Below, piece after piece: positions 1-49,858 of a stretch of 49,858 nt of DNA; the stretch's first letter is position 1, and the number at the start of each line of letters is the position of its first letter. The position numbers were made by a program, and so were the translations under genes. The notes under the pieces are model-generated. The model searched no databases and was not told the origin of the DNA. It worked only from the letters and a program-made list of their open reading frames with translations. This DNA comes from Gemmatimonadota bacterium (GTDB lineage Bacteria > Gemmatimonadota > Gemmatimonadetes > Gemmatimonadales > Gemmatimonadaceae), in assembly GCA_028287345.1 (NCBI GenBank), contig JAQBPV010000529.1:1-49858 (forward strand). The letters are read 5' to 3'.

Positions 1-423
1 ACGCGTCTCGACTTCTCGCTGGCGAATAACGTCGGACTCGGCGTCAGTCGCGACTTCGGCGCTCGACACGACATGTTCAGGCCACGAGTGACACTCTCGT
101 ACGATCAGTGGGTGACCGGTGCGCGGCAAACGACACGCGTGGGTTCTCTCGTCGGGGAGGCGATGTTTCTGCCGGGAGAGCTCGTGCGCAACGTGCGGCC
201 CTACCTTTTCGGCGGACTGGGGTTGTTCAGTCGACTGCCGACGGCTGCGTCGGTCGTCGTGGGCGGCTCGCTGACACGATTCGACGTAGGCGCGTTCAAC
301 TACGTAGGCTGGAGCTCCGGCCTGGGCGTCGAGGTCGGCCGAGCATTCGTGCAATATCGGCTCATGGCTGGCGTGGGATATGGACTGGCCTACAGCGGTT
401 TGAATCTCGGATATCGACTGTAA
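1..423 (+). CDS. Outer-membrane beta-barrel-like protein, 5' partial
   Basis: The reading frame is open from the first base of the window, so the N-terminus lies outside; the first internal ATG is at 73. The visible 140 residues alternate polar and hydrophobic positions with many Gly and aromatic residues (for example PYLFGGLGLFSRLP and GVGYGLAYSGLNLGYRL), as expected of amphipathic strands of an outer-membrane barrel. The protein ends in a hydrophobic strand close to the C-terminus, also typical of such barrels. Exact family and ligand cannot be told. It converges with the lipoprotein gene that follows on the other strand, 7 bases away. Confidence 0.6.
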   Translation, partial: TRLDFSLANNVGLGVSRDFGARHDMFRPRVTLSYDQWVTGARQTTRVGSLVGEAMFLPGELVRNVRPYLFGGLGLFSRLPTAASVVVGGSLTRFDVGAFNYVGWSSGLGVEVGRAFVQYRLMAGVGYGLAYSGLNLGYRL

Positions 424-430
424 CCAGGTG

Positions 431-880
431 CTAGTGGCTGAACGTCGCGCGCCACGATCCGGTATCTGCGCCGGACCATGCTCCGCTGTATGAAATCCGG
501 TACGTCCCCGACATCGACTCCGCACTGCCGTACGCGCCGTTCGCCGTTCCGGTCATCGTCAGGATGTACCCAACGCCACATGCGCCACCCGTGGACGTGA
601 TGCTGACAAGGTTGCCGTTCCAGTTGCCGCTGAGCGGAACAGTGAACGAACACGTACCGGTGACGAATTGTTTGTACGGGCCGCCTCCCTGATTCATGGC
701 GCCCCCCTTGTCGATCGTCATGTAGGTGGTCGTAATGACGCCGAGGTTGTTCTGGTTGTCGATCAGCACCCAGTTCTGGGTGGCTGGTACACCGGCGAAA
801 TCGACGGCACTGCACGAGGCGAGACCGGCGACCGCGACGGCGAGGAAAGCCGTCTGGCCAAGGCGCGATAACGTTGACAT
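431..880 (-). CDS. Small predicted lipoprotein
   Basis: This 149-residue protein starts with a basic, hydrophobic leader and a lipobox-like LASC at about residues 20-23, so it is probably a lipidated envelope protein. The mature part is rich in Gly, Thr, Ser and Asn and has a beta-rich look (GTCSFTVPLSGNWNGNL, SGTYRISYSGAWSG), with two further cysteines. No family is recognised. It is convergent with the barrel gene to its left. The longer overlapping frame on the same strand (390-929) has the composition of a shadow. Confidence 0.65.
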   Translation of the reverse strand: MSTLSRLGQTAFLAVAVAGLASCSAVDFAGVPATQNWVLIDNQNNLGVITTTYMTIDKGGAMNQGGGPYKQFVTGTCSFTVPLSGNWNGNLVSITSTGGACGVGYILTMTGTANGAYGSAESMSGTYRISYSGAWSGADTGSWRATFSH

Positions 881-990
881 GTGGCTCCCGAGTGGTGGGC
901 GGAGGCGAGAGGTGAACGTCCTCCTTCACTCAGGGTGACGAGTGGCGAGCTCATGCGATACGTTCGGCGACTGTCTTCAATCGTACATAG

Positions 991-3039
991 TCAATCGCTC
1001 CCGCCGATCAAACGCTGCACCGCCAGCAACAGCGCCTGCGACAACTGCGAGGGTTTCGACACCACACGATACCCCGCCGATCCGAAGATCTCGGCGAGGT
1101 AGGTCTCGCCGTCCGACGCGTCGACCGTGATGCAGAAGGGATGAATTCCCTGCAGGCGCGCGTTCATCACGGCGTGTCGTGAATCCTGGATCGCGTAATC
1201 GACGGAATACAAGTCATAGTCGTGCGGCTTTCCGTCGGAGAGGATGAGCAGCAGCCGGTGCGGCGCCGGATGGTTGGTCAACATCGCCGTAGCATGCCGC
1301 ACGGCAGCGCCGAGTCGTGTCGTTCCGTCCGGAACGAGAGCGCTGATGCGCTGCAGCACGAGCGACGAATTGCTCTCGCCGAACGACTTGAGCGTGTGCA
1401 CGCGGACGTTCGACGCGCCCTCACTCGAGAAGGCAAGAATGGAATAGTCGTCTCCCAGTGCGTCGAACGCTGCCGTCGCGACCAGTGCGGCAATGCGCTC
1501 GATGTCGATCACGCGTCGCTCCCCAGCGACGACAGCGCGCGTCGAACCGCTTACGTCGAGAAGCAATGTGATCGCGAGCTCGCGACGTCCCGGTCGAACG
1601 TGCGAGTACAGGCGGTCCGTCGGCGCGATGCGCATACGGCGATCCACCATCGCCTCGACGCACGCTTCGAGATCGAGCTCGTCGCCCTGCAGTTGTCGTC
1701 TCAAGCGCATGCGATGCGAACGCAGACGTTCGAATTGTCGCTTCGCGTGTTGGACTTCGCGCACATGCTCCTGTAGCGCGTGCGTCGCCCACTCGGACGA
1801 TTCGAGCGACGGAGGTATGATGCGCACGATCGTTCCTGCTGCGGTGAAGCCGTGTGCGTAGCAGTCCCATTCGGGATAGCGGTACGTCAGCTCCTTGGTG
1901 AGCGGTGTTTCGTTTGCAGTGCCTTCTGTGTATTCGACTCCTGCTTCGTCGCCTGGACTGGCGGTGCTGTTGGTTTGCGTAGTGTCAGCGCTCTCGTCGT
2001 TCGCGTCTCGCTCAGTGTCGGCTTCCTCGCGCTCATCGCCGGGCGCGGCCTTGCCTGACGTCTCCGCGCGAGCGGACGAGTCGTCGCCTCCCGACTGCTG
2101 CGACGGGCCGCCTCGTTTGTCCTGGGGAGAACCCGGTTGCGTCGGCCCAGCGACTGCCGCTCGCGTCCGCGTCTTCTGCGCCGGCGCGGCGCGCGCGCGT
2201 TCGCTCGTGCTCTCATGTGTATGCGTAGCGGACGCCGGCGCCTGATCCTCCGGGAGCTGCGTCGTGATCGTCGTGTCCCAGAGCGTCATCTCCGGCATGC
2301 GACGATATCCGCGCGCAGCCTCGGCCCCGTACTTCGTCTCCAGTGCTTTCGCTGCGCGTCGAGCCCACTCTGCGTTCGACTCGGCATCGTTTGCCGGCAG
2401 GAGCGTCGGTAGATCGGTGTCTTCGATCGCGTCGTTGTCGTTCGCAGACCAGGCGCGCCGAAACATCTCTTCGACGCGAAGCTCGATGCCCGTTCTCCGG
2501 CGCGGCGTCGGACGGTGTGCCATCGCGTCGGCACGAGCTGCGTCGAGTGTCGCGCTGAGGCCTGGTTGATTCGCTGCGATCTGCGTATCGATCGCGGCCG
2601 CTTCGGCGAGTTGGAAGAGATCGCGCTCCAGGTCCGTCGCTGCATCGCGCGCGTGGCGAGCACTCGATCGGCGTATGCGCTCGGCGTGCTGCACCGCGAT
2701 CACGCGATACTGCTCGAGCGCCGAGACGTCGGCGCGTTGCCGAGGGAGGACGGCGGGCAGGCGGATGGACTCAGCGTTGCTTTCGGAAGCGCTGTGGTTC
2801 TTTGGCGATGCGAGCTTCGCCAGTGTGCGCGTCGCGAGGCCACCCTTCTTCGCAGGTGCGAGCGATTCGATCGTGATCGGCTGATCGTACATCGCGCGGA
2901 GGTAGTGCTGGAGGCGAGTGCGGACGTCGTCGAGCTGCGCGGCTTGATTGCGCCGCGAGAAGGACCCTCGCGCTGCTTCGTTGACGCGAGAGAGCAGGCG
3001 TTGCGCCGGATGCCAGATGCGAGTTGGCTTGCGGGCCAT
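991..3039 (-). CDS. norD: NorD/CbbO-like von Willebrand factor A protein
   Basis: This 682-residue protein has a long, charged N-terminal and middle part (residues about 300-380 are low-complexity, rich in Ser, Thr, Asp and Glu) and a C-terminal vWA domain. The metal-binding motif DVSGSTRAVV lies near residue 495, which is the DxSxS form of a MIDAS site, and the downstream LLILSDGKPHDYD also fits. NorD/CbbO proteins work with a MoxR-type AAA+ ATPase to activate or insert metal into a partner enzyme (nitric oxide reductase or Rubisco). The ATPase lies immediately upstream, 5 bases away. No nitric oxide reductase or Rubisco subunit is visible in the window, so the client is unknown. Confidence 0.82.
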   Translation of the reverse strand: MARKPTRIWHPAQRLLSRVNEAARGSFSRRNQAAQLDDVRTRLQHYLRAMYDQPITIESLAPAKKGGLATRTLAKLASPKNHSASESNAESIRLPAVLPRQRADVSALEQYRVIAVQHAERIRRSSARHARDAATDLERDLFQLAEAAAIDTQIAANQPGLSATLDAARADAMAHRPTPRRRTGIELRVEEMFRRAWSANDNDAIEDTDLPTLLPANDAESNAEWARRAAKALETKYGAEAARGYRRMPEMTLWDTTITTQLPEDQAPASATHTHESTSERARAAPAQKTRTRAAVAGPTQPGSPQDKRGGPSQQSGGDDSSARAETSGKAAPGDEREEADTERDANDESADTTQTNSTASPGDEAGVEYTEGTANETPLTKELTYRYPEWDCYAHGFTAAGTIVRIIPPSLESSEWATHALQEHVREVQHAKRQFERLRSHRMRLRRQLQGDELDLEACVEAMVDRRMRIAPTDRLYSHVRPGRRELAITLLLDVSGSTRAVVAGERRVIDIERIAALVATAAFDALGDDYSILAFSSEGASNVRVHTLKSFGESNSSLVLQRISALVPDGTTRLGAAVRHATAMLTNHPAPHRLLLILSDGKPHDYDLYSVDYAIQDSRHAVMNARLQGIHPFCITVDASDGETYLAEIFGSAGYRVVSKPSQLSQALLLAVQRLIGGSD

Positions 3040-3044
3040 CGCGA

Positions 3045-3836
3045 TCAGAGCAGCGCGGAGATGACGTCGTCCACCGCGGAGAGGAGATCTGCGTCGTCAC
3101 TCAGGGCGGTCGTGATCGCAGCGTGACACGCATCGCGCGGCGAGAGACCGCCGGCAATCAGTCGCGCTGCGGCGACGAGGACGCGCGTCCCCGGACCTTC
3201 CTGCAACCCCTGATCGCGCAGGTGACGGACCTTCTCGGCCACACGTACGAGGCTCGCGGCGATGCGTCGGTCGACCCCGCCTTCGTGCATGACGATTTCC
3301 GTCTCCGCTGCCGCGGAAGGAAAGTCGAACTCGATGTTGACGAAGCGCTGTCGCGTGCTCGGCTTGAGATCCTTGATGGCGCGCTGGTATCCCGGGTTGT
3401 ACGAGGCGACGAGGAGAAAGCCCGGTGCGGCGTGAATCAACTCGCCCGTCTTCTCGAGTGGCAGCACGCGGCGGTCGTCCGTGAGCGGATGGATGACCAC
3501 AGTGGTGTCCTGCCGAGCCTCGACGAGCTCGTCGAGATAGCAGATGGCGCCGATGCGAGCGGCGCGGGTGAGTGGTCCGTCGCTCCAGACCGTCTCGCTG
3601 CCCTGGATGAGGTAGCGGCCGGTGAGGTCGGATGCGGAGAGGTCATCGTGGCAGGCGACTGTTATCAGTGGCCGTTGAAGGCGTGCGGCCATGTGTTGGA
3701 CGAAGCGGCTTTTGCCGACGCCGGTGGGGCCTTTGAGGAGGACTGGGAGTTGTCTGGTGAAGCAGGTGGTGAAGGTCTCTATCTCGGTCCCGGTGGGGAG
3801 ATAGTAGGGTATTGGATCGGTAGTCGGTATGGTCAT
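3045..3836 (-). CDS. norQ: MoxR-family AAA+ ATPase, NorQ/CbbQ-like
   Basis: Counting from the ATG at 3836, the protein has 263 residues, the usual size for NorQ/CbbQ. Walker A is GPTGVGKS at residues 36-43 and Walker B is ICYLDE at 98-103, followed by the arginine-bearing motifs of the AAA+ fold. The frame stays open to an ATG at 3920, but the extra 28 residues do not look conserved and the family typically begins near the YYLPTGTE segment. It is co-directional with the vWA gene and would be its ATPase partner in remodelling a target metalloenzyme. Confidence 0.85.
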   Translation of the reverse strand: MTIPTTDPIPYYLPTGTEIETFTTCFTRQLPVLLKGPTGVGKSRFVQHMAARLQRPLITVACHDDLSASDLTGRYLIQGSETVWSDGPLTRAARIGAICYLDELVEARQDTTVVIHPLTDDRRVLPLEKTGELIHAAPGFLLVASYNPGYQRAIKDLKPSTRQRFVNIEFDFPSAAAETEIVMHEGGVDRRIAASLVRVAEKVRHLRDQGLQEGPGTRVLVAAARLIAGGLSPRDACHAAITTALSDDADLLSAVDDVISALL

Positions 3837-4480
3837 GTGTACTAAATTGCATACAGGAATGGCGCTGGCGCCAGAGGGGTTGTCCTTGGAGCTTGCAAAT
3901 CGGGCAAGTCCCGAGAACAACGTGCCTTACCGGCTAGTTCTGAAGCGTTGACTGCGCCAGCTGCCTTGGAGCGGAGCCACGGCAAGTTGGCGCATCAATG
4001 CCGTACATCGTTACCTGTCCGGTCAGCTTGGAAAGATAGGGTGTGCCGGTTACACATAGCCCGATGTCGATGCCATTGGATGAGAACATCATCGATCTAT
4101 GGTCTCGCGTGCGAACGGCGATTGTTGGGCTAAGGGGCGATGACCATCCACGGTATTTCAGAGCAGCATTGCCGTCCCTATTCCGTTCTGCAACGCGCTC
4201 ACTGCGACTTACACGCCTATGCTGCGCATAGGCATGATGATGCCTTGACCAAGCAGCGAGTGCCCTCCTCCATTCGGGCTGTTCCCATCCGATGTAAATG
4301 GTCGGTGCCTTATGGGCACCAATGCGAGGCTGTGCCACGGTTGCGGATGTCGTCAAAAGCAGGAGCCAATCCGTTTGCGCTTCCACGCCAGAGGTTGCAT
4401 AGTCTTCCATGCTGCGTGGCGGGCCGCGACGTTGCTGCCGTTCCTTAGCACATGTTCACGCTCCTGTTTCGCGTGAATGA
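3837..4480. other. Intergenic region with one doubtful leftward frame
   Basis: About 640 bases separate the divergent norQ and sigma-factor genes, so the promoters of both should lie here. A leftward frame at 3934-4410 (158 codons) starts with a weakly hydrophobic stretch ending in TTSATVAQ that could be a signal peptide, but the rest resembles no known family and is rich in Arg and Ser. It may be an orphan gene or a decayed one. Base composition is visibly less GC-rich than in the neighbouring genes. Confidence 0.3.
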
Positions 4481-5119
4481 GTGACGCCACGAGGGATGCG
4501 CGCCACTCTGTCCCTTCGAGAGATGCCCGAGGAGCAGGAGCAAGAGATCACGCAGGCCCTGGCTGCACTAAGCCGCGGTGCCCCGGAGGCGATGGACCGA
4601 CTGATGCCCATGGTCTATGGTGAGCTCAAGCGAATCGCGCACCGGCAGCTCAAGGCGGAATCGAGCGGACACACGCTGTCCACCACGGCGGTCGTTCATG
4701 AGGCGTACCTGCGGCTGGCGGAACAGTCGCGCGCCGATTGGGTTCACCGCGGCCAATTCTTCGCGCTCGCCGCGCGCGCGATGCGTCGCATACTGATCGA
4801 CTATGCTCGCCAGCACCACGCGGAACGGCGCGGAGGGCGCAGCCGGTTCGCACTCACACTCGAGGAGCTCGAGCGCGGTGATGCGGCAGCGCTCTCGATT
4901 GTCCAACGCGCTGATGCCCTCCTGGCGGTCGATGAGGCACTCGAAGACCTTCGGCGCATGGACGAGCGAATGGCGGACGTCGTGGAGTGTCGGTTCTTTG
5001 GTGGACTCTCGGAGGTGGAGACAGCGGAGGCCCTGGAGGTGTCGCAGCGTACCGTCGCCCGAGAGTGGCAGATGGCACGTGCCTGGCTGCACGAGGCGCT
5101 CCGTGATCAACCCGCCTGA
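4481..5119 (+). CDS. ECF-type RNA polymerase sigma factor (Sig-70_X6-like)
   Basis: The protein has sigma region 2 (residues about 30-110, including the HEAYLRL and RRILIDYAR motifs) and sigma region 4 (about 150-205, with VVECRFFGGLSEVETAEAL and the helix-turn-helix SQRTVAREW). This matches the extracytoplasmic-function group common in Acidobacteria, Planctomycetes and Gemmatimonadota, which often sits beside a protein kinase. The start may be the ATG at 4481, 4496 or 4523; the last gives the MPEEQEQEITQ start seen in this group. Its 3' end overlaps the kinase gene by 17 bases, so the two are probably translated together and act in one signalling pathway. Confidence 0.85.
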   Translation: MTPRGMRATLSLREMPEEQEQEITQALAALSRGAPEAMDRLMPMVYGELKRIAHRQLKAESSGHTLSTTAVVHEAYLRLAEQSRADWVHRGQFFALAARAMRRILIDYARQHHAERRGGRSRFALTLEELERGDAAALSIVQRADALLAVDEALEDLRRMDERMADVVECRFFGGLSEVETAEALEVSQRTVAREWQMARAWLHEALRDQPA

Positions 5120-8066
5120 AGGCCCGTCGTCCGGCGATGCTCCGCTCTCGCCCGAGCGATGGGCACGGCTGCGCGCCCTCGTCGAGGGAGTGCTGGCGCT
5201 TCCGCCCGACGCTCGGCTGGCATTTCTCGACGCCTCGTGCGATCGCGACGTTGACTTACGCGCGCGCGTCGTGCGACTCGTCGCGGACTGCGAGCGCGCC
5301 GATGACGGATGGGCGTTCCTCGCGCAGCCGGCAGGCGCGCTTGCCGCGCCGCTGGTCGCCGAGCCGATGCAGGTGCTCGGTGATCGATACGCCGTGGATG
5401 CCGAGACACCGTTGCGGCGCGGGCGCGCCGACATGGCCATGGCGCTCGAGCGTCTTCGCACCGCGCTCGCCGACCGCTACCGTGTCGAGCGCGAGCTCGC
5501 CACAGGCGGCATGGCGACCGTCTATCTCGCCTACGATCTCAAGCACGACCGAAACGTCGCCATAAAGGTGCTCCACCCGGAGCTCTCGGCGATGCTCGGC
5601 GCGGAACGGTTCCTCAGCGAGATCAAGACGACCGCGGGGCTGCATCATCCGAACATCTTGACACTTTACGACAGCGGTAGCGCAGACGGCCTGCTGTTCT
5701 TTGTGATGCCGCTGGTGGAGGGGGAAACGCTGCGTGCGCGGATCTCTCGCGAGAAGCAGCTGCCGTTGGCAGATGCGCTCCGCATCGTGACCGACGTGGC
5801 CGGCGCCCTGGAGTACGCGCATAAACGTGGCGTCGTTCATCGCGACATCAAGCCGGAGAACATTCTGCTGCACGAGGGTCGTCCGCTCGTCGCCGACTTC
5901 GGCATCGCGCTGGCCTTGCAGTCCGCGGGCGACCAGCGGTTGACGCGTACTGGATTCTCGTTGGGCACGCCGCCGTACATGAGTCCCGAGCAGGCCTCGG
6001 GCAGCTCCGCGATCGACGGACGGAGCGACGTCTACTCGCTCGCGTGCGTGCTGTACGAGCTGCTCGTCGGCAATCCGCCCTTCACGGGCAGCACCCCACA
6101 GGTTGTGATCGCACGCGTACTCGCGGATCTGCCGGCGAGCGTTCGTACCGTGCGGCCAAGCGTGCCCGTACATGTGGAGGCGACGCTCGTCCGCGCGCTG
6201 GCGAAGCTCCCTGCCGATCGCCAAGCGACAGCGCGCGAGCTGGCCGAGTCACTCAATGCGGTGCCGCCGAGCGAGCCGATCGCCGCCGTTGAAGTCGCGC
6301 CGTTGGTGCGAGGACAGATCCACTCACGCCGCCCCGTCTTCCTCCGGTTCGCGTTGGGCGCCATCGCGTTGATTGCCGTGTCGGGTGCCACGTGGATGGC
6401 ATCGCACCGGCCCGAGGCGCCGGCGGAGATCACGACGTTCGCGTACTCGAATCTCATCGATCAAGCCCTGTTCAGCAGCGTGACGATCACACCGAACGGT
6501 CGCGCACTACTCTATACCGGCTCTGCGGAAGCGGGACGACCGATCATGTTTCGCTCCCTCGATCAACTCTCGGCGCGCGCGCTCCGTGATACGCGCGGAG
6601 GGATTAGGCTGTTCGTTGCACCCGATGGCGGAAAGCTCGCGTTCGAGGGCGATCGCGGGGTTCGAACACTCTCCATCGACGGCGTCGCGGCGGTTAAAAG
6701 CCCGGATGGTTGGCGGTATGGCAACGGCGGGTGGGACGGCGACGACGTGCTCGTCATCACCGACCCGATATCCCGGGGAATCGGCAAACGTTCGACAGGC
6801 CTGGCTGACGTTTCTGTGCTCACGAGACCGGACACGACACGCGGCGAGTCGATACACGAGGCTCCTCTCGTTATGCGGCGTGAGCGGGCCGTAGTGTTCA
6901 CCGTGAACACGCAGGGTGGACGAGCAACTCTCGCCGGTCCGCTGGCGATCGCGCCCCTCGACCCCGCCGTGCCACTCGCGCCGCACGTGCGTCTCGGCAT
7001 CGAGGCGCGCCGCGCGTTCGCGTTCGTCGACGGATGGCTGCTGTTCATCAGCAGCGACGGCCTCGCCATCATGGCGGCGCAATTGGATGTGAAGCATCAG
7101 CGTATCAACGGGAACCCCATCGTCGTACGCGAAGTCGAGTCGGGAGATCTGGAAACGGCGTCACTCGCCGACAACGGCACACTGCTCTATCTGCGGCGTC
7201 CAAGCGCCAATTCGCCCGTGCTGGTGGATACGACCGGCGCCGTTCGCACGATACTCCCTGGTGTCGCGGGCCCGATCATGTATCCGCGTCTCTCGCCGGA
7301 CGGCAAGCATATCGCGATGCAAGGGACCGTCGACGGCGGCAACGACGTATGGTTGTACGACGTCGCGACGCGCACACCGAGCCGGCTCACGACCACGCGC
7401 GGTGCGCTACATCCCGCGTGGACCCCGGATGGACGTCGCATTGTCTTCATGGCTCCGGGTCATGGACTGCTGTCACAGCTCGTCGACGGCAGCGCGGGCG
7501 CCGAGCCGGTCCCCGGCTCCGAGAGGGGATTCGGGCCGAGCGTCGCGCCGGACGGGAAGTCGGTCGTGTTTCAGCGGGGATCGCTTTCGGTCGGATGGGA
7601 GGTCTGGTCTGCGTCAATCACGGGGCTGGGCGGTTCGCGCAAAGTGCTCGACGACCAGTTCACGCACTACATGCCATCGCTCTCACCCGACGGGCATTGG
7701 TTGGCCGACGTGTCGAGCGTCACGGGACAGAATGAAGTGTACGTCCATCCCTATCCCGGACCGGGGGCCGCTGTGCAGGTCTCCGACGGTGGCGGAACCG
7801 AGCCTGCATGGTCGCCAGATGGATACCGCATCTACTACCGCGCGAACGGTGCGTTCATGGCTGCGGCCTTGAGCATGCCGCATCACGCCGTGACGTGGCG
7901 CAGGCAGCTGTTTCGAGACACGTTCGACGGCGCGATGCCGCACCGCAACTACGACGTCGCACCGGATGGGTCGGGTTTTCTCATGATCACCGGTGGAAGC
8001 TCCGAGGCCTTCGTGGTGCTCAACTGGGTCAGTGAGTTGCGAGCGCGGCTCGCGCGCGCACGCTAG
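5103..8066 (+). CDS. Transmembrane Ser/Thr protein kinase with C-terminal WD40/PD40-like repeats
   Basis: The protein has about 987 residues. An Hanks-type kinase domain covers roughly residues 123-385: glycine-rich loop ELATGGMATVY, catalytic Lys155 (VAIKVL), HRDIKPEN with Asp248, DFG at 265-267, and GTPPYMSPEQ. A single membrane helix follows at about 412-433, then a C-terminal beta-propeller-like region with repeats such as RLSPDGKHIAMQG and SLSPDGHWLADVS. The domain order suggests a cytoplasmic kinase with an outside sensor. All catalytic residues are present, so it should be active. The frame is open much further upstream (4803), but that would lie inside the sigma gene; the GTG at 5103, overlapping the sigma stop, gives the usual N-terminus for this family. 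Confidence 0.88.
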   Translation: MINPPEGPSSGDAPLSPERWARLRALVEGVLALPPDARLAFLDASCDRDVDLRARVVRLVADCERADDGWAFLAQPAGALAAPLVAEPMQVLGDRYAVDAETPLRRGRADMAMALERLRTALADRYRVERELATGGMATVYLAYDLKHDRNVAIKVLHPELSAMLGAERFLSEIKTTAGLHHPNILTLYDSGSADGLLFFVMPLVEGETLRARISREKQLPLADALRIVTDVAGALEYAHKRGVVHRDIKPENILLHEGRPLVADFGIALALQSAGDQRLTRTGFSLGTPPYMSPEQASGSSAIDGRSDVYSLACVLYELLVGNPPFTGSTPQVVIARVLADLPASVRTVRPSVPVHVEATLVRALAKLPADRQATARELAESLNAVPPSEPIAAVEVAPLVRGQIHSRRPVFLRFALGAIALIAVSGATWMASHRPEAPAEITTFAYSNLIDQALFSSVTITPNGRALLYTGSAEAGRPIMFRSLDQLSARALRDTRGGIRLFVAPDGGKLAFEGDRGVRTLSIDGVAAVKSPDGWRYGNGGWDGDDVLVITDPISRGIGKRSTGLADVSVLTRPDTTRGESIHEAPLVMRRERAVVFTVNTQGGRATLAGPLAIAPLDPAVPLAPHVRLGIEARRAFAFVDGWLLFISSDGLAIMAAQLDVKHQRINGNPIVVREVESGDLETASLADNGTLLYLRRPSANSPVLVDTTGAVRTILPGVAGPIMYPRLSPDGKHIAMQGTVDGGNDVWLYDVATRTPSRLTTTRGALHPAWTPDGRRIVFMAPGHGLLSQLVDGSAGAEPVPGSERGFGPSVAPDGKSVVFQRGSLSVGWEVWSASITGLGGSRKVLDDQFTHYMPSLSPDGHWLADVSSVTGQNEVYVHPYPGPGAAVQVSDGGGTEPAWSPDGYRIYYRANGAFMAAALSMPHHAVTWRRQLFRDTFDGAMPHRNYDVAPDGSGFLMITGGSSEAFVVLNWVSELRARLARAR

Positions 8067-8068
8067 CG

Positions 8069-11023
8069 GTGCGGGTCGCTGTGGGTGCCTTGGCGATCGC
8101 GCTCGTCGCGCACCCCGCCATGTCGCAGACCGGAATCCTCGTCGGCCGAGTGACGAACGCGCTGACGGGCGCGCCCGTCAGGACGGCGCAGGTGATCGTC
8201 ACTGGCACCGGAATCAGTGCGCCCGTGAACGCGAGCGGCGCGTTCCGTCTCACGAACGTCCCAGTCATCGCTCGCGAGTTGGTTGCGCGTAGCGTCGGCT
8301 ATCGGTCGGTGACGGTTCCACTTCAACTCCTGTCCAACCAAACCGCTACGGTGGACGTAATGTTGACCCCGGCGAGCGTGCAGCTCGATGCCGTCATCGT
8401 CACCGGCACGGTCGGCGACACGCGACGACGGGCGGTAGGGAACTCGGTCGGGGTCGTGAACGCGAGTGAGATCGTCGCCAACTCTGCCGTCTCGAATCTC
8501 ACGGAAGTGCTGCAAGCCAAGCTGCCTGGTCTCACGCTGTTTCCTCCGTCCGGAACCGTCGGAACCGCGGCCAGCTATCGGCTGCGCGGAGCGGGCTCGA
8601 TCTACGCCAGCAATAGCCCGACGATTTACGTGGACGGCGTGCGGATCAGCTCACGCGATCAGGGGAGTTATGACGCGTTCGGTCAGGTCGCCTCTGCCTT
8701 CGACGCGATCAATCCGGCCGATATCGAAACCATCGAAGTCATCAAGGGTCCCTCCGCAGCGACGCTGTATGGGGGCGAGGCCGCCGCGGGCGTGATACAG
8801 ATATTCACCAGGAAGGGCAGTGCAGGGCGACTCGTGTGGACGGCGCGCATCGATGCCGGGCGATCCGATTGGGATGCGGCGCTGCGGCCGATGAACTACG
8901 CCGTCGCCACGCCGGCACGCATCGCCGACCCGTCGACATGGCCTGGCTTCATCGGCACGTCCGTAGGCGACGTCGTGTCTTACCGGCCGATGACCGACGG
9001 CGGAGCCCTTCGCAACGGCTCGCTCAACAAGCTGTTTCTCTCGGCAAGCGGCGGTGGAGAGCGAAACACCTTCTACATCTCCGGCGGCAAATCCGGCGAG
9101 GAAGGTGTGCAGTTCAACAACTTCTCCAACCTCGAGTCGCTGCGTGGACGCTTCATCCTGGCGGCCAGCGACAAGCTGACGCTCAGCACCAGTCTCGCGG
9201 CGAGTCACAATCACGTTCGCCTGCCGCTGAACGACGGCGCGGGAATTTTGGGGCTGATCGCGAGCTCCTATCTCGCGGTGCCCGGCCGAAACTATCCGTA
9301 TCCTGGTACGCAGGGCTACGCGACGATGACGCCGGAGCTCGCGAACACATACGACAACCAGACGCGAGCCGACCGCTACATGCTCGGGGCGAGTGCCGAC
9401 TACGTCCCGGTGTCCTGGTTGCGAGGCAGCTTTCGGGTTGGAGTGGACGCGAACGTCGGACAAGCCGAGCTGTACTTCGCTCCCGATCCGCGAACGCCGT
9501 TCTTTCCGCGCACCAGCCTGAATCGCGACAACTCGAAGGGTTTCATCGCAGAGGGCCGGCCGTTGACCCAAGACGTCACGCTGAGCGCCGACGCGACGGC
9601 GACGCACCGAGTATCGGATACCTTCGTGTCGAATAGTTCGATCGGTGCGCAGTATCTCTCGGACGTGTTCCGCCGGACCGACGCGATCGGTGTGGACCTT
9701 GGAAGCGTCGGTCTACGGTCGGTATCGGCGGCTGCGGTCACGAGCGCCGCGGAATCGTCGTCAGAGCAGAAGTCACTCGGTCTCTACGCGCAACAACAAA
9801 TTGCGTACGCCGACCGGATGTTCGTCACCGTCGCAATGCGATTGGACAATAATTCCGCGTTTGGCTCCAAGCTGAAGCGTGTGCTGTACCCGAAGGCATC
9901 GGTGGCGTACGTAATCTCCGATGAATCATTCTTCACCGTGCCGGGAGTCAGCACGCTGCGCTTGCGCGGAGCGTGGGGCCAAGCGGGAAATTCACCTGGT
10001 CCCTTCGACGCGGCCCGCACCTACACGTCGTCCGTGGCCACGTTCGCCACCGGCAGTTCCTCCGCATTGCGATATGGCTCGGCCGGCAACCCGGACCTTC
10101 GGCCGGAACGCGGCAGCGAAATCGAGGTCGGCTTCGAGAGTACGCTTTTCGGCGACCGCCTCGCGGTGGATGCCAGCTTTTACGACAAGACGACTCGCGA
10201 CGCACTCATGCCCGTCGCGGTTCCGCCATCGAGCGGTTTCACCGGTGACCAGCTCACCAACCTTGGCACGATCTCGAACCGAGGCGTCGAGATATTGCTG
10301 CGTGGAGCTCCAGTGCGAAAAAGAGCAGTGATCGTCGACGTCTCCCTCGCGCTCTCCGCCAACCGCAATCGGCTCGTCTCGTTTGGTGACGCACGCGGGC
10401 CGATCATTTTCGGCTTCAACGCTCCGTCGCAGCGCTATCAGGAAGGCTATCCAGTCGGCGCGATGTGGGCGCAGCAGGTGCAACGCAACGCGGATGGCTC
10501 GCCGCTCATCAATGCCGGCCGGCCCGTGATCGACACGGCGAGCGTGTACGTTGGACCCACCGCTCCATCTCGTGAGATGTCGCTGTCCGGCGGGATCCAG
10601 CTGTTCGGACGCCTGCGATTCTCCGGGCTCGCCGACTACAAGGGAGGCAACTATCAGTTCAACGTGAACGATTGGCGGCGTGACCGTGCAGGCGTGTCGT
10701 GGGAGACGGTGAATCCTGCGGCGGACCCGAGCGCGGTGCTCGTGCGCCAGTTCGCGTCGCAAACACTGCTGCACATTCAGCCAGCGGACTTCATCAAGCT
10801 GCGCGACCTGGCGGTGACTTTCGATCTGCCCGCTCCTCTGCTGCACGGTGTCGCTCGAAGCGCCGCGCTCACGCTCGCCGGACACAATCTACGGATCTGG
10901 ACTCGTTACGCCGGCGCCGATCCGGAAGTGAACTACAGCGGTCCCGTACGGTTCAATCGCGACGACTCCTGGGTCGTGCCCCAAACGCGCCGATACTCGG
11001 CGACCGCCATCCTTGGTTTCTGA
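8069..11023 (+). CDS. SusC/RagA-like TonB-dependent outer-membrane receptor
   Basis: The 984-residue protein starts at a GTG two bases after the kinase stop. It has a signal peptide (ending near AMSQ, residue 20), a carboxypeptidase-regulatory-like beta domain (about 23-100, GRVTNALTGAPVRTAQV), a plug domain (about 110-250, with LQAKLPGLTL and SPTIYVDGVRI) and a large beta-barrel ending in TAILGF with a C-terminal Phe. This is the layout of SusC/RagA proteins, which import oligosaccharides or peptides with a SusD partner. The SusD-like gene follows three bases later. Close linkage to the sigma factor and kinase suggests they control its expression. Confidence 0.9.
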   Translation: MRVAVGALAIALVAHPAMSQTGILVGRVTNALTGAPVRTAQVIVTGTGISAPVNASGAFRLTNVPVIARELVARSVGYRSVTVPLQLLSNQTATVDVMLTPASVQLDAVIVTGTVGDTRRRAVGNSVGVVNASEIVANSAVSNLTEVLQAKLPGLTLFPPSGTVGTAASYRLRGAGSIYASNSPTIYVDGVRISSRDQGSYDAFGQVASAFDAINPADIETIEVIKGPSAATLYGGEAAAGVIQIFTRKGSAGRLVWTARIDAGRSDWDAALRPMNYAVATPARIADPSTWPGFIGTSVGDVVSYRPMTDGGALRNGSLNKLFLSASGGGERNTFYISGGKSGEEGVQFNNFSNLESLRGRFILAASDKLTLSTSLAASHNHVRLPLNDGAGILGLIASSYLAVPGRNYPYPGTQGYATMTPELANTYDNQTRADRYMLGASADYVPVSWLRGSFRVGVDANVGQAELYFAPDPRTPFFPRTSLNRDNSKGFIAEGRPLTQDVTLSADATATHRVSDTFVSNSSIGAQYLSDVFRRTDAIGVDLGSVGLRSVSAAAVTSAAESSSEQKSLGLYAQQQIAYADRMFVTVAMRLDNNSAFGSKLKRVLYPKASVAYVISDESFFTVPGVSTLRLRGAWGQAGNSPGPFDAARTYTSSVATFATGSSSALRYGSAGNPDLRPERGSEIEVGFESTLFGDRLAVDASFYDKTTRDALMPVAVPPSSGFTGDQLTNLGTISNRGVEILLRGAPVRKRAVIVDVSLALSANRNRLVSFGDARGPIIFGFNAPSQRYQEGYPVGAMWAQQVQRNADGSPLINAGRPVIDTASVYVGPTAPSREMSLSGGIQLFGRLRFSGLADYKGGNYQFNVNDWRRDRAGVSWETVNPAADPSAVLVRQFASQTLLHIQPADFIKLRDLAVTFDLPAPLLHGVARSAALTLAGHNLRIWTRYAGADPEVNYSGPVRFNRDDSWVVPQTRRYSATAILGF

Positions 11024-11026
11024 CGC

Positions 11027-12316
11027 ATGCGAACACTTCGGGCTCGAAATTCGAGCGCTTCCTCGCGGCGAAGAACGGGGATCGCCATTGCTCTCTTGCT
11101 CTGTCTCGCGGGTTGCGACGGTCTGCTGAACGTGAGCAACCCGGGGTCGCTGCAGGAAGAGCAACTCAAGGATCCGGCGCTGCAGCAACTCCTGATCAAT
11201 GGGGTTATCGGTGAGTTTCAATTTGCGTATGGAACCTATGCGCTCTGGTCCGGGGTGCTCGCCGATGAGGTGTACACGGATCACAACGACGTCTTCATCC
11301 GCGCCTTCTCGCGACACGAGTTCAACGATCTCAATGTCACGAACGAAGACGTCTACGCGAGCCTGCAGCGGGCGAGGCAATCGGCTGACGACGCGGCCGA
11401 TCGCCTGAAGGCGATGCTTGGCCCGAGCGCGAGCTCGAGTCTCGATGTCGCGCGCGCGCTCATCTACGGTGGGTACGCCTACGTTCTCCTGGGCGAAGGT
11501 TTCTGCGAAGCGCCAGTCAACCGAAGCGCGGCTCTGCCGTCGAGCGAGCTGCTTGCGCGCGCCATCGCGCGGTTTGACGAAGGAATCACTGTGGCTACGG
11601 CCGCGCGCAGCGGCGCCAGCGTGGCGGCCGCACAGGACCTCATCTACCTGGCGAGCGTCGGTGCGGCACGCGCGTCGCTCGAGGGAGGTAATCTCGCCAA
11701 GGCGCGCAGCTACGCGACCATCGTGCCGGATACCTACGAGCGCCTGGCCTACTACTCCGCCAACGCCGTCCGTGAGAACAACGCCGTGCAGCTGGGCGTG
11801 AAGACCAATGGGCCATTTCTTGGCTTGCAATCGGCCTTTCAGCATCTCGACGATCCACGAGTTCCCCAGCAGGCCACCCCGCGACAGGCGATCGGCGGCA
11901 CCGGGATCTTCCCGCCGCTGCGGCCGTCGATGTACAGCGGATGGAGCGCGACCATACCGGCAGATATCGACATCTCCACGCACATCCGATTCGCCAGCGG
12001 ACTCGAAGCTCGTTACGTCGGCGTGGAGGCCGACGGCCCCAACACCGCGATGCTGAGCTTCGTCAATGCGCGGCGAGCCGTCGGCAAGAAGGCTCCACTG
12101 GCCATCGGCGGATCGGCGCTTCTTGCGGAGCTGCGGGCGCAGCGCGCGCTCGACTTCTTTCTCACCGGCCAACGACTGGGCGATCTTCGCCGCTACGCGG
12201 CGGCAGGCACGGATCTCTTTCCGGCGGGAAAGTATCCGGTGCCTCCCGAGGCGTATGGCGCCATGCACTGCTTCATCGTCCCACGTAGCGAGAAGACGGG
12301 CAACGCCAATTTCTGA
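11027..12316 (+). CDS. SusD/RagB-like outer-membrane lipoprotein
   Basis: The 429-residue protein has a twin-arginine-rich start and a lipobox, LLCLAGC, with Cys30 as the lipidated residue. The mature protein begins with the DGLLNVSNPGSL region and is rich in alpha-helical, TPR-like segments, as in SusD/RagB proteins that cap the SusC barrel and bind substrate at the cell surface. It follows the SusC-like gene after three bases and is surely in the same operon. The C-terminal part carries ALDFFLTGQRLGDLRRY, a signature-like region of the RagB/SusD family in this phylum. Confidence 0.85.
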   Translation: MRTLRARNSSASSRRRTGIAIALLLCLAGCDGLLNVSNPGSLQEEQLKDPALQQLLINGVIGEFQFAYGTYALWSGVLADEVYTDHNDVFIRAFSRHEFNDLNVTNEDVYASLQRARQSADDAADRLKAMLGPSASSSLDVARALIYGGYAYVLLGEGFCEAPVNRSAALPSSELLARAIARFDEGITVATAARSGASVAAAQDLIYLASVGAARASLEGGNLAKARSYATIVPDTYERLAYYSANAVRENNAVQLGVKTNGPFLGLQSAFQHLDDPRVPQQATPRQAIGGTGIFPPLRPSMYSGWSATIPADIDISTHIRFASGLEARYVGVEADGPNTAMLSFVNARRAVGKKAPLAIGGSALLAELRAQRALDFFLTGQRLGDLRRYAAAGTDLFPAGKYPVPPEAYGAMHCFIVPRSEKTGNANF

Positions 12317-12408
12317 TTTGGCGTCTTTCGCGCCAAGCCTCCGCGTCTGCTCAGTGGCATCACGAGCTCGTGACTGTTCACTGGCACACGTTCAGGGAGG
12401 GTTGGCAT

Positions 12409-13725
12409 ATGCGTTCGCTCAACACGACAAGGCCTCGAGGCCCGCGCTGGTCCACAGTAATCCTCGCCGCGGCCACCGCCGCGCTCTTCGGCTGCTCCGA
12501 TCCCACGTCGCCCAATGCGACTGTCGACTCGCCGTCGGAGAAGGGAGCGTACAACGTGGGATACACGACGTTCTCCGCGACGATGAGCGGTGGGCGCGTG
12601 AGCCTCGTCCAAGTGTACTACCCTACGACGAGCGCACCTGATTGCGTGCAGAAGTATCAGGTCGAAACAGCCTCCGGCCCGTACCTGTTGACCTCACCAC
12701 TCTGCGCAGCCAAGAGTGCCACTGTGGCATCGGGCACGTTCCCGACTATCATCTACGATCACGGTGCGAGCCCGGCTGGAGCGGATTTCCAGCGCATCAA
12801 CCAGCTGCCACTCCATGAGCTCCTCGCCAGTCACGGCTTCATCGTCGTCGTCGCGCTGCATTCTGCCGACGCGGTGGCGCGAATTCGCGACCTTGGACTG
12901 CTCACGTCAGCGATATCGAGCCGAAACACGACCAGCGGCGACTTGCTAGCGGGGCACATCGATGACTCCAAAATTGGTGCATCCGGTCTCTCGGCGGGCG
13001 CTGCGTCGGCGTTCCACTTCGCTGCTGGTCGCGCGGATGCCGCCATCGCGCCCGATACCCGAATCAAGGCCCTGCTCGTATACGAGCCGCTCCGTGCCGC
13101 GGTCGCACTCTCCGATGCGGCGACCCTGTCAATCCCCTATCTCATCATGGCAGGCACGCAGTCTTCCGCAGGCGCCTTTGCACCGGATCTTTTTGCGGCA
13201 ACGACGAGAGCGACCACGCGAATCTATGTCAAGAACCCGGGCGCGCTTCATCAGAGCTACGTGACGGAGCTGTGCGAGATGATTCAGCAGACGAGAGAAG
13301 GAGCCCTTGCGGCTAATCAGAGCATTCCGGAACCGCTGCTCACCAATGCACCAACGAATGCGTATGCAACAACAGCATACGGGCAGTGGAACATCGGTGC
13401 GATGCAGCTGGCGTCGTTCGGCCAGGGCTTCGGCGGCGGGCGTAACATCTGTGACCGCGTGGGAGTCAAGTCTGTGCGCTCGCTCGACGCGAACGGTGAC
13501 GGGTTCACGGATTCTCCGCCATTCTACAGCGGCGTCTCGCCCAACATCGATCCGTCCACCGTGGGCCCAGCGCCGTCCGCGGCGGTCATGGTGCCGGCGG
13601 TCGAGCTCTATACGGTGGCGTTTTTCAAAACGTACCTCGCCGGCGATCGTAGATACGCCGAGTTCCTCACGCCGGCGTATGCGCAAGCACACGGATTGCC
13701 GGCAGTTGTCGACAGCAGGCCCTAA
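12409..13725 (+). CDS. Lipoprotein alpha/beta hydrolase (dienelactone-hydrolase/PAF-acetylhydrolase-like)
   Basis: The ATG at 12409 follows a strong GGGAGGG ribosome-binding site at 7 bases; an in-frame start at 12370 has none. The 438-residue protein has a lipobox ending at Cys29 (AALFGC). The alpha/beta hydrolase features are the YDHGASPAG oxyanion-like strand, the nucleophile elbow GLSAG with Ser195, and a later LIMAGTQSSAG segment carrying the likely acid; a His follows in GALHQSY. It would be a cell-envelope esterase or lipase. It lies 92 bases after the SusD-like gene and probably acts on the material that system takes up. Confidence 0.75.
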   Translation: MRSLNTTRPRGPRWSTVILAAATAALFGCSDPTSPNATVDSPSEKGAYNVGYTTFSATMSGGRVSLVQVYYPTTSAPDCVQKYQVETASGPYLLTSPLCAAKSATVASGTFPTIIYDHGASPAGADFQRINQLPLHELLASHGFIVVVALHSADAVARIRDLGLLTSAISSRNTTSGDLLAGHIDDSKIGASGLSAGAASAFHFAAGRADAAIAPDTRIKALLVYEPLRAAVALSDAATLSIPYLIMAGTQSSAGAFAPDLFAATTRATTRIYVKNPGALHQSYVTELCEMIQQTREGALAANQSIPEPLLTNAPTNAYATTAYGQWNIGAMQLASFGQGFGGGRNICDRVGVKSVRSLDANGDGFTDSPPFYSGVSPNIDPSTVGPAPSAAVMVPAVELYTVAFFKTYLAGDRRYAEFLTPAYAQAHGLPAVVDSRP

Positions 13726-14223
13726 TGAATTTGATGCGCTTTCTCGACTGATGTGAACGGAGGAGTGGAGGCGGCGAGTCGTCGCAGTTAGCGTAATGGT
13801 CGGTCTAGGCGGAGCAACGACCTGTTTTGTCTTTTTGCGTGCGAAACACGACTACGCCCGTGCACCGAATCAACGGCCCCCGGCATCGTCAACAGGGCGC
13901 GGTGGCCGTTTGTGCGATATCCACGACTGCGCCGTCAGCGAGCATCGACGCACATAGCACCCGCATCAAAGTCATGAAGCGACAGCGCGTGCTCCGGCTA
14001 CACACAGCGCCGTTCGCGTGCCCCAAGATTGACGCTCTCATAGACCCGCAGCGAGCCCCCTCTGCCGTAGTGGCGAGTTTGGCATCCCCGTAGATCGAGA
14101 CCGGAGCAGAACAATCTCTCCCTCGAACCTATCGACGATAAATTCCTGTGTTCGTCGCGCACTGTTGTCCTGCCTACATCGGGTGGCTATGTTTCACGTC
14201 TGACCGCTAGCAGGTTGAGCGGA
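13726..14223. other. Intergenic region before tRNA-Pro
   Basis: I see no convincing gene here. The longest forward frame (13827-14093, 88 codons) is rich in Arg, Ser, Thr and Ala, lacks a ribosome-binding site and has no recognisable pattern. The promoter of the tRNA gene must lie in the last hundred bases, but I cannot fix it confidently. Confidence 0.5.
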
Positions 14224-14297
14224 CGGGACGTAGCGCAGCCCGGTAGCGCACCTGAATGGGGTTCAGGGGGTCGCGGGTTCAAATCCCGCCGTCCCGA
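14224..14297 (+). tRNA. tRNA-Pro (anticodon GGG)
   Basis: The acceptor stem CGGGACG (14224-14230) pairs perfectly with CGTCCCG (14290-14296), followed by discriminator A at 14297. The anticodon stem CCTGA/TCAGG encloses the loop ATGGGGT, giving anticodon GGG, which reads proline CCC/CCU codons. The T-arm GCGGGTTCAAATCCCGC is canonical. CCA is not encoded. The 3' 42 bases are duplicated at the far end of the mobile element, so this gene is the integration target; the gene stays intact because the element carries the missing 3' part. Confidence 0.95.
14256..14297 (+). repeat. attL: 42-bp direct repeat within tRNA-Pro
   Basis: This stretch, from the anticodon loop to the discriminator base, is identical to 47118-47159. 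The bases on both sides differ (A against G on the left, T against C on the right), so 42 bp is the full identity block. It marks the crossover region of a tyrosine-recombinase element. Confidence 0.93.
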
Positions 14298-14311
14298 TGT
14301 GGTATAAGACT

Positions 14312-14346
14312 AAGGCCGACAGCCGGTTACACGGTTGTCGGCCTTT
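14312..14346 (+). terminator. Element-borne terminator behind tRNA-Pro
   Basis: Ten perfect pairs (14312-14321 with 14336-14345), extended inward by a G-T and three G-C pairs, form a hairpin with a six-base loop, followed by TTT. It lies 14 bases after the tRNA, inside the element, and probably replaces the host terminator that integration displaced to 47172. Confidence 0.75.
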
Positions 14347-14361
14347 GCCGCTTTCGAGTCC

Positions 14362-14380
14362 GTGCTACGTTGGTGCTACG
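14362..14380 (+). other. Putative integrase arm-type site, left
   Basis: Two direct copies of TGCTACG lie 11 bases apart (14363-14369 and 14374-14380). The same paired motif in the same orientation stands near the right end (46991-47008). Paired short repeats near both ends of an integrated element are the pattern of integrase arm sites. Confidence 0.55.
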
Positions 14381-14412
14381 CGGCTCGCCGAATACTCGGC
14401 GTTGGAGACGGA

Positions 14413-14769
14413 ATGACGCGCCATCGGCGAATTGACCGCCAACTCGCGCGAAAAGCCAAGATTATTGTCCGTCGGGGCATCGAAGTTATGTCGGATGCAC
14501 GCGTCAAGTGTTTCTGGACGCAGGTTGCCTCCGTCGGATCACGGTCAACGTTCTACGCTCTTGGTGATTTGCGACGCCCTCACGTTCCGAGCGTCTCGCA
14601 GCTGCGCGAGATGGCGGACCTTAGTGAGGCCGCCGCATTCCGGATGCTAACGAGCGTAAGAGAGCTACGCGACGTTGCAACGGAGATGGCGGAGGCAGAG
14701 CGTAACGTAACCGCATCAGCTGCAGGCAGGAGAAAGGCGGGGGTAAGTGTAGACGCTTCGGCCACATGA
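14413..14769 (+). CDS. Hypothetical protein, possible DNA-binding helix-turn-helix
   Basis: The ATG at 14413 follows GGAGA at a good distance; the frame opens earlier at 14335 but that part overlaps the terminator and arm sites. The 118-residue protein has a basic N-terminus (TRHRRIDRQLARKAKII) and a helical part, PSVSQLREMADLSEAAAFRM, that could be a helix-turn-helix, then a helical tail. No family is recognised. As the first gene inside attL it could be a late or excision-related gene. Confidence 0.45.
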   Translation: MTRHRRIDRQLARKAKIIVRRGIEVMSDARVKCFWTQVASVGSRSTFYALGDLRRPHVPSVSQLREMADLSEAAAFRMLTSVRELRDVATEMAEAERNVTASAAGRRKAGVSVDASAT

Positions 14770-14957
14770 CGCGCTGGTCGAGAGGAGCGATCATAAGAAC
14801 GGATCATCACAGTTCTTCTGAAACGCTGAGCAACGTCGTGAAGACGTGGAGTTCGTTAGATGGGGCAGTTCACAAAGCATGACTCGACGCGAGCAATCGC
14901 GCGCTCGAGCGGGACGAAAGGGCGTGGTCCTCGTGGTGTTCACGCGCGGATCGGCTG

Positions 14958-16034
14958 ATGGCGGCCGTCTTCACGCCGCAGACGACATCGTTTCCCGCCA
15001 GCCTGTATTTCGGGGTGGACTCGTCAGCGACCAACACCGCGCTCTACGCGGGTGGTGTGGTCCAGTACGTCGTCTTTGAGCCGGACAGCGCGGCGGTGGC
15101 GGCGATGGGGTGGACCGGTCAGCCGAGTCGCTTGATCGTGCAGTGTCAGGGCTCGGGGAGTGGCAATCTGACGGCACCTGTTGGAACGAATGAAGGCCAG
15201 CAGATGGGTGAGCAAATCGGGTTCAAGCTCGGCTACAACTACGCGACGGCCGCAAACGGGTCAGCAGCCACCCCGGATGCGAACTGGCCGACGTATGTGG
15301 TCTTCCCTCAGTTCTTCGCGACGTCCCCGACCGGCTCTGAGCCGAGTGCGGGCGCGCGCGCCAATCGCGGGAACTTCATGGTCCTCGAAGCGGTCGTGAA
15401 GGACATGTGCAGCAAGTACAACATCGACCGGACGCGCATGTACCTGAGCGGGTTCTCGGGCGGCGCAGGGACGGTCCTCGAATACACCTACGCGCGGTCG
15501 CGCTGGCCGCAGCATTTCACGCTCGACTTCGCCGCGCAGATCGTCATGGCTGGCACGGTCAACGGCTCGGGTTCCGCCTACCGGCAGGACCTGCCCGAGA
15601 TGCAGCAAGGCGAGAACAGCACCACCCAGACGGTGCCGCGCATCCTCGCGAAGATGGCGCGGACCAAGTTGCCGACCTACTGGTTCAACTCGCAGTCGGA
15701 TGGCGCGACGACGGTGGCCATCTATGGCCCGACGTTCACGATGCTGAACCAGTGGGAGCCGTCCGACTACGGGATCCCCGTTCCTGCCGGCTTCTCGACG
15801 GGCAATTTCTACAAGAATGGGCAGTGGAGTCAGCGCGTTGAGTACACGACTGCAGGCGGCGTCGCACCTGATCATCCCGGGGTGTGGAATCTCGCGTTGG
15901 GCAACAACGCCGCCGGCGGTGCGATGGACCGGGCAGCGCCGCTCTTCACGTGGCTGTTCAGCAAGCAATTCCGTGCTGGCCGCCCGTCGCATTACTCGCG
16001 CCTCGCACGGATCACGGGCCGCGGCCTGTTATGA
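14958..16034 (+). CDS. Alpha/beta hydrolase fold protein (esterase/depolymerase-like)
   Basis: The 358-residue protein carries a nucleophile elbow GFSGGAG with Ser167 in the context RMYLSGFSGGAGTVLEYTY, preceded by the strand RLIVQCQGSGSG. Together with the C-terminal PDHPGVWNL, which may give the catalytic His, this resembles PHB-depolymerase or feruloyl-esterase-like hydrolases. No signal peptide is seen. It is the first gene of a rightward run leading to the giant virion-like protein and the terminase, so it may be a particle-associated hydrolase acting on a surface or storage polymer; cargo enzyme is the alternative. The start has no clear ribosome-binding site, and a stop lies upstream in frame at 14880. 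Confidence 0.65.
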   Translation: MAAVFTPQTTSFPASLYFGVDSSATNTALYAGGVVQYVVFEPDSAAVAAMGWTGQPSRLIVQCQGSGSGNLTAPVGTNEGQQMGEQIGFKLGYNYATAANGSAATPDANWPTYVVFPQFFATSPTGSEPSAGARANRGNFMVLEAVVKDMCSKYNIDRTRMYLSGFSGGAGTVLEYTYARSRWPQHFTLDFAAQIVMAGTVNGSGSAYRQDLPEMQQGENSTTQTVPRILAKMARTKLPTYWFNSQSDGATTVAIYGPTFTMLNQWEPSDYGIPVPAGFSTGNFYKNGQWSQRVEYTTAGGVAPDHPGVWNLALGNNAAGGAMDRAAPLFTWLFSKQFRAGRPSHYSRLARITGRGLL

Positions 16035-16228
16035 ATGGCGTTCCTTGGCGCGTCGAGTGGCGCGGATACGTCATCGAATGGCAAGAAGGCGGTGTGATCT
16101 CACTTGCGAACTTTGTCGCCGATGTCTGGGTGGCGCGGGTGCGAATCCTGTGGGGATCGGTCGTGATTTTCTCGTGGCGTTGCATCGGATGGCTCTACGG
16201 CATCGACTGGCGCGATAGCGCGCCCTAA
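16031..16228 (+). CDS. Small protein translationally coupled to the hydrolase
   Basis: The ATG overlaps the hydrolase stop as ATGA, a sign of coupled translation. The 65-residue product is rich in Trp, Val and Ile (for example VARVRILWGSVVIFSWRCIG), so it may be membrane-associated. I do not recognise it. Its place between the hydrolase and the internal-protein gene suggests a role in the same particle or cargo module. Confidence 0.6.
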   Translation: MNGVPWRVEWRGYVIEWQEGGVISLANFVADVWVARVRILWGSVVIFSWRCIGWLYGIDWRDSAP

Positions 16229-16238
16229 GGAGCAGCAC

Positions 16239-17348
16239 ATGGGTTTCCTGAGCGGGCTTGGGAAGTACGTGGGACCTGGCCTCACCGCTGCGACCACAGT
16301 CGCGGGCGCCTACAACGACGCCACCGCAGCGGCGAAGCGCAATGAGCTTACCGCACAGCTTCGTGAGCGCGACACGAAGGAGCAGCTTCGTCAGCAGCAC
16401 GTGCGAGAAGCCATCTTCGCGCGGAAGGAGGGATACGTACCCACCGCTGAGCGAGGGCTCGACGAGCGAACCGTGCTCGGCGGCGAGGCGATCAATGGAA
16501 TAGTGGGCGCCGCCACCGCAGGCATGCCGGGATCAGGCATCATGTCGGTCGGACATCCCGATGCGAAAGAGCCTCGTTACGGTGAGGACGTCGGCGGTTA
16601 CAGCTACGACAAGGAGTCATCGCCGGCGCAGAAGGATGCTGCAGAAGTCGGCGGCGTCCGAGCGCTCATCGCGCAACGCATCGCCCAATCAAAGCGCGCT
16701 CAGGCGATGATCCCGTCGATCGCAATGCGCCAGAAGCTTATCGATGCGGGGAACGATCCCGATGACGTCGACGCAGCGATCGCGACCGGTGATCCCGCCG
16801 CTGTGCGCGGGCTCCTCCGTCCAGCACGTGATCCGATTGCGGACTTCAGAGCGAAGCACGACTACTCCGTCACACACCCGTTGCCATCACGGACGTCGAG
16901 CGCCAACAGCGAGACGCCCCAGCATCGGGATGCGCGTCAGAACGCGACTGCAGTCCGTCAACAGCTCAGTGCCACGCACGAGGCGTTGTCGTCGGCGCAG
17001 CGCACCGTCCCGAAACAGCCCGCGTTCTTCTCCTCGCCCGCGGATTCCTCTGATTTCGTACATCGGCGCACCTCAGCACAGAAGCACGTCGCCGAGTTGC
17101 GCCAGCGCTCGGACTCGCTCACCAGCGTGCTCGATCGCGAGACCGCACGCATGCAGGGCGGAAGCGTGCCAGACAGCGCACCCGCCGGCGAGAACGCAGA
17201 CGCGCATGCGCTGAACGCTGAACTGGAGTCGAACCAGCAACGGTACGAGCGATTGCTGCGCGCAGGTGCAGATACTAGCGAAGCCAAAGAAGCGCTCGCG
17301 AAGACCAATCAATTGACGCGGCAGAAGTACGCTCGGCGCACTCAGTGA
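16239..17348 (+). CDS. Virion-internal-like coiled protein
   Basis: The start is preceded by AAGGAG. The 369-residue protein begins with a Gly/Ala-rich segment (LGKYVGPGLTAATTVAGAY) followed by charged helices rich in Ala, Gln, Arg and Glu, with predicted coiled coils near residues 40-65 and 225-350. A small hydrophobic N-terminus before long helical tails is the habit of internal or ejection proteins of short-tailed phages, placed just before the large internal protein. The call is by context and composition only. The next gene starts at its stop codon. Confidence 0.55.
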   Translation: MGFLSGLGKYVGPGLTAATTVAGAYNDATAAAKRNELTAQLRERDTKEQLRQQHVREAIFARKEGYVPTAERGLDERTVLGGEAINGIVGAATAGMPGSGIMSVGHPDAKEPRYGEDVGGYSYDKESSPAQKDAAEVGGVRALIAQRIAQSKRAQAMIPSIAMRQKLIDAGNDPDDVDAAIATGDPAAVRGLLRPARDPIADFRAKHDYSVTHPLPSRTSSANSETPQHRDARQNATAVRQQLSATHEALSSAQRTVPKQPAFFSSPADSSDFVHRRTSAQKHVAELRQRSDSLTSVLDRETARMQGGSVPDSAPAGENADAHALNAELESNQQRYERLLRAGADTSEAKEALAKTNQLTRQKYARRTQ

Positions 17349-20300
17349 TGTCGGAAGAACTGGCCCTCGAAGAGACTGAGCAGCAGCAAGGCGACGATCC
17401 GCTCGCAGTGCTTGAGCGACGGCATAGGCAGCAGAGTCGTCGCGTCGATGCTTCGGCGTCTGGTACGCCAGATCCGCTGAGCATTCTCGAACGCAAGCTC
17501 TCAAGGTCCAGCACGATCGATCTCGCTGACCCTGCGACACCGAATGAGATCACTGCGGCCGCGAGGCCAATCCATCTCGCGCCCGCCGTCGTCATGGCTC
17601 AGCGGCCAGAGATACCGCGCAGTGTACGAGCTATGGGAACCGGGCCGGAGGAGCGAGCGCCTGACGCTATCTCACTGCATACGCCGCTCGGCGTCCCTCG
17701 CGCGGTTCAGACGATGGGCACCGGACAGGAAGACATCGGACAAGCGCGCGGGGCGCCGGCAACGGACAAGCCAGCGGTGAAGCGTGCGGCCTACATGAAG
17801 AGCGGGCATCCGGTGATTGACACGAGCACGCCGGACGCCGCTGGTCACGTGCCAACGCACCGTCTTGATCAACCGACCGGCCGCGAGCCGAACGAGTCGT
17901 TCGATGACTACGAGGCACGCGTGCTCGCAAAGCGCTCGTGGTCGCCCGACACGGCGTCACACAACGATCTCGCGAGCCTTCATCCGCAGGTTGCGGATAG
18001 CGTGGAGTCTCTTCTGACGCACGCAAATCAGGATGGCGTCAGGCTGCGCGTCGGCGAGACGAAGCGCTCACAGGAACGGCAGGAGATGCTGTTCCAAAGA
18101 GGGCGCGGAGGGAATCCCGGCGACGTCGTGACGTGGACGCTCACAAGCGATCATTCACCGGGTCGCGCAATCGATTTCACCGGAGCACCGGCGGCGCTCG
18201 CGTGGCTGCAGCAGAACGCACCGACTCACGGCTTCTCGGTAATGGGCGCGATGGATCCCGGGCATGTCTCAATTCCAACCCCGGCGTCGATCGAGCGAAC
18301 ACCCTCACTGGAACCGAGAAATATTCCAACTGTGCGGGGTGACGTCACAGTGGTCGCACCGAACGCTCGGCGTGCGTACCGTCCTGGCGTCGCAGAGCGT
18401 GCGGGAAAGCAGGTTGTCGAGCTCGCGGGGGAGGCGATTGCGCATCCGGGTCAGACCGCCGCGCATCTCATCACCGCGCCCTTCAAGTCGGCCGCAGATG
18501 CACTGCTGACACCGGAGGTTGGTGACCGTCGGCCGAATCCCAATCTCTCAAAGGGTGGGAACGCGCAGCACCTGAGTCAGGAGATGATCGACCAACCCTA
18601 TGACGCTGCGCACGGGGCACAGCCAAAGGGTGGACGCACCATTGCAGGCCTTCAGACGCTCGCGAACGTTGCCTTCCCAGGCATCGAGAGCGCCGTCGCC
18701 GACCGCGCGATATCGGCCGGCGCGTCGAAGCTCGGCGGCAAGTTGACCGGGATGGCTGTCGCAGGGGCGCCAGCAGGCGCGGCCTACTCGCCGGACGATC
18801 CGATTGCGGGAGCGCTCGCAGGCAGCGTTGTCGCGTCAGTGCTCGGCGCGGCTCACGAGGGCGCGGGCAAGCTTGCGCCGGTAGTGCGCGACGCTGCTGC
18901 AGCTGTACGGGACGCCTCGACGGCCGCACGTAGCGCAGCTGAGCGCACTCGATCCGCGGTGGCGAAGCGTCCTGTTGATTCACGCTTAGCGCGCGACAGC
19001 GAGCACCGTCTTGCCGATGCGCCACCGACGCTGGTCGATGTCGAACAGCAGCTCGCATCGCTGAAGGAACAGGCGCCGACAGACGCGCAGCCCGAAGGTG
19101 AGCTCACGAGCCGCATCAACATGCTCGAGGCGCAACGTCGGAAGCTCAAGGGTGAGCCCGAACCCGAGGTTTCGACAGCGGGCGAGACGCGCGCGAAGGC
19201 CGCGCAGCGCACGACGCCGGAGCCCGAGCCCGCGCCAGTGTCCGAGCCCGTCGCAGCGGAGTCGGCACCAACGCAGGCCGAAGCGGTTCCCGAATACCAC
19301 TTTAGGGATATCCTCGACCGTTCTCCTGAAGAGCTTCAGCACATTGCTGAAGTAGAAAAGGCGCGCGATGCCGAGATCGAGACCGATCTCTTTGGTGACG
19401 AAGGCGCGAAGCGATACAAGCGCCTCGCGGCGAGGGAGAACAGCAGCACGGCTACCGACGAACAGATCACAGCCGCACGCATAGAGCTCGATCAGATGGA
19501 GGCAACGCTCACCGAAGCGCAGCGTCGTCGACTGTTTGGCTTCGGGCAGAAGGGTCTGAGCGCCGAGGAACTCGGACACGCCGCTGAAGCCGCGTCGCTC
19601 TACCGCCCCGAGAAGGTCGAACATCTTAGCGATGCCACGCTGCTTAGCACCGTCGGCCGAGAACTCACGACCGGAAAGCCGCACGCCGACATCGTCAGCG
19701 CTCTTCACCTGCGAGGCGCAGTAAATGAACTGCAGCGGCGCACCGGCAGCACGCTTGAAGAAATCGTCCGGCGTGGAATGGAGGAACGGCATCGCCGGGG
19801 CGAACTGGCGAGCGCCGCGCAGGCTGGCGAGTTGTTCCGGTCCCGTATGGGCGAGCTTCAGAAGGCCGGACTCTTTACCGAGGTTCCGGCGATAGCTGAT
19901 TCACCAAAGCTCATCAGCCCGCCCGTCGAGACTGTGACGATGCCATCCGCTGGTGTCCAGATCAAGCGGATGCCTGTCGCAGACATCATCGCCGATCCAC
20001 AGCGGTTCCAGTACAAGCACAACGCCGACGCGGAGTCCGGAGCGGGCGCGGAACTCAAGGGACTGTCGAAGTTCGACGAGCAGCTAGCAGGCGTCATCTC
20101 CGTCTGGCGCGATCCAGCGACGGGTATTGTGCATCCAGTGAATGGTCACAACCGGCTCGCCCTAGCGCAACGCACCGGCCACCCATCGATCAACGTACAG
20201 GAACTGCCCGCCAAGACCGCCAGCGAAGCAAGGGCAATGGGCGCGTTGGCAAACATTGCCGAGGGTCGAGGCACGCCGCTCGACGCCGCACAGTTCTTCC

Positions 20301-23300
20301 GTGACTCGGGGCTCGGCATCGACGATCTGCGCGACCGAGTGTCTTTCAAGGGCTCGACGGCCAAGCAAGGACTTGGCCTCTCAAAGCTCGCCCCTGACCT
20401 CTTCGCGAAGGTTGCGCGTGGCGACATTGGCGAGGGCGCCGGCGCCGCCATCGGTGAGATGCTGTCGGGACATGAGCAGCAACGGGCGGCGGTGGACGCG
20501 ATCGAGCAATCAAGCAAGCGCCTCTCGGACGCTGAAGTGCGCGAGGTGGCGCGACAGGTACGCGATGCGGGGAGCGAGCAGGTCACGCAAGACAACCTGT
20601 TCGGTCAGGAAGCCATCGCAGTACCCCTCTACGTGGAACGCGCGCAACTCGCGAGTCTCGTGAAGAGGCGGCTGGCGAGCGATCGTCGGCTGTTCGGCTT
20701 CGTTGCTCGCGAGGGTCGCGCTGAGGAGTTGGCGCGAGGTGGAAACGCCATCGACGTCGAAGCGTCGAGGCGCATCGCCGGCGAATCGGGTCAGCTCGAG
20801 GAAGTATTCAACCAGCTCTACACGCGCTCCGGTCCGATCGCGGATGCGCTCACTGAGGCCGCACGGAAGGTTGCCAATGGCGAGAATCCCAGAGCACTCA
20901 TCGACGACCTCTATCCCTCCATCCGGGACGCCGTTCAGGAAGTTGTCGGCAGAGGAGAAGGATCGAGTAATCACGCACCTGGAAGAACAGGTCGCGAGTG
21001 GGAATCTGTACCCGACTCCGAAACAGCGGTCGGAGACGAGCGTCTAAGCGATTCGATCGACCCGTCGCAGGATGCGCTCTTCGACCATGATCCGCTCGCC
21101 AAGATGGAGCGCGACCTGTTCGGAGAGCAGGTTCCCGATGCCGCGCCCCAAGGCGCACTGTTCAGCGGGCGCGAAGGCACTTCAGGCGCTCGATCGCTCC
21201 GCGAGACGGAGGCCGCGGCGCGCGCTGAACTGCAGCAGTTGCGCGCGGAACAGAAGCTCGAGACCGATGCGAATTCCGCGCAGGTTCGGACGCGTCGCAT
21301 CGTCGAGCTGGAGAAACTCGTCAATCGCGGCGAGAAGATCAGTGCCGAGGAACTACAGGCCCGTGCTTCGGCTGAACCGGTGCGTGATCCCCATTCCGGC
21401 CCCGATCAAGCAGCCCTCTTCTCTCCGATTACTGATCTCGGTTCCGTCATCGGCGCAAAGCTCCGAAGTGTCATCGGACAGCCGCCCATTGCCCAGATAG
21501 CCCGGGTTGAATCACTGCGCGCAATCAGCCGAGCGCTCGCCGATGGTGTCGGCGTCCCGCTGCGCGAAGGCCGGTTCAAGGCGAAGCAGCGCCGCGCGCT
21601 CGGCGCGTTCTTCCCGCATGCCGAAGTCGCACGCGTCATTCGCATGGACAGGATCGACACAGCCGCACACGAAGTGGCGCACTACATCAGCAAGGAGTAC
21701 CTGCGGAATCCGACGATGAAGGGCGCGGCCGGGCGCGGGGCACCTCAATTGTCGATGGTGGCGAAGCGTGAGCTCGTGAAGATGGGCCGAGACCTGTACG
21801 GCGCGCGAAAGCCCACCGGTGGCTATGGCGAAGAGGGCATCGCGCAGTGGGGACGATTTTATGTTACCGAGCCGAATCGGCTCGCGACGGATGCGCCGGT
21901 ATTCACCCAATGGGTTGAGCAGCACGTGCTGAGCAAGGAACCTGCGTTACGGCAGACGCTTGATGCGGCCCGGCAGGCGTTCCACGATCACACGACGGCG
22001 CCCCCGACTGCTCGCGTTGATGCGATGCTGTCGGTGAATGACCAATCCGCGCTTGCCTCTGGACTCCGTCACGTCAGTTCGCCGGAAGCCAGGTCGTGGC
22101 TCGCACGGAAGCTCATCACCTACGGCCTCGATGACCTCGGCGAGTTCAAGCGAGCCGTCGCCGAGCTTGGCGGTGCACGGTCGCCGACGCAGGACGCGTA
22201 TGTGCTCGCCCGCCTGACGCGCGGTGCCGCCGGTATGGCCGAGGAGATGCTCGACCGCGGCATTGTCGATCCGCGGACCAACCAACGCGTCGCGCCGGCG
22301 GTGCACGACGTGCTCGCATCGCTCAAGCCCGAGGAGCTGGCCCCATTCCGTCGCTACCTCGTCGCGGAGCGCGCCATCGAACTGGCGGACCGTGGCGTCG
22401 ACGCTGGAATCGCGATGACCGATGCACTCGAGATGCGGCGGATGTACGAGCCTCAGTTTCGCGCGCGCGCTGAACAGCTCTGGCAGGTCTCCAACGCTCT
22501 GATCGACTATCGCGTGCACAAAGGACTGTTGACGGACGCTGAGGGCGCGGCGATCAAAGCCGCGAACCAGCGTCGGGTTGGGTTCTACCGTGTCTTCGAG
22601 GACGAGGAAGGCGTCGGGGGAAAGGGCAACGGCAAGGGATTCGGCCGTAACTCCAGCGGTATCCAACGCGCTGTCGGCTCATCGCGAGAAATCATCGATC
22701 CGCTGGAGTCCGTCATCACGGACGTCTACAAAACCGTCGCGCAGTCACACGCACACGAAGCGGCGCTCGCGCTGTACAAGCACGCGCTCCGCACTGAAGG
22801 CGGCGGGCGGATCGCGGAGCTCGTGCCGGCGCCACAGGCCCCTGTCGAGATCCCGGTCGAACGCGTCAAACAGCAGCTCGAGGATCTTGGGTTCATCGTC
22901 CCGAATGGTGGGCTGACGCCATTGCTGGGCATGCTCAAGAGCTTCCAGGACGCGACCACGGCCGGAGCGCGCGAGACCAAAGACCTCGTCGTGCCTGTGA
23001 TTCTCAACGGCGAGCGGAAGTGGTTGGCGATCAAGGACGCGCAACTGTACGACGCCCTCGCGGGGCTGAATCAGCAGCAACTTCCGATGTGGCTGCGCAT
23101 TGCCGGTGCGCCGACGCGCCTTCTTCGCGCTGGTGCAACGCTGACGGGCGAATTCATCGCGCGCAATCCGGTCCGCGACGCGTTCACGGCGGCAGTCTAC
23201 TCGCAGGGTCCGAACCGGCCGCCTGGCTTCCTCGCGGCCGAAGGTTTGTTCCACCTCGTGAAGCGCGACGATCTGTTTCAGCGTTGGCGTCTCGCCGGCG

Positions 23301-24721
23301 GCGATAATGCGGCGCAGCTCGGCCTAGATCGCGCCGCGACACAGAAAAACCTCGCGGCGTTGACGCGCTCGACGCACGGGAAGATTGCTGACGTGGTCGT
23401 GCATCCGATCGATGCGCTACGGATGATCTCCGGCATCATGGAGAATGCGACGCGCATCGGGGAGTTCTCCGCGGTCGCGCGAAAGGCAGGCAAAGCGGGA
23501 ATGAGCCGCGCCGACACAGACGCCGCAGCCGGTTTCGCGTCGCGCGACGTGACTGTGGACTTCGCGAAGGCAGGGCAGGTGGGCCGGGCCGCGAATCAGT
23601 TGATGAGCTTCTTCAACGCGACGGTGCAGGGCAACCTGAAGCTCATAACGGAGCTCCGCGCCCGGCCCGCTGTTGTACTGCCGCGTATCGCCGCGATGAT
23701 CACCATCCCGTCCATCGCACTCTACCTGTTGCAGCGGGATGACCCAGCCTATCAGGAAGTGCCCCAGTGGCAGAAGGACGTCGCGTGGATCGTCATTCAG
23801 CGTGACGAGCACGGTACGCTCGAGCATATCTGGCGCATTCCGAAGCCGCCGGAACTCGGCATCCTCTTCGGATCCACGTTCGAACGCGCGCTGCAGTTCA
23901 TCGACCATCATGACCCGCGCGCCCTCGACGGTCTGACGTCCTCGCTGGGGAGCACGCTCAATCCGTTTCACATGCCGGAAGTCATCCGGCCAGCCGTGGA
24001 GTGGTGGGCGAACAAGTCCTTCTTCCGAGATCGCCCGATCGTTCCGAGCGGGATGGAAAAGCTACCCGCCGCGGAGCAGAGCACTCGCTACACGGGCGAG
24101 GCTGCACGGGTGGTCGGCCGACTCACGAACACGAGCCCAGCAAAGATCGAGAACACCGTCAGTACGGCGGCTGGCGGACTTGGTGTCTATGCCATGCAGG
24201 GTGCCGACGCAGTGGTCCGGCTGGGACGGAAGGTGACAGGAGGAGCCCCGATTGCCGGCGCCGAAGCACACAGTGGAGATGCGACGACGCGTATGCCGGT
24301 GGTGCGTGGGTTCGCGGTCCGCCAGCCCGGTGGCGATGCGGAGAGCGTCGCGCGCACCATCAAGGATTTCCACGAGGCCGAGGGCCACAGACTCGCGTGG
24401 CAGCGGAAACTGGCCGCTGGAGATGCCACTGGCGCGGCCGAATACCTCGCTGCGCACCGGCCAGAGATACTGAGCGTCGCGACTCACGAGGAAAATGCAG
24501 GTGATCCGGGTCGGCTCCGCGCGGTGTACGATCAGATCACACTACTGCAGAAGCAAAGCGCGGAGGTCTCCAATCAGGTGCGTGACCCTGTCCGCGCGAG
24601 CGTGATTCAGCGTTCGCTCGCTGACCGTCAGGTCAAGATCGCCCGCCAATACCGCCTCGCAGCGCAGATCCGACAGAAAGCGCCGACGGCCTCAGTTCGC
24701 GCCGCCATTCCTCGTCGATAG
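17345..24721 (+). CDS. Giant polyvalent protein: M15-like peptidase, ParB-like, zincin-like and LPD38-like segments
   Basis: This 2,458-residue protein starts at GTG 17345 or, more likely, ATG 17348 overlapping the upstream stop. In order: an N-terminal tail with repeated DPL-x-x-LER and MGTG motifs; an M15/VanY-like peptidase (about 210-310; zinc ligands probably His270 in SDHSPG, Asp277 in AIDF, His307 in DPGHVS); charged helices; a ParB-like segment (about 865-1000, with VNGHNRLALAQ); DLFG linkers; a zincin-like HEVAH at 1442-1446; and near 1940-2140 a segment like LPD38 (FAKAGQVGRAANQLMSFFNA). This matches the 'large polyvalent proteins' of phages and conjugative elements, thought to be packed with the DNA and injected. 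The peptidase could open the cell wall and the ParB-like part could protect or process DNA. Confidence 0.8.
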   Translation: MMSEELALEETEQQQGDDPLAVLERRHRQQSRRVDASASGTPDPLSILERKLSRSSTIDLADPATPNEITAAARPIHLAPAVVMAQRPEIPRSVRAMGTGPEERAPDAISLHTPLGVPRAVQTMGTGQEDIGQARGAPATDKPAVKRAAYMKSGHPVIDTSTPDAAGHVPTHRLDQPTGREPNESFDDYEARVLAKRSWSPDTASHNDLASLHPQVADSVESLLTHANQDGVRLRVGETKRSQERQEMLFQRGRGGNPGDVVTWTLTSDHSPGRAIDFTGAPAALAWLQQNAPTHGFSVMGAMDPGHVSIPTPASIERTPSLEPRNIPTVRGDVTVVAPNARRAYRPGVAERAGKQVVELAGEAIAHPGQTAAHLITAPFKSAADALLTPEVGDRRPNPNLSKGGNAQHLSQEMIDQPYDAAHGAQPKGGRTIAGLQTLANVAFPGIESAVADRAISAGASKLGGKLTGMAVAGAPAGAAYSPDDPIAGALAGSVVASVLGAAHEGAGKLAPVVRDAAAAVRDASTAARSAAERTRSAVAKRPVDSRLARDSEHRLADAPPTLVDVEQQLASLKEQAPTDAQPEGELTSRINMLEAQRRKLKGEPEPEVSTAGETRAKAAQRTTPEPEPAPVSEPVAAESAPTQAEAVPEYHFRDILDRSPEELQHIAEVEKARDAEIETDLFGDEGAKRYKRLAARENSSTATDEQITAARIELDQMEATLTEAQRRRLFGFGQKGLSAEELGHAAEAASLYRPEKVEHLSDATLLSTVGRELTTGKPHADIVSALHLRGAVNELQRRTGSTLEEIVRRGMEERHRRGELASAAQAGELFRSRMGELQKAGLFTEVPAIADSPKLISPPVETVTMPSAGVQIKRMPVADIIADPQRFQYKHNADAESGAGAELKGLSKFDEQLAGVISVWRDPATGIVHPVNGHNRLALAQRTGHPSINVQELPAKTASEARAMGALANIAEGRGTPLDAAQFFRDSGLGIDDLRDRVSFKGSTAKQGLGLSKLAPDLFAKVARGDIGEGAGAAIGEMLSGHEQQRAAVDAIEQSSKRLSDAEVREVARQVRDAGSEQVTQDNLFGQEAIAVPLYVERAQLASLVKRRLASDRRLFGFVAREGRAEELARGGNAIDVEASRRIAGESGQLEEVFNQLYTRSGPIADALTEAARKVANGENPRALIDDLYPSIRDAVQEVVGRGEGSSNHAPGRTGREWESVPDSETAVGDERLSDSIDPSQDALFDHDPLAKMERDLFGEQVPDAAPQGALFSGREGTSGARSLRETEAAARAELQQLRAEQKLETDANSAQVRTRRIVELEKLVNRGEKISAEELQARASAEPVRDPHSGPDQAALFSPITDLGSVIGAKLRSVIGQPPIAQIARVESLRAISRALADGVGVPLREGRFKAKQRRALGAFFPHAEVARVIRMDRIDTAAHEVAHYISKEYLRNPTMKGAAGRGAPQLSMVAKRELVKMGRDLYGARKPTGGYGEEGIAQWGRFYVTEPNRLATDAPVFTQWVEQHVLSKEPALRQTLDAARQAFHDHTTAPPTARVDAMLSVNDQSALASGLRHVSSPEARSWLARKLITYGLDDLGEFKRAVAELGGARSPTQDAYVLARLTRGAAGMAEEMLDRGIVDPRTNQRVAPAVHDVLASLKPEELAPFRRYLVAERAIELADRGVDAGIAMTDALEMRRMYEPQFRARAEQLWQVSNALIDYRVHKGLLTDAEGAAIKAANQRRVGFYRVFEDEEGVGGKGNGKGFGRNSSGIQRAVGSSREIIDPLESVITDVYKTVAQSHAHEAALALYKHALRTEGGGRIAELVPAPQAPVEIPVERVKQQLEDLGFIVPNGGLTPLLGMLKSFQDATTAGARETKDLVVPVILNGERKWLAIKDAQLYDALAGLNQQQLPMWLRIAGAPTRLLRAGATLTGEFIARNPVRDAFTAAVYSQGPNRPPGFLAAEGLFHLVKRDDLFQRWRLAGGDNAAQLGLDRAATQKNLAALTRSTHGKIADVVVHPIDALRMISGIMENATRIGEFSAVARKAGKAGMSRADTDAAAGFASRDVTVDFAKAGQVGRAANQLMSFFNATVQGNLKLITELRARPAVVLPRIAAMITIPSIALYLLQRDDPAYQEVPQWQKDVAWIVIQRDEHGTLEHIWRIPKPPELGILFGSTFERALQFIDHHDPRALDGLTSSLGSTLNPFHMPEVIRPAVEWWANKSFFRDRPIVPSGMEKLPAAEQSTRYTGEAARVVGRLTNTSPAKIENTVSTAAGGLGVYAMQGADAVVRLGRKVTGGAPIAGAEAHSGDATTRMPVVRGFAVRQPGGDAESVARTIKDFHEAEGHRLAWQRKLAAGDATGAAEYLAAHRPEILSVATHEENAGDPGRLRAVYDQITLLQKQSAEVSNQVRDPVRASVIQRSLADRQVKIARQYRLAAQIRQKAPTASVRAAIPRR

Positions 24722-24727
24722 GACCGT

Positions 24728-25273
24728 ATGACTGTTCGGAAGTCCTCTGCGAAAAAGGGCACAAAGGCCCGCAAAACCGCGGCGAAATCCGCGGGTAGCG
24801 CTTCCAACGCGCCCAGGTTCGCCACCTCGCCCATGAACGGTGCGCAAATCCCGCTAGGAGCGCATCCTGGCAACACCGGTGGCAAGCCGGGCCGCTCAGG
24901 CCGACCGCCGAACGAGCTCCGCGAGGCGTTCCGAAGCGTGCTACCCGATGGCATCGACTTGATCCATCGGGTCATCATGGGTGAGGCCACGATCACCTTG
25001 CGTGGAAAGTGCGAGCACTGCGGAGAGGTGTCGAAAGGCCCGACCAGTATGGACGAGGTACTGAAGTCAGCACCGACAGTCGACAATCGACTGCGCGCGA
25101 TCGCGGAGGCGTCGCGCTTCGGGCTCGGTGAGCGGTCCGAGTTCTCAGAGGATGTCGTAGCGAACAACGTCGATCGCATGCTGTCTGTCGCGGAAACGAT
25201 GCTCTCTGAAGTGAACTTCAAGGCGTTCGCGCGCCACGTCGACGTCATCTGGAACGAGGGTCGTCGTGGCTAG
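24728..25273 (+). CDS. DUF5681-like protein, probable small terminase subunit
   Basis: The 181-residue protein has a Lys/Ala-rich basic N-terminus, then a GNTGGKPGRSGRPPNE motif typical of DUF5681 proteins, which usually lie just before large terminase genes. A CEHCGE motif in the middle suggests a partial zinc site. The gene overlaps the large-terminase gene by 8 bases, which supports the small-terminase role of recognising the packaging site. It follows the giant protein gene after six bases. Confidence 0.7.
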   Translation: MTVRKSSAKKGTKARKTAAKSAGSASNAPRFATSPMNGAQIPLGAHPGNTGGKPGRSGRPPNELREAFRSVLPDGIDLIHRVIMGEATITLRGKCEHCGEVSKGPTSMDEVLKSAPTVDNRLRAIAEASRFGLGERSEFSEDVVANNVDRMLSVAETMLSEVNFKAFARHVDVIWNEGRRG

Positions 25274-27059
25274 TCGCATTCCAATCCGCGGTGTCAGTGA
25301 TCGCGGCTCCGTCGCGCGTATGATCGACGAGCATATGAGCGGCGAGCGAAAGGTCCGGCCGCTGCTCGAGTATCAGTCCGATCCACTGAGCTTTCTGATC
25401 GACGTCCTGGCCGTTCCGCGCGAGACGCTCGTTTGGTCAGAGCACCCCGAGTATGCCACCCACAAGTGGGACGGTACGCCCGATCCACTGGTCCGCGCGT
25501 GCGACGTGCTCGCTGGCAAGGTCGCCGGAAAGAAGCATGTCGCCATTGAGGCGGCGACCGGAACGCAGAAGACTTTCACCGCGGCCGGGCTCGTACTGTG
25601 GTTTCTGGCATGCTTTGAAGACTCGCTCGTGGTAACGACGGCGCCGATGGAGCGGCAGCTCAAGCAGAATCTCTGGAAAGAGATCGGCGTGCATCTGATG
25701 CCCTTCAAGAAGCGGTTCCCTCGCGCACAGTCGCTCGACCTGAAGATCCGCATGCGCCCGGTGTTGGAAGACCCAATGACCGGCAACGAGACGCGGCAGG
25801 AGAAGTGGGCCGCGGTTGGCTGGACGGCAGGTGTGGACGCTGGCGCGGATTCAGCGGTCCGATCGCAGGGCTTCCATGCGGAGCACATGCTCATCGTAGT
25901 CGAAGAATTTCCGGGTATGGATCCGTCGGTCGTGACGGCACTGAAGAACACGGCGACGGCTCCGCACAACATTCTGCTCGGCCTGGGCAATCCCGATCAT
26001 CAGCTCGACCCGTTGCACCAATTCTCTGAGCTTCCTGCTGTAGAAGCGATTCGTATCTCTGCGTTCGATCATCCGAACATCGTCTGTCGGAAGGCTTCGA
26101 TCGTTCCCGGTGCGACATCGGAAGCATTCATCGCGGAAAAGCGCGCCGAGTATGGAGAAACGGGACCGTTGTTCCTGTCGCGCGTCCGTGGGCTCTCCCC
26201 GCGCGAGGCGCACAATGCGCTGATCAAAGCAGCGTGGCTCGAGGATGCAGCGCGCAAATGGGATGACCCTGCGCTGTATGAGTCGATGTCCGACGGACCG
26301 CTCGCGCTCGGCGTCGACCCCGCGCAGTCAGAGAATGGCGACCGCTGCGCGCTTGCGCGCTGGAAGGGGTCGGTCCTCGAGCGAGTAGAACGTATCCCGT
26401 CTCGCGATGCCTTGGCGTTCGGTGAGCATGTTTGGGATATAATGCAGGAAGACGGCGTGCGTCCCGAGCACGTGGCCGTCGACTCTGTCGGCGTGGGATC
26501 GAACGTCGTGAACTATCTGCGTCGGGTCCTGCCGCCGGGACCGTCAGTCCGCGTGATCGAGGGTGGGGCTGAAGATCCGATCGAGGGCGCGATGAAGTCG
26601 GCAGTCGCGACGATGGCCCCAGGGCGCGAGTACCAAGCGGATTCAAACCAGTTTCTGAACATGCGCGCTCAGGTGTACTGGCAGCTCTCGCAGGATCTCG
26701 CTGCTGGTCTCGTCGCCATGCCGAAGCACGCAGGGCTCTGGCGCGAGCTCATGGCCCCCACCTATTCGACGGAAAATGGCGTCGTGCGGATCGAGAAGAA
26801 GGAGAGCATCATCAAGAAGCTTGGCCGGTCGCCTGACTTCGCCGACGCGGTGGTGTACGGCAACTTTGTGCGACCGCGCACGCTGGGCCTTCGTGGACCG
26901 CAGAAGCCAGAAGTTCGAGAAGGACAGTCGCCGGGATATGACTATGCGAGCCAGCGGCCTCGCGAACGGCATCAGTCGGCCGAGGACGAGATCGACCAGA
27001 TATTCCGGCGAGCGGGCAGGTCACCGCTCGCGGGTCGGTACGTCTCGAGGCAGCGGTAA
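25266..27059 (+). CDS. Phage large terminase subunit (ATPase-nuclease)
   Basis: The 597-residue protein has an ATPase half with the deviant Walker A ATGTQKT (Lys102; the Gly before it is replaced by Gln) and Walker B LIVVEEF near residues 207-213 with the catalytic Glu pair. A C-terminal RNase H-like nuclease half shows LGVDPAQSENGD (first Asp near 350), VAVDSVGVGSNV and the last acidic motif PDFADAVVYG near 523. Terminases cut and pump DNA into preformed heads through a portal. No portal or capsid gene follows, which is unusual because these normally sit directly downstream. Confidence 0.88.
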   Translation: MASRIPIRGVSDRGSVARMIDEHMSGERKVRPLLEYQSDPLSFLIDVLAVPRETLVWSEHPEYATHKWDGTPDPLVRACDVLAGKVAGKKHVAIEAATGTQKTFTAAGLVLWFLACFEDSLVVTTAPMERQLKQNLWKEIGVHLMPFKKRFPRAQSLDLKIRMRPVLEDPMTGNETRQEKWAAVGWTAGVDAGADSAVRSQGFHAEHMLIVVEEFPGMDPSVVTALKNTATAPHNILLGLGNPDHQLDPLHQFSELPAVEAIRISAFDHPNIVCRKASIVPGATSEAFIAEKRAEYGETGPLFLSRVRGLSPREAHNALIKAAWLEDAARKWDDPALYESMSDGPLALGVDPAQSENGDRCALARWKGSVLERVERIPSRDALAFGEHVWDIMQEDGVRPEHVAVDSVGVGSNVVNYLRRVLPPGPSVRVIEGGAEDPIEGAMKSAVATMAPGREYQADSNQFLNMRAQVYWQLSQDLAAGLVAMPKHAGLWRELMAPTYSTENGVVRIEKKESIIKKLGRSPDFADAVVYGNFVRPRTLGLRGPQKPEVREGQSPGYDYASQRPRERHQSAEDEIDQIFRRAGRSPLAGRYVSRQR

Positions 27060-27167
27060 AGAAAAAGCGCCAGAGGGACCATGGCGTTGGCGCAACCGGT
27101 CGCCCGAGTCGGGGTATGCGCATCAGACACTCGGACAGCAGCGCGCGAAGATCATCGCCTCATAGCG

Positions 27168-27320
27168 ATGGGCTGTCTGAGCAGGATTCGTGCGATCACC
27201 CCCCCCCCGCCCAGGATTGACGAGGGGGGAGCGTCCGATCCGCTAAAGCCGATTCGATCGCGTCCGACGCGGCCATTGTGCTCGCGTGGAGAACACGCAT
27301 TCGGCGTCGGACACTCTTGA
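27168..27320 (+). CDS. Possible small Pro-rich protein spanning a poly-C tract
   Basis: A 50-codon frame from the ATG at 27168 reads MGCLSRIRAITPPPPRIDEGG and on. Small proteins with such a Pro run occur in phage head and tail clusters, which makes this place after the terminase plausible. The prolines come from a run of ten C at 27199-27208, a site prone to slippage, so the frame could differ between copies. No clear ribosome-binding site; low certainty. Confidence 0.25.
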   Translation: MGCLSRIRAITPPPPRIDEGGASDPLKPIRSRPTRPLCSRGEHAFGVGHS

Positions 27321-27362
27321 AGACCGCCACGAGCCTGGCCGCACTCTCATCCTTGCCCGGAC

Positions 27363-27890
27363 CTACGCGGCGGCAAACACCGCCCCTATCACCTTGATGG
27401 CGTCGAGTAATTGCTTGAGGCTGATGTTAAAAAGGCCATTGTGCGATCCAGTCTTGCTCGCGGTGACGGTGATCGTTTTGACCTGACTTGCTAACGCAGG
27501 AGCAATAGAAAAAGTGTAGTCTCTCGGTACTCTGAGGTAAGTGCCGACTCCCTTTCCGCCAATGCACGCTGCGCCGTCCATCGAGACGGACGCGAGAGGT
27601 TTAGTTCCATCCCCGTATAGATCAGCTCTCGCAAGGCCGCACGGTCCGTGTCTCACATCATCCGTCTCCCACTCGACGTGGAGACTCACCACCCCCGTTG
27701 CTTTATCGACCGATCCTTTGGCGCGTACAACGCCGGTCGATTGTCCGACCCCGACGACACTACAGTGCTCGCGGGATAGCGTGGCGTTCGTGAGCGGACA
27801 CGAGATAACCTGTGCGTGCGCCATCGCGGGGAGGCTAACGAGGAGAACACCGACGACCACGCCGAGCCATCCGCTTCGCGATTTAGGCAT
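27363..27890 (-). CDS. Secreted hypothetical protein
   Basis: The ATG at 27890 is preceded by GGAGA at about 5 bases; the frame opens earlier at 27947. The 175-residue protein has a clear signal peptide (GWLGVVVGVLLVSLPAMAHAQ). The mature part is beta-rich, with four or so cysteines (ISCPLT, REHCSV, GPCGLA, AACIGG) that could form disulfides. It runs against the terminase module and ends near it, so it is probably an independently expressed cargo ('moron') gene. No family recognised. Confidence 0.6.
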   Translation of the reverse strand: MPKSRSGWLGVVVGVLLVSLPAMAHAQVISCPLTNATLSREHCSVVGVGQSTGVVRAKGSVDKATGVVSLHVEWETDDVRHGPCGLARADLYGDGTKPLASVSMDGAACIGGKGVGTYLRVPRDYTFSIAPALASQVKTITVTASKTGSHNGLFNISLKQLLDAIKVIGAVFAAA

Positions 27891-28208
27891 ACGTTCTCCA
27901 GAGGAGAGGGGCCAATCGACATTTGCGTCATCGCACCTTCCTAGCACCTTTCCTCTAAATATGCAAGAGTGGTTTACCTGGCTACGTTGGAGTTATCGCA
28001 TCCTTTCAAGCCCCGATGACGCAGCGACGCATCGTCCCGACCCACAAGATGCTAAGCCAGCCGCCACGCAAGCATCCATCGTCGCCCCGTTCCGCTTCGC
28101 GATGTCGTACTGGGCGGCGAACTCGGTGGCGACCTTTGCGTCGATGTCGTTCATTTGCGCCAAAACCACTGGCTTGCCGCGGCGCACCGATGGCGCGAAG
28201 CTTCCCCG

Positions 28209-28763
28209 ATGATCGCCGGACCGGAAGTCCCCACTGTTGTACCTCCGACCATCACATTCGCCACGTATGTGCCGACAGAGCATCTCGCCGGCCTTACGGG
28301 ATTCAAGGCATTCCGCGCGCTGCAGGATGAGCGGCTCACGCCCTACGAGGTGCACCGGCTGACGCACCTGTTTCGGCGCATCGAGGCTTGCAATATCCCG
28401 TATGGCATCGCGTTCATACTTGCCCTTACCGGCCCGGTGTTCGCGGTCGGTCCAAAGCACATCAACGGGCCACTGGCTGCCCTCGGCGAAGCCGTCGCGC
28501 TGATCTGGTTCGCGGCCGCCTTCGATCCGGGATTTCGCGAAAACTGGATGATCGTGCGCTGGCCGGGGACGACGACGCTCGTGTGCGCGGGCGGTGCGCT
28601 TGCCGTGGTACTCTCGCACGGCCAGGGCGGCGTCGCGGTTTGGTTGTTGTGCTGGGCGCTCCCGGGGCTCGTGCAGAGCTTTCGCTACGTCACAGCGTCA
28701 CATGCGCTACGGCTGCTCGTCGGCGTGCGCCGCAAGGTGACGGAATTGGCCGCGACACCATAG
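28209..28763 (+). CDS. Small integral membrane protein
   Basis: From the ATG at 28209 the protein has 184 residues. After a polar N-terminus of about 70 residues come three to four hydrophobic segments (YGIAFILALTGPVFAVG, LGEAVALIWFAAAF, TTLVCAGGALAVVL, GVAVWLLCWALPGLV), then a basic C-terminal tail. The frame opens at 28155, but the upstream residues are basic and unconvincing. No family recognised. The leftward frame over the same stretch lacks these membrane patterns and is a shadow. Confidence 0.55.
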   Translation: MIAGPEVPTVVPPTITFATYVPTEHLAGLTGFKAFRALQDERLTPYEVHRLTHLFRRIEACNIPYGIAFILALTGPVFAVGPKHINGPLAALGEAVALIWFAAAFDPGFRENWMIVRWPGTTTLVCAGGALAVVLSHGQGGVAVWLLCWALPGLVQSFRYVTASHALRLLVGVRRKVTELAATP

Positions 28764-28835
28764 CTGGCGTGATGATCCAACCGTCCTACACCCCGCGCTC
28801 TCGATCTGCCCCATACTCGACGCGAGGCGATTCAG

Positions 28836-29696
28836 ATGGCAATGTACACCGCCTATTTCGACGCCAGCGGGAACCACGACAACGTGCGAAACCTCGGCGC
28901 CTACTACGTGTGCGGCTTTGTCGCGTCGTCGAGTAAGTGGGAACAGCTCGAAGCCGCTTGGCCGAGGCTTCTGGCCGATTATGACATGCCTCAGCCGTTT
29001 CGCATGGCTGAGTTCATGGCGCGCGACCAGAAACACCCGAACGCGTTTACGGGTTGGCCCGGCGACGTGGCGAGGCAGGACGTGTTTCGGCTCGCCGTTG
29101 CGAAACTGACGCACTCCCTCACCAACAAGCCGTTCGCCGTTGGGGTCGTGAACGCTGATCTCCGCCGGATGTTCGACGAGTACGAAGTGCCGAGTCGCGT
29201 GCCGCGCCCGCCGTATCCGTGGTGCGCGCTGCGGACGATCGAGCATCTAATGGAGTGGGCCCTAAATCGGGAGCGCGCCGGAAAACTCACGCGCGCCGAC
29301 CAAGTGGGGATTGTCTTTGAGAAGGGAGACTATGACCAAGATAAATTCGTTACGGCACTCTGGAATAAGTACGAGATGGAAGTCGCCTTCGAACCGAACA
29401 CCGGCAAGAAGAGCTGCCCTTTCGCCGTGTGCGATTGGTTCGCGTGGGAGTGCCGTCACTGGATGACAGCGCGGGAACGAGGGGTGATCGCGCTAGAGAA
29501 GGCCAAGAGCTACGTCCACCCGGAGACTAGTCGCGTGGCACGGATGACGACAGCGCGCCTTCTCATGGAGGACAATGCCATCATGAACGAAATAGCGCGT
29601 CGCCTGCCGAACGATGCCCTCAAGTACGCAAACTGGGACGCGCTTCAGCGGATGTGCGAAGAGCAAGGCTGGCCGCTCCGAAAACGGGGTGACTAA
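28836..29696 (+). CDS. DUF3800 domain protein
   Basis: The 286-residue protein begins with AYFDASGNHD (residues 6-15), the acidic N-terminal motif of DUF3800, and has further conserved-looking acids in VGIVFEKGDYDQDKF, as expected of an RNase H-like fold. DUF3800 proteins are frequent in mobile elements and defence-rich regions, with unknown activity, probably nucleic-acid processing. The gene stands alone between the membrane-protein gene and a convergent small gene. Confidence 0.75.
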   Translation: MAMYTAYFDASGNHDNVRNLGAYYVCGFVASSSKWEQLEAAWPRLLADYDMPQPFRMAEFMARDQKHPNAFTGWPGDVARQDVFRLAVAKLTHSLTNKPFAVGVVNADLRRMFDEYEVPSRVPRPPYPWCALRTIEHLMEWALNRERAGKLTRADQVGIVFEKGDYDQDKFVTALWNKYEMEVAFEPNTGKKSCPFAVCDWFAWECRHWMTARERGVIALEKAKSYVHPETSRVARMTTARLLMEDNAIMNEIARRLPNDALKYANWDALQRMCEEQGWPLRKRGD

Positions 29697-29733
29697 CTTC
29701 AGCCGCGAGTCCATCCACGAACCCACTCTTCGT

Positions 29734-30039
29734 TCACGCGGCCATCTGGTCGTCGGGCGCCTTCCTCCACGTCATCTGCCGGCTCTGGGAGTCGCACACG
29801 TACCCGCCGATCAGTAACGCGCCTCGGGGTAAGCTGTGCGGCACTTGCTGCGCCGCGCGAATGAACAGGCGCCCGTCCTTCAGGGCCAGCCAAAGGCTGA
29901 ACTCATGCAGCAACGCCGTGCGTCCAGCGAGCGGGCCGTCGGTGAGCGCGATCTGAAATCCCTCCGCGCTCACCGTACCGTCTTCCCGTGCGAACCATTC
30001 TACAGGATACCATCCCGCGTGATCATCGCGCTTCTGCAT
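29734..30039 (-). CDS. Hypothetical small protein
   Basis: The frame opens at 30147, but a strong terminator lies at 30076-30108, so the ATG at 30039 just beyond it is the likelier start, giving 101 residues. The protein has a mixed alpha/beta look (YPVEWFAREDGTVSAEGFQ, EFSLWLALKDGRLFIRA). No family recognised, and no obvious ribosome-binding site. It is convergent with the DUF3800 gene. Confidence 0.4.
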   Translation of the reverse strand: MQKRDDHAGWYPVEWFAREDGTVSAEGFQIALTDGPLAGRTALLHEFSLWLALKDGRLFIRAAQQVPHSLPRGALLIGGYVCDSQSRQMTWRKAPDDQMAA

Positions 30040-30075
30040 TAGTGTGCCGGCTGAAAGTAAATTGCATGACCAGCC

Positions 30076-30108
30076 AAAGGGTCCCGCGATCAATCGCGGG
30101 ACCCTTTT
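30076..30108. terminator. Strong bidirectional hairpin terminator
   Basis: Fifteen bases (30076-30090) pair with 30093-30107, with CGCGGGACCC in the stem, followed on the forward strand by TTTTCGTTGTTTT and flanked by an A run on the other. It lies behind the two leftward genes from the switch region and probably ends their transcript. Confidence 0.85.
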
Positions 30109-30147
30109 CGTTGTTTTGAAAAGTCCAAGAGTGACTTCCACCTGCAC

Positions 30148-30573
30148 CTAGCTCCGCATGATCTGCTGTCGCCAGCAATCAAGCAAGGCTTCGCGCTCCC
30201 GACCCGTCATCTGTTGCGCCTGGTGGTAGTACATATCGGCTCTCCCAAGGGACTTCGCCCGCCGCACCTCGCAGGGTGCCCGCGAGGAAAGGGCATTGAC
30301 GGCGTCGATGCAACGCTCAATTAGATCCGGATTCTTTACAAGTAGTGATGCCGCCCACGTCCATCGCAAAAGCTGACACAAGGAGTGCGACGCGATGGTG
30401 CGAGACGGTACTTCGCCGATCTCGCCGGCGAGGAGGCGCCGCATGCGCGTAAGCTGAATTGCGCCAAATAGCTCGAGCGCGCCATGCACTTCGATTCCGA
30501 GTCGGATGAGCTCCTGAATTAGTGGGAGATCGGTCGACGCGTATACATAGGTAACCTTCTTTGCGGGGGCCAT
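30148..30573 (-). CDS. Hypothetical helical protein, second gene of the leftward switch operon
   Basis: The ATG at 30573 follows AGGAAGG; an earlier frame opening at 30672 overlaps the previous gene. The 141-residue protein is largely helical (LIQELIRLGIEVHGALELFG, LCQLLRWTWAASLLV) with a polar C-terminal tail. No family recognised. It shares the leftward transcript with the gene before it, 20 bases apart, and so should be controlled by the repressor. Confidence 0.6.
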   Translation of the reverse strand: MAPAKKVTYVYASTDLPLIQELIRLGIEVHGALELFGAIQLTRMRRLLAGEIGEVPSRTIASHSLCQLLRWTWAASLLVKNPDLIERCIDAVNALSSRAPCEVRRAKSLGRADMYYHQAQQMTGREREALLDCWRQQIMRS

Positions 30574-30593
30574 GTTTCGCCTTCCTCGCGGCA

Positions 30594-30896
30594 CTAGTGG
30601 AGGTTCAGTGCGGTGGCCTGCACGACATCGTGCTTGACGGCCAGCCAGTGCCTCAGCACATGCAGCAACCACTCGTCCACATCATCTCGGGCTAGCTCGA
30701 CCTTGATCAGCATCTCTCCATTCATGTCGCTACCCATTATGACCACATGCCGTGGGGAGATTGAATCGTCGTGCGTCACGCATTCGTCAGGCGCCAGTGG
30801 ACCCGCGATGCTGACCAACGTTGGGACCGAGGCCACAAGATTCGCCTGATTCGTCCGGATGACCCGCATCCGTGCCGGTGATTGGGTCTGTTTCAT
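30594..30896 (-). CDS. Hypothetical protein, first gene of the leftward switch operon
   Basis: The ATG at 30896 follows a perfect AGGAGG at 6 bases. The 100-residue protein has a basic N-terminus and a helical C-terminus (DDVDEWLLHVLRHWLAVKHD). No family recognised. It is first downstream of the consensus leftward promoter within the operator region, the position that in temperate phages holds early lytic or anti-repressor-type genes, but the sequence does not show such a function. Confidence 0.6.
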   Translation of the reverse strand: MKQTQSPARMRVIRTNQANLVASVPTLVSIAGPLAPDECVTHDDSISPRHVVIMGSDMNGEMLIKVELARDDVDEWLLHVLRHWLAVKHDVVQATALNLH

Positions 30897-31028
30897 GTCC
30901 GCCTCCTGTTGTCCTGCGAGGCAGTCCGCCCTATCTTTGACGGGCGGGGCCTCGTAAGGGGTTCTGTAGACGGGAGCGCGGGCAACTCTTCTCAGGGGGC
31001 GCCTGCGGTCCCGTTTCTCTTGCAAACA

Positions 31029-31057
31029 TACTTACAGCATGCTGTAGCAGTTGTCAA
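31029..31057 (-). promoter_or_regulatory. Leftward sigma-70-type promoter within operators
   Basis: On the minus strand a perfect -35 TTGACA (31057-31052) is followed after 17 bases by TAAGTA (31034-31029). Operator O1 fills the spacer and O2 covers the -35, so a bound repressor would block it. Confidence 0.75.
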
Positions 31058-31082
31058 GCATGCTGTAATACAGCTTGCAGTA
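31033..31082. promoter_or_regulatory. Three operator-like palindromes of the genetic switch
   Basis: O1 (31033-31046) is the perfect palindrome TACAGCATGCTGTA. O2 (31054-31067) and O3 (31069-31082) each match it at 12 of 14 bases. Centres are 21 and 15 bases apart. O1 and O2 cover the leftward promoter and O3 covers the -35 of the rightward one, a layout like the tripartite operators of lambdoid phages. The likely binder is the Xre protein encoded at 31110. Confidence 0.8.
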
Positions 31083-31103
31083 ACCCACGTTTTTTGCTAC
31101 TCT
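31075..31103 (+). promoter_or_regulatory. Rightward promoter of the repressor gene
   Basis: The -35 TTGCAG (31075-31080) and -10 TACTCT (31098-31103) are 17 bases apart. Transcription should begin near 31110, the A of the repressor start codon, so the message looks leaderless. O3 overlaps the -35, which would allow autoregulation. Confidence 0.65.
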
Positions 31104-31109
31104 CGTGGC

Positions 31110-31367
31110 ATGGAGTCCGAACTCGAGATGCCTACCCGCTTCCGATTGCAGGAAGTGTTGGACGCGCACGATCCGGTGATCTCGCAGCGCGAGCTCGCGA
31201 GTCAGTCTGGCGTGAGCCCTACGACCATCAACCGCATGTGCCGGAACCTGACGGCGCAGGTGAGTCTGGCTACTCTGGATGCACTGTCCAGCGTGCTAGG
31301 CGTCGAGCCGGGAGAACTGATCGAACGCGAGCCGAAGAAGCGCGGCAAGACACGAGGCAAGTTGTGA
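31110..31367 (+). CDS. Xre/Cro-CI-type repressor
   Basis: The 85-residue protein is a single helix-turn-helix domain: SQRELASQSGVSPTTINRMC (about residues 24-43) followed by the third and fourth helices LATLDALSSVLGVEPGELI, and a basic tail. No C-terminal cleavage or dimerisation domain is present. There is no ribosome-binding site, and the predicted transcript starts at the ATG, as for leaderless cI messages; ATG 31128 is the alternative start. It should bind the palindromes just upstream. The M41-like peptidase gene starts after its stop and may remove or regulate it. Confidence 0.85.
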   Translation: MESELEMPTRFRLQEVLDAHDPVISQRELASQSGVSPTTINRMCRNLTAQVSLATLDALSSVLGVEPGELIEREPKKRGKTRGKL

Positions 31368-31368
31368 C

Positions 31369-31890
31369 GTGAGGCGCGAAGTCATCGCGTATCACGAAGC
31401 CGGACACGCAGTCGCGGCCGTCCTGCTCAAGTGCACGCTCTATTCGGTAACAATTCGCGCTGGTGCCGGTGGTGCCGGCCACGCGCTGCATCGATCGGCT
31501 GGCTCGGTCGACAATACTGAGGCACACGTGGAACGAGAGATAGTCGTTGCCGCCGCCGGCCCCGCAGCGCAGGCCCGTGTGCAGAAGCGCGCCGCACTCA
31601 AGGTGCTGGCGACTGACCCGCGGTGTGCTAGCGATCTCCGGCAGATCATGGACGGGCTGCTGCATCTAGGCGAATTCGACGTCGTAGACGAGGTTAGCCC
31701 CGAAACGGGTAATGCTATTTCCATGCATGACGCGACAAAAGGGTTTGCTCGTGTCGTGCGTGAAGCGAACTTCCTGATCCGCGAACACTGGAGCGCAGTG
31801 GAATCCGTCGCGGCGCAACTCCTCGCCAAAGACACAATTCGTGGCCCCGAGGTACGGCGCCTGGTGTCGGCCTGTACTATTGTCGACTAG
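31369..31890 (+). CDS. M41 (FtsH-like) peptidase-domain protein
   Basis: The GTG start lies one base past the repressor stop. The 173-residue protein begins with EVIAYHEAGHAVAAVLL: HEAGH at residues 9-13 is the zinc motif of FtsH peptidases, and the later SDLRQIM could supply the third ligand (Asp). There is no AAA+ domain or membrane segment, so this is a free-standing peptidase domain of a kind sometimes found in phages. Tight coupling to an Xre repressor recalls ImmR-ImmA pairs, in which a zinc peptidase cleaves the repressor to induce the element, but the peptidase family is different. That role is inference. Confidence 0.75.
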   Translation: MRREVIAYHEAGHAVAAVLLKCTLYSVTIRAGAGGAGHALHRSAGSVDNTEAHVEREIVVAAAGPAAQARVQKRAALKVLATDPRCASDLRQIMDGLLHLGEFDVVDEVSPETGNAISMHDATKGFARVVREANFLIREHWSAVESVAAQLLAKDTIRGPEVRRLVSACTIVD

Positions 31891-32175
31891 AATTTTCTAA
31901 GGCTCGCTTCCGGTTCGCAGACGTTCTGTGGCGTCGTGTTTTCCAATGGCGGTTGGTCAGCGGTGATGTCCAACGGCATAAGCGGCTGGTTCGCGGCATT
32001 CGTCCTGATTCCTGATGCTGAAGTGGCGTCAGCAACGCCCCGCGAGCGCGTTGGCGCCACTTGAGCGCACGACAGTGATGTTCCGCACATACTACCGGGT
32101 TCGGGCACGTTCTTGCCAAGTGAGGACTGCAGGCTTCCCTCCTGAAGCGCACGACGCCTCGAACCGCCTTCGCGC

Positions 32176-32391
32176 ATGACATCCGATGAGTTCATGGCAC
32201 TCGCACGTGCGGAGCTTGCGCCGCGGATGCGCCTTGTGTGTGCCAGTATGGGCGAGGGTGAGTTCCAAGGGCTGCTCGACGACATGATGCGCGTCACGTT
32301 CAACGCCGGACGACGCCGGCTGCTCGACGAGCCGTGGGGACCAATTCCGTCGGATCTGCGTGATCGGGATACGCTCGGCGCACACGCCTAA
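32176..32391 (+). CDS. Hypothetical small protein
   Basis: The 71-residue protein (MTSDEFMALARAELAP onward, with LLDDMMRVTFNAGRRRLLDEPWG) is mostly helical and basic-acidic mixed. No family recognised. The 285 bases before it (31891-32175) show no gene. It precedes the excisionase-like gene in the same direction. Confidence 0.4.
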   Translation: MTSDEFMALARAELAPRMRLVCASMGEGEFQGLLDDMMRVTFNAGRRRLLDEPWGPIPSDLRDRDTLGAHA

Positions 32392-32477
32392 CCAAAGGCG
32401 GTCGCGCACGAGCGACATCGAGGTCACCCTTGCCGAATAGAATTCGCGCGGCGCAGAGCCGGCGCCCGGAGCTCCCG

Positions 32478-32726
32478 ATGCTTGATCCGGAGATGTACGC
32501 CTACAATCCGATCTTCCCGCGAAAGAAGGCCGCGGAATACCTCGGTCGTTCCGGCAAGACGCTCGACCGGCTCGAGCTCAAGCGTGATCCGATGCCCGGC
32601 ACTGGGAAGACCGTTGAGATGGGCTATCGGCTGTCGACGCTCAACGCCTACCTAGCGAGCCTCGCTGACCCAAAGTCGCGGACGAAGAAGGTGCGCGCGG
32701 CGCCAAGTAAGGATAGGCGCGCTTAA
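32478..32726 (+). CDS. AlpA/excisionase-like helix-turn-helix protein
   Basis: The ATG at 32478 has GGAG at 5-8 bases upstream; the frame opens at a TTG at 32430. The 82-residue protein has a winged-helix-type motif, FPRKKAAEYLGRSGKTLDRL, followed by RDPMPGTGKTVEMGYRLSTL, the pattern of MerR-like AlpA/Xis proteins that guide excision or activate integrase, and a basic tail. Its distance from the integrase (13 kb) is unusual for an excisionase, so it may be a transcription regulator. Confidence 0.6.
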   Translation: MLDPEMYAYNPIFPRKKAAEYLGRSGKTLDRLELKRDPMPGTGKTVEMGYRLSTLNAYLASLADPKSRTKKVRAAPSKDRRA

Positions 32727-32883
32727 GTATTTCTACGCCGGTTGCGGCACTGGACGGCAGCATTGTCGGTCGTTACTCGTTCTCCCATGCTCCGCTGCCT
32801 AACCACTCGATCAGGATTAACACCACGCGCGAGACGCCCGTCGGTGTCGCCTTCCTGTATCCTCCAATCGAGTGTGTCCTCCA

Positions 32884-33729
32884 ATGTCCAAGGCATCGGT
32901 AGCTAGCAGTAGCCTTCCCGGTCGGCCGCCTAAGCGGCACCGTGTCGTTCTCAATCAGTACATCACGCTTCGCTTCGATGACGGCATCGAATGCGCCGTC
33001 ACGCCCAGCGTCATTCAGACGACCAGCGTCGAGTGGGGCGGGCTAGGTGACGCCGAGATCATCTCCGACGATTCGGTGATGCATCGGTTCGACGTTGTGG
33101 TCCACCGCGACATCGTGGAGGATCGAACCGACGCGACGTGGCAGTCGATGCGCGATGCATACCCGGTGAAGGCTTCCGATTCTCGCGACGAAGGCTTTCG
33201 TGATAACGCGGACGAGATTTGGCTCGCCCACCTCTCTATCGCGGAGATTCCGAGTCACATCGTAGAGCAGACTAGCAGCTGGGCGGATACGTGCGACATG
33301 CTCGGCGACACCTTGCGTTGGGGTATGGACATCGTCGAATCCATCGCCGATAACGTCGGTCGGCCATATGGACAAGCGTTGGTGGAAGGTGCACTGCTCT
33401 GGCCGCAGCGTCTCGGCGTGCATCCGCGAGCGCGGGGTCAGGACATTGGTATCAAACTGCTCGCACATGCCCTATGGGCGCTCCACCGTAGTCGAAGCGA
33501 CGTGGCAATTCTCGAAGCCGCAGCGACGACGACATATTTCGACCAGGTAGAGAAGATTGAGCAGACGCCAGAATCTTTCCGTGCGCTTTGCCGCTACTAC
33601 GGGCGGCTCGGGTTCCGGCGTTGGTTCGTCAAACAGCGCGCGCACACGAATGGAGGGAGCATCATGGTCCTCCGATTTGGTGAGGACGGCATTCGCGCAT
33701 TCCACGAATCGGGGGAGCGGTTGCTCTGA
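32884..33729 (+). CDS. GNAT-like acetyltransferase domain protein
   Basis: The ATG at 32884 gives 281 residues. The C-terminal half has LGVHPRARGQDIGIKLLAHAL, the acetyl-CoA-binding motif of GNAT enzymes (R-G-Q-x-x-G), and a later FRALCRYYGRLGFRRW, the typical YxxxGF end. The N-terminal 150 residues are specific and unrecognised. GNAT proteins in such elements can be toxins, modifiers of antibiotics or DNA-modifying helpers; no partner antitoxin is visible here. Substrate unknown. Confidence 0.65.
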   Translation: MSKASVASSSLPGRPPKRHRVVLNQYITLRFDDGIECAVTPSVIQTTSVEWGGLGDAEIISDDSVMHRFDVVVHRDIVEDRTDATWQSMRDAYPVKASDSRDEGFRDNADEIWLAHLSIAEIPSHIVEQTSSWADTCDMLGDTLRWGMDIVESIADNVGRPYGQALVEGALLWPQRLGVHPRARGQDIGIKLLAHALWALHRSRSDVAILEAAATTTYFDQVEKIEQTPESFRALCRYYGRLGFRRWFVKQRAHTNGGSIMVLRFGEDGIRAFHESGERLL

Positions 33730-33855
33730 GACCAATAGGAGCAAACCCAATTCCGCCGAAGCCCTTGGGTACGGTAGTGGGTCAGGTTGAGCCGTGACAA
33801 ACAGGCTGATCCGTTGACACGACGGTCGCCAGTCGCGAGGATTGCACACCTTTGA

Positions 33856-34188
33856 CTGGGGGCACCTCTGCACAAGATCGGCGATCAGCTTCCCGCTATT
33901 GCTATAACCGCCGCAAGTTTGACGCTGGTTTTTCTTGGATTTCTGCTTACCTCTTGGGAGTCATATGACACTTCCTCCAAGGCGGCTGTACGGGCGAAGT
34001 ATCGAACCCGTGGCCTGATCGCTTTTTGGGGGCTGCAATTCTCGCTTGCGGCGGTGCTTCTTGGCCTCTTCGCCATAGGCACAGAGCACGCCTACGGGTG
34101 GGTAGATTTTGTCGGTACCGCTTTTCTATTGGTTTGGGGTGTATTGACGAGCGTGCAGGGCTACATCTCCTTGCGAGACATCAAGTGA
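33856..34188 (+). CDS. Small membrane protein, three hydrophobic segments
   Basis: The coding pattern extends back to a stop at 33853; a CTG at 33856 or a TTG at 33919 must be the start, as no ATG or GTG exists. The protein has about 110 residues with membrane segments near ITAASLTLVFLGFLL, AFWGLQFSLAAVLLGLFAIG and VDFVGTAFLLVWGVL. Its stop overlaps the next start as GTGA, so both are translated together. No family recognised. Confidence 0.55.
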   Translation: MGAPLHKIGDQLPAIAITAASLTLVFLGFLLTSWESYDTSSKAAVRAKYRTRGLIAFWGLQFSLAAVLLGLFAIGTEHAYGWVDFVGTAFLLVWGVLTSVQGYISLRDIK

Positions 34189-34484
34189 GTCTCACGCTCA
34201 AGGAAGAGCAGATGCTTTCGGGCGTGGGCTTGATCGCGTTCTTCGATGAAAAACCCGCTGGCTGGCACACACTCGCCAAGGAGACAAAAAAATTCGTGGC
34301 GTCTCATTTTCCAGCAGGCGCTACGATTCGTCGGGACGATGTCGCCACGGCGCTTGTGCCGCTGCTTGAGGTAAATGAGAAACTCGGCGCGTTTTTGGCT
34401 GAGAAGAAGCTGACACAGAAATACTGGATCAGGTATTTCGCTGATCTGATCGTTGACCGCGCTTGGGACAGCATCCCCGCATAG
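34185..34484 (+). CDS. Hypothetical protein coupled to the membrane protein
   Basis: The GTG overlaps the previous stop (GTGA). The 99-residue product is soluble and helical (TLAKETKKFVASHFPAGATI, ATALVPLLEVNEKLGAFLAE), ending in YWIRYFADLIVDRAWDSI. No family recognised. With its membrane partner it forms a two-gene unit that could be an effector-sensor pair or a regulator of the partner. Confidence 0.6.
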   Translation: MSLTLKEEQMLSGVGLIAFFDEKPAGWHTLAKETKKFVASHFPAGATIRRDDVATALVPLLEVNEKLGAFLAEKKLTQKYWIRYFADLIVDRAWDSIPA

Positions 34485-34493
34485 GAGTTCATA

Positions 34494-34655
34494 ATGTCGA
34501 AAGAAGAAAAGACAGCCTTGAAGAACGATGCCGTTGCGTTCGTCCAAAAGGTCGTAACCGAAGTCTACGGACAGCGTGCTTCGAAGAAGACCGTTTCTGC
34601 CACCGCGAAGAGAGTTGTGGCTACGATGCTGCCGCCGAAGCTTGCCAATCGGTAG
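34494..34655 (+). CDS. Very small basic protein
   Basis: A 53-residue protein begins at ATG 34494 after AGGAG at 6 bases and stops at 34655. It is Lys/Val-rich and helical (AVAFVQKVVTEVYGQRASKK). It follows the previous gene after 9 bases and precedes the next by 1 base, so it belongs to the same operon. It may bind nucleic acid, but nothing decisive is seen. Confidence 0.55.
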   Translation: MSKEEKTALKNDAVAFVQKVVTEVYGQRASKKTVSATAKRVVATMLPPKLANR

Positions 34656-34656
34656 C

Positions 34657-34863
34657 ATGGCCGCTGCAAAGAAGTCGACGAAGCTCAGGCCCGACGCAGC
34701 AGAGATCGCGTTCCGCGTCATGCAGGAAGCAACGGGAGAAGCGCCACGGACGCTTCCGCCGGGTGAGCGGACCGCGAAGAACGCCGTGGCCGCGAAGCGC
34801 GGCAAAAAAGGGGGGAGAAAGGGTGGCGGAGCTCGTGCTGCATCCCTCACCCCAGAGCCGTGA
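34657..34863 (+). CDS. Small basic protein with a Gly/Lys/Arg-rich KGG tail
   Basis: The 68-residue protein reads KLRPDAAEIAFRVMQEATGE near its start and ends with KRGKKGGRKGGGARAASLTPEP. The tail resembles the GxxGGxKGGxARA-x-x-LTPE motif of small DNA/RNA-binding-like proteins widespread in bacteria, which normally continues into an A-A-x-A-R-W-like end. Here it stops early, while a similar end (KTAANRYGC) lies in another frame just beyond. A second, broken copy of its N-terminus is at 35165. Confidence 0.55.
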   Translation: MAAAKKSTKLRPDAAEIAFRVMQEATGEAPRTLPPGERTAKNAVAAKRGKKGGRKGGGARAASLTPEP

Positions 34864-35168
34864 CAAAACGGCCGCAAACCGATACGGCTGCTAGATTAGT
34901 AGGAATGGATGACGCGACCCACAGCCAAGCTCGTGGTATTCTCGAAGCATGCAGGCGTGCGTGGGGATACCTCAACGGCCCCGGCCCAGCCAAGAAACGC
35001 GTTGGGGCCGCGAGGATGTGCTTTTCTGCGTACACGAAAGAAGGGCTTCTCGCGCCACACGTTCGGGACGTCTATAACGCCCATACCCTTTTAGGCATAG
35101 AATCGGGCCTGCGCACGCTTCAGCAGCTCGCGGAGGCATTTTCCGAGTCCGAGAGCGAAACATCGTGA
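34860..35168 (+). CDS. Hypothetical protein
   Basis: The GTG overlaps the previous stop (GTGA). The 102-residue product is helical with a basic centre (QARGILEACRRAWGYL, NGPGPAKKRVGAARMCFSAY) and an acidic C-terminus (SESESE). No family recognised. It lies between the intact and the broken copy of the KLRPD protein, all three linked by overlapping starts and stops. Confidence 0.55.
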   Translation: MTKRPQTDTAARLVGMDDATHSQARGILEACRRAWGYLNGPGPAKKRVGAARMCFSAYTKEGLLAPHVRDVYNAHTLLGIESGLRTLQQLAEAFSESESETS

Positions 35169-35281
35169 GTCCTAGAAAGCCCGCCAAGCTCAGACCTGAC
35201 TCCGCCTAAATCGCGTTCTATGTCATGCAGGAAGCGACGAAGCGAGGCGCAGACGACACTGCTTCGAGATGCTCGGCATGA
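35165..35281 (+). pseudogene. Broken paralogue of the KLRPD small protein
   Basis: From a GTG overlapping the previous stop (GTGA), the frame reads VSPRKPAKLRPDSA, a TAA stop, then IAFYVMQEATKRGADDTA before a second stop. Against KLRPDAAEIAFRVMQEATGE of the gene at 34657 the match is clear, and the stop replaces Glu (GAA to TAA). It is a duplicated gene killed by one nonsense change, or a gene read through at that stop. Confidence 0.7.
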
Positions 35282-35411
35282 TTGCGCATCGCCTCTGCAA
35301 AGCTGCCAAGCTCGTGCAGCGTCACCGGAAGCACCGATGGGGTGAAGCGGTAGATTCCTCGGCTCCGGTCCACCACTTGCCCTTTCAGCGAACGCTTCGA
35401 GAGATCGCGTC

Positions 35412-35819
35412 GTGCCCTCCGCCTCGAGCCGCCATGGCAGTTCCAGTCGCTACGTCGCTCGCGACCGCGTCTCCGCCGGCTTCGCTTTCAAGCGCACCAG
35501 GCACGACGTCGTCGAGTGGCGCGAGGGCCATCCGTTCTTCTGGTGGGCGGATGAAGGCCAAGGCTTCCGCGTGTACGACGTTGCGCTCGTGAACGGCTAC
35601 GTTCGGAAGGTGGCATATGAATCCCGTCGCGCGACGCATCGCGTGTTCGTCGCAGTCGTCGGCCATCAGTGGCGGTACGCATTCGGAGACAATGATCTCA
35701 GAACCATCACGGCCGGTGAGCTCGCGCGACAGCGCGCTGCCGCTCTCTTCCACCCCGGCAAGGATCAACATGGGAGCGGCGCTCGGATGACGACCTCCGA
35801 ACGAAATACACCGTCATGA
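35412..35819 (+). CDS. Hypothetical protein
   Basis: A GTG at 35412, preceded by GAGAG, opens a 135-residue protein with a compact beta-rich centre (VVEWREGHPFFWWADEGQGF, VYDVALVNGYVRKVAYESR). The end overlaps the HNH-like gene as ATGA, so the two are coupled. No family recognised. The 130 bases before it hold no convincing gene. Confidence 0.5.
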   Translation: MPSASSRHGSSSRYVARDRVSAGFAFKRTRHDVVEWREGHPFFWWADEGQGFRVYDVALVNGYVRKVAYESRRATHRVFVAVVGHQWRYAFGDNDLRTITAGELARQRAAALFHPGKDQHGSGARMTTSERNTPS

Positions 35820-36736
35820 ATGGAAACGAGCCGACGAAAACGTACCCTCCGCGTCGCACCGATTGGGCGAGGAGACGTTGTATTTTTTGCGGCGCGACGG
35901 GGAGGATGAGCGGTGAGCACATCTTTCCGGAGTGGCTGCAAGCGATTTTTCCGCCGACACAGGCAAGGACGCATCACCTTGTCACGCGCGTCGACAATGA
36001 GGTCACCGTAGTCGCACCTGGCGCGCAGGCGATGGCAGGTGATCTCGCGTCCCGCCGACTCGATGTTGTGTGCAAGCCGTGCAACAACGGATGGATGAGT
36101 CGACTGCAGACCGCGGCGCAACCGTTCATTACGAAGCTCGTACTCGGTCAGCCCATTCGCTTAACGCGAGAGGAACAGGCGATCGTGGCTGCGTGGACGA
36201 CAATGACCGCGATGGTGTGGGAGTTCGCGGATGAGGCGACGATCGCAATCGCTGAGGGACTGCGGTTCTTGCTTCGCGAGTCGTCGCGAGCACCGGGAGA
36301 ATTCACGGTGTGGATCGGCGCTTTCGAAGGGGGCATGGAATCGCATGTCGTTCGGCACACGGGCTTCTCGATCGCGGAGTCGCAGAACGCTGGGGATGGA
36401 CCGCACATGGCAGTAACCACTTTCACAATCGGCAAGGCGATCTTCCACGCGATTTGCCAAGGGTACATCCAGCACGACGACTACCTGTTTCATGACCCTG
36501 ACTATGGCGTCGATCTCGGTCTCGTGCAGATTTGGCTACCCGAACACGAGTTGGTAGAGTTGCCCGGCCGCATCCTTTCCGTGGAGGACGCCAACGCTGT
36601 GAGCGACTTGTTCCTGAAGAAATTTGCGGGCGGAGGAAACTGTCCTCCGACATGGAATCGCGGACCGCTCGCACATTGGCGCGGTCCGGCGAGCTTGCTC
36701 CCTGAGCCGCGATCAGCACAGCAAAGCGAACCGTGA
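35816..36736 (+). CDS. HNH-like nuclease-domain protein
   Basis: The 306-residue protein has CIFCG (Cys22, Cys25), SGEHIFPEW (His35) and CKPCNNGWMS (Cys86, Cys89, Asn90-Asn91). This Cys2-H-Cys2-N arrangement is the zinc-bound HNH/ββα-metal pattern seen in many mobile-element endonucleases. The C-terminal 200 residues are unrecognised and could recognise the target. It is coupled on both sides (ATGA before, GTGA after). Confidence 0.7.
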   Translation: MNGNEPTKTYPPRRTDWARRRCIFCGATGRMSGEHIFPEWLQAIFPPTQARTHHLVTRVDNEVTVVAPGAQAMAGDLASRRLDVVCKPCNNGWMSRLQTAAQPFITKLVLGQPIRLTREEQAIVAAWTTMTAMVWEFADEATIAIAEGLRFLLRESSRAPGEFTVWIGAFEGGMESHVVRHTGFSIAESQNAGDGPHMAVTTFTIGKAIFHAICQGYIQHDDYLFHDPDYGVDLGLVQIWLPEHELVELPGRILSVEDANAVSDLFLKKFAGGGNCPPTWNRGPLAHWRGPASLLPEPRSAQQSEP

Positions 36737-37014
36737 TCGATCTCCCACCGCTGCAGTCGACGGCGCGACCTATGGAGACCGTCGAGCAGCTCGCGGCGGC
36801 CGTCGCCGAGATGGTCGCGCACCTCTACCTGCACATCGGCACCGAGCTCGCGAAGGCTGCGTCTGGGGAGGAGGCGGGAGAGCGGCTCCTCGACAAGCTC
36901 TTCGAGCTCGTCGCCGACGCCGACGACATCGCCAATCGCACAAGCGATGAGACGGTCCGTCAGGTGCTCTCGAACGGTCGGACGTTTGAGGATGATCTGA
37001 AACTAAAGCCGTAG
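36733..37014 (+). CDS. Small hypothetical protein coupled to the HNH gene
   Basis: The GTG overlaps the HNH stop (GTGA). The 93-residue product is acidic and helical (VEQLAAAVAEMVAHLYLHIG, LLDKLFELVADADDIANR). A small acidic partner next to a nuclease could be an inhibitor, but that is only inference. No family recognised. Confidence 0.55.
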   Translation: MIDLPPLQSTARPMETVEQLAAAVAEMVAHLYLHIGTELAKAASGEEAGERLLDKLFELVADADDIANRTSDETVRQVLSNGRTFEDDLKLKP

Positions 37015-37411
37015 AATACCATGACGCTCAGCCCTTCCGGCGGAGTGATGTGGGATGCGCTCGACGCCGACATCTGCGTGCCAGGCGTGTTGGTGTCGAC
37101 CCTTCGGAAGCAGCATTTCGAGCGCACTAGGGAGCGCCGGGCGGGAAATCGAGGACGATGCATAGGCGACGGCGGCGAAGGCCAACGGCGCGAAAGGTGG
37201 CCGCCCGAAAAAGTGCCGGTTGCCGATGCATGGCTCGTCTCGAAGAGCAGGAGTCAATTGAAAGCGACGGATCGTGTCAGGCGTACAATGTCATCGAAGG
37301 CTCCAGCGAGGAAAGTCCGCTTAGAAGTCTCTAAGGGGCTCCTGACCTAGAAGCGCGCTCGCTCGTATCTTGGCGGTCACTCGCCACGACGCCTTCCCCC
37401 TGCACGCAACA
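37015..37411 (+). pseudogene. Gene remnant with a NGAKGGRPKK motif
   Basis: No intact gene is convincing here. In one frame a stop (37163) is followed at 37166 by ATAAKANGAKGGRPKK, a basic motif common at the ends of small mobile-element proteins, and then by another stop. The overlapping open frame at 37021-37350 has a shadow-like composition. The stretch seems to hold a decayed gene. Confidence 0.35.
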
Positions 37412-38362
37412 ATGACTGGTCCAGCGATAACCCTCACTCCGCGCGACTATCTGGAAATTGCTCGCTTTCCCGCTGTTCTCTGGAAGCGATACCTGCGTTG
37501 GATCGGGCTGCCGAACGGTGCTAGGGACCGCGTTGACGAGATGGCCGATCGGGTAGCAGGATACGTACTCGACGGAAGCCTAAGTCGGGACGAGCTTCGA
37601 GCAGCGTTTCTCGAATTTGATGAATACAGTGACAAGCGCGTGATGCTCTTCACTGCCCCGATCGGGCAGCTCAAGCGGCTGCGCGCGAATCAGTTCGAGC
37701 GTGTAATCGACAACTTGGCAGACGGAGTTTTGGCTCCTCCGAGCCCAAACCCGCGTGTGAGCTACACGCTCTTCGCGCCACCAGCCATTCGGATCAGCTG
37801 GACTGAGCAGCATCAGCGATGGGACCTGTCCGGCGCCGTGCCGGAACTTGTCAATGAAGCGAAGGTTATTGTCTTGGACGTCCAGACCGATACTGGGGAA
37901 GTATCGCTCGCGTTCGACAAACCGGCCCGGCATGTGCACGGGACGGGTCCACTGGATTACTTCTCGTACTACATACAGCTCGCCACTGAGACTCTCGGGT
38001 GCGAACTCACCGCAGTGTCGCTCTACAAGGCCATTGCGGCAATTGAGCCCTTGAGCGATCTAGTCCGCATTCGGCAAGAGCGCATCAAGGGAATGCAGGG
38101 GCGAATGACAATCACCGCGGACGTACCAGATGTTCGACAGATGGGTTGGTACGCTGGACTGCGCGCGGACCCTGCCCTAAGGGAACAAGCGCGCTTTCAC
38201 TGGCTGGAATCACCCGAGGAGGCTCGCTCGCCGCGCGCGTGCGCGCTTTTCAGAGAGGTCCCAACAGAGCTGATCGCTCCAACGGGCACCATCAAGTTCA
38301 CGCAACACACACTGGCGCACGAAGTCGAGTATGTCCTTGGACACGTTAGAGCAAACGCTTAA
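37412..38362 (+). CDS. Unrecognised protein, first gene of a three-gene overlapping operon
   Basis: The ATG at 37412 gives 316 residues; the frame opens at 37370. It reads as a soluble mixed alpha/beta protein (PRDYLEIARFPAVLWKRYL, VSYTLFAPPAIRISW, EAKVIVLDVQTDTGEVSL). Some parts recall families that carry an N-terminal region related to immunity or element-borne sensors (TIGR04255-like), but I cannot confirm that. It overlaps the next gene by 32 bases, so the two are surely co-translated. Confidence 0.7.
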   Translation: MTGPAITLTPRDYLEIARFPAVLWKRYLRWIGLPNGARDRVDEMADRVAGYVLDGSLSRDELRAAFLEFDEYSDKRVMLFTAPIGQLKRLRANQFERVIDNLADGVLAPPSPNPRVSYTLFAPPAIRISWTEQHQRWDLSGAVPELVNEAKVIVLDVQTDTGEVSLAFDKPARHVHGTGPLDYFSYYIQLATETLGCELTAVSLYKAIAAIEPLSDLVRIRQERIKGMQGRMTITADVPDVRQMGWYAGLRADPALREQARFHWLESPEEARSPRACALFREVPTELIAPTGTIKFTQHTLAHEVEYVLGHVRANA

Positions 38363-38684
38363 CGCGCATCCCGAGTGGCGAGAGCCGATGGGCCGCGTGT
38401 TGGCCCTCGTCGGCTCGGTGCCGCCGGGAACGGCAATCGATCCCGAGGTGGTCGCGCATTTCTCGTCGCTCACCGCGGTGGAGGTGCTTGCCTACTTCCA
38501 TGTGCTAGAAAAAGCGCACATCGGCAAGGTGCTCTTTCGCACCATCGACCCCTCCGGCCTCGAGGTCCGTCGATACGACACCTGGGGAGAGGTGCCTGTT
38601 CGCGAGCGAGATGAGTTTGGCGATGAGTTTGACGTTGAGCCCGAATTGGTCGAGTTGATATTCTCCGCCGACGCCACAGCGTGA
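38331..38684 (+). CDS. Unrecognised protein with a possible winged-helix domain, second gene of the operon
   Basis: The 117-residue protein starts 32 bases before the previous stop. The middle (AVEVLAYFHVLEKAHIGKVL followed by FRTIDPSGLEVRRYD) could be a small winged helix, as two helices and a beta hairpin are suggested; the end is acidic. It overlaps the next gene by 4 bases (GTGA). Its role may be to link the large first protein to the membrane protein that follows. Confidence 0.65.
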   Translation: MSLDTLEQTLNAHPEWREPMGRVLALVGSVPPGTAIDPEVVAHFSSLTAVEVLAYFHVLEKAHIGKVLFRTIDPSGLEVRRYDTWGEVPVRERDEFGDEFDVEPELVELIFSADATA

Positions 38685-39046
38685 AAGCGGACAAGTTCCG
38701 GGAGCTCGTTGCGACTCGGCACGAATTAGAGGGCAAGGCACCCCCCCCTTTGTTGAAGGAGTTCGACGAGCTCATTTCGGATAAGTTCAGCGGCGATTCC
38801 GCGGACAAGCGGATGAGGCGAGACGTTACGAAGACGAGCTTTACGATTTTCTTCGTGATTGTGCTGTTGTCATTTCTGGTCTGGATGCTCAGTGCATTTC
38901 ACATCATCGACCTCGACAACAGCGATCGCTACGTGCTCGAAGGAGTATTCGTCGGCTCTTTTGTAGTGCTCATCGGACAATTGCTCATCGCGATGTGGCG
39001 CCGTGACTCAACCCTTCCTTCGAACGCCGCTCGTCCGAGACAGTAG
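38681..39046 (+). CDS. Membrane protein with two transmembrane helices, third gene of the operon
   Basis: The GTG start overlaps the previous stop (GTGA). The 121-residue protein has a charged cytoplasmic N-terminus and two hydrophobic helices (FTIFFVIVLLSFLVWMLSAF and YVLEGVFVGSFVVLIGQLLI), then a short tail. A small two-helix protein at the end of a tightly coupled operon in a mobile element fits a membrane-active effector of a defence or abortive-infection system, but no known system has this exact composition as far as I can tell. Confidence 0.65.
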   Translation: MKADKFRELVATRHELEGKAPPPLLKEFDELISDKFSGDSADKRMRRDVTKTSFTIFFVIVLLSFLVWMLSAFHIIDLDNSDRYVLEGVFVGSFVVLIGQLLIAMWRRDSTLPSNAARPRQ

Positions 39047-39067
39047 GGGCAGGCGGTAAGAGGCGAT

Positions 39068-39100
39068 CGGGCACTCCGGCGATGACCGCTGGAGTGCCCG
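39068..39100 (+). terminator. Hairpin behind the three-gene operon
   Basis: A 10-base perfect stem (39068-39077 with 39091-39100, CGGGCACTCC) encloses a 13-base loop. No T run follows, so termination may be weak or factor-dependent. Confidence 0.45.
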
Positions 39101-39204
39101 TCATCATTCGGCGCAGCGCGAGATCCTATCGTCGCAGCGGCGTGTTGAGCGATTGCGCGCTGGGGTCGCTGGAGCAGGGAGAGGCGCGGTGGTAGACTCA
39201 CGGG

Positions 39205-40182
39205 ATGACCCAGGCGCAATTCATCCCACCGATGCTGCTGCTCAAGACCGAACAGTTGCCTGGCGAAGCGCACTGGTTCTACCAGCTCAAGCTGGATGGG
39301 TATCGGGCGATCGCTTTCAAGACGGCTGGCAAGGTCCATCTCCGTTCACGGAACGACAAGGACTTCGGCTCACGATATCCTCTCGTTGTGAACGCGCTCG
39401 CGAAAATGCCGGATGAGACGGTAGTGGATGGGGAGGTCGTGGCGTTCGACGCTGAAGGTCGCCCATCGTTCAACGCGCTCCAGAACTACGGTTCGGCGGC
39501 AGCTCCCGTCGTGTACTTCATCTTTGACGTCATGGTGCTTCGGGGTGTGGACCTTCGCAGGTTGCCGCTGGAGGAGCGAGTGAAGCGGTTGGAAAAGACG
39601 ATCCTTCCCAAACTCTCGGAACCGGTGCGCTACTCCGGGCCGCTCAATGCTTCTCTTCGTGTGTTGATCGACTCAGTGAAGGCGCAAGGCCTCGAAGGCC
39701 TTGTCGCGAAGCGCCGCGATAGCGTATACGAATCCGGACTGCGGTCCGGTGCCTGGCAGAAGATGCGCGTCAACCGTGGTCCGGAATTCGTGATTGGCGG
39801 GTACACCCTTGGCACGCGCACGTTCGACGCCCTGATCTTCGGGTTCTACAAAGGCAACGATCTCATTTATGTCGCCCGAACCCGCAACGGGTTCACCCCA
39901 GCTTCTCGGCTCGCTGTGTTCAAGAAGTTCGCGGGCCTCGAGACTGCGGAATGCCCCTTCGCAAACCTTCCTGAACCACGCGGTGGCCGTTGGGGTCAGG
40001 GGCTCACGGCAGAGAAGATGAAGGAATGCGTTTGGCTTAAGCCAAGGCTCGTCGCCCAGATCGAGTTTCTGGAGTGGACCGCCGGCAATCATCTTCGGCA
40101 CACCAAATTCGTCGGGCTTCGCCACGACAAGAATCCGAGAGACGTGAAGCGAGAGTTAGAGGCCGCGCCCTGTAGCCACTGA
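39205..40182 (+). CDS. ATP-dependent DNA ligase, LigD ligase-domain type
   Basis: The 325-residue protein has the adenylation motif KLDGYR (Lys29), then VVDGEVVAFD (motif III region), GLEGLVAKR (motif IV) and WQKMRVNRG (motif V), followed by a C-terminal OB-fold (IYVARTRNGFTPASR). It matches the ligase domain of LigD, without polymerase or nuclease domains and without Ku nearby. It would seal nicks or breaks with ATP. In this element it could serve circularisation of the injected or excised DNA. Confidence 0.88.
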   Translation: MTQAQFIPPMLLLKTEQLPGEAHWFYQLKLDGYRAIAFKTAGKVHLRSRNDKDFGSRYPLVVNALAKMPDETVVDGEVVAFDAEGRPSFNALQNYGSAAAPVVYFIFDVMVLRGVDLRRLPLEERVKRLEKTILPKLSEPVRYSGPLNASLRVLIDSVKAQGLEGLVAKRRDSVYESGLRSGAWQKMRVNRGPEFVIGGYTLGTRTFDALIFGFYKGNDLIYVARTRNGFTPASRLAVFKKFAGLETAECPFANLPEPRGGRWGQGLTAEKMKECVWLKPRLVAQIEFLEWTAGNHLRHTKFVGLRHDKNPRDVKRELEAAPCSH

Positions 40183-40355
40183 CAAGATGGATTTCGATGG
40201 CGATCTGGCGGCGCCCCGGTACCTCAACTCCTACCGAACAGAGTCCGAAGTGGACGTAACTGCAAGCAACGTTTGTATTTACCCTGTCAGGTGTGAATTG
40301 AAGGCTTTCTTGCTGGAACTAGATGGTTTACATTTGAGTATATGGTCATAGCTTG

Positions 40356-40748
40356 ATGGACCCGGCGCTACTCGCATGGGGCAAATGGTTCTGTATCAGC
40401 TATCTCGGCACAGCGGAGACCGGGTTTCCTGCGAAGGATGCTTTGGACGCTGTACTAGGAGTTGAAGGGAAGCGAGTGCGCGCACGTTTGCTCGCGCTGG
40501 CGCAAAGAATGGCAGACCATGGGCATCTCACCCGCGAACATGGGCACTGGCTTGAGTCTCCATACAAAGAGATTTACGAGTTCAAGCCTTATGCCTTCAG
40601 AGTGTTCGCGTTTCTTGACGGGAAACACTTACGGGTAGTGAGCGTAGCAAAGAAGGCAAAGCCGCGCCGACAGGAAAGAGACTATGATCACGCCAACAAC
40701 CTGCGCACCCAGTGGTTGGCGGCTAAGAAACCTAAGGAGAACCGATGA
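40356..40748 (+). CDS. HigB/RelE-like toxin (Gp49-like)
   Basis: The 130-residue protein ends with YEFKPYAFRVFAFLDGKHLRVVSV and KKAKPRRQERDYDHA, the core of Gp49/HigB-like toxins of the RelE superfamily, which cut mRNA on the ribosome. The N-terminal part (LLALAQRMADHGHLTREHGHW) also fits. It is followed by an Xre antitoxin with an ATGA overlap: toxin first, as in HigBA. The start is ATG 40356 (TTG 40353 possible). Confidence 0.8.
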   Translation: MDPALLAWGKWFCISYLGTAETGFPAKDALDAVLGVEGKRVRARLLALAQRMADHGHLTREHGHWLESPYKEIYEFKPYAFRVFAFLDGKHLRVVSVAKKAKPRRQERDYDHANNLRTQWLAAKKPKENR

Positions 40749-41194
40749 GTGCGGAGAAGCCTGACTACGAGTTGAATGCCCTAGAGGCGCATCTCATTGC
40801 TGACGACGAGGTACGGTATTTCGCGCAGGATGCCGCCATCCTTGCTGTGACCGAAGCCATCAATGATGCTATGGAGGCGCTCGGTGTAACTCGAGCGGAG
40901 CTCGCCCGGCGCTTGAAGCGCACCCCCGGATTTATTTCGCAGGTGCTGTCTGGCAGCCGCAACATGACTATTAAGACCTTCGCGGACATCGCGCTGGCTC
41001 TTGGGCTCCAGCTTCGAAACGTGGAACTGAGTCCAGTCGGAGAGATGCGAGTACCCTACGATTCCATGGATCAATGGCTGGAGCAGTGGAAGGAGCAAAA
41101 CGTGGCAACTGCAAGTGTGTATGCCGTCGCGGGTTCCAGTGTCCCGGCAAGCGGGTGGACTAAACTCGCGACGTTTCACATGCATGTGGCTTAG
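40745..41194 (+). CDS. HigA-like Xre antitoxin with C-terminal extension
   Basis: The 149-residue protein has an Xre helix-turn-helix, VTRAELARRLKRTPGFISQV (about residues 48-67), and then a roughly 50-residue extension with Trp, Tyr and Phe residues (MDQWLEQWKEQ, SGWTKLATFHMHVA). In toxin-antitoxin-chaperone systems such an extension is the chaperone-addiction region (ChAD), which makes the antitoxin unstable unless a SecB-like chaperone binds. The chaperone gene follows after two bases, which supports this. Confidence 0.8.
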   Translation: MSAEKPDYELNALEAHLIADDEVRYFAQDAAILAVTEAINDAMEALGVTRAELARRLKRTPGFISQVLSGSRNMTIKTFADIALALGLQLRNVELSPVGEMRVPYDSMDQWLEQWKEQNVATASVYAVAGSSVPASGWTKLATFHMHVA

Positions 41195-41196
41195 CT

Positions 41197-41703
41197 ATGT
41201 CCCCCGTTAATCCTGCGCAACAGCCTGGGCTACAGATCGCTCAGATATTCTTGCGCCACGCACACTTCGAACACACGTCTGATCCTCTGACGGTGCATCC
41301 CCACACCGTGGGCGAAGCGGATATCGAAATTAGCTACGCGACGATGGAGCTCCAGAAGTCGACAGGCGGGTCGGCGTCGGGAATAATGCTGCGAGCGAAT
41401 ACGAGCGCGTCCAACTCACACATCTACTCCTTCGACGTTGCGGTTACCGCCATCGTAGAACCCATCGACGGCGAAGAAAACTACCCGCTAGCGGAGTACG
41501 CGGCGGTGGCCGGCGCAGCGCTTCTTTTCCCGTTCTTGCGGGAAGCCGTTGCCAACATCACCGGACGGGGACGAGTGGGAGCGCTTTGGCTGAAACCCTT
41601 CAACCTCACCATCGCCGGACGGGTCGAAGCGGGGGAAACAAACAGCGCGCAGCCTGCTAGAAATTCCGATGAGAAGCGCGGCAAAAATAAGAGTCACAAG
41701 TGA
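41197..41703 (+). CDS. SecB-like chaperone of a toxin-antitoxin-chaperone system
   Basis: The 168-residue protein carries the SecB pattern: FLRHAHFEHTSDPL near the start, a beta-rich centre (YSFDVAVTAIVEP) and the conserved AALLFPFLREAVANITGRG followed by LKPFNLTIAG, matching the 'LFPYARE...TRGTFPPLxLxPVNF' region of SecB. It lies directly after a HigBA-type pair, the layout of TAC systems as known from Mycobacterium tuberculosis. It should fold and protect the antitoxin rather than serve general export. The start of the next gene overlaps its stop (GTGA). Confidence 0.82.
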   Translation: MSPVNPAQQPGLQIAQIFLRHAHFEHTSDPLTVHPHTVGEADIEISYATMELQKSTGGSASGIMLRANTSASNSHIYSFDVAVTAIVEPIDGEENYPLAEYAAVAGAALLFPFLREAVANITGRGRVGALWLKPFNLTIAGRVEAGETNSAQPARNSDEKRGKNKSHK

Positions 41704-42134
41704 GCGACCGAGCGCGGGGCCTCTTCGGCGGTAGGACGGTCGACCGATTTGTAGAGTGGGGGAATCGGCGCGACGGGTATTGGCTCATCGCCGATGTGAT
41801 CCGCCGCGGCGACGTTGTCTCATGGACTCTCGCGGGCGACAGCGCTGCGACCGAACGCTATTTCCTTGCAAATCCATTTGGAGGGCCAAATGCAATGCGC
41901 CAAGGTCCAGCTGCGACATCTCGCCAGCGCAGCGAACAGCGCGTCTATGGTCTCGTTTCCAACCACGCGACGGACGTCGTAACGCTCAAGAAGCAGTTTG
42001 ACGCGACGGAGCTCCCGAGCGTTCCAATCGACCTCAAAACGATTCCGCGTGAAGGGGTCGTTGAAAAGTCGGCAGAAGAACGCGCAAACATCCTCACGCT
42101 TATACGTGAGAGGGCAGGCAAGAACGCGGAATGA
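41700..42134 (+). CDS. Unrecognised fourth gene of the TAC operon
   Basis: The GTG overlaps the chaperone stop (GTGA), so the gene is co-translated with the TAC genes. The 144-residue protein is mixed alpha/beta (GYWLIADVIRRGDVVSWTLA, RVYGLVSNHATDVVTLKKQF) and ends in a charged helix. TAC operons normally end with the chaperone; a regular fourth gene is not one I know. A double terminator follows, which closes the operon. Confidence 0.6.
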   Translation: MSDRARGLFGGRTVDRFVEWGNRRDGYWLIADVIRRGDVVSWTLAGDSAATERYFLANPFGGPNAMRQGPAATSRQRSEQRVYGLVSNHATDVVTLKKQFDATELPSVPIDLKTIPREGVVEKSAEERANILTLIRERAGKNAE

Positions 42135-42277
42135 GAAAGGGGCCGTTCTTTCCATTGCACAACTTCCGCACTTGCCGCGTCGTGCTCGCGTGCCTAGATT
42201 GGTTCGTAGATAGCGACCGCTTGGAGTGTGCGTGGGGCGCAACCCCCCGATAACCGCCGCCAGGCCGTGCAGCGAAT

Positions 42278-42321
42278 AGAGACGCGAAGAACGCCAACCA
42301 GGCGTTGCTGCGTCTCTTTTT
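42278..42321 (+). terminator. Terminator behind the TAC operon
   Basis: An 8-base outer stem (42278-42285 with 42310-42317) and a 6- to 7-base inner stem (AACGCC/GGCGTT) with loop AACCA are followed by TTTTT. Confidence 0.8.
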
Positions 42322-42358
42322 ATTGCTCAGAGTCGCGAACATAGAAGGAACTAAAGTC

Positions 42359-42397
42359 GGCGCCAAGACCTGAGCATTCGGTCATGGCGCCCTTTTT
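42359..42397 (+). terminator. Second terminator behind the TAC operon
   Basis: The stem GGCGCCA-x-GACC (42359-42370) pairs with GGTC-x-TGGCGCC (42380-42391) with one mismatch, followed by five T at 42393-42397. It isolates the accessory region from the next module. Confidence 0.78.
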
Positions 42398-42421
42398 CAT
42401 TCCTTTACAGAGGTCACCATC

Positions 42422-42646
42422 GTGTCGACTCAACGCGCAGCGCGTACCAACTCTGCAGTCGCCGATCCGTTTTTGTCGGTCGAAGCTGCACGGCCCCTCC
42501 TCGGCAAGCCAGGTCGACCCGCTGCCAGGCAAACTGTTTTGGCGCTCGGACTTCGCGGTGAGTTGACCATTCGCCAGCAGGCCGGCCGCTTCGTGGTGTC
42601 GCGAGAGTCGATATCGCGATACCGGGCGAACAGCGGTCTGGGATAG
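42422..42646 (+). CDS. Small helix-turn-helix-like protein
   Basis: A GTG start opens a 74-residue protein with SVEAARPLLGKPGRPAARQT and TIRQQAGRFVVSRESISRYR, which resembles the DNA-binding regulators of replication modules. Family uncertain. It is the first gene of the replication/integration run after the two terminators. Confidence 0.5.
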   Translation: MSTQRAARTNSAVADPFLSVEAARPLLGKPGRPAARQTVLALGLRGELTIRQQAGRFVVSRESISRYRANSGLG

Positions 42647-42781
42647 ATGTGATCGAAGTAATGCGCGAGGGGCGAAATGAATCGACCCTCCCTCGCGCGA
42701 GCGCAAGGCAGGGTCGATTCGACAGTGTCGCTCACCCCGCATCCGGGTTCCCGCCCGGAGCACATCCACGAGGCCTGCTCA

Positions 42782-42943
42782 ATGTCAAAGTACTACCGAT
42801 CCGTCGCGCCCGCCACTGGCCGTAAAACTGATAGACGGCCGTTCTGTCGCTCGAGCGAGATCACTCCCGCCACTGGCGCCTCGCTCGATGCGCAGGCCTG
42901 CCTCGGACGTCTGCGCTTCGTGCGCAGGGGCGGTGCGCGATGA
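42782..42943 (+). CDS. Very small protein before the HNH-AP2 gene
   Basis: The ATG at 42782 gives 53 residues (MSKYYRSVAPATGRKTDRRP onward), ending in a basic segment; the stop overlaps the next ATG (ATGA). A longer frame from 42677 is possible. No family recognised. Confidence 0.4.
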   Translation: MSKYYRSVAPATGRKTDRRPFCRSSEITPATGASLDAQACLGRLRFVRRGGAR

Positions 42944-43527
42944 AGGAATGTGCGAAAGCCCCCAGACCGCTGCTGCCCAACCCCGTTATCGAAATCGGTG
43001 ACGGGAGAGGGTCCGGCGTTGAGCTCCATGCGCGTGACGGCCAAGCGATCGTCAGCGTGTTCGTGTCGCCCAGCGACTATGGCGAATTCGCGGGCCGAAT
43101 ACTGTACGTTGCAGTGAATCGTTACGTGGCCTTCTCAACGTGGGATAGCTCAAAGAAGCGGTCAGCGCGCCACTTCATCCACCGCGAGATCCTGCCAGAT
43201 ATCGATGGGCTACAAGTCGACCACGCGAATCGCATTCGGCTCGACAATCGTCGCGGCAATTTGCGGCGCGCAACGCCAAGCCTGAACACGGCTAATCGCG
43301 AGCGGCCCCACCACGCAAAGCCGCCATCGTCGCGCTTTCGCGGTGTGACAGCTCGCCAGGGTAAGTGGCAAGCCGGCTTGAAGGTTCATCGGCGATTTCG
43401 CTTCCTCGGCTTGTTCAAGAACGAAGAAGATGCGGCACGCGCCTACGACCGCGCGGCGGTTCAGGCCTTCGGCGCTTTCGCTGTGGTGAACTACGCCGAC
43501 GGCGAGCAGGCGGCGCCGGCGCAATGA
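42940..43527 (+). CDS. HNH endonuclease with AP2 DNA-binding domain
   Basis: The 195-residue protein has an HNH_3-type nuclease (VDHANRIRLDNRRGNLRRAT, about residues 88-107) and a C-terminal AP2/ERF domain (RFRGVTARQGKWQAGLKV and FKNEEDAARAYDRAAVQ). This fusion is common in phage homing endonucleases and mobile-element nucleases. It is coupled to both neighbours (ATGA), so it is part of the replication run; a homing-endonuclease role or a packaging role in nicking are both possible. Confidence 0.88.
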   Translation: MKECAKAPRPLLPNPVIEIGDGRGSGVELHARDGQAIVSVFVSPSDYGEFAGRILYVAVNRYVAFSTWDSSKKRSARHFIHREILPDIDGLQVDHANRIRLDNRRGNLRRATPSLNTANRERPHHAKPPSSRFRGVTARQGKWQAGLKVHRRFRFLGLFKNEEDAARAYDRAAVQAFGAFAVVNYADGEQAAPAQ

Positions 43528-44375
43528 CGCGACGCTACGGTTACCTCAAATTGTCGCGGAAGTTGTTCGATCCCGAGCGAGAGGATTCGTTCTGGCTGGA
43601 GAAGCGTTCGTTCTCGCGCTTTGAGGCGTGGATCGATCTCCTGCAGCTCGCACCGTGGACCGATTACTCAGTCACGTCCGGCGCAACGATCGAAGTTCCG
43701 CGGGGCTGTTTCATCGCATCCCTGCGACTTCTAACGCGCCGATGGGCGTGGCCGAAGACACGAGTCGAGCGCTTCCTCAGCCTTCTCTGTGCGCGGGACA
43801 TGCTGCGACGCGAAAGCGGGACACCAATCGGGACACTCTATCGTGTTGTGAAATATGAGACTTACCAGTCCCTGCGGGACAGCGAGCGGGACGAAAGTGG
43901 GACACCAATCGGGACAAAAATAAAGCAGTCAAGCAGGGAAGCACTTCAAGAAGCTACTACTACGCCGGAAATCGTTGGCTCGATCATGCCCGAGCAAAGC
44001 GCGTATCAAATCGGGCTCGTGTCTGCTGCCAATGACGCATCAGATCGGCGATTCCCCGGTGCCGTTCCAATTCGGTGGGATCACACAGGCACGGTCGACA
44101 CGGCTATCGCACTTCAATCAGCCGGAGTGCCCTTGGAGTTCGCCCAGCGCATCGTCGCGCAGAAGACCGAGGCGATGCCCTCGGCGCCGTACTCCATGAA
44201 GTACTTCCGCGACGCAATCATCGATGCGTGGCGTGCGCAATCCGCACCAGAACCGCCGCATTCGCCCTCCGTCGCTACGGGCACGGACGGGAAGACGCGA
44301 GCTCGCCGCAAGGATGCAGGTACTCCCGGAATTGAACCTTATGCCAACGCGTTTCGCGTGGGGATCGACCGATGA
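43524..44375 (+). CDS. Replication-initiator-like protein (phage replisome organiser type)
   Basis: The ATG at 43524 overlaps the previous stop. The 283-residue protein starts with YGYLKLSRKLFD and has a winged-helix-like N-terminal region (about 15-110, RFEAWIDLLQLAPW, GCFIASLRLLTRRWAWPKTR) and a long variable middle with two near-identical SGTPIGT stretches. This layout is that of phage replication initiator or O-like proteins, which bind the origin and recruit the helicase loader. The DnaC-like loader gene follows with an ATGA overlap, as in those phages. The phage origin often lies inside such a gene. Confidence 0.75.
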   Translation: MTRRYGYLKLSRKLFDPEREDSFWLEKRSFSRFEAWIDLLQLAPWTDYSVTSGATIEVPRGCFIASLRLLTRRWAWPKTRVERFLSLLCARDMLRRESGTPIGTLYRVVKYETYQSLRDSERDESGTPIGTKIKQSSREALQEATTTPEIVGSIMPEQSAYQIGLVSAANDASDRRFPGAVPIRWDHTGTVDTAIALQSAGVPLEFAQRIVAQKTEAMPSAPYSMKYFRDAIIDAWRAQSAPEPPHSPSVATGTDGKTRARRKDAGTPGIEPYANAFRVGIDR

Positions 44376-45208
44376 CAACACAGATTCAGCCATTGAGCGT
44401 GGGTTTCGAAACGCGCCAGGACACGTGCCCGAAGTGCAACGGCTCGTCGACGGCTACGCGAATCATCACGTGTGAGAAGGACCTGAGTAAAGCGTGGAAC
44501 CGGTATCTATGCGAAGCGTGTCAAGATCGCGCGGCAGCCGAGCGACGGTCATCTGCGACAGAGGCTTCGCCTGGGACTGTGACGACCGCTCGCATGAAGC
44601 AGCTCGGGGTGCCACCAAAGTATGCCGCCGTCTCACTGGAAAACTTCGACGTAAACGGAGCGGCACCCGGTCAGCGGTCGCGGCTCGATACGGTGATGAA
44701 GCGCGCCATCGATTTCCTGGCCGACTGGCCCGCCTCCCCCGTGCTCTCCTTGTTCGTCGGAGATCCGGGGACTGGAAAGGGGCACATCGCATGGAGTATC
44801 GCGCGTGCGGTGGTTGAATCGAAGCAGGGCAGCGCCCGCGTGTGTGTGCTCTCCGACGTGATTCGCGATCTGCGTGAAGCGTGGTCGTCGAACGAGGAGG
44901 GTGGACTGTCAGAAGCAGCGCGATTAAGCCGCTATCGCTCTGTGGATCTGCTCGTAATAGACGAAGTGAGCAACCACGCATTCTACGGCCAGCCTCGGCA
45001 GCATCTCTACGACCTCGTCGCGTGGCGCGAAGTCCACAACATGCCAACGATCATCACCACCAACGACTCGGGAGAGGACATCGCCACAACCCTCGGCCCT
45101 GCTCTCTCGAGCCGCGTACTTGGGGGCGGACCGATCTGGTATTTCGGCGAGGGGGACTATCGAATCAAGCGCGCGGAGAAGATCAGGATTGGAGGGCACA
45201 CCGCATGA
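44372..45208 (+). CDS. DnaC/IstB-like AAA+ helicase loader
   Basis: The 278-residue protein has a Cys-rich N-terminus (CPKC near residue 19 and CEAC near 48, a zinc-ribbon-like pair), Walker A GDPGTGKG at 130-137 and Walker B LLVIDE. The Thr/Ser usually after the Walker Lys is Gly here, which is odd but the rest of the fold is intact. DnaC-type proteins load the replicative helicase for an initiator, here the gene just upstream. Confidence 0.85.
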   Translation: MTTQIQPLSVGFETRQDTCPKCNGSSTATRIITCEKDLSKAWNRYLCEACQDRAAAERRSSATEASPGTVTTARMKQLGVPPKYAAVSLENFDVNGAAPGQRSRLDTVMKRAIDFLADWPASPVLSLFVGDPGTGKGHIAWSIARAVVESKQGSARVCVLSDVIRDLREAWSSNEEGGLSEAARLSRYRSVDLLVIDEVSNHAFYGQPRQHLYDLVAWREVHNMPTIITTNDSGEDIATTLGPALSSRVLGGGPIWYFGEGDYRIKRAEKIRIGGHTA

Positions 45209-45612
45209 TCACGCTTATGGAACTCCGAGAGAAGTGGGAGGCGCGCCGCACTGAGGCGAAGCGGTGCGGCTACCTCGCAGCAGTCGATGCTGTATGCAGT
45301 GACGTGCTCACCGATCTGATCGACCTCGCCCAGACGAGTGATTCCACTACGCTCAATCTGACCGAGGCTGCGGCGACGACTGGTTTCCACCCTGGCAGCA
45401 TCGCCCGAATGATCAAGACAGGAAAGGCGAAAAACTACGGAACATCAAGTCGCCCGCGTGTGCGGCCGAGTGAGCTCCCACGCAAGGCACGATGCGTCTC
45501 AGATGCTTCTGGCGATGCGCGTCCTTCGCTGGTATCATCGGTCAGTGATGATGCGCTCGCGCTCGACGCGGTTGCATCGCGTATGGGTCGCTCCACTGGC
45601 ATGAGAGGATGA
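45205..45612 (+). CDS. Helix-turn-helix protein next to the integrase
   Basis: The ATG at 45205 overlaps the loader stop and the end overlaps the integrase start (both ATGA). The 135-residue protein has a helical N-terminus and a helix-turn-helix, LNLTEAAATTGFHPGSIARM, then a basic-polar tail. Position and motif fit a DNA-binding directionality or excision factor for the integrase, though this is inference. Confidence 0.55.
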   Translation: MITLMELREKWEARRTEAKRCGYLAAVDAVCSDVLTDLIDLAQTSDSTTLNLTEAAATTGFHPGSIARMIKTGKAKNYGTSSRPRVRPSELPRKARCVSDASGDARPSLVSSVSDDALALDAVASRMGRSTGMRG

Positions 45613-46877
45613 CGCGCATGGGCCGCCCGAAGAAGTGCTGGTCGGTGAAGGTGGGCGCGCGCGGTCATAGCGTGTTCGCGTTCGAGCGCGCACCGGGCGG
45701 TCCACTGTGGCTTCGCTGGTGGGTGCCGAAGTCCCTGAACGCTGATGGCCAATGGCAGTGGCGCCCACTCAAGCACACGGACCGCGTCGTCGCCGAGCAG
45801 ACCGCTCGCACTGTCGCGGCACAGCTGATGAGTGTCGCCGTCAGCGAGAGCTCCGGAAGGACGACGCTGGCCGAGATCCTCGTGGCGTATCGCGCTGACG
45901 TGTGCGATCACCTAAAAGGGCAGGGGCCGAAGGAAGCAAAGCGTCGCATCGCAATCTGGACGGCCGTCCTCGGCGCGCAGCGCGACGTCGCGACGATCGA
46001 CTTTCCGACGATCGAGCGTTTCATCCGAGATCGGCGCGCCGGCACAATCGTCGTCGTGCCGTACAAGCTCAAGAAGTCGCCGACAGATGGCGCGATCGGC
46101 GCCGATGTGGTGTTCCTCGAGAGCGCGCTCAATCACGCGACGCGTGTTGTTCGCCCGAGCGGAGCCCGTCTCCTGCACACGAATCCGATCCGCGGATTCC
46201 AGATCCCACGGAACAAGAACCCGAAGCGGCCGGTCGCGAGCTATGACCGCTTCCTCAAGGTTGCCGAGTTCGCGGATGCCGTTGACCTGCAGCAGCTCTT
46301 CGGCGCGTTCATGGCCCTGGTCGAGGGCCTGGGATGGCGTGTGTCCGCTATCTGCGCGCTGCGCAACGCTGACGTCGATTTGAAGGCAACACCGTCAACG
46401 CCACACGGCCGCATTCAGAAGCGCCCCGAGATCGACAAAGAAGGTGTCGGTGGCTGGCTGCCAATGAGCGAGTCCGTCCGCGCGGCGGTCGAGCGTGCGC
46501 GCTCACGGAACGCCACTATTCTCGCCGAGTGGCCGCTGTTCCCGGCGCCGATGGCGCGAATTGCGCTCGAGCAGCAGGCACGCACGATCGAGGTACCGAA
46601 GTGCTGGAGTCGATACCACGCCCGGGCCCTTCTGGCACGTGCCGAGCTGAAGGCCGGGCTGGCTCCGCTCGAGGGCTCTGACTTTCATAGCTACCGTCGC
46701 ACCTGGGCGACGGAACGGAAACACCTGCCGGCGCAGGATGTGGCGGAGGCGGGCGGGTGGCGCGACCTGCGAACCATGGAGCGAGCGTACATGCAGACGG
46801 ACGCGTCGACGATCCTCGCGGTCGTCACCGAGCCGCGGAAGCTGCGGGACGCGAAGGCAGACGAGGCGGCGAGCTAG
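45609..46877 (+). CDS. Tyrosine site-specific integrase
   Basis: The 422-residue protein has all catalytic residues: Arg244 (GLGWRVSAICALRNADVDL), His360 and Arg363 (HSYRR), Trp384 (GGW) and the nucleophile Tyr394 (RTMERAYMQTD). The N-terminal part has the arm- and core-binding regions. It lies next to attR, 240 bases away, and will integrate the element into tRNA-Pro. The reading direction is toward attR. The start may be ATG 45609 or 45618. Confidence 0.93.
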   Translation: MTRMGRPKKCWSVKVGARGHSVFAFERAPGGPLWLRWWVPKSLNADGQWQWRPLKHTDRVVAEQTARTVAAQLMSVAVSESSGRTTLAEILVAYRADVCDHLKGQGPKEAKRRIAIWTAVLGAQRDVATIDFPTIERFIRDRRAGTIVVVPYKLKKSPTDGAIGADVVFLESALNHATRVVRPSGARLLHTNPIRGFQIPRNKNPKRPVASYDRFLKVAEFADAVDLQQLFGAFMALVEGLGWRVSAICALRNADVDLKATPSTPHGRIQKRPEIDKEGVGGWLPMSESVRAAVERARSRNATILAEWPLFPAPMARIALEQQARTIEVPKCWSRYHARALLARAELKAGLAPLEGSDFHSYRRTWATERKHLPAQDVAEAGGWRDLRTMERAYMQTDASTILAVVTEPRKLRDAKADEAAS

Positions 46878-46990
46878 TCGTGTGTGTTCTTGGGTACGGC
46901 GCCAGCCACCGCAACAACATATCAGTGAGCGTTGATGCGTTCTCTCTTCATTTGACATTGAGGGAGCTGTCTTCAGCTGCACCCTGTGCC

Positions 46991-47008
46991 TGCTACGTTA
47001 TCGCTACG
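46991..47008 (+). other. Putative integrase arm-type site, right
   Basis: Two direct TGCTACG-like copies lie 11 bases apart (46991-46997; 47002-47008 as CGCTACG), in the same orientation and spacing as near attL. The 240 bases between integrase and attR show no gene; the longer open frames crossing attR are shadows. Confidence 0.55.
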
Positions 47009-47117
47009 TTCGGCCTCCACAAAGGATTGAGTTCGGGGCCGACCACCCCAACACTGGCCCTTGGCGTTCAGAGGGGAGTACTACATCTTGTTGAGGAGGG
47101 ATGTTGTCAGTCCCTAG

Positions 47118-47159
47118 ATGGGGTTCAGGGGGTCGCGGGTTCAAATCCCGCCGTCCCGA
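47118..47159 (+). repeat. attR: 42-bp copy of the tRNA-Pro 3' end
   Basis: Identical to 14256-14297 and in the same orientation. The 5' half of the tRNA is absent here, so this is not a second tRNA gene. It marks the right boundary of the element. Confidence 0.93.
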
Positions 47160-47171
47160 CTCGACAACGCT

Positions 47172-47205
47172 CGGCCCTGCAACGACCTCCGTTGCGGGGC
47201 CGTTT
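47172..47205 (+). terminator. Original tRNA-Pro terminator, displaced by integration
   Basis: Thirteen pairs (47172-47184 with 47190-47202, one G-T) with a five-base loop are followed by TTT. It lies 13 bases after attR, the distance a tRNA terminator would have before insertion. Confidence 0.75.
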
Positions 47206-47276
47206 GTCTTCCTCCGGAAGTCGTAACGGTCAGTGCAAGGCGCTGCGTTCGCCAGCGGCCGATCAAATTGCTCCAC

Positions 47277-48173
47277 TCACGGCCGCCGCCTTCCCTTGGC
47301 GAACACCTTGTCATCGTCGCCACGCCACTCGAACGTCATCGGGCGACCCTTTTCCCGCGCGAACTCGATGGTCACATCCGGGCGGAGCACCTCGTAGATC
47401 ACTCCCTTCTTGTCATACACGGCGGGCACGAACCAGTCCGGCGCCACGCGGACCATCGCGAAGTGCCCCAAATAGCCATCCCATAGCCCCACCCGACCCT
47501 TGAGCGTGCCGTTCTCGTAGTCGAGGACCAGCGGAGACGTTTTCGTCACCTTGCCCGTCGAATCGACCTCCATAAAGTCGTAGCGCCCGACATACTGTTG
47601 CGCGTCGGCGAGCGGCATTGTTGTGGTGAGCGAGGGCGTGACCCCTACGTTCACCGAAACGGTGATCCTCTCCCAGTTCATTGCCAGCGTGCCGCCATCC
47701 ACGCGCAGGTCGGGCATCGACCAGGTCAGTACCTCGGCGAATGGGGCTTCATGCGCCTGAACCCCAAAGCGGATCTGCGCAGGATTCGAATCCGGCGGCA
47801 TGTTGTGAAACTGCCTCCACTTCGGGTCGAGCACCATCGTCCAGTCACCGGACTGCCGCACCACGAACCACACCGAGTACTTGCCTTTGGGAACGGCGCG
47901 CCCGTCGAGCGCGATCGCCTTGTCCGTCTCCAGGGTCGTCGCATAATTGGCACCCGGCGTCCACACCTCGCCCCAGTGTACAGCCTTGGTGCCGAACAGC
48001 GGATTTCTTCCCCGCACGCGAGGTCTCGAATACTGCATGGTGATTGTCGTACCATCGATCACCTGGGAGATCGTACCAAGCTCGCTCCCTTTGACTTGGG
48101 CAATGGCGGGCATCGTGTTTCCCGCCATGCCCGTTGCGACGACGATCGCGCATCGCGCGAAGTTCCACCTCAT
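47277..48173 (-). CDS. DUF2911 family secreted protein
   Basis: The 298-residue protein has a signal peptide (about residues 1-26, ending MPAIAQ). The mature part has the DUF2911 pattern: TITMQYSRPRVRGRNPLFG, GEVWTPGANYATTLETDK, and GKYSVWFVV followed by a WTMVL strand. This family is common in Bacteroidota and Gemmatimonadota with unknown function, probably in the periplasm. The C-terminal 120 residues form an added beta-rich part. It is the first gene of the host flank. Confidence 0.82.
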   Translation of the reverse strand: MRWNFARCAIVVATGMAGNTMPAIAQVKGSELGTISQVIDGTTITMQYSRPRVRGRNPLFGTKAVHWGEVWTPGANYATTLETDKAIALDGRAVPKGKYSVWFVVRQSGDWTMVLDPKWRQFHNMPPDSNPAQIRFGVQAHEAPFAEVLTWSMPDLRVDGGTLAMNWERITVSVNVGVTPSLTTTMPLADAQQYVGRYDFMEVDSTGKVTKTSPLVLDYENGTLKGRVGLWDGYLGHFAMVRVAPDWFVPAVYDKKGVIYEVLRPDVTIEFAREKGRPMTFEWRGDDDKVFAKGRRRP

Positions 48174-48547
48174 CGATTCACCCGTTGGGATTGGTGGGCC
48201 GAAATCATAGCGCTCGCCTTTTTGTACGGCTAGCGGAGAGCGTTCGCCATGAAACGCCTAGGAGCGACCGCGGCGGAGCCACTTCTTGTTGCGGATCACG
48301 CCATCTAAAGCGATCCAGCACCGATGATTTCTCGTCCGAATGAGACCGCTTGTAATCGGCGAGCTCGCAAACGTTGCCCCGCGAAGATTGCCTATTGACT
48401 CTTGCTCTCGAAAATACGTTTAGCATAAAACGAATCGTGCTCTTTGCGATTGCTCTTGTGCCGCCCTTCCGGTATCGCGAGACGACGGCAGTTCGCTCCG
48501 CGCCAGCGACGCTTTCAGGGTAGACGACCGACGACCGCTGCGCGCCG
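48174..48547. other. Intergenic region before the Pro/Thr-rich frame
   Basis: I see no gene with convincing composition. The stretch is locally lower in GC near 48380-48440 and may hold the promoter of the following genes or of the leftward DUF2911 gene. Confidence 0.4.
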
Positions 48548-49027
48548 GTGGCAATCGACGCCGCTCCGACGGCACTCGGCTCCGCACCGCTGACATTCTG
48601 GCCCGAAACGCGGGCTTCGACGCACCCGCCGCGGACTTCGTCTCGCGCAGCGGACGTTCGCGTCGGCGCATTTGGCTGTCCGATCCGAGCAGCGCGCCTC
48701 TCTCGCGTGATGGCGCCCGCTCGGACCGAGCAAGCGAAAACCACAACCGACGCACCGCGCACGCCGCCATCGCCGCTGCCGATCCAACCGGAGCAACCTC
48801 CGACTTCGGATCAACGTGCTGCTGTTATCAGCAATACAACGCGCACTTCGATCGTCACACCGACCACTTCGATCATCGCGCCGCCGACTGCGACCGTCAC
48901 ACCGACGACCGCAACCGCCGCACCGCGCGCTCCAATCGTTTTCGACACCCGATACACACCGGCAGCGCACGTGGCCCCACTGCCGGTCCGCACTCCGTCG
49001 CATGCCACATCAATTGGAGATCTATGA
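48548..49027 (+). CDS. Possible Pro/Thr-rich protein
   Basis: A 159-codon frame ends with an ATGA overlap with the next gene, which is the only strong sign that it is real. Its C-terminal part has near-repeats of TTSI-like units (TSIVTPTTSIIAPPTATVTP), as in flexible extracellular linkers. No ribosome-binding site or signal peptide seen. A mirrored Arg/Cys-rich leftward frame exists but looks like a shadow. Confidence 0.25.
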   Translation: MAIDAAPTALGSAPLTFWPETRASTHPPRTSSRAADVRVGAFGCPIRAARLSRVMAPARTEQAKTTTDAPRTPPSPLPIQPEQPPTSDQRAAVISNTTRTSIVTPTTSIIAPPTATVTPTTATAAPRAPIVFDTRYTPAAHVAPLPVRTPSHATSIGDL

Positions 49028-49761
49028 AAACAGATCAGGGCAATGTTCTGCAGTCGCTCCGCATCGTGCAGTCCTTCCTGGACACGCACGCCGCGAGCAT
49101 CAGGACCATCAACAGCACCGGTGCCCGCAAGCAGCTCGACGATGCCATCATCGAACTTGCCGGCCACGAATCCGAACAGAGCGGCAAGGCACTCGCCGCC
49201 CAGTTCGAGACGAAGAAGAAGACGAGTTGTCGTCGAGATCTATTGAAGAAGAACATGACGCCCATCTCGCGCATCGCGCAGCTCGAGCTCCCGCGCACCG
49301 AAGAGCTCTTCCCGCTCCGCATGTCGAAGGCTGGCCTGTCCACCGCTCGGCTCGCGGCGGCGGCCTACGGCATGGCGAAGGCCGCCGCGCCGTACAGCAA
49401 CATCTTCGTCGCCGCGGGGCTCCCCGCGGATTTCCTTTCCTCACTCACCGGCGCCGCCGACGCCATGCTCGCCACCGTGAACGATCGCGCACAGCATCGC
49501 AGTCTCTCGAAGGGCGCCACGCGCGCCATCGCTGTGCGTCTCTCTACGGCACGCAAGATCATTCGCGTGCTCGATACGCTCGTTAGTGTCGCGCTCGAGA
49601 ATGACCCGAAGTTGCTCGAAGCTTGGAATGGCGTGAAACGTCTTCCGACTCCCCGACGCAACACTCCTCCGGTCGTCTACACGCCACCGACCACCACCTC
49701 CAACCCCTCGACAACCCTAGCTTCTGAGAGCACAACTACTCCTGTAGCAACCACCGGCTGA
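49024..49761 (+). CDS. Hypothetical helical protein with Pro/Thr tail
   Basis: The ATG follows GGAG at 6 bases. The 245-residue protein is helical in its first 200 residues (LQSLRIVQSFLDTHAASIRT, RLAAAAYGMAKAAAPYSNIF), with a Pro/Thr/Ser-rich C-terminal tail (TPPTTTSNPSTTLASES). No signal peptide. No family recognised. A hairpin terminator follows, so the gene is probably complete and transcribed alone or with the previous frame. Confidence 0.7.
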   Translation: MKTDQGNVLQSLRIVQSFLDTHAASIRTINSTGARKQLDDAIIELAGHESEQSGKALAAQFETKKKTSCRRDLLKKNMTPISRIAQLELPRTEELFPLRMSKAGLSTARLAAAAYGMAKAAAPYSNIFVAAGLPADFLSSLTGAADAMLATVNDRAQHRSLSKGATRAIAVRLSTARKIIRVLDTLVSVALENDPKLLEAWNGVKRLPTPRRNTPPVVYTPPTTTSNPSTTLASESTTTPVATTG

Positions 49762-49783
49762 CGCAAGTCACGCCAACATGTGA

Positions 49784-49814
49784 TGCACACTCGGTCGGCC
49801 GGGCCGAGTGTGCA
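49784..49814 (+). terminator. Hairpin terminator
   Basis: An 11-base stem (49784-49794, TGCACACTCGG, with 49804-49814) and a nine-base loop lie 23 bases after the stop of the preceding gene. Only a weak T-rich stretch follows. Confidence 0.6.
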
Positions 49815-49858
49815 TTGCACTCTCATCCGAAGAGCATCACGGCGCCGTGCCCGCACCC

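Follow-up and report, generated by a model that had tools for sequence, protein, structure and literature searches.

A 32,862-bp element (about 32.9 kb from att to att), integrated in a tRNA-Pro gene on a Gemmatimonadota contig, carries genes for packaging DNA and no recognised gene for a capsid. This capsid-less, packaging-equipped build is real. The element is probably a temperate podovirus-type prophage without its head block. We infer the loss of that block, the place of the loss and the function of every part of the element.

Anatomy of the element

The window, meaning the whole stretch of DNA that was analysed, is a contig of 49,858 nucleotides. It comes from an assembly of 543 contigs with a listed completeness of 91.83% and contamination of 5.57%. 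Anatomy, att sites, profile identities and the gene order of relatives, as described below, are direct observations. A direct repeat of 47 nt with 96% identity (14251-14297 and 47113-47159) marks the ends, and its core of 42 nt is perfect (14256-14297 and 47118-47159). The 3' end of a tRNA-Pro(ggg) gene makes up the left copy. An integrase lies between the repeats together with a replication module, as it would in a satellite. Further genes flank the element on both sides, on the same single contig as both att copies. ARAGORN, the repeats and profile matches thus bear out the initial annotation, which had described an element in tRNA-Pro with an integrase, a repressor switch (HTH genes by profile), a replication pair, a large terminase (TerL) and a giant protein. 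From the element 42 ORFs were picked; the PHROGs scan covered 30 of these and Pfam 20. The main features are:

14224-14297, + strand: tRNA-Pro(ggg), the integration target (ARAGORN)
14256-14297, + strand: attL core, 42 nt, the same as attR (repeat comparison)
14298-14957, no strand: left junction, 660 bp, with one 144-aa ORF (14335-14769) without phage matches
14958-16034, + strand: 358-aa probable alpha/beta-hydrolase (esterase); three Pfam hydrolase matches (E 0.014-0.042), all below curated cut-offs
16239-17348, + strand: 369-aa ORF like an internal virion (ejection) protein; 29% match to an ORF of locus L197, all-helical model
17345-24721, + strand: 2458-aa phage-type polyvalent (ejected) protein; PHROGs, Pfam and alignments with phage proteins
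24728-25273, + strand: putative small terminase (TerS), by place
25266-27059, + strand: TerL; phrog_2 (4.1e-22), a solved chain, motif alignment and tree
27363-27947, - strand: 194-aa secreted-looking cargo ORF; best PHROG E 0.13, no Pfam family
28836-29696, + strand: 286-aa ORF without a known family (PHROGs, Pfam)
31094-31372, + strand: HTH repressor-like (phrog_8, 8.5e-8)
39205-40182, + strand: ATP-dependent DNA ligase (phrog_114, 1.1e-33; Pfam, 8e-27)
40745-41194, + strand: HTH regulator (phrog_1373, 2.3e-11)
42940-43527, + strand: HNH endonuclease (phrog_99, 1.7e-26)
43527-44375, + strand: DnaD-like replication protein, in the frame of ORF 43365-44375 (phrog_2514, 7.5e-13)
44372-45208, + strand: DnaC-like helicase loader (phrog_50, 3.4e-39)
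45205-45612, + strand: excisionase-like small protein, a weak match (phrog_66, 0.013)
45609-46877, + strand: tyrosine integrase directed at attR (phrog_1, 1.2e-13)
47118-47159, + strand: attR core (repeat comparison)

The late genes

The 2458-aa product is a giant multidomain protein of the phage polyvalent type. A VanY/endolysin-like stretch (residues ~203-297) is followed by a ParB-like stretch (~860-1180) and an LPD38 domain (2133-2292; Pfam, 8.7e-35). The VanY match is just below the Pfam cut-off (4.4e-5, 23.7 versus 25 bits). The ParB-like stretch aligns with phage proteins; the ParB label is our own, and no ParB profile was matched by name. According to a passage of PMC5512222, LPD38 and DdrB-like ParB are phage-only domains.

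The 369-aa ORF in front of the giant gene resembles the ORF that precedes the giant protein of L197 (29% over 158 columns, E 3e-6), and its model (mean pLDDT 69, pTM 0.29) consists of helices only. The 358-aa ORF holds the place of a 394-aa ORF in the phage contig G140:C31; its structure model is worthless (pLDDT 30). The late genes are all intact and lie close together, with a 4-bp overlap between the 369-aa and giant genes, a 6-bp gap between the giant gene and TerS and an 8-bp overlap between TerS and TerL.

The initial annotation had also called a terminase pair. The TerL half stands. TerL keeps its ATPase and nuclease catalytic residues in the motif alignment, as a terminase should, and matches a solved nuclease-domain chain, 'Gene 2 protein' (5c10, E 0.003), which we take to be the Sf6 terminase. 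TerS is named by its place and found no profile support: the best PHROGs match (E 0.36) is to an unnamed family, and hhalign against 11 TerS-position proteins from TerL kin gave a probability of 0.6%. As had been said, the terminase is followed by a gene on the opposite strand (27363-27947).

Search for shell and lysis genes

No portal, capsid or tail-tube gene was found in the 30 ORFs scanned with PHROGs or the 20 scanned with Pfam; the 12 beyond the PHROGs scan are at most 202 aa long. When 309 ORF products from 15 phage and prophage sources were compared with the element by tblastn (E up to 0.01), the only matches were in the giant protein and TerL. In this comparison no trace of a head or tail gene emerged, including at both suspected junctions. 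In other words, within the scanned ORFs and the tblastn the element lacks the portal, capsid and tail tubes of an intact podovirus-type prophage and, like a satellite, has no shell genes of its own. The 358-, 369-, 330- and 144-aa ORFs have no match among phage records. Remote capsid homology is possible for the 358-aa ORF.

No separate lysis gene was found in the scanned ORFs either. Three endolysin families in the PHROGs lysis class (best 1.4e-10) match residues 203-279 of the giant protein. These matches are confined to the VanY-like stretch, so a peptidoglycan-hydrolase domain is present and a separate lysis gene is absent. The initial annotation, which had reported no portal, capsid, tail or lysis gene, therefore holds in these searches, the only hydrolase domain of this kind being inside the giant protein.

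A phrog_21 'portal' match (3e-59) to residues 869-1174 of the giant protein was not counted. It spans model positions 1014-1323 of 1,362 and falls on the ParB-like stretch that is common to giant podovirus proteins.

Where the head block may have been

The gene order of relatives offers a clue. G140:C31 is a circular-looking 50-kb phage contig with a 1909-aa polyvalent protein. Its genes run from a 783-aa ORF in the portal position through a capsid-position ORF, two tail-tube-position ORFs and ORFs of 394 and 397 aa to the polyvalent gene, with labels given by size, order and look, PHROGs having yielded one weak virion match among five proteins. The 397-aa and 1909-aa genes overlap by 1 bp, and the equivalent pair in the element by 4 bp. 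GenBank annotations place a connector or portal, scaffold, capsid and tail tubes upstream of the giant protein in P-SCSP1c, MedDCM-OCT-S31-C1 and HTVC034P, and a connector, capsid and stabilization protein upstream of it in MW202898. The nearest giant protein is that of L197 (43.6% over 1,636 columns), where an ejection-like ORF is again in front and lysis-looking ORFs (by look) are behind. The element shares this late-operon order of an ejection-type ORF and then a polyvalent protein, as a derived podovirus type would. Since portal, capsid and tail genes precede the polyvalent kin in podoviruses, the late operon seems to be truncated on its left side, in the stretch from attL to 14,958.

TerL points elsewhere. 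Its kin have a portal-sized ORF behind TerL, which keeps a break at 27.1 kb possible. The initial annotation had suggested head loss near this point; it is now one of two candidates, the ejection-cassette kin pointing to the left 660 bp instead. Among TerL's neighbours in the tree is a prophage that bears head genes, G030 (portal phrog_156, 6.8e-12). The nearest by tree path is L091, a locus in which a head gene was not found and which a sequence check showed to be the same contig as G366:C2.

Single-sequence queries with the giant protein, TerS and the ejection protein found no relatives in viral contigs. Domain-alignment queries were followed up in 80 of 396 and 80 of 291 relative-encoding loci. 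By our own TerL queries, which may overlook TerL of other types, two of these 160 have a TerL within the flanks. The searches made turned up neither a second copy of the element nor a close relative.

Headless loci in the phylum

A TerL query over 395 Gemmatimonadota genomes (with up to three candidates scored in each genome) matched in 17, the element's own TerL not being among the matches. In six genomes (G110, G122, G179, G212, G353 and G366) an integrase was seen in the fetched stretch and a head gene was not. Five have a head gene, three by profile (contig C538 of G000, G030 and G324) and two by ORF size and order only (G070 and G186); the remaining six are unclear. Perfect repeats in tRNA genes bound three of the headless loci, G179 (42 bp), G212 (57 bp) and G353 (47 bp). 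G212 and G353 encode a tail tape-measure protein; the G212 gene for it lies 3 bp behind TerL. Since the integrase of G212 is split over two reading frames, this element may itself be decayed. For G212, TerL kin amount to one weak locus in viral contigs and 1 of 12 genomes within the family, G212 itself. For G353, there are none in viral contigs and 4 of 121 genomes within the family, G353 included. These elements are thus likewise without a close copy.

In the TerL tree a four-row clade (support 99/98) consists of three capsid-less rows and one unclear row, with no head-bearing row. The element's TerL is outside the two clades rich in capsid-less loci and groups with head-bearing phages.

The element's own genome bin contains C538, a circular-looking podovirus contig (47,923 bp, 127-bp identical ends) with an integrase-like stretch at 43.6-44.4 kb. 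It encodes a head-tail adaptor (phrog_332, 1e-166), a tail protein (phrog_376, 5e-175) and an internal virion protein (phrog_418, 5.5e-23). C538 carries the single phrog_332 match in this genome. RNA polymerase beta, sought in the bin as a marker of the phylum, did not turn up; the phylum was assigned instead through the identity of L091, a Gemmatimonadetes contig, with G366:C2, which is listed as of the same class.

Headless prophage or helper-fed element

If the element is a headless prophage, two ends of a podovirus would be left: one is the half with the early, replication and integration genes, the other the final five genes of the late operon (esterase, ejection protein, polyvalent protein, TerS and TerL). 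The block of portal, capsid and tail-tube genes would be gone, as would separate lysis genes, most likely from between attL and 14,958. Loss of a single block at the left would give the present map, with TerS-TerL last. The remnant could still excise (integrase) and replicate (DnaD/DnaC). If TerS and TerL work, its DNA and giant ejected protein might be loaded into a foreign podovirus head. Building a particle alone would be impossible.

The ejection cassette, ordered as in complete podoviruses, supports this reading, as do the ejection-like ORF in front of the L197 giant protein and the presence of G030 among TerL's tree neighbours. Several observations do not fit. The late genes are intact and packed, the catalytic residues of TerL are kept and the two att cores do not differ. 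A tape-measure alongside TerL, without a shell, occurs twice in att-bounded elements (G212 and G353), which simple decay does not predict. The nearest TerL, L091, is in a locus without a found head gene. With no head or tail remnant found, the loss itself was not seen. Separate lysis genes are missing as well and L197 has its lysis-looking ORFs behind the giant gene, so a single deletion may not suffice.

What if the element depends on a helper instead? This is a less probable reading, if a serious one. Such a satellite would have kept or gathered the choice of cargo (TerS-TerL) and the injected proteins, and would rely on a podovirus, for instance C538, to provide heads, tails and lysis. A candidate helper in the same bin fits this, as do the six headless loci, three of them att-bounded and two of those three with a tape-measure protein, and the TerL clade without head-bearing rows. 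However, 32.9 kb is large, no second copy or close relative turned up and the element's TerL sides with head-bearing phages. The TerL of C538 is only 22% identical to it, and G212, a supporting case, may be decayed. No helper-interference gene, pac or cos site was identified in the general analysis. Perhaps, and more doubtfully, the element is a large representative of a Gemmatimonadota satellite type not yet described, with its own terminase and injected protein, which would use a shell from any fitting helper. It is an equally tentative idea that the injected protein, a podoviral ejection protein here and a tape-measure in G212 and G353, would supply the delivery channel. The set of six loci besides the element, three with long perfect att repeats, makes the satellite reading testable.

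Two further explanations are improbable. An intact phage could hide its capsid and portal among the many family-less ORFs, 12 of the 42 being outside the scan and the 358-aa ORF having sub-threshold hydrolase matches and an unusable fold model. However, the scans would then have overlooked capsid, portal and tail tubes together, though TerL and the polyvalent protein are ordinary enough for recognition, and the late operon's stretch offers just the 144-, 358- and 369-aa ORFs, the last modelled as all-helical. A misassembly that joined or dropped sequence could make a complete prophage look headless, and is conceivable in so fragmented a bin with some contamination, but both att copies, the tight operon and the flanks share one contig and no head fragment lies at the suspected junctions, which makes it just as unlikely.

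Comparison with known systems

The Pelagibacter phage HTVC034P, the Prochlorococcus phage P-SCSP1c and the contig G140:C31, all of podovirus type, resemble the element in having ejection-position ORFs and then a giant protein with a ParB-like or LPD38 stretch. Unlike the element, they have connector or portal, capsid and tail genes before the giant protein. The large terminase precedes the head block in HTVC034P and MedDCM-OCT-S31-C1 (by look also in G140) and is on the other strand in P-SCSP1c, whereas TerS-TerL follows the giant gene in the element.

A cf-PICI, as described in part of PMC10690885, carries both terminase subunits along with genes for capsid, protease, portal and connectors, and only its tails are borrowed. 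The element is likewise integrated with TerL and a putative TerS. However, it has ejection-type genes in place of the capsid and portal and is not a cf-PICI.

PICIs average ~9.5 kb (PMC10803314), and some SaPIs encode TerS (PMC10690885). The element shares att boundaries, an integrase, replication genes and repressor-like genes with both, but it has 32,862 bp with TerL and a 7.4-kb ejection gene. It is also outside the working range of 7-20 kb given for satellites in a section of PMC13376191. Families for TerS-based redirection, capsid remodelling or interference did not appear in the PHROG and Pfam scans, which used general rather than satellite-specific models. The earlier label of PICI-like therefore fails on size. 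Its companion, a capsid-hijacking transfer element, is a live reading, since the capsid-less build is real and satellite-like loci occur in the phylum. No paper in the open-licence PMC literature combines 'phage satellite' and 'gemmatimonad'.

PICMIs have no recognisable packaging genes such as terS and have three core proteins for excision and replication, at least in the portion of PMC10803314 that treats them. They share the lack of capsid genes with the element and differ in lacking packaging genes.

Recognised satellites take heads, tails or both from others. If the satellite reading is true, a satellite that has a motor and tail-passing proteins and lacks a shell would add a third way of dividing the work, with control over what gets packed and how DNA enters the next cell. 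Defective prophages have been viewed as proto-satellites that another prophage may complement (PMC11389934, in an excerpt). The element resembles them in its missing structural genes, and its mobilisation is a candidate only. Should it be no more than a headless prophage, it nonetheless shows a route by which such a gene set could originate, given that satellites may emerge from defective prophages (same excerpt of PMC11389934).

Ends and gene content of the element

The integrative element proposed in the initial annotation is real. Its boundaries are exact: 42 bases from the tRNA-Pro(ggg) 3' end recur unchanged at 47,118-47,159, and the integrase adjoins the right repeat copy. PHROGs and Pfam profiles support the integrase, DnaD-like and DnaC-like proteins, HTH genes, a DNA ligase, an HNH nuclease and the large terminase (TerL). 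As for the proposed terminase pair, TerL stands by profile and retains its ATPase and nuclease residues, whereas the small terminase (TerS) is putative, named by its place. Selected features are:

14958-16034, 358-aa probable esterase
16239-17348, 369-aa ejection-type ORF
17345-24721, 2,458-aa giant polyvalent protein
24728-25273, putative TerS
25266-27059, TerL

The reported lack of portal, capsid and tail genes was borne out. No portal, capsid or tail-tube gene was found among the ORFs scanned (of 42 picked, 30 with PHROGs and 20 with Pfam), and comparison with the products of 309 ORFs, drawn from 15 sources of phage or prophage sequence, gave matches to the giant protein and TerL alone. A 'portal' family match of the giant protein was discounted because it falls on a ParB-like stretch. 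The giant protein has LPD38 by profile and a VanY match slightly below the Pfam cut-off. PHROGs endolysin families match the same VanY-like stretch, so the claim that a lysis gene is lacking holds for a separate gene, but a wall-cutting domain is present.

Two further observations concern other parts of the element. Positions 34672-34734 and 35177-35239 form a direct repeat (76%) in a coding-looking stretch, and an in-frame stop seen by eye in the second copy hints at gene decay in the early region. A Peptidase M41 (FtsH-like) domain protein lies directly behind an HTH gene (31369-31890; Pfam 1.7e-9).

Possible position of the missing head block

Given the gene order of its kin, the simplest account, which we favour by a modest degree, is that the element would be a podovirus prophage without its head block. 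PMC5512222 describes LPD38 and DdrB-like ParB as phage-only domains, present in polyvalent proteins that are injected together with the DNA. Compared with giant proteins of podovirus records and viral contigs, the C-terminal half is 21-33% identical and the ParB-like stretch 29-53%. The nearest giant protein (locus L197, 43.6% over 1,636 columns) is preceded by an ejection-type ORF and followed by TM, holin-like and lysozyme-like ORFs (labelled by look).

In annotated podoviruses the genes for connector or portal, capsid and tail precede the giant protein. A similar order is seen in G140:C31, a phage contig in a genome of the same taxonomic order; its 9.9-kb end overlap makes the contig circular and about 50 kb. 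Here a TerL-like ORF comes first. An ORF of 783 aa then takes the portal position, other ORFs the scaffold and capsid positions and two more the tail-tube positions, before a 394-aa ORF, an ejection-type ORF of 397 aa and finally a 1,909-aa giant protein; these labels reflect size, order and look, with one weak virion match in PHROGs among 5 proteins tried. This contig (L305, L304, L296, L297) is a complete-looking podovirus stored as a bacterial-genome contig. The window order of probable esterase, ejection-type ORF and giant protein is the last part of this arrangement, which would place the missing head block at the left, between attL and 14,958.

The initial annotation had considered, as its rival reading, a loss near 27.1 kb, just behind TerL. 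In a 70-row tree the window TerL falls within a 37-row clade (support 100/100), near whose base lie three further Gemmatimonadota lineages (G030, G070, L091). Downstream of TerL, the 32 other rows of that clade were checked, some nearly identical to each other and two without room. A co-directional ORF of portal-like size, judged by size, stands first or second in 29 of 30 rows (three cut by contig ends; the exception is L007). The G030 ORF was profile-tested and matches a portal family (phrog_156, 6.8e-12). At L091, whose TerL is nearest by path (44-45% identity), no portal was found. A break at 27.1 kb is also possible from TerL synteny, whereas the kin of the ejection cassette would put the loss left of 14,958.

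Shell-less TerL loci in the phylum

The TerL of L115, searched against 395 Gemmatimonadota genomes (E up to 1e-8), has matches in at least 17, a lower bound because at most three candidates were scored per genome; the window's own TerL is absent among them. In six genomes an integrase lies close to TerL and the stretch retrieved shows no head gene (G110, G122, G179, G212, G353 and G366; the last is of the same class as the window's genome, and its contig C2 is L091). In five genomes a head gene was seen, by profile in C538 (own genome), G030 and G324 and by ORF size and order only in G070 and G186. Six are unclear: G114 and G132 (contig ends or broken), G228 (contig stops 580 bp past TerL), G409, and G167 and G245 (no integrase noticed on an unsystematic look). 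Perfect repeats inside tRNA genes bound three of the six shell-less loci (G179, G212, G353).

Shell-less TerL loci and one locus at a contig end
L115 (G179:C185), 654-9523: 8.9-kb element; TerL, primase-polymerase/helicase, integrase; tRNA-Pro(tgg) repeats, 42 bp, perfect, 8,828 bp apart
L320 (G212:C10), 4412-12410: 8-kb element; TerL, 1015-aa tape-measure protein, integrase; no head gene found; tRNA-Leu repeats, 57 bp, perfect, 7,942 bp apart
L323 (G353:C29), 4855-18928: 14-kb element; integrase, TerL, DnaB-like helicase, tape-measure-like protein; no head gene in a profile scan that left out 249- and 293-aa ORFs; tRNA-Cys repeats, 47 bp, perfect, 14,027 bp apart
L091, 5440-11687: beside tRNA-Ser; integrase, replication gene, TerS-position ORF, TerL in a row; no head gene found; 12-bp repeat outside the tRNA
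L108 (G110), 5804-14548: at tmRNA end, with a mere 11-bp repeat; same row; no head gene found
L109, 4204-13065: at no recognised RNA gene; same row; no head gene found
L319 (G228:C43), 8142-11658: tRNA-Pro, integrase, small Cys-containing ORF, TerL, contig end 580 bp on; perhaps a tiny element of this type

Among the matches listed for the 40 ORFs of L091, L108, L109 and L115 (25 of 65 families), the named ones are integrase, primase or helicase and TerL, with TerS in L091. The tail tape-measure proteins match phrog_1533 (G212, 3.3e-10) and phrog_1535 (G353, 2.9e-17). In G212 this ORF starts 3 bp past TerL; in phages the two genes are as a rule well separated. L323 also has HNH-like and TIR-like ORFs, by eye. 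Behind it lie three further tRNA-Cys 3' fragments (19142, 19375, 19607), as though one element after another had integrated there.

The 'capsid-less' state applies to 8 of 24 labelled rows in a TerL context tree, counting L319 despite its early contig end. It takes six changes and is not clustered (138 of 500 shuffles were as low). One 4-row clade (99/98) holds three capsid-less rows and one unclear; a 6-row clade (99/98) holds three capsid-less and three unclear, including L321 (G324) with a head-morphogenesis gene. The shell-less make-up thus originated, or was kept, on several occasions. The window TerL groups with head-bearing phages, so the window stands apart from these loci and near genuine phages.

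Could the element be a satellite?

A helper-dependent satellite is a possibility to which we give about a third of our belief. Separate lysis genes are missing from the element, its cassette is intact and tightly packed, and its att cores are identical. The terminase and injected-protein make-up recurs in the phylum, and the satellite-like make-up noted initially gains from the six genomes with shell-less loci. However, it loses from the place of the window TerL among head-bearing phages. Some caution is due with the shell-less kin: the G212 integrase is apparently split across two frames, and no close copy of the G212 or G353 element was found.

Another point for a satellite is that a circular-looking podovirus shares the genome bin. 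The contig C538 (L106, L107 and L333), 47,923 bp long with ends identical over 127 bp, carries an integrase-like stretch besides genes for a head-tail adaptor, a tail protein and an internal virion protein; it looks like a circular podovirus of 47.8 kb. Its virion type fits the podovirus-type ejection cassette, making it, on gene content, a candidate helper. The bin itself is listed as 91.83% complete; the family PF00562 (C-terminal domain of RNA polymerase beta), matched in 14 of 14 control genomes, was not found in it.

A narrow test, a search of open-licence literature, found no paper treating phage satellites and Gemmatimonadota together. Of the known satellite families, the PICIs were the initial comparison, and this likeness falls away because the element differs from them in size. 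From the cf-PICIs it differs in content.
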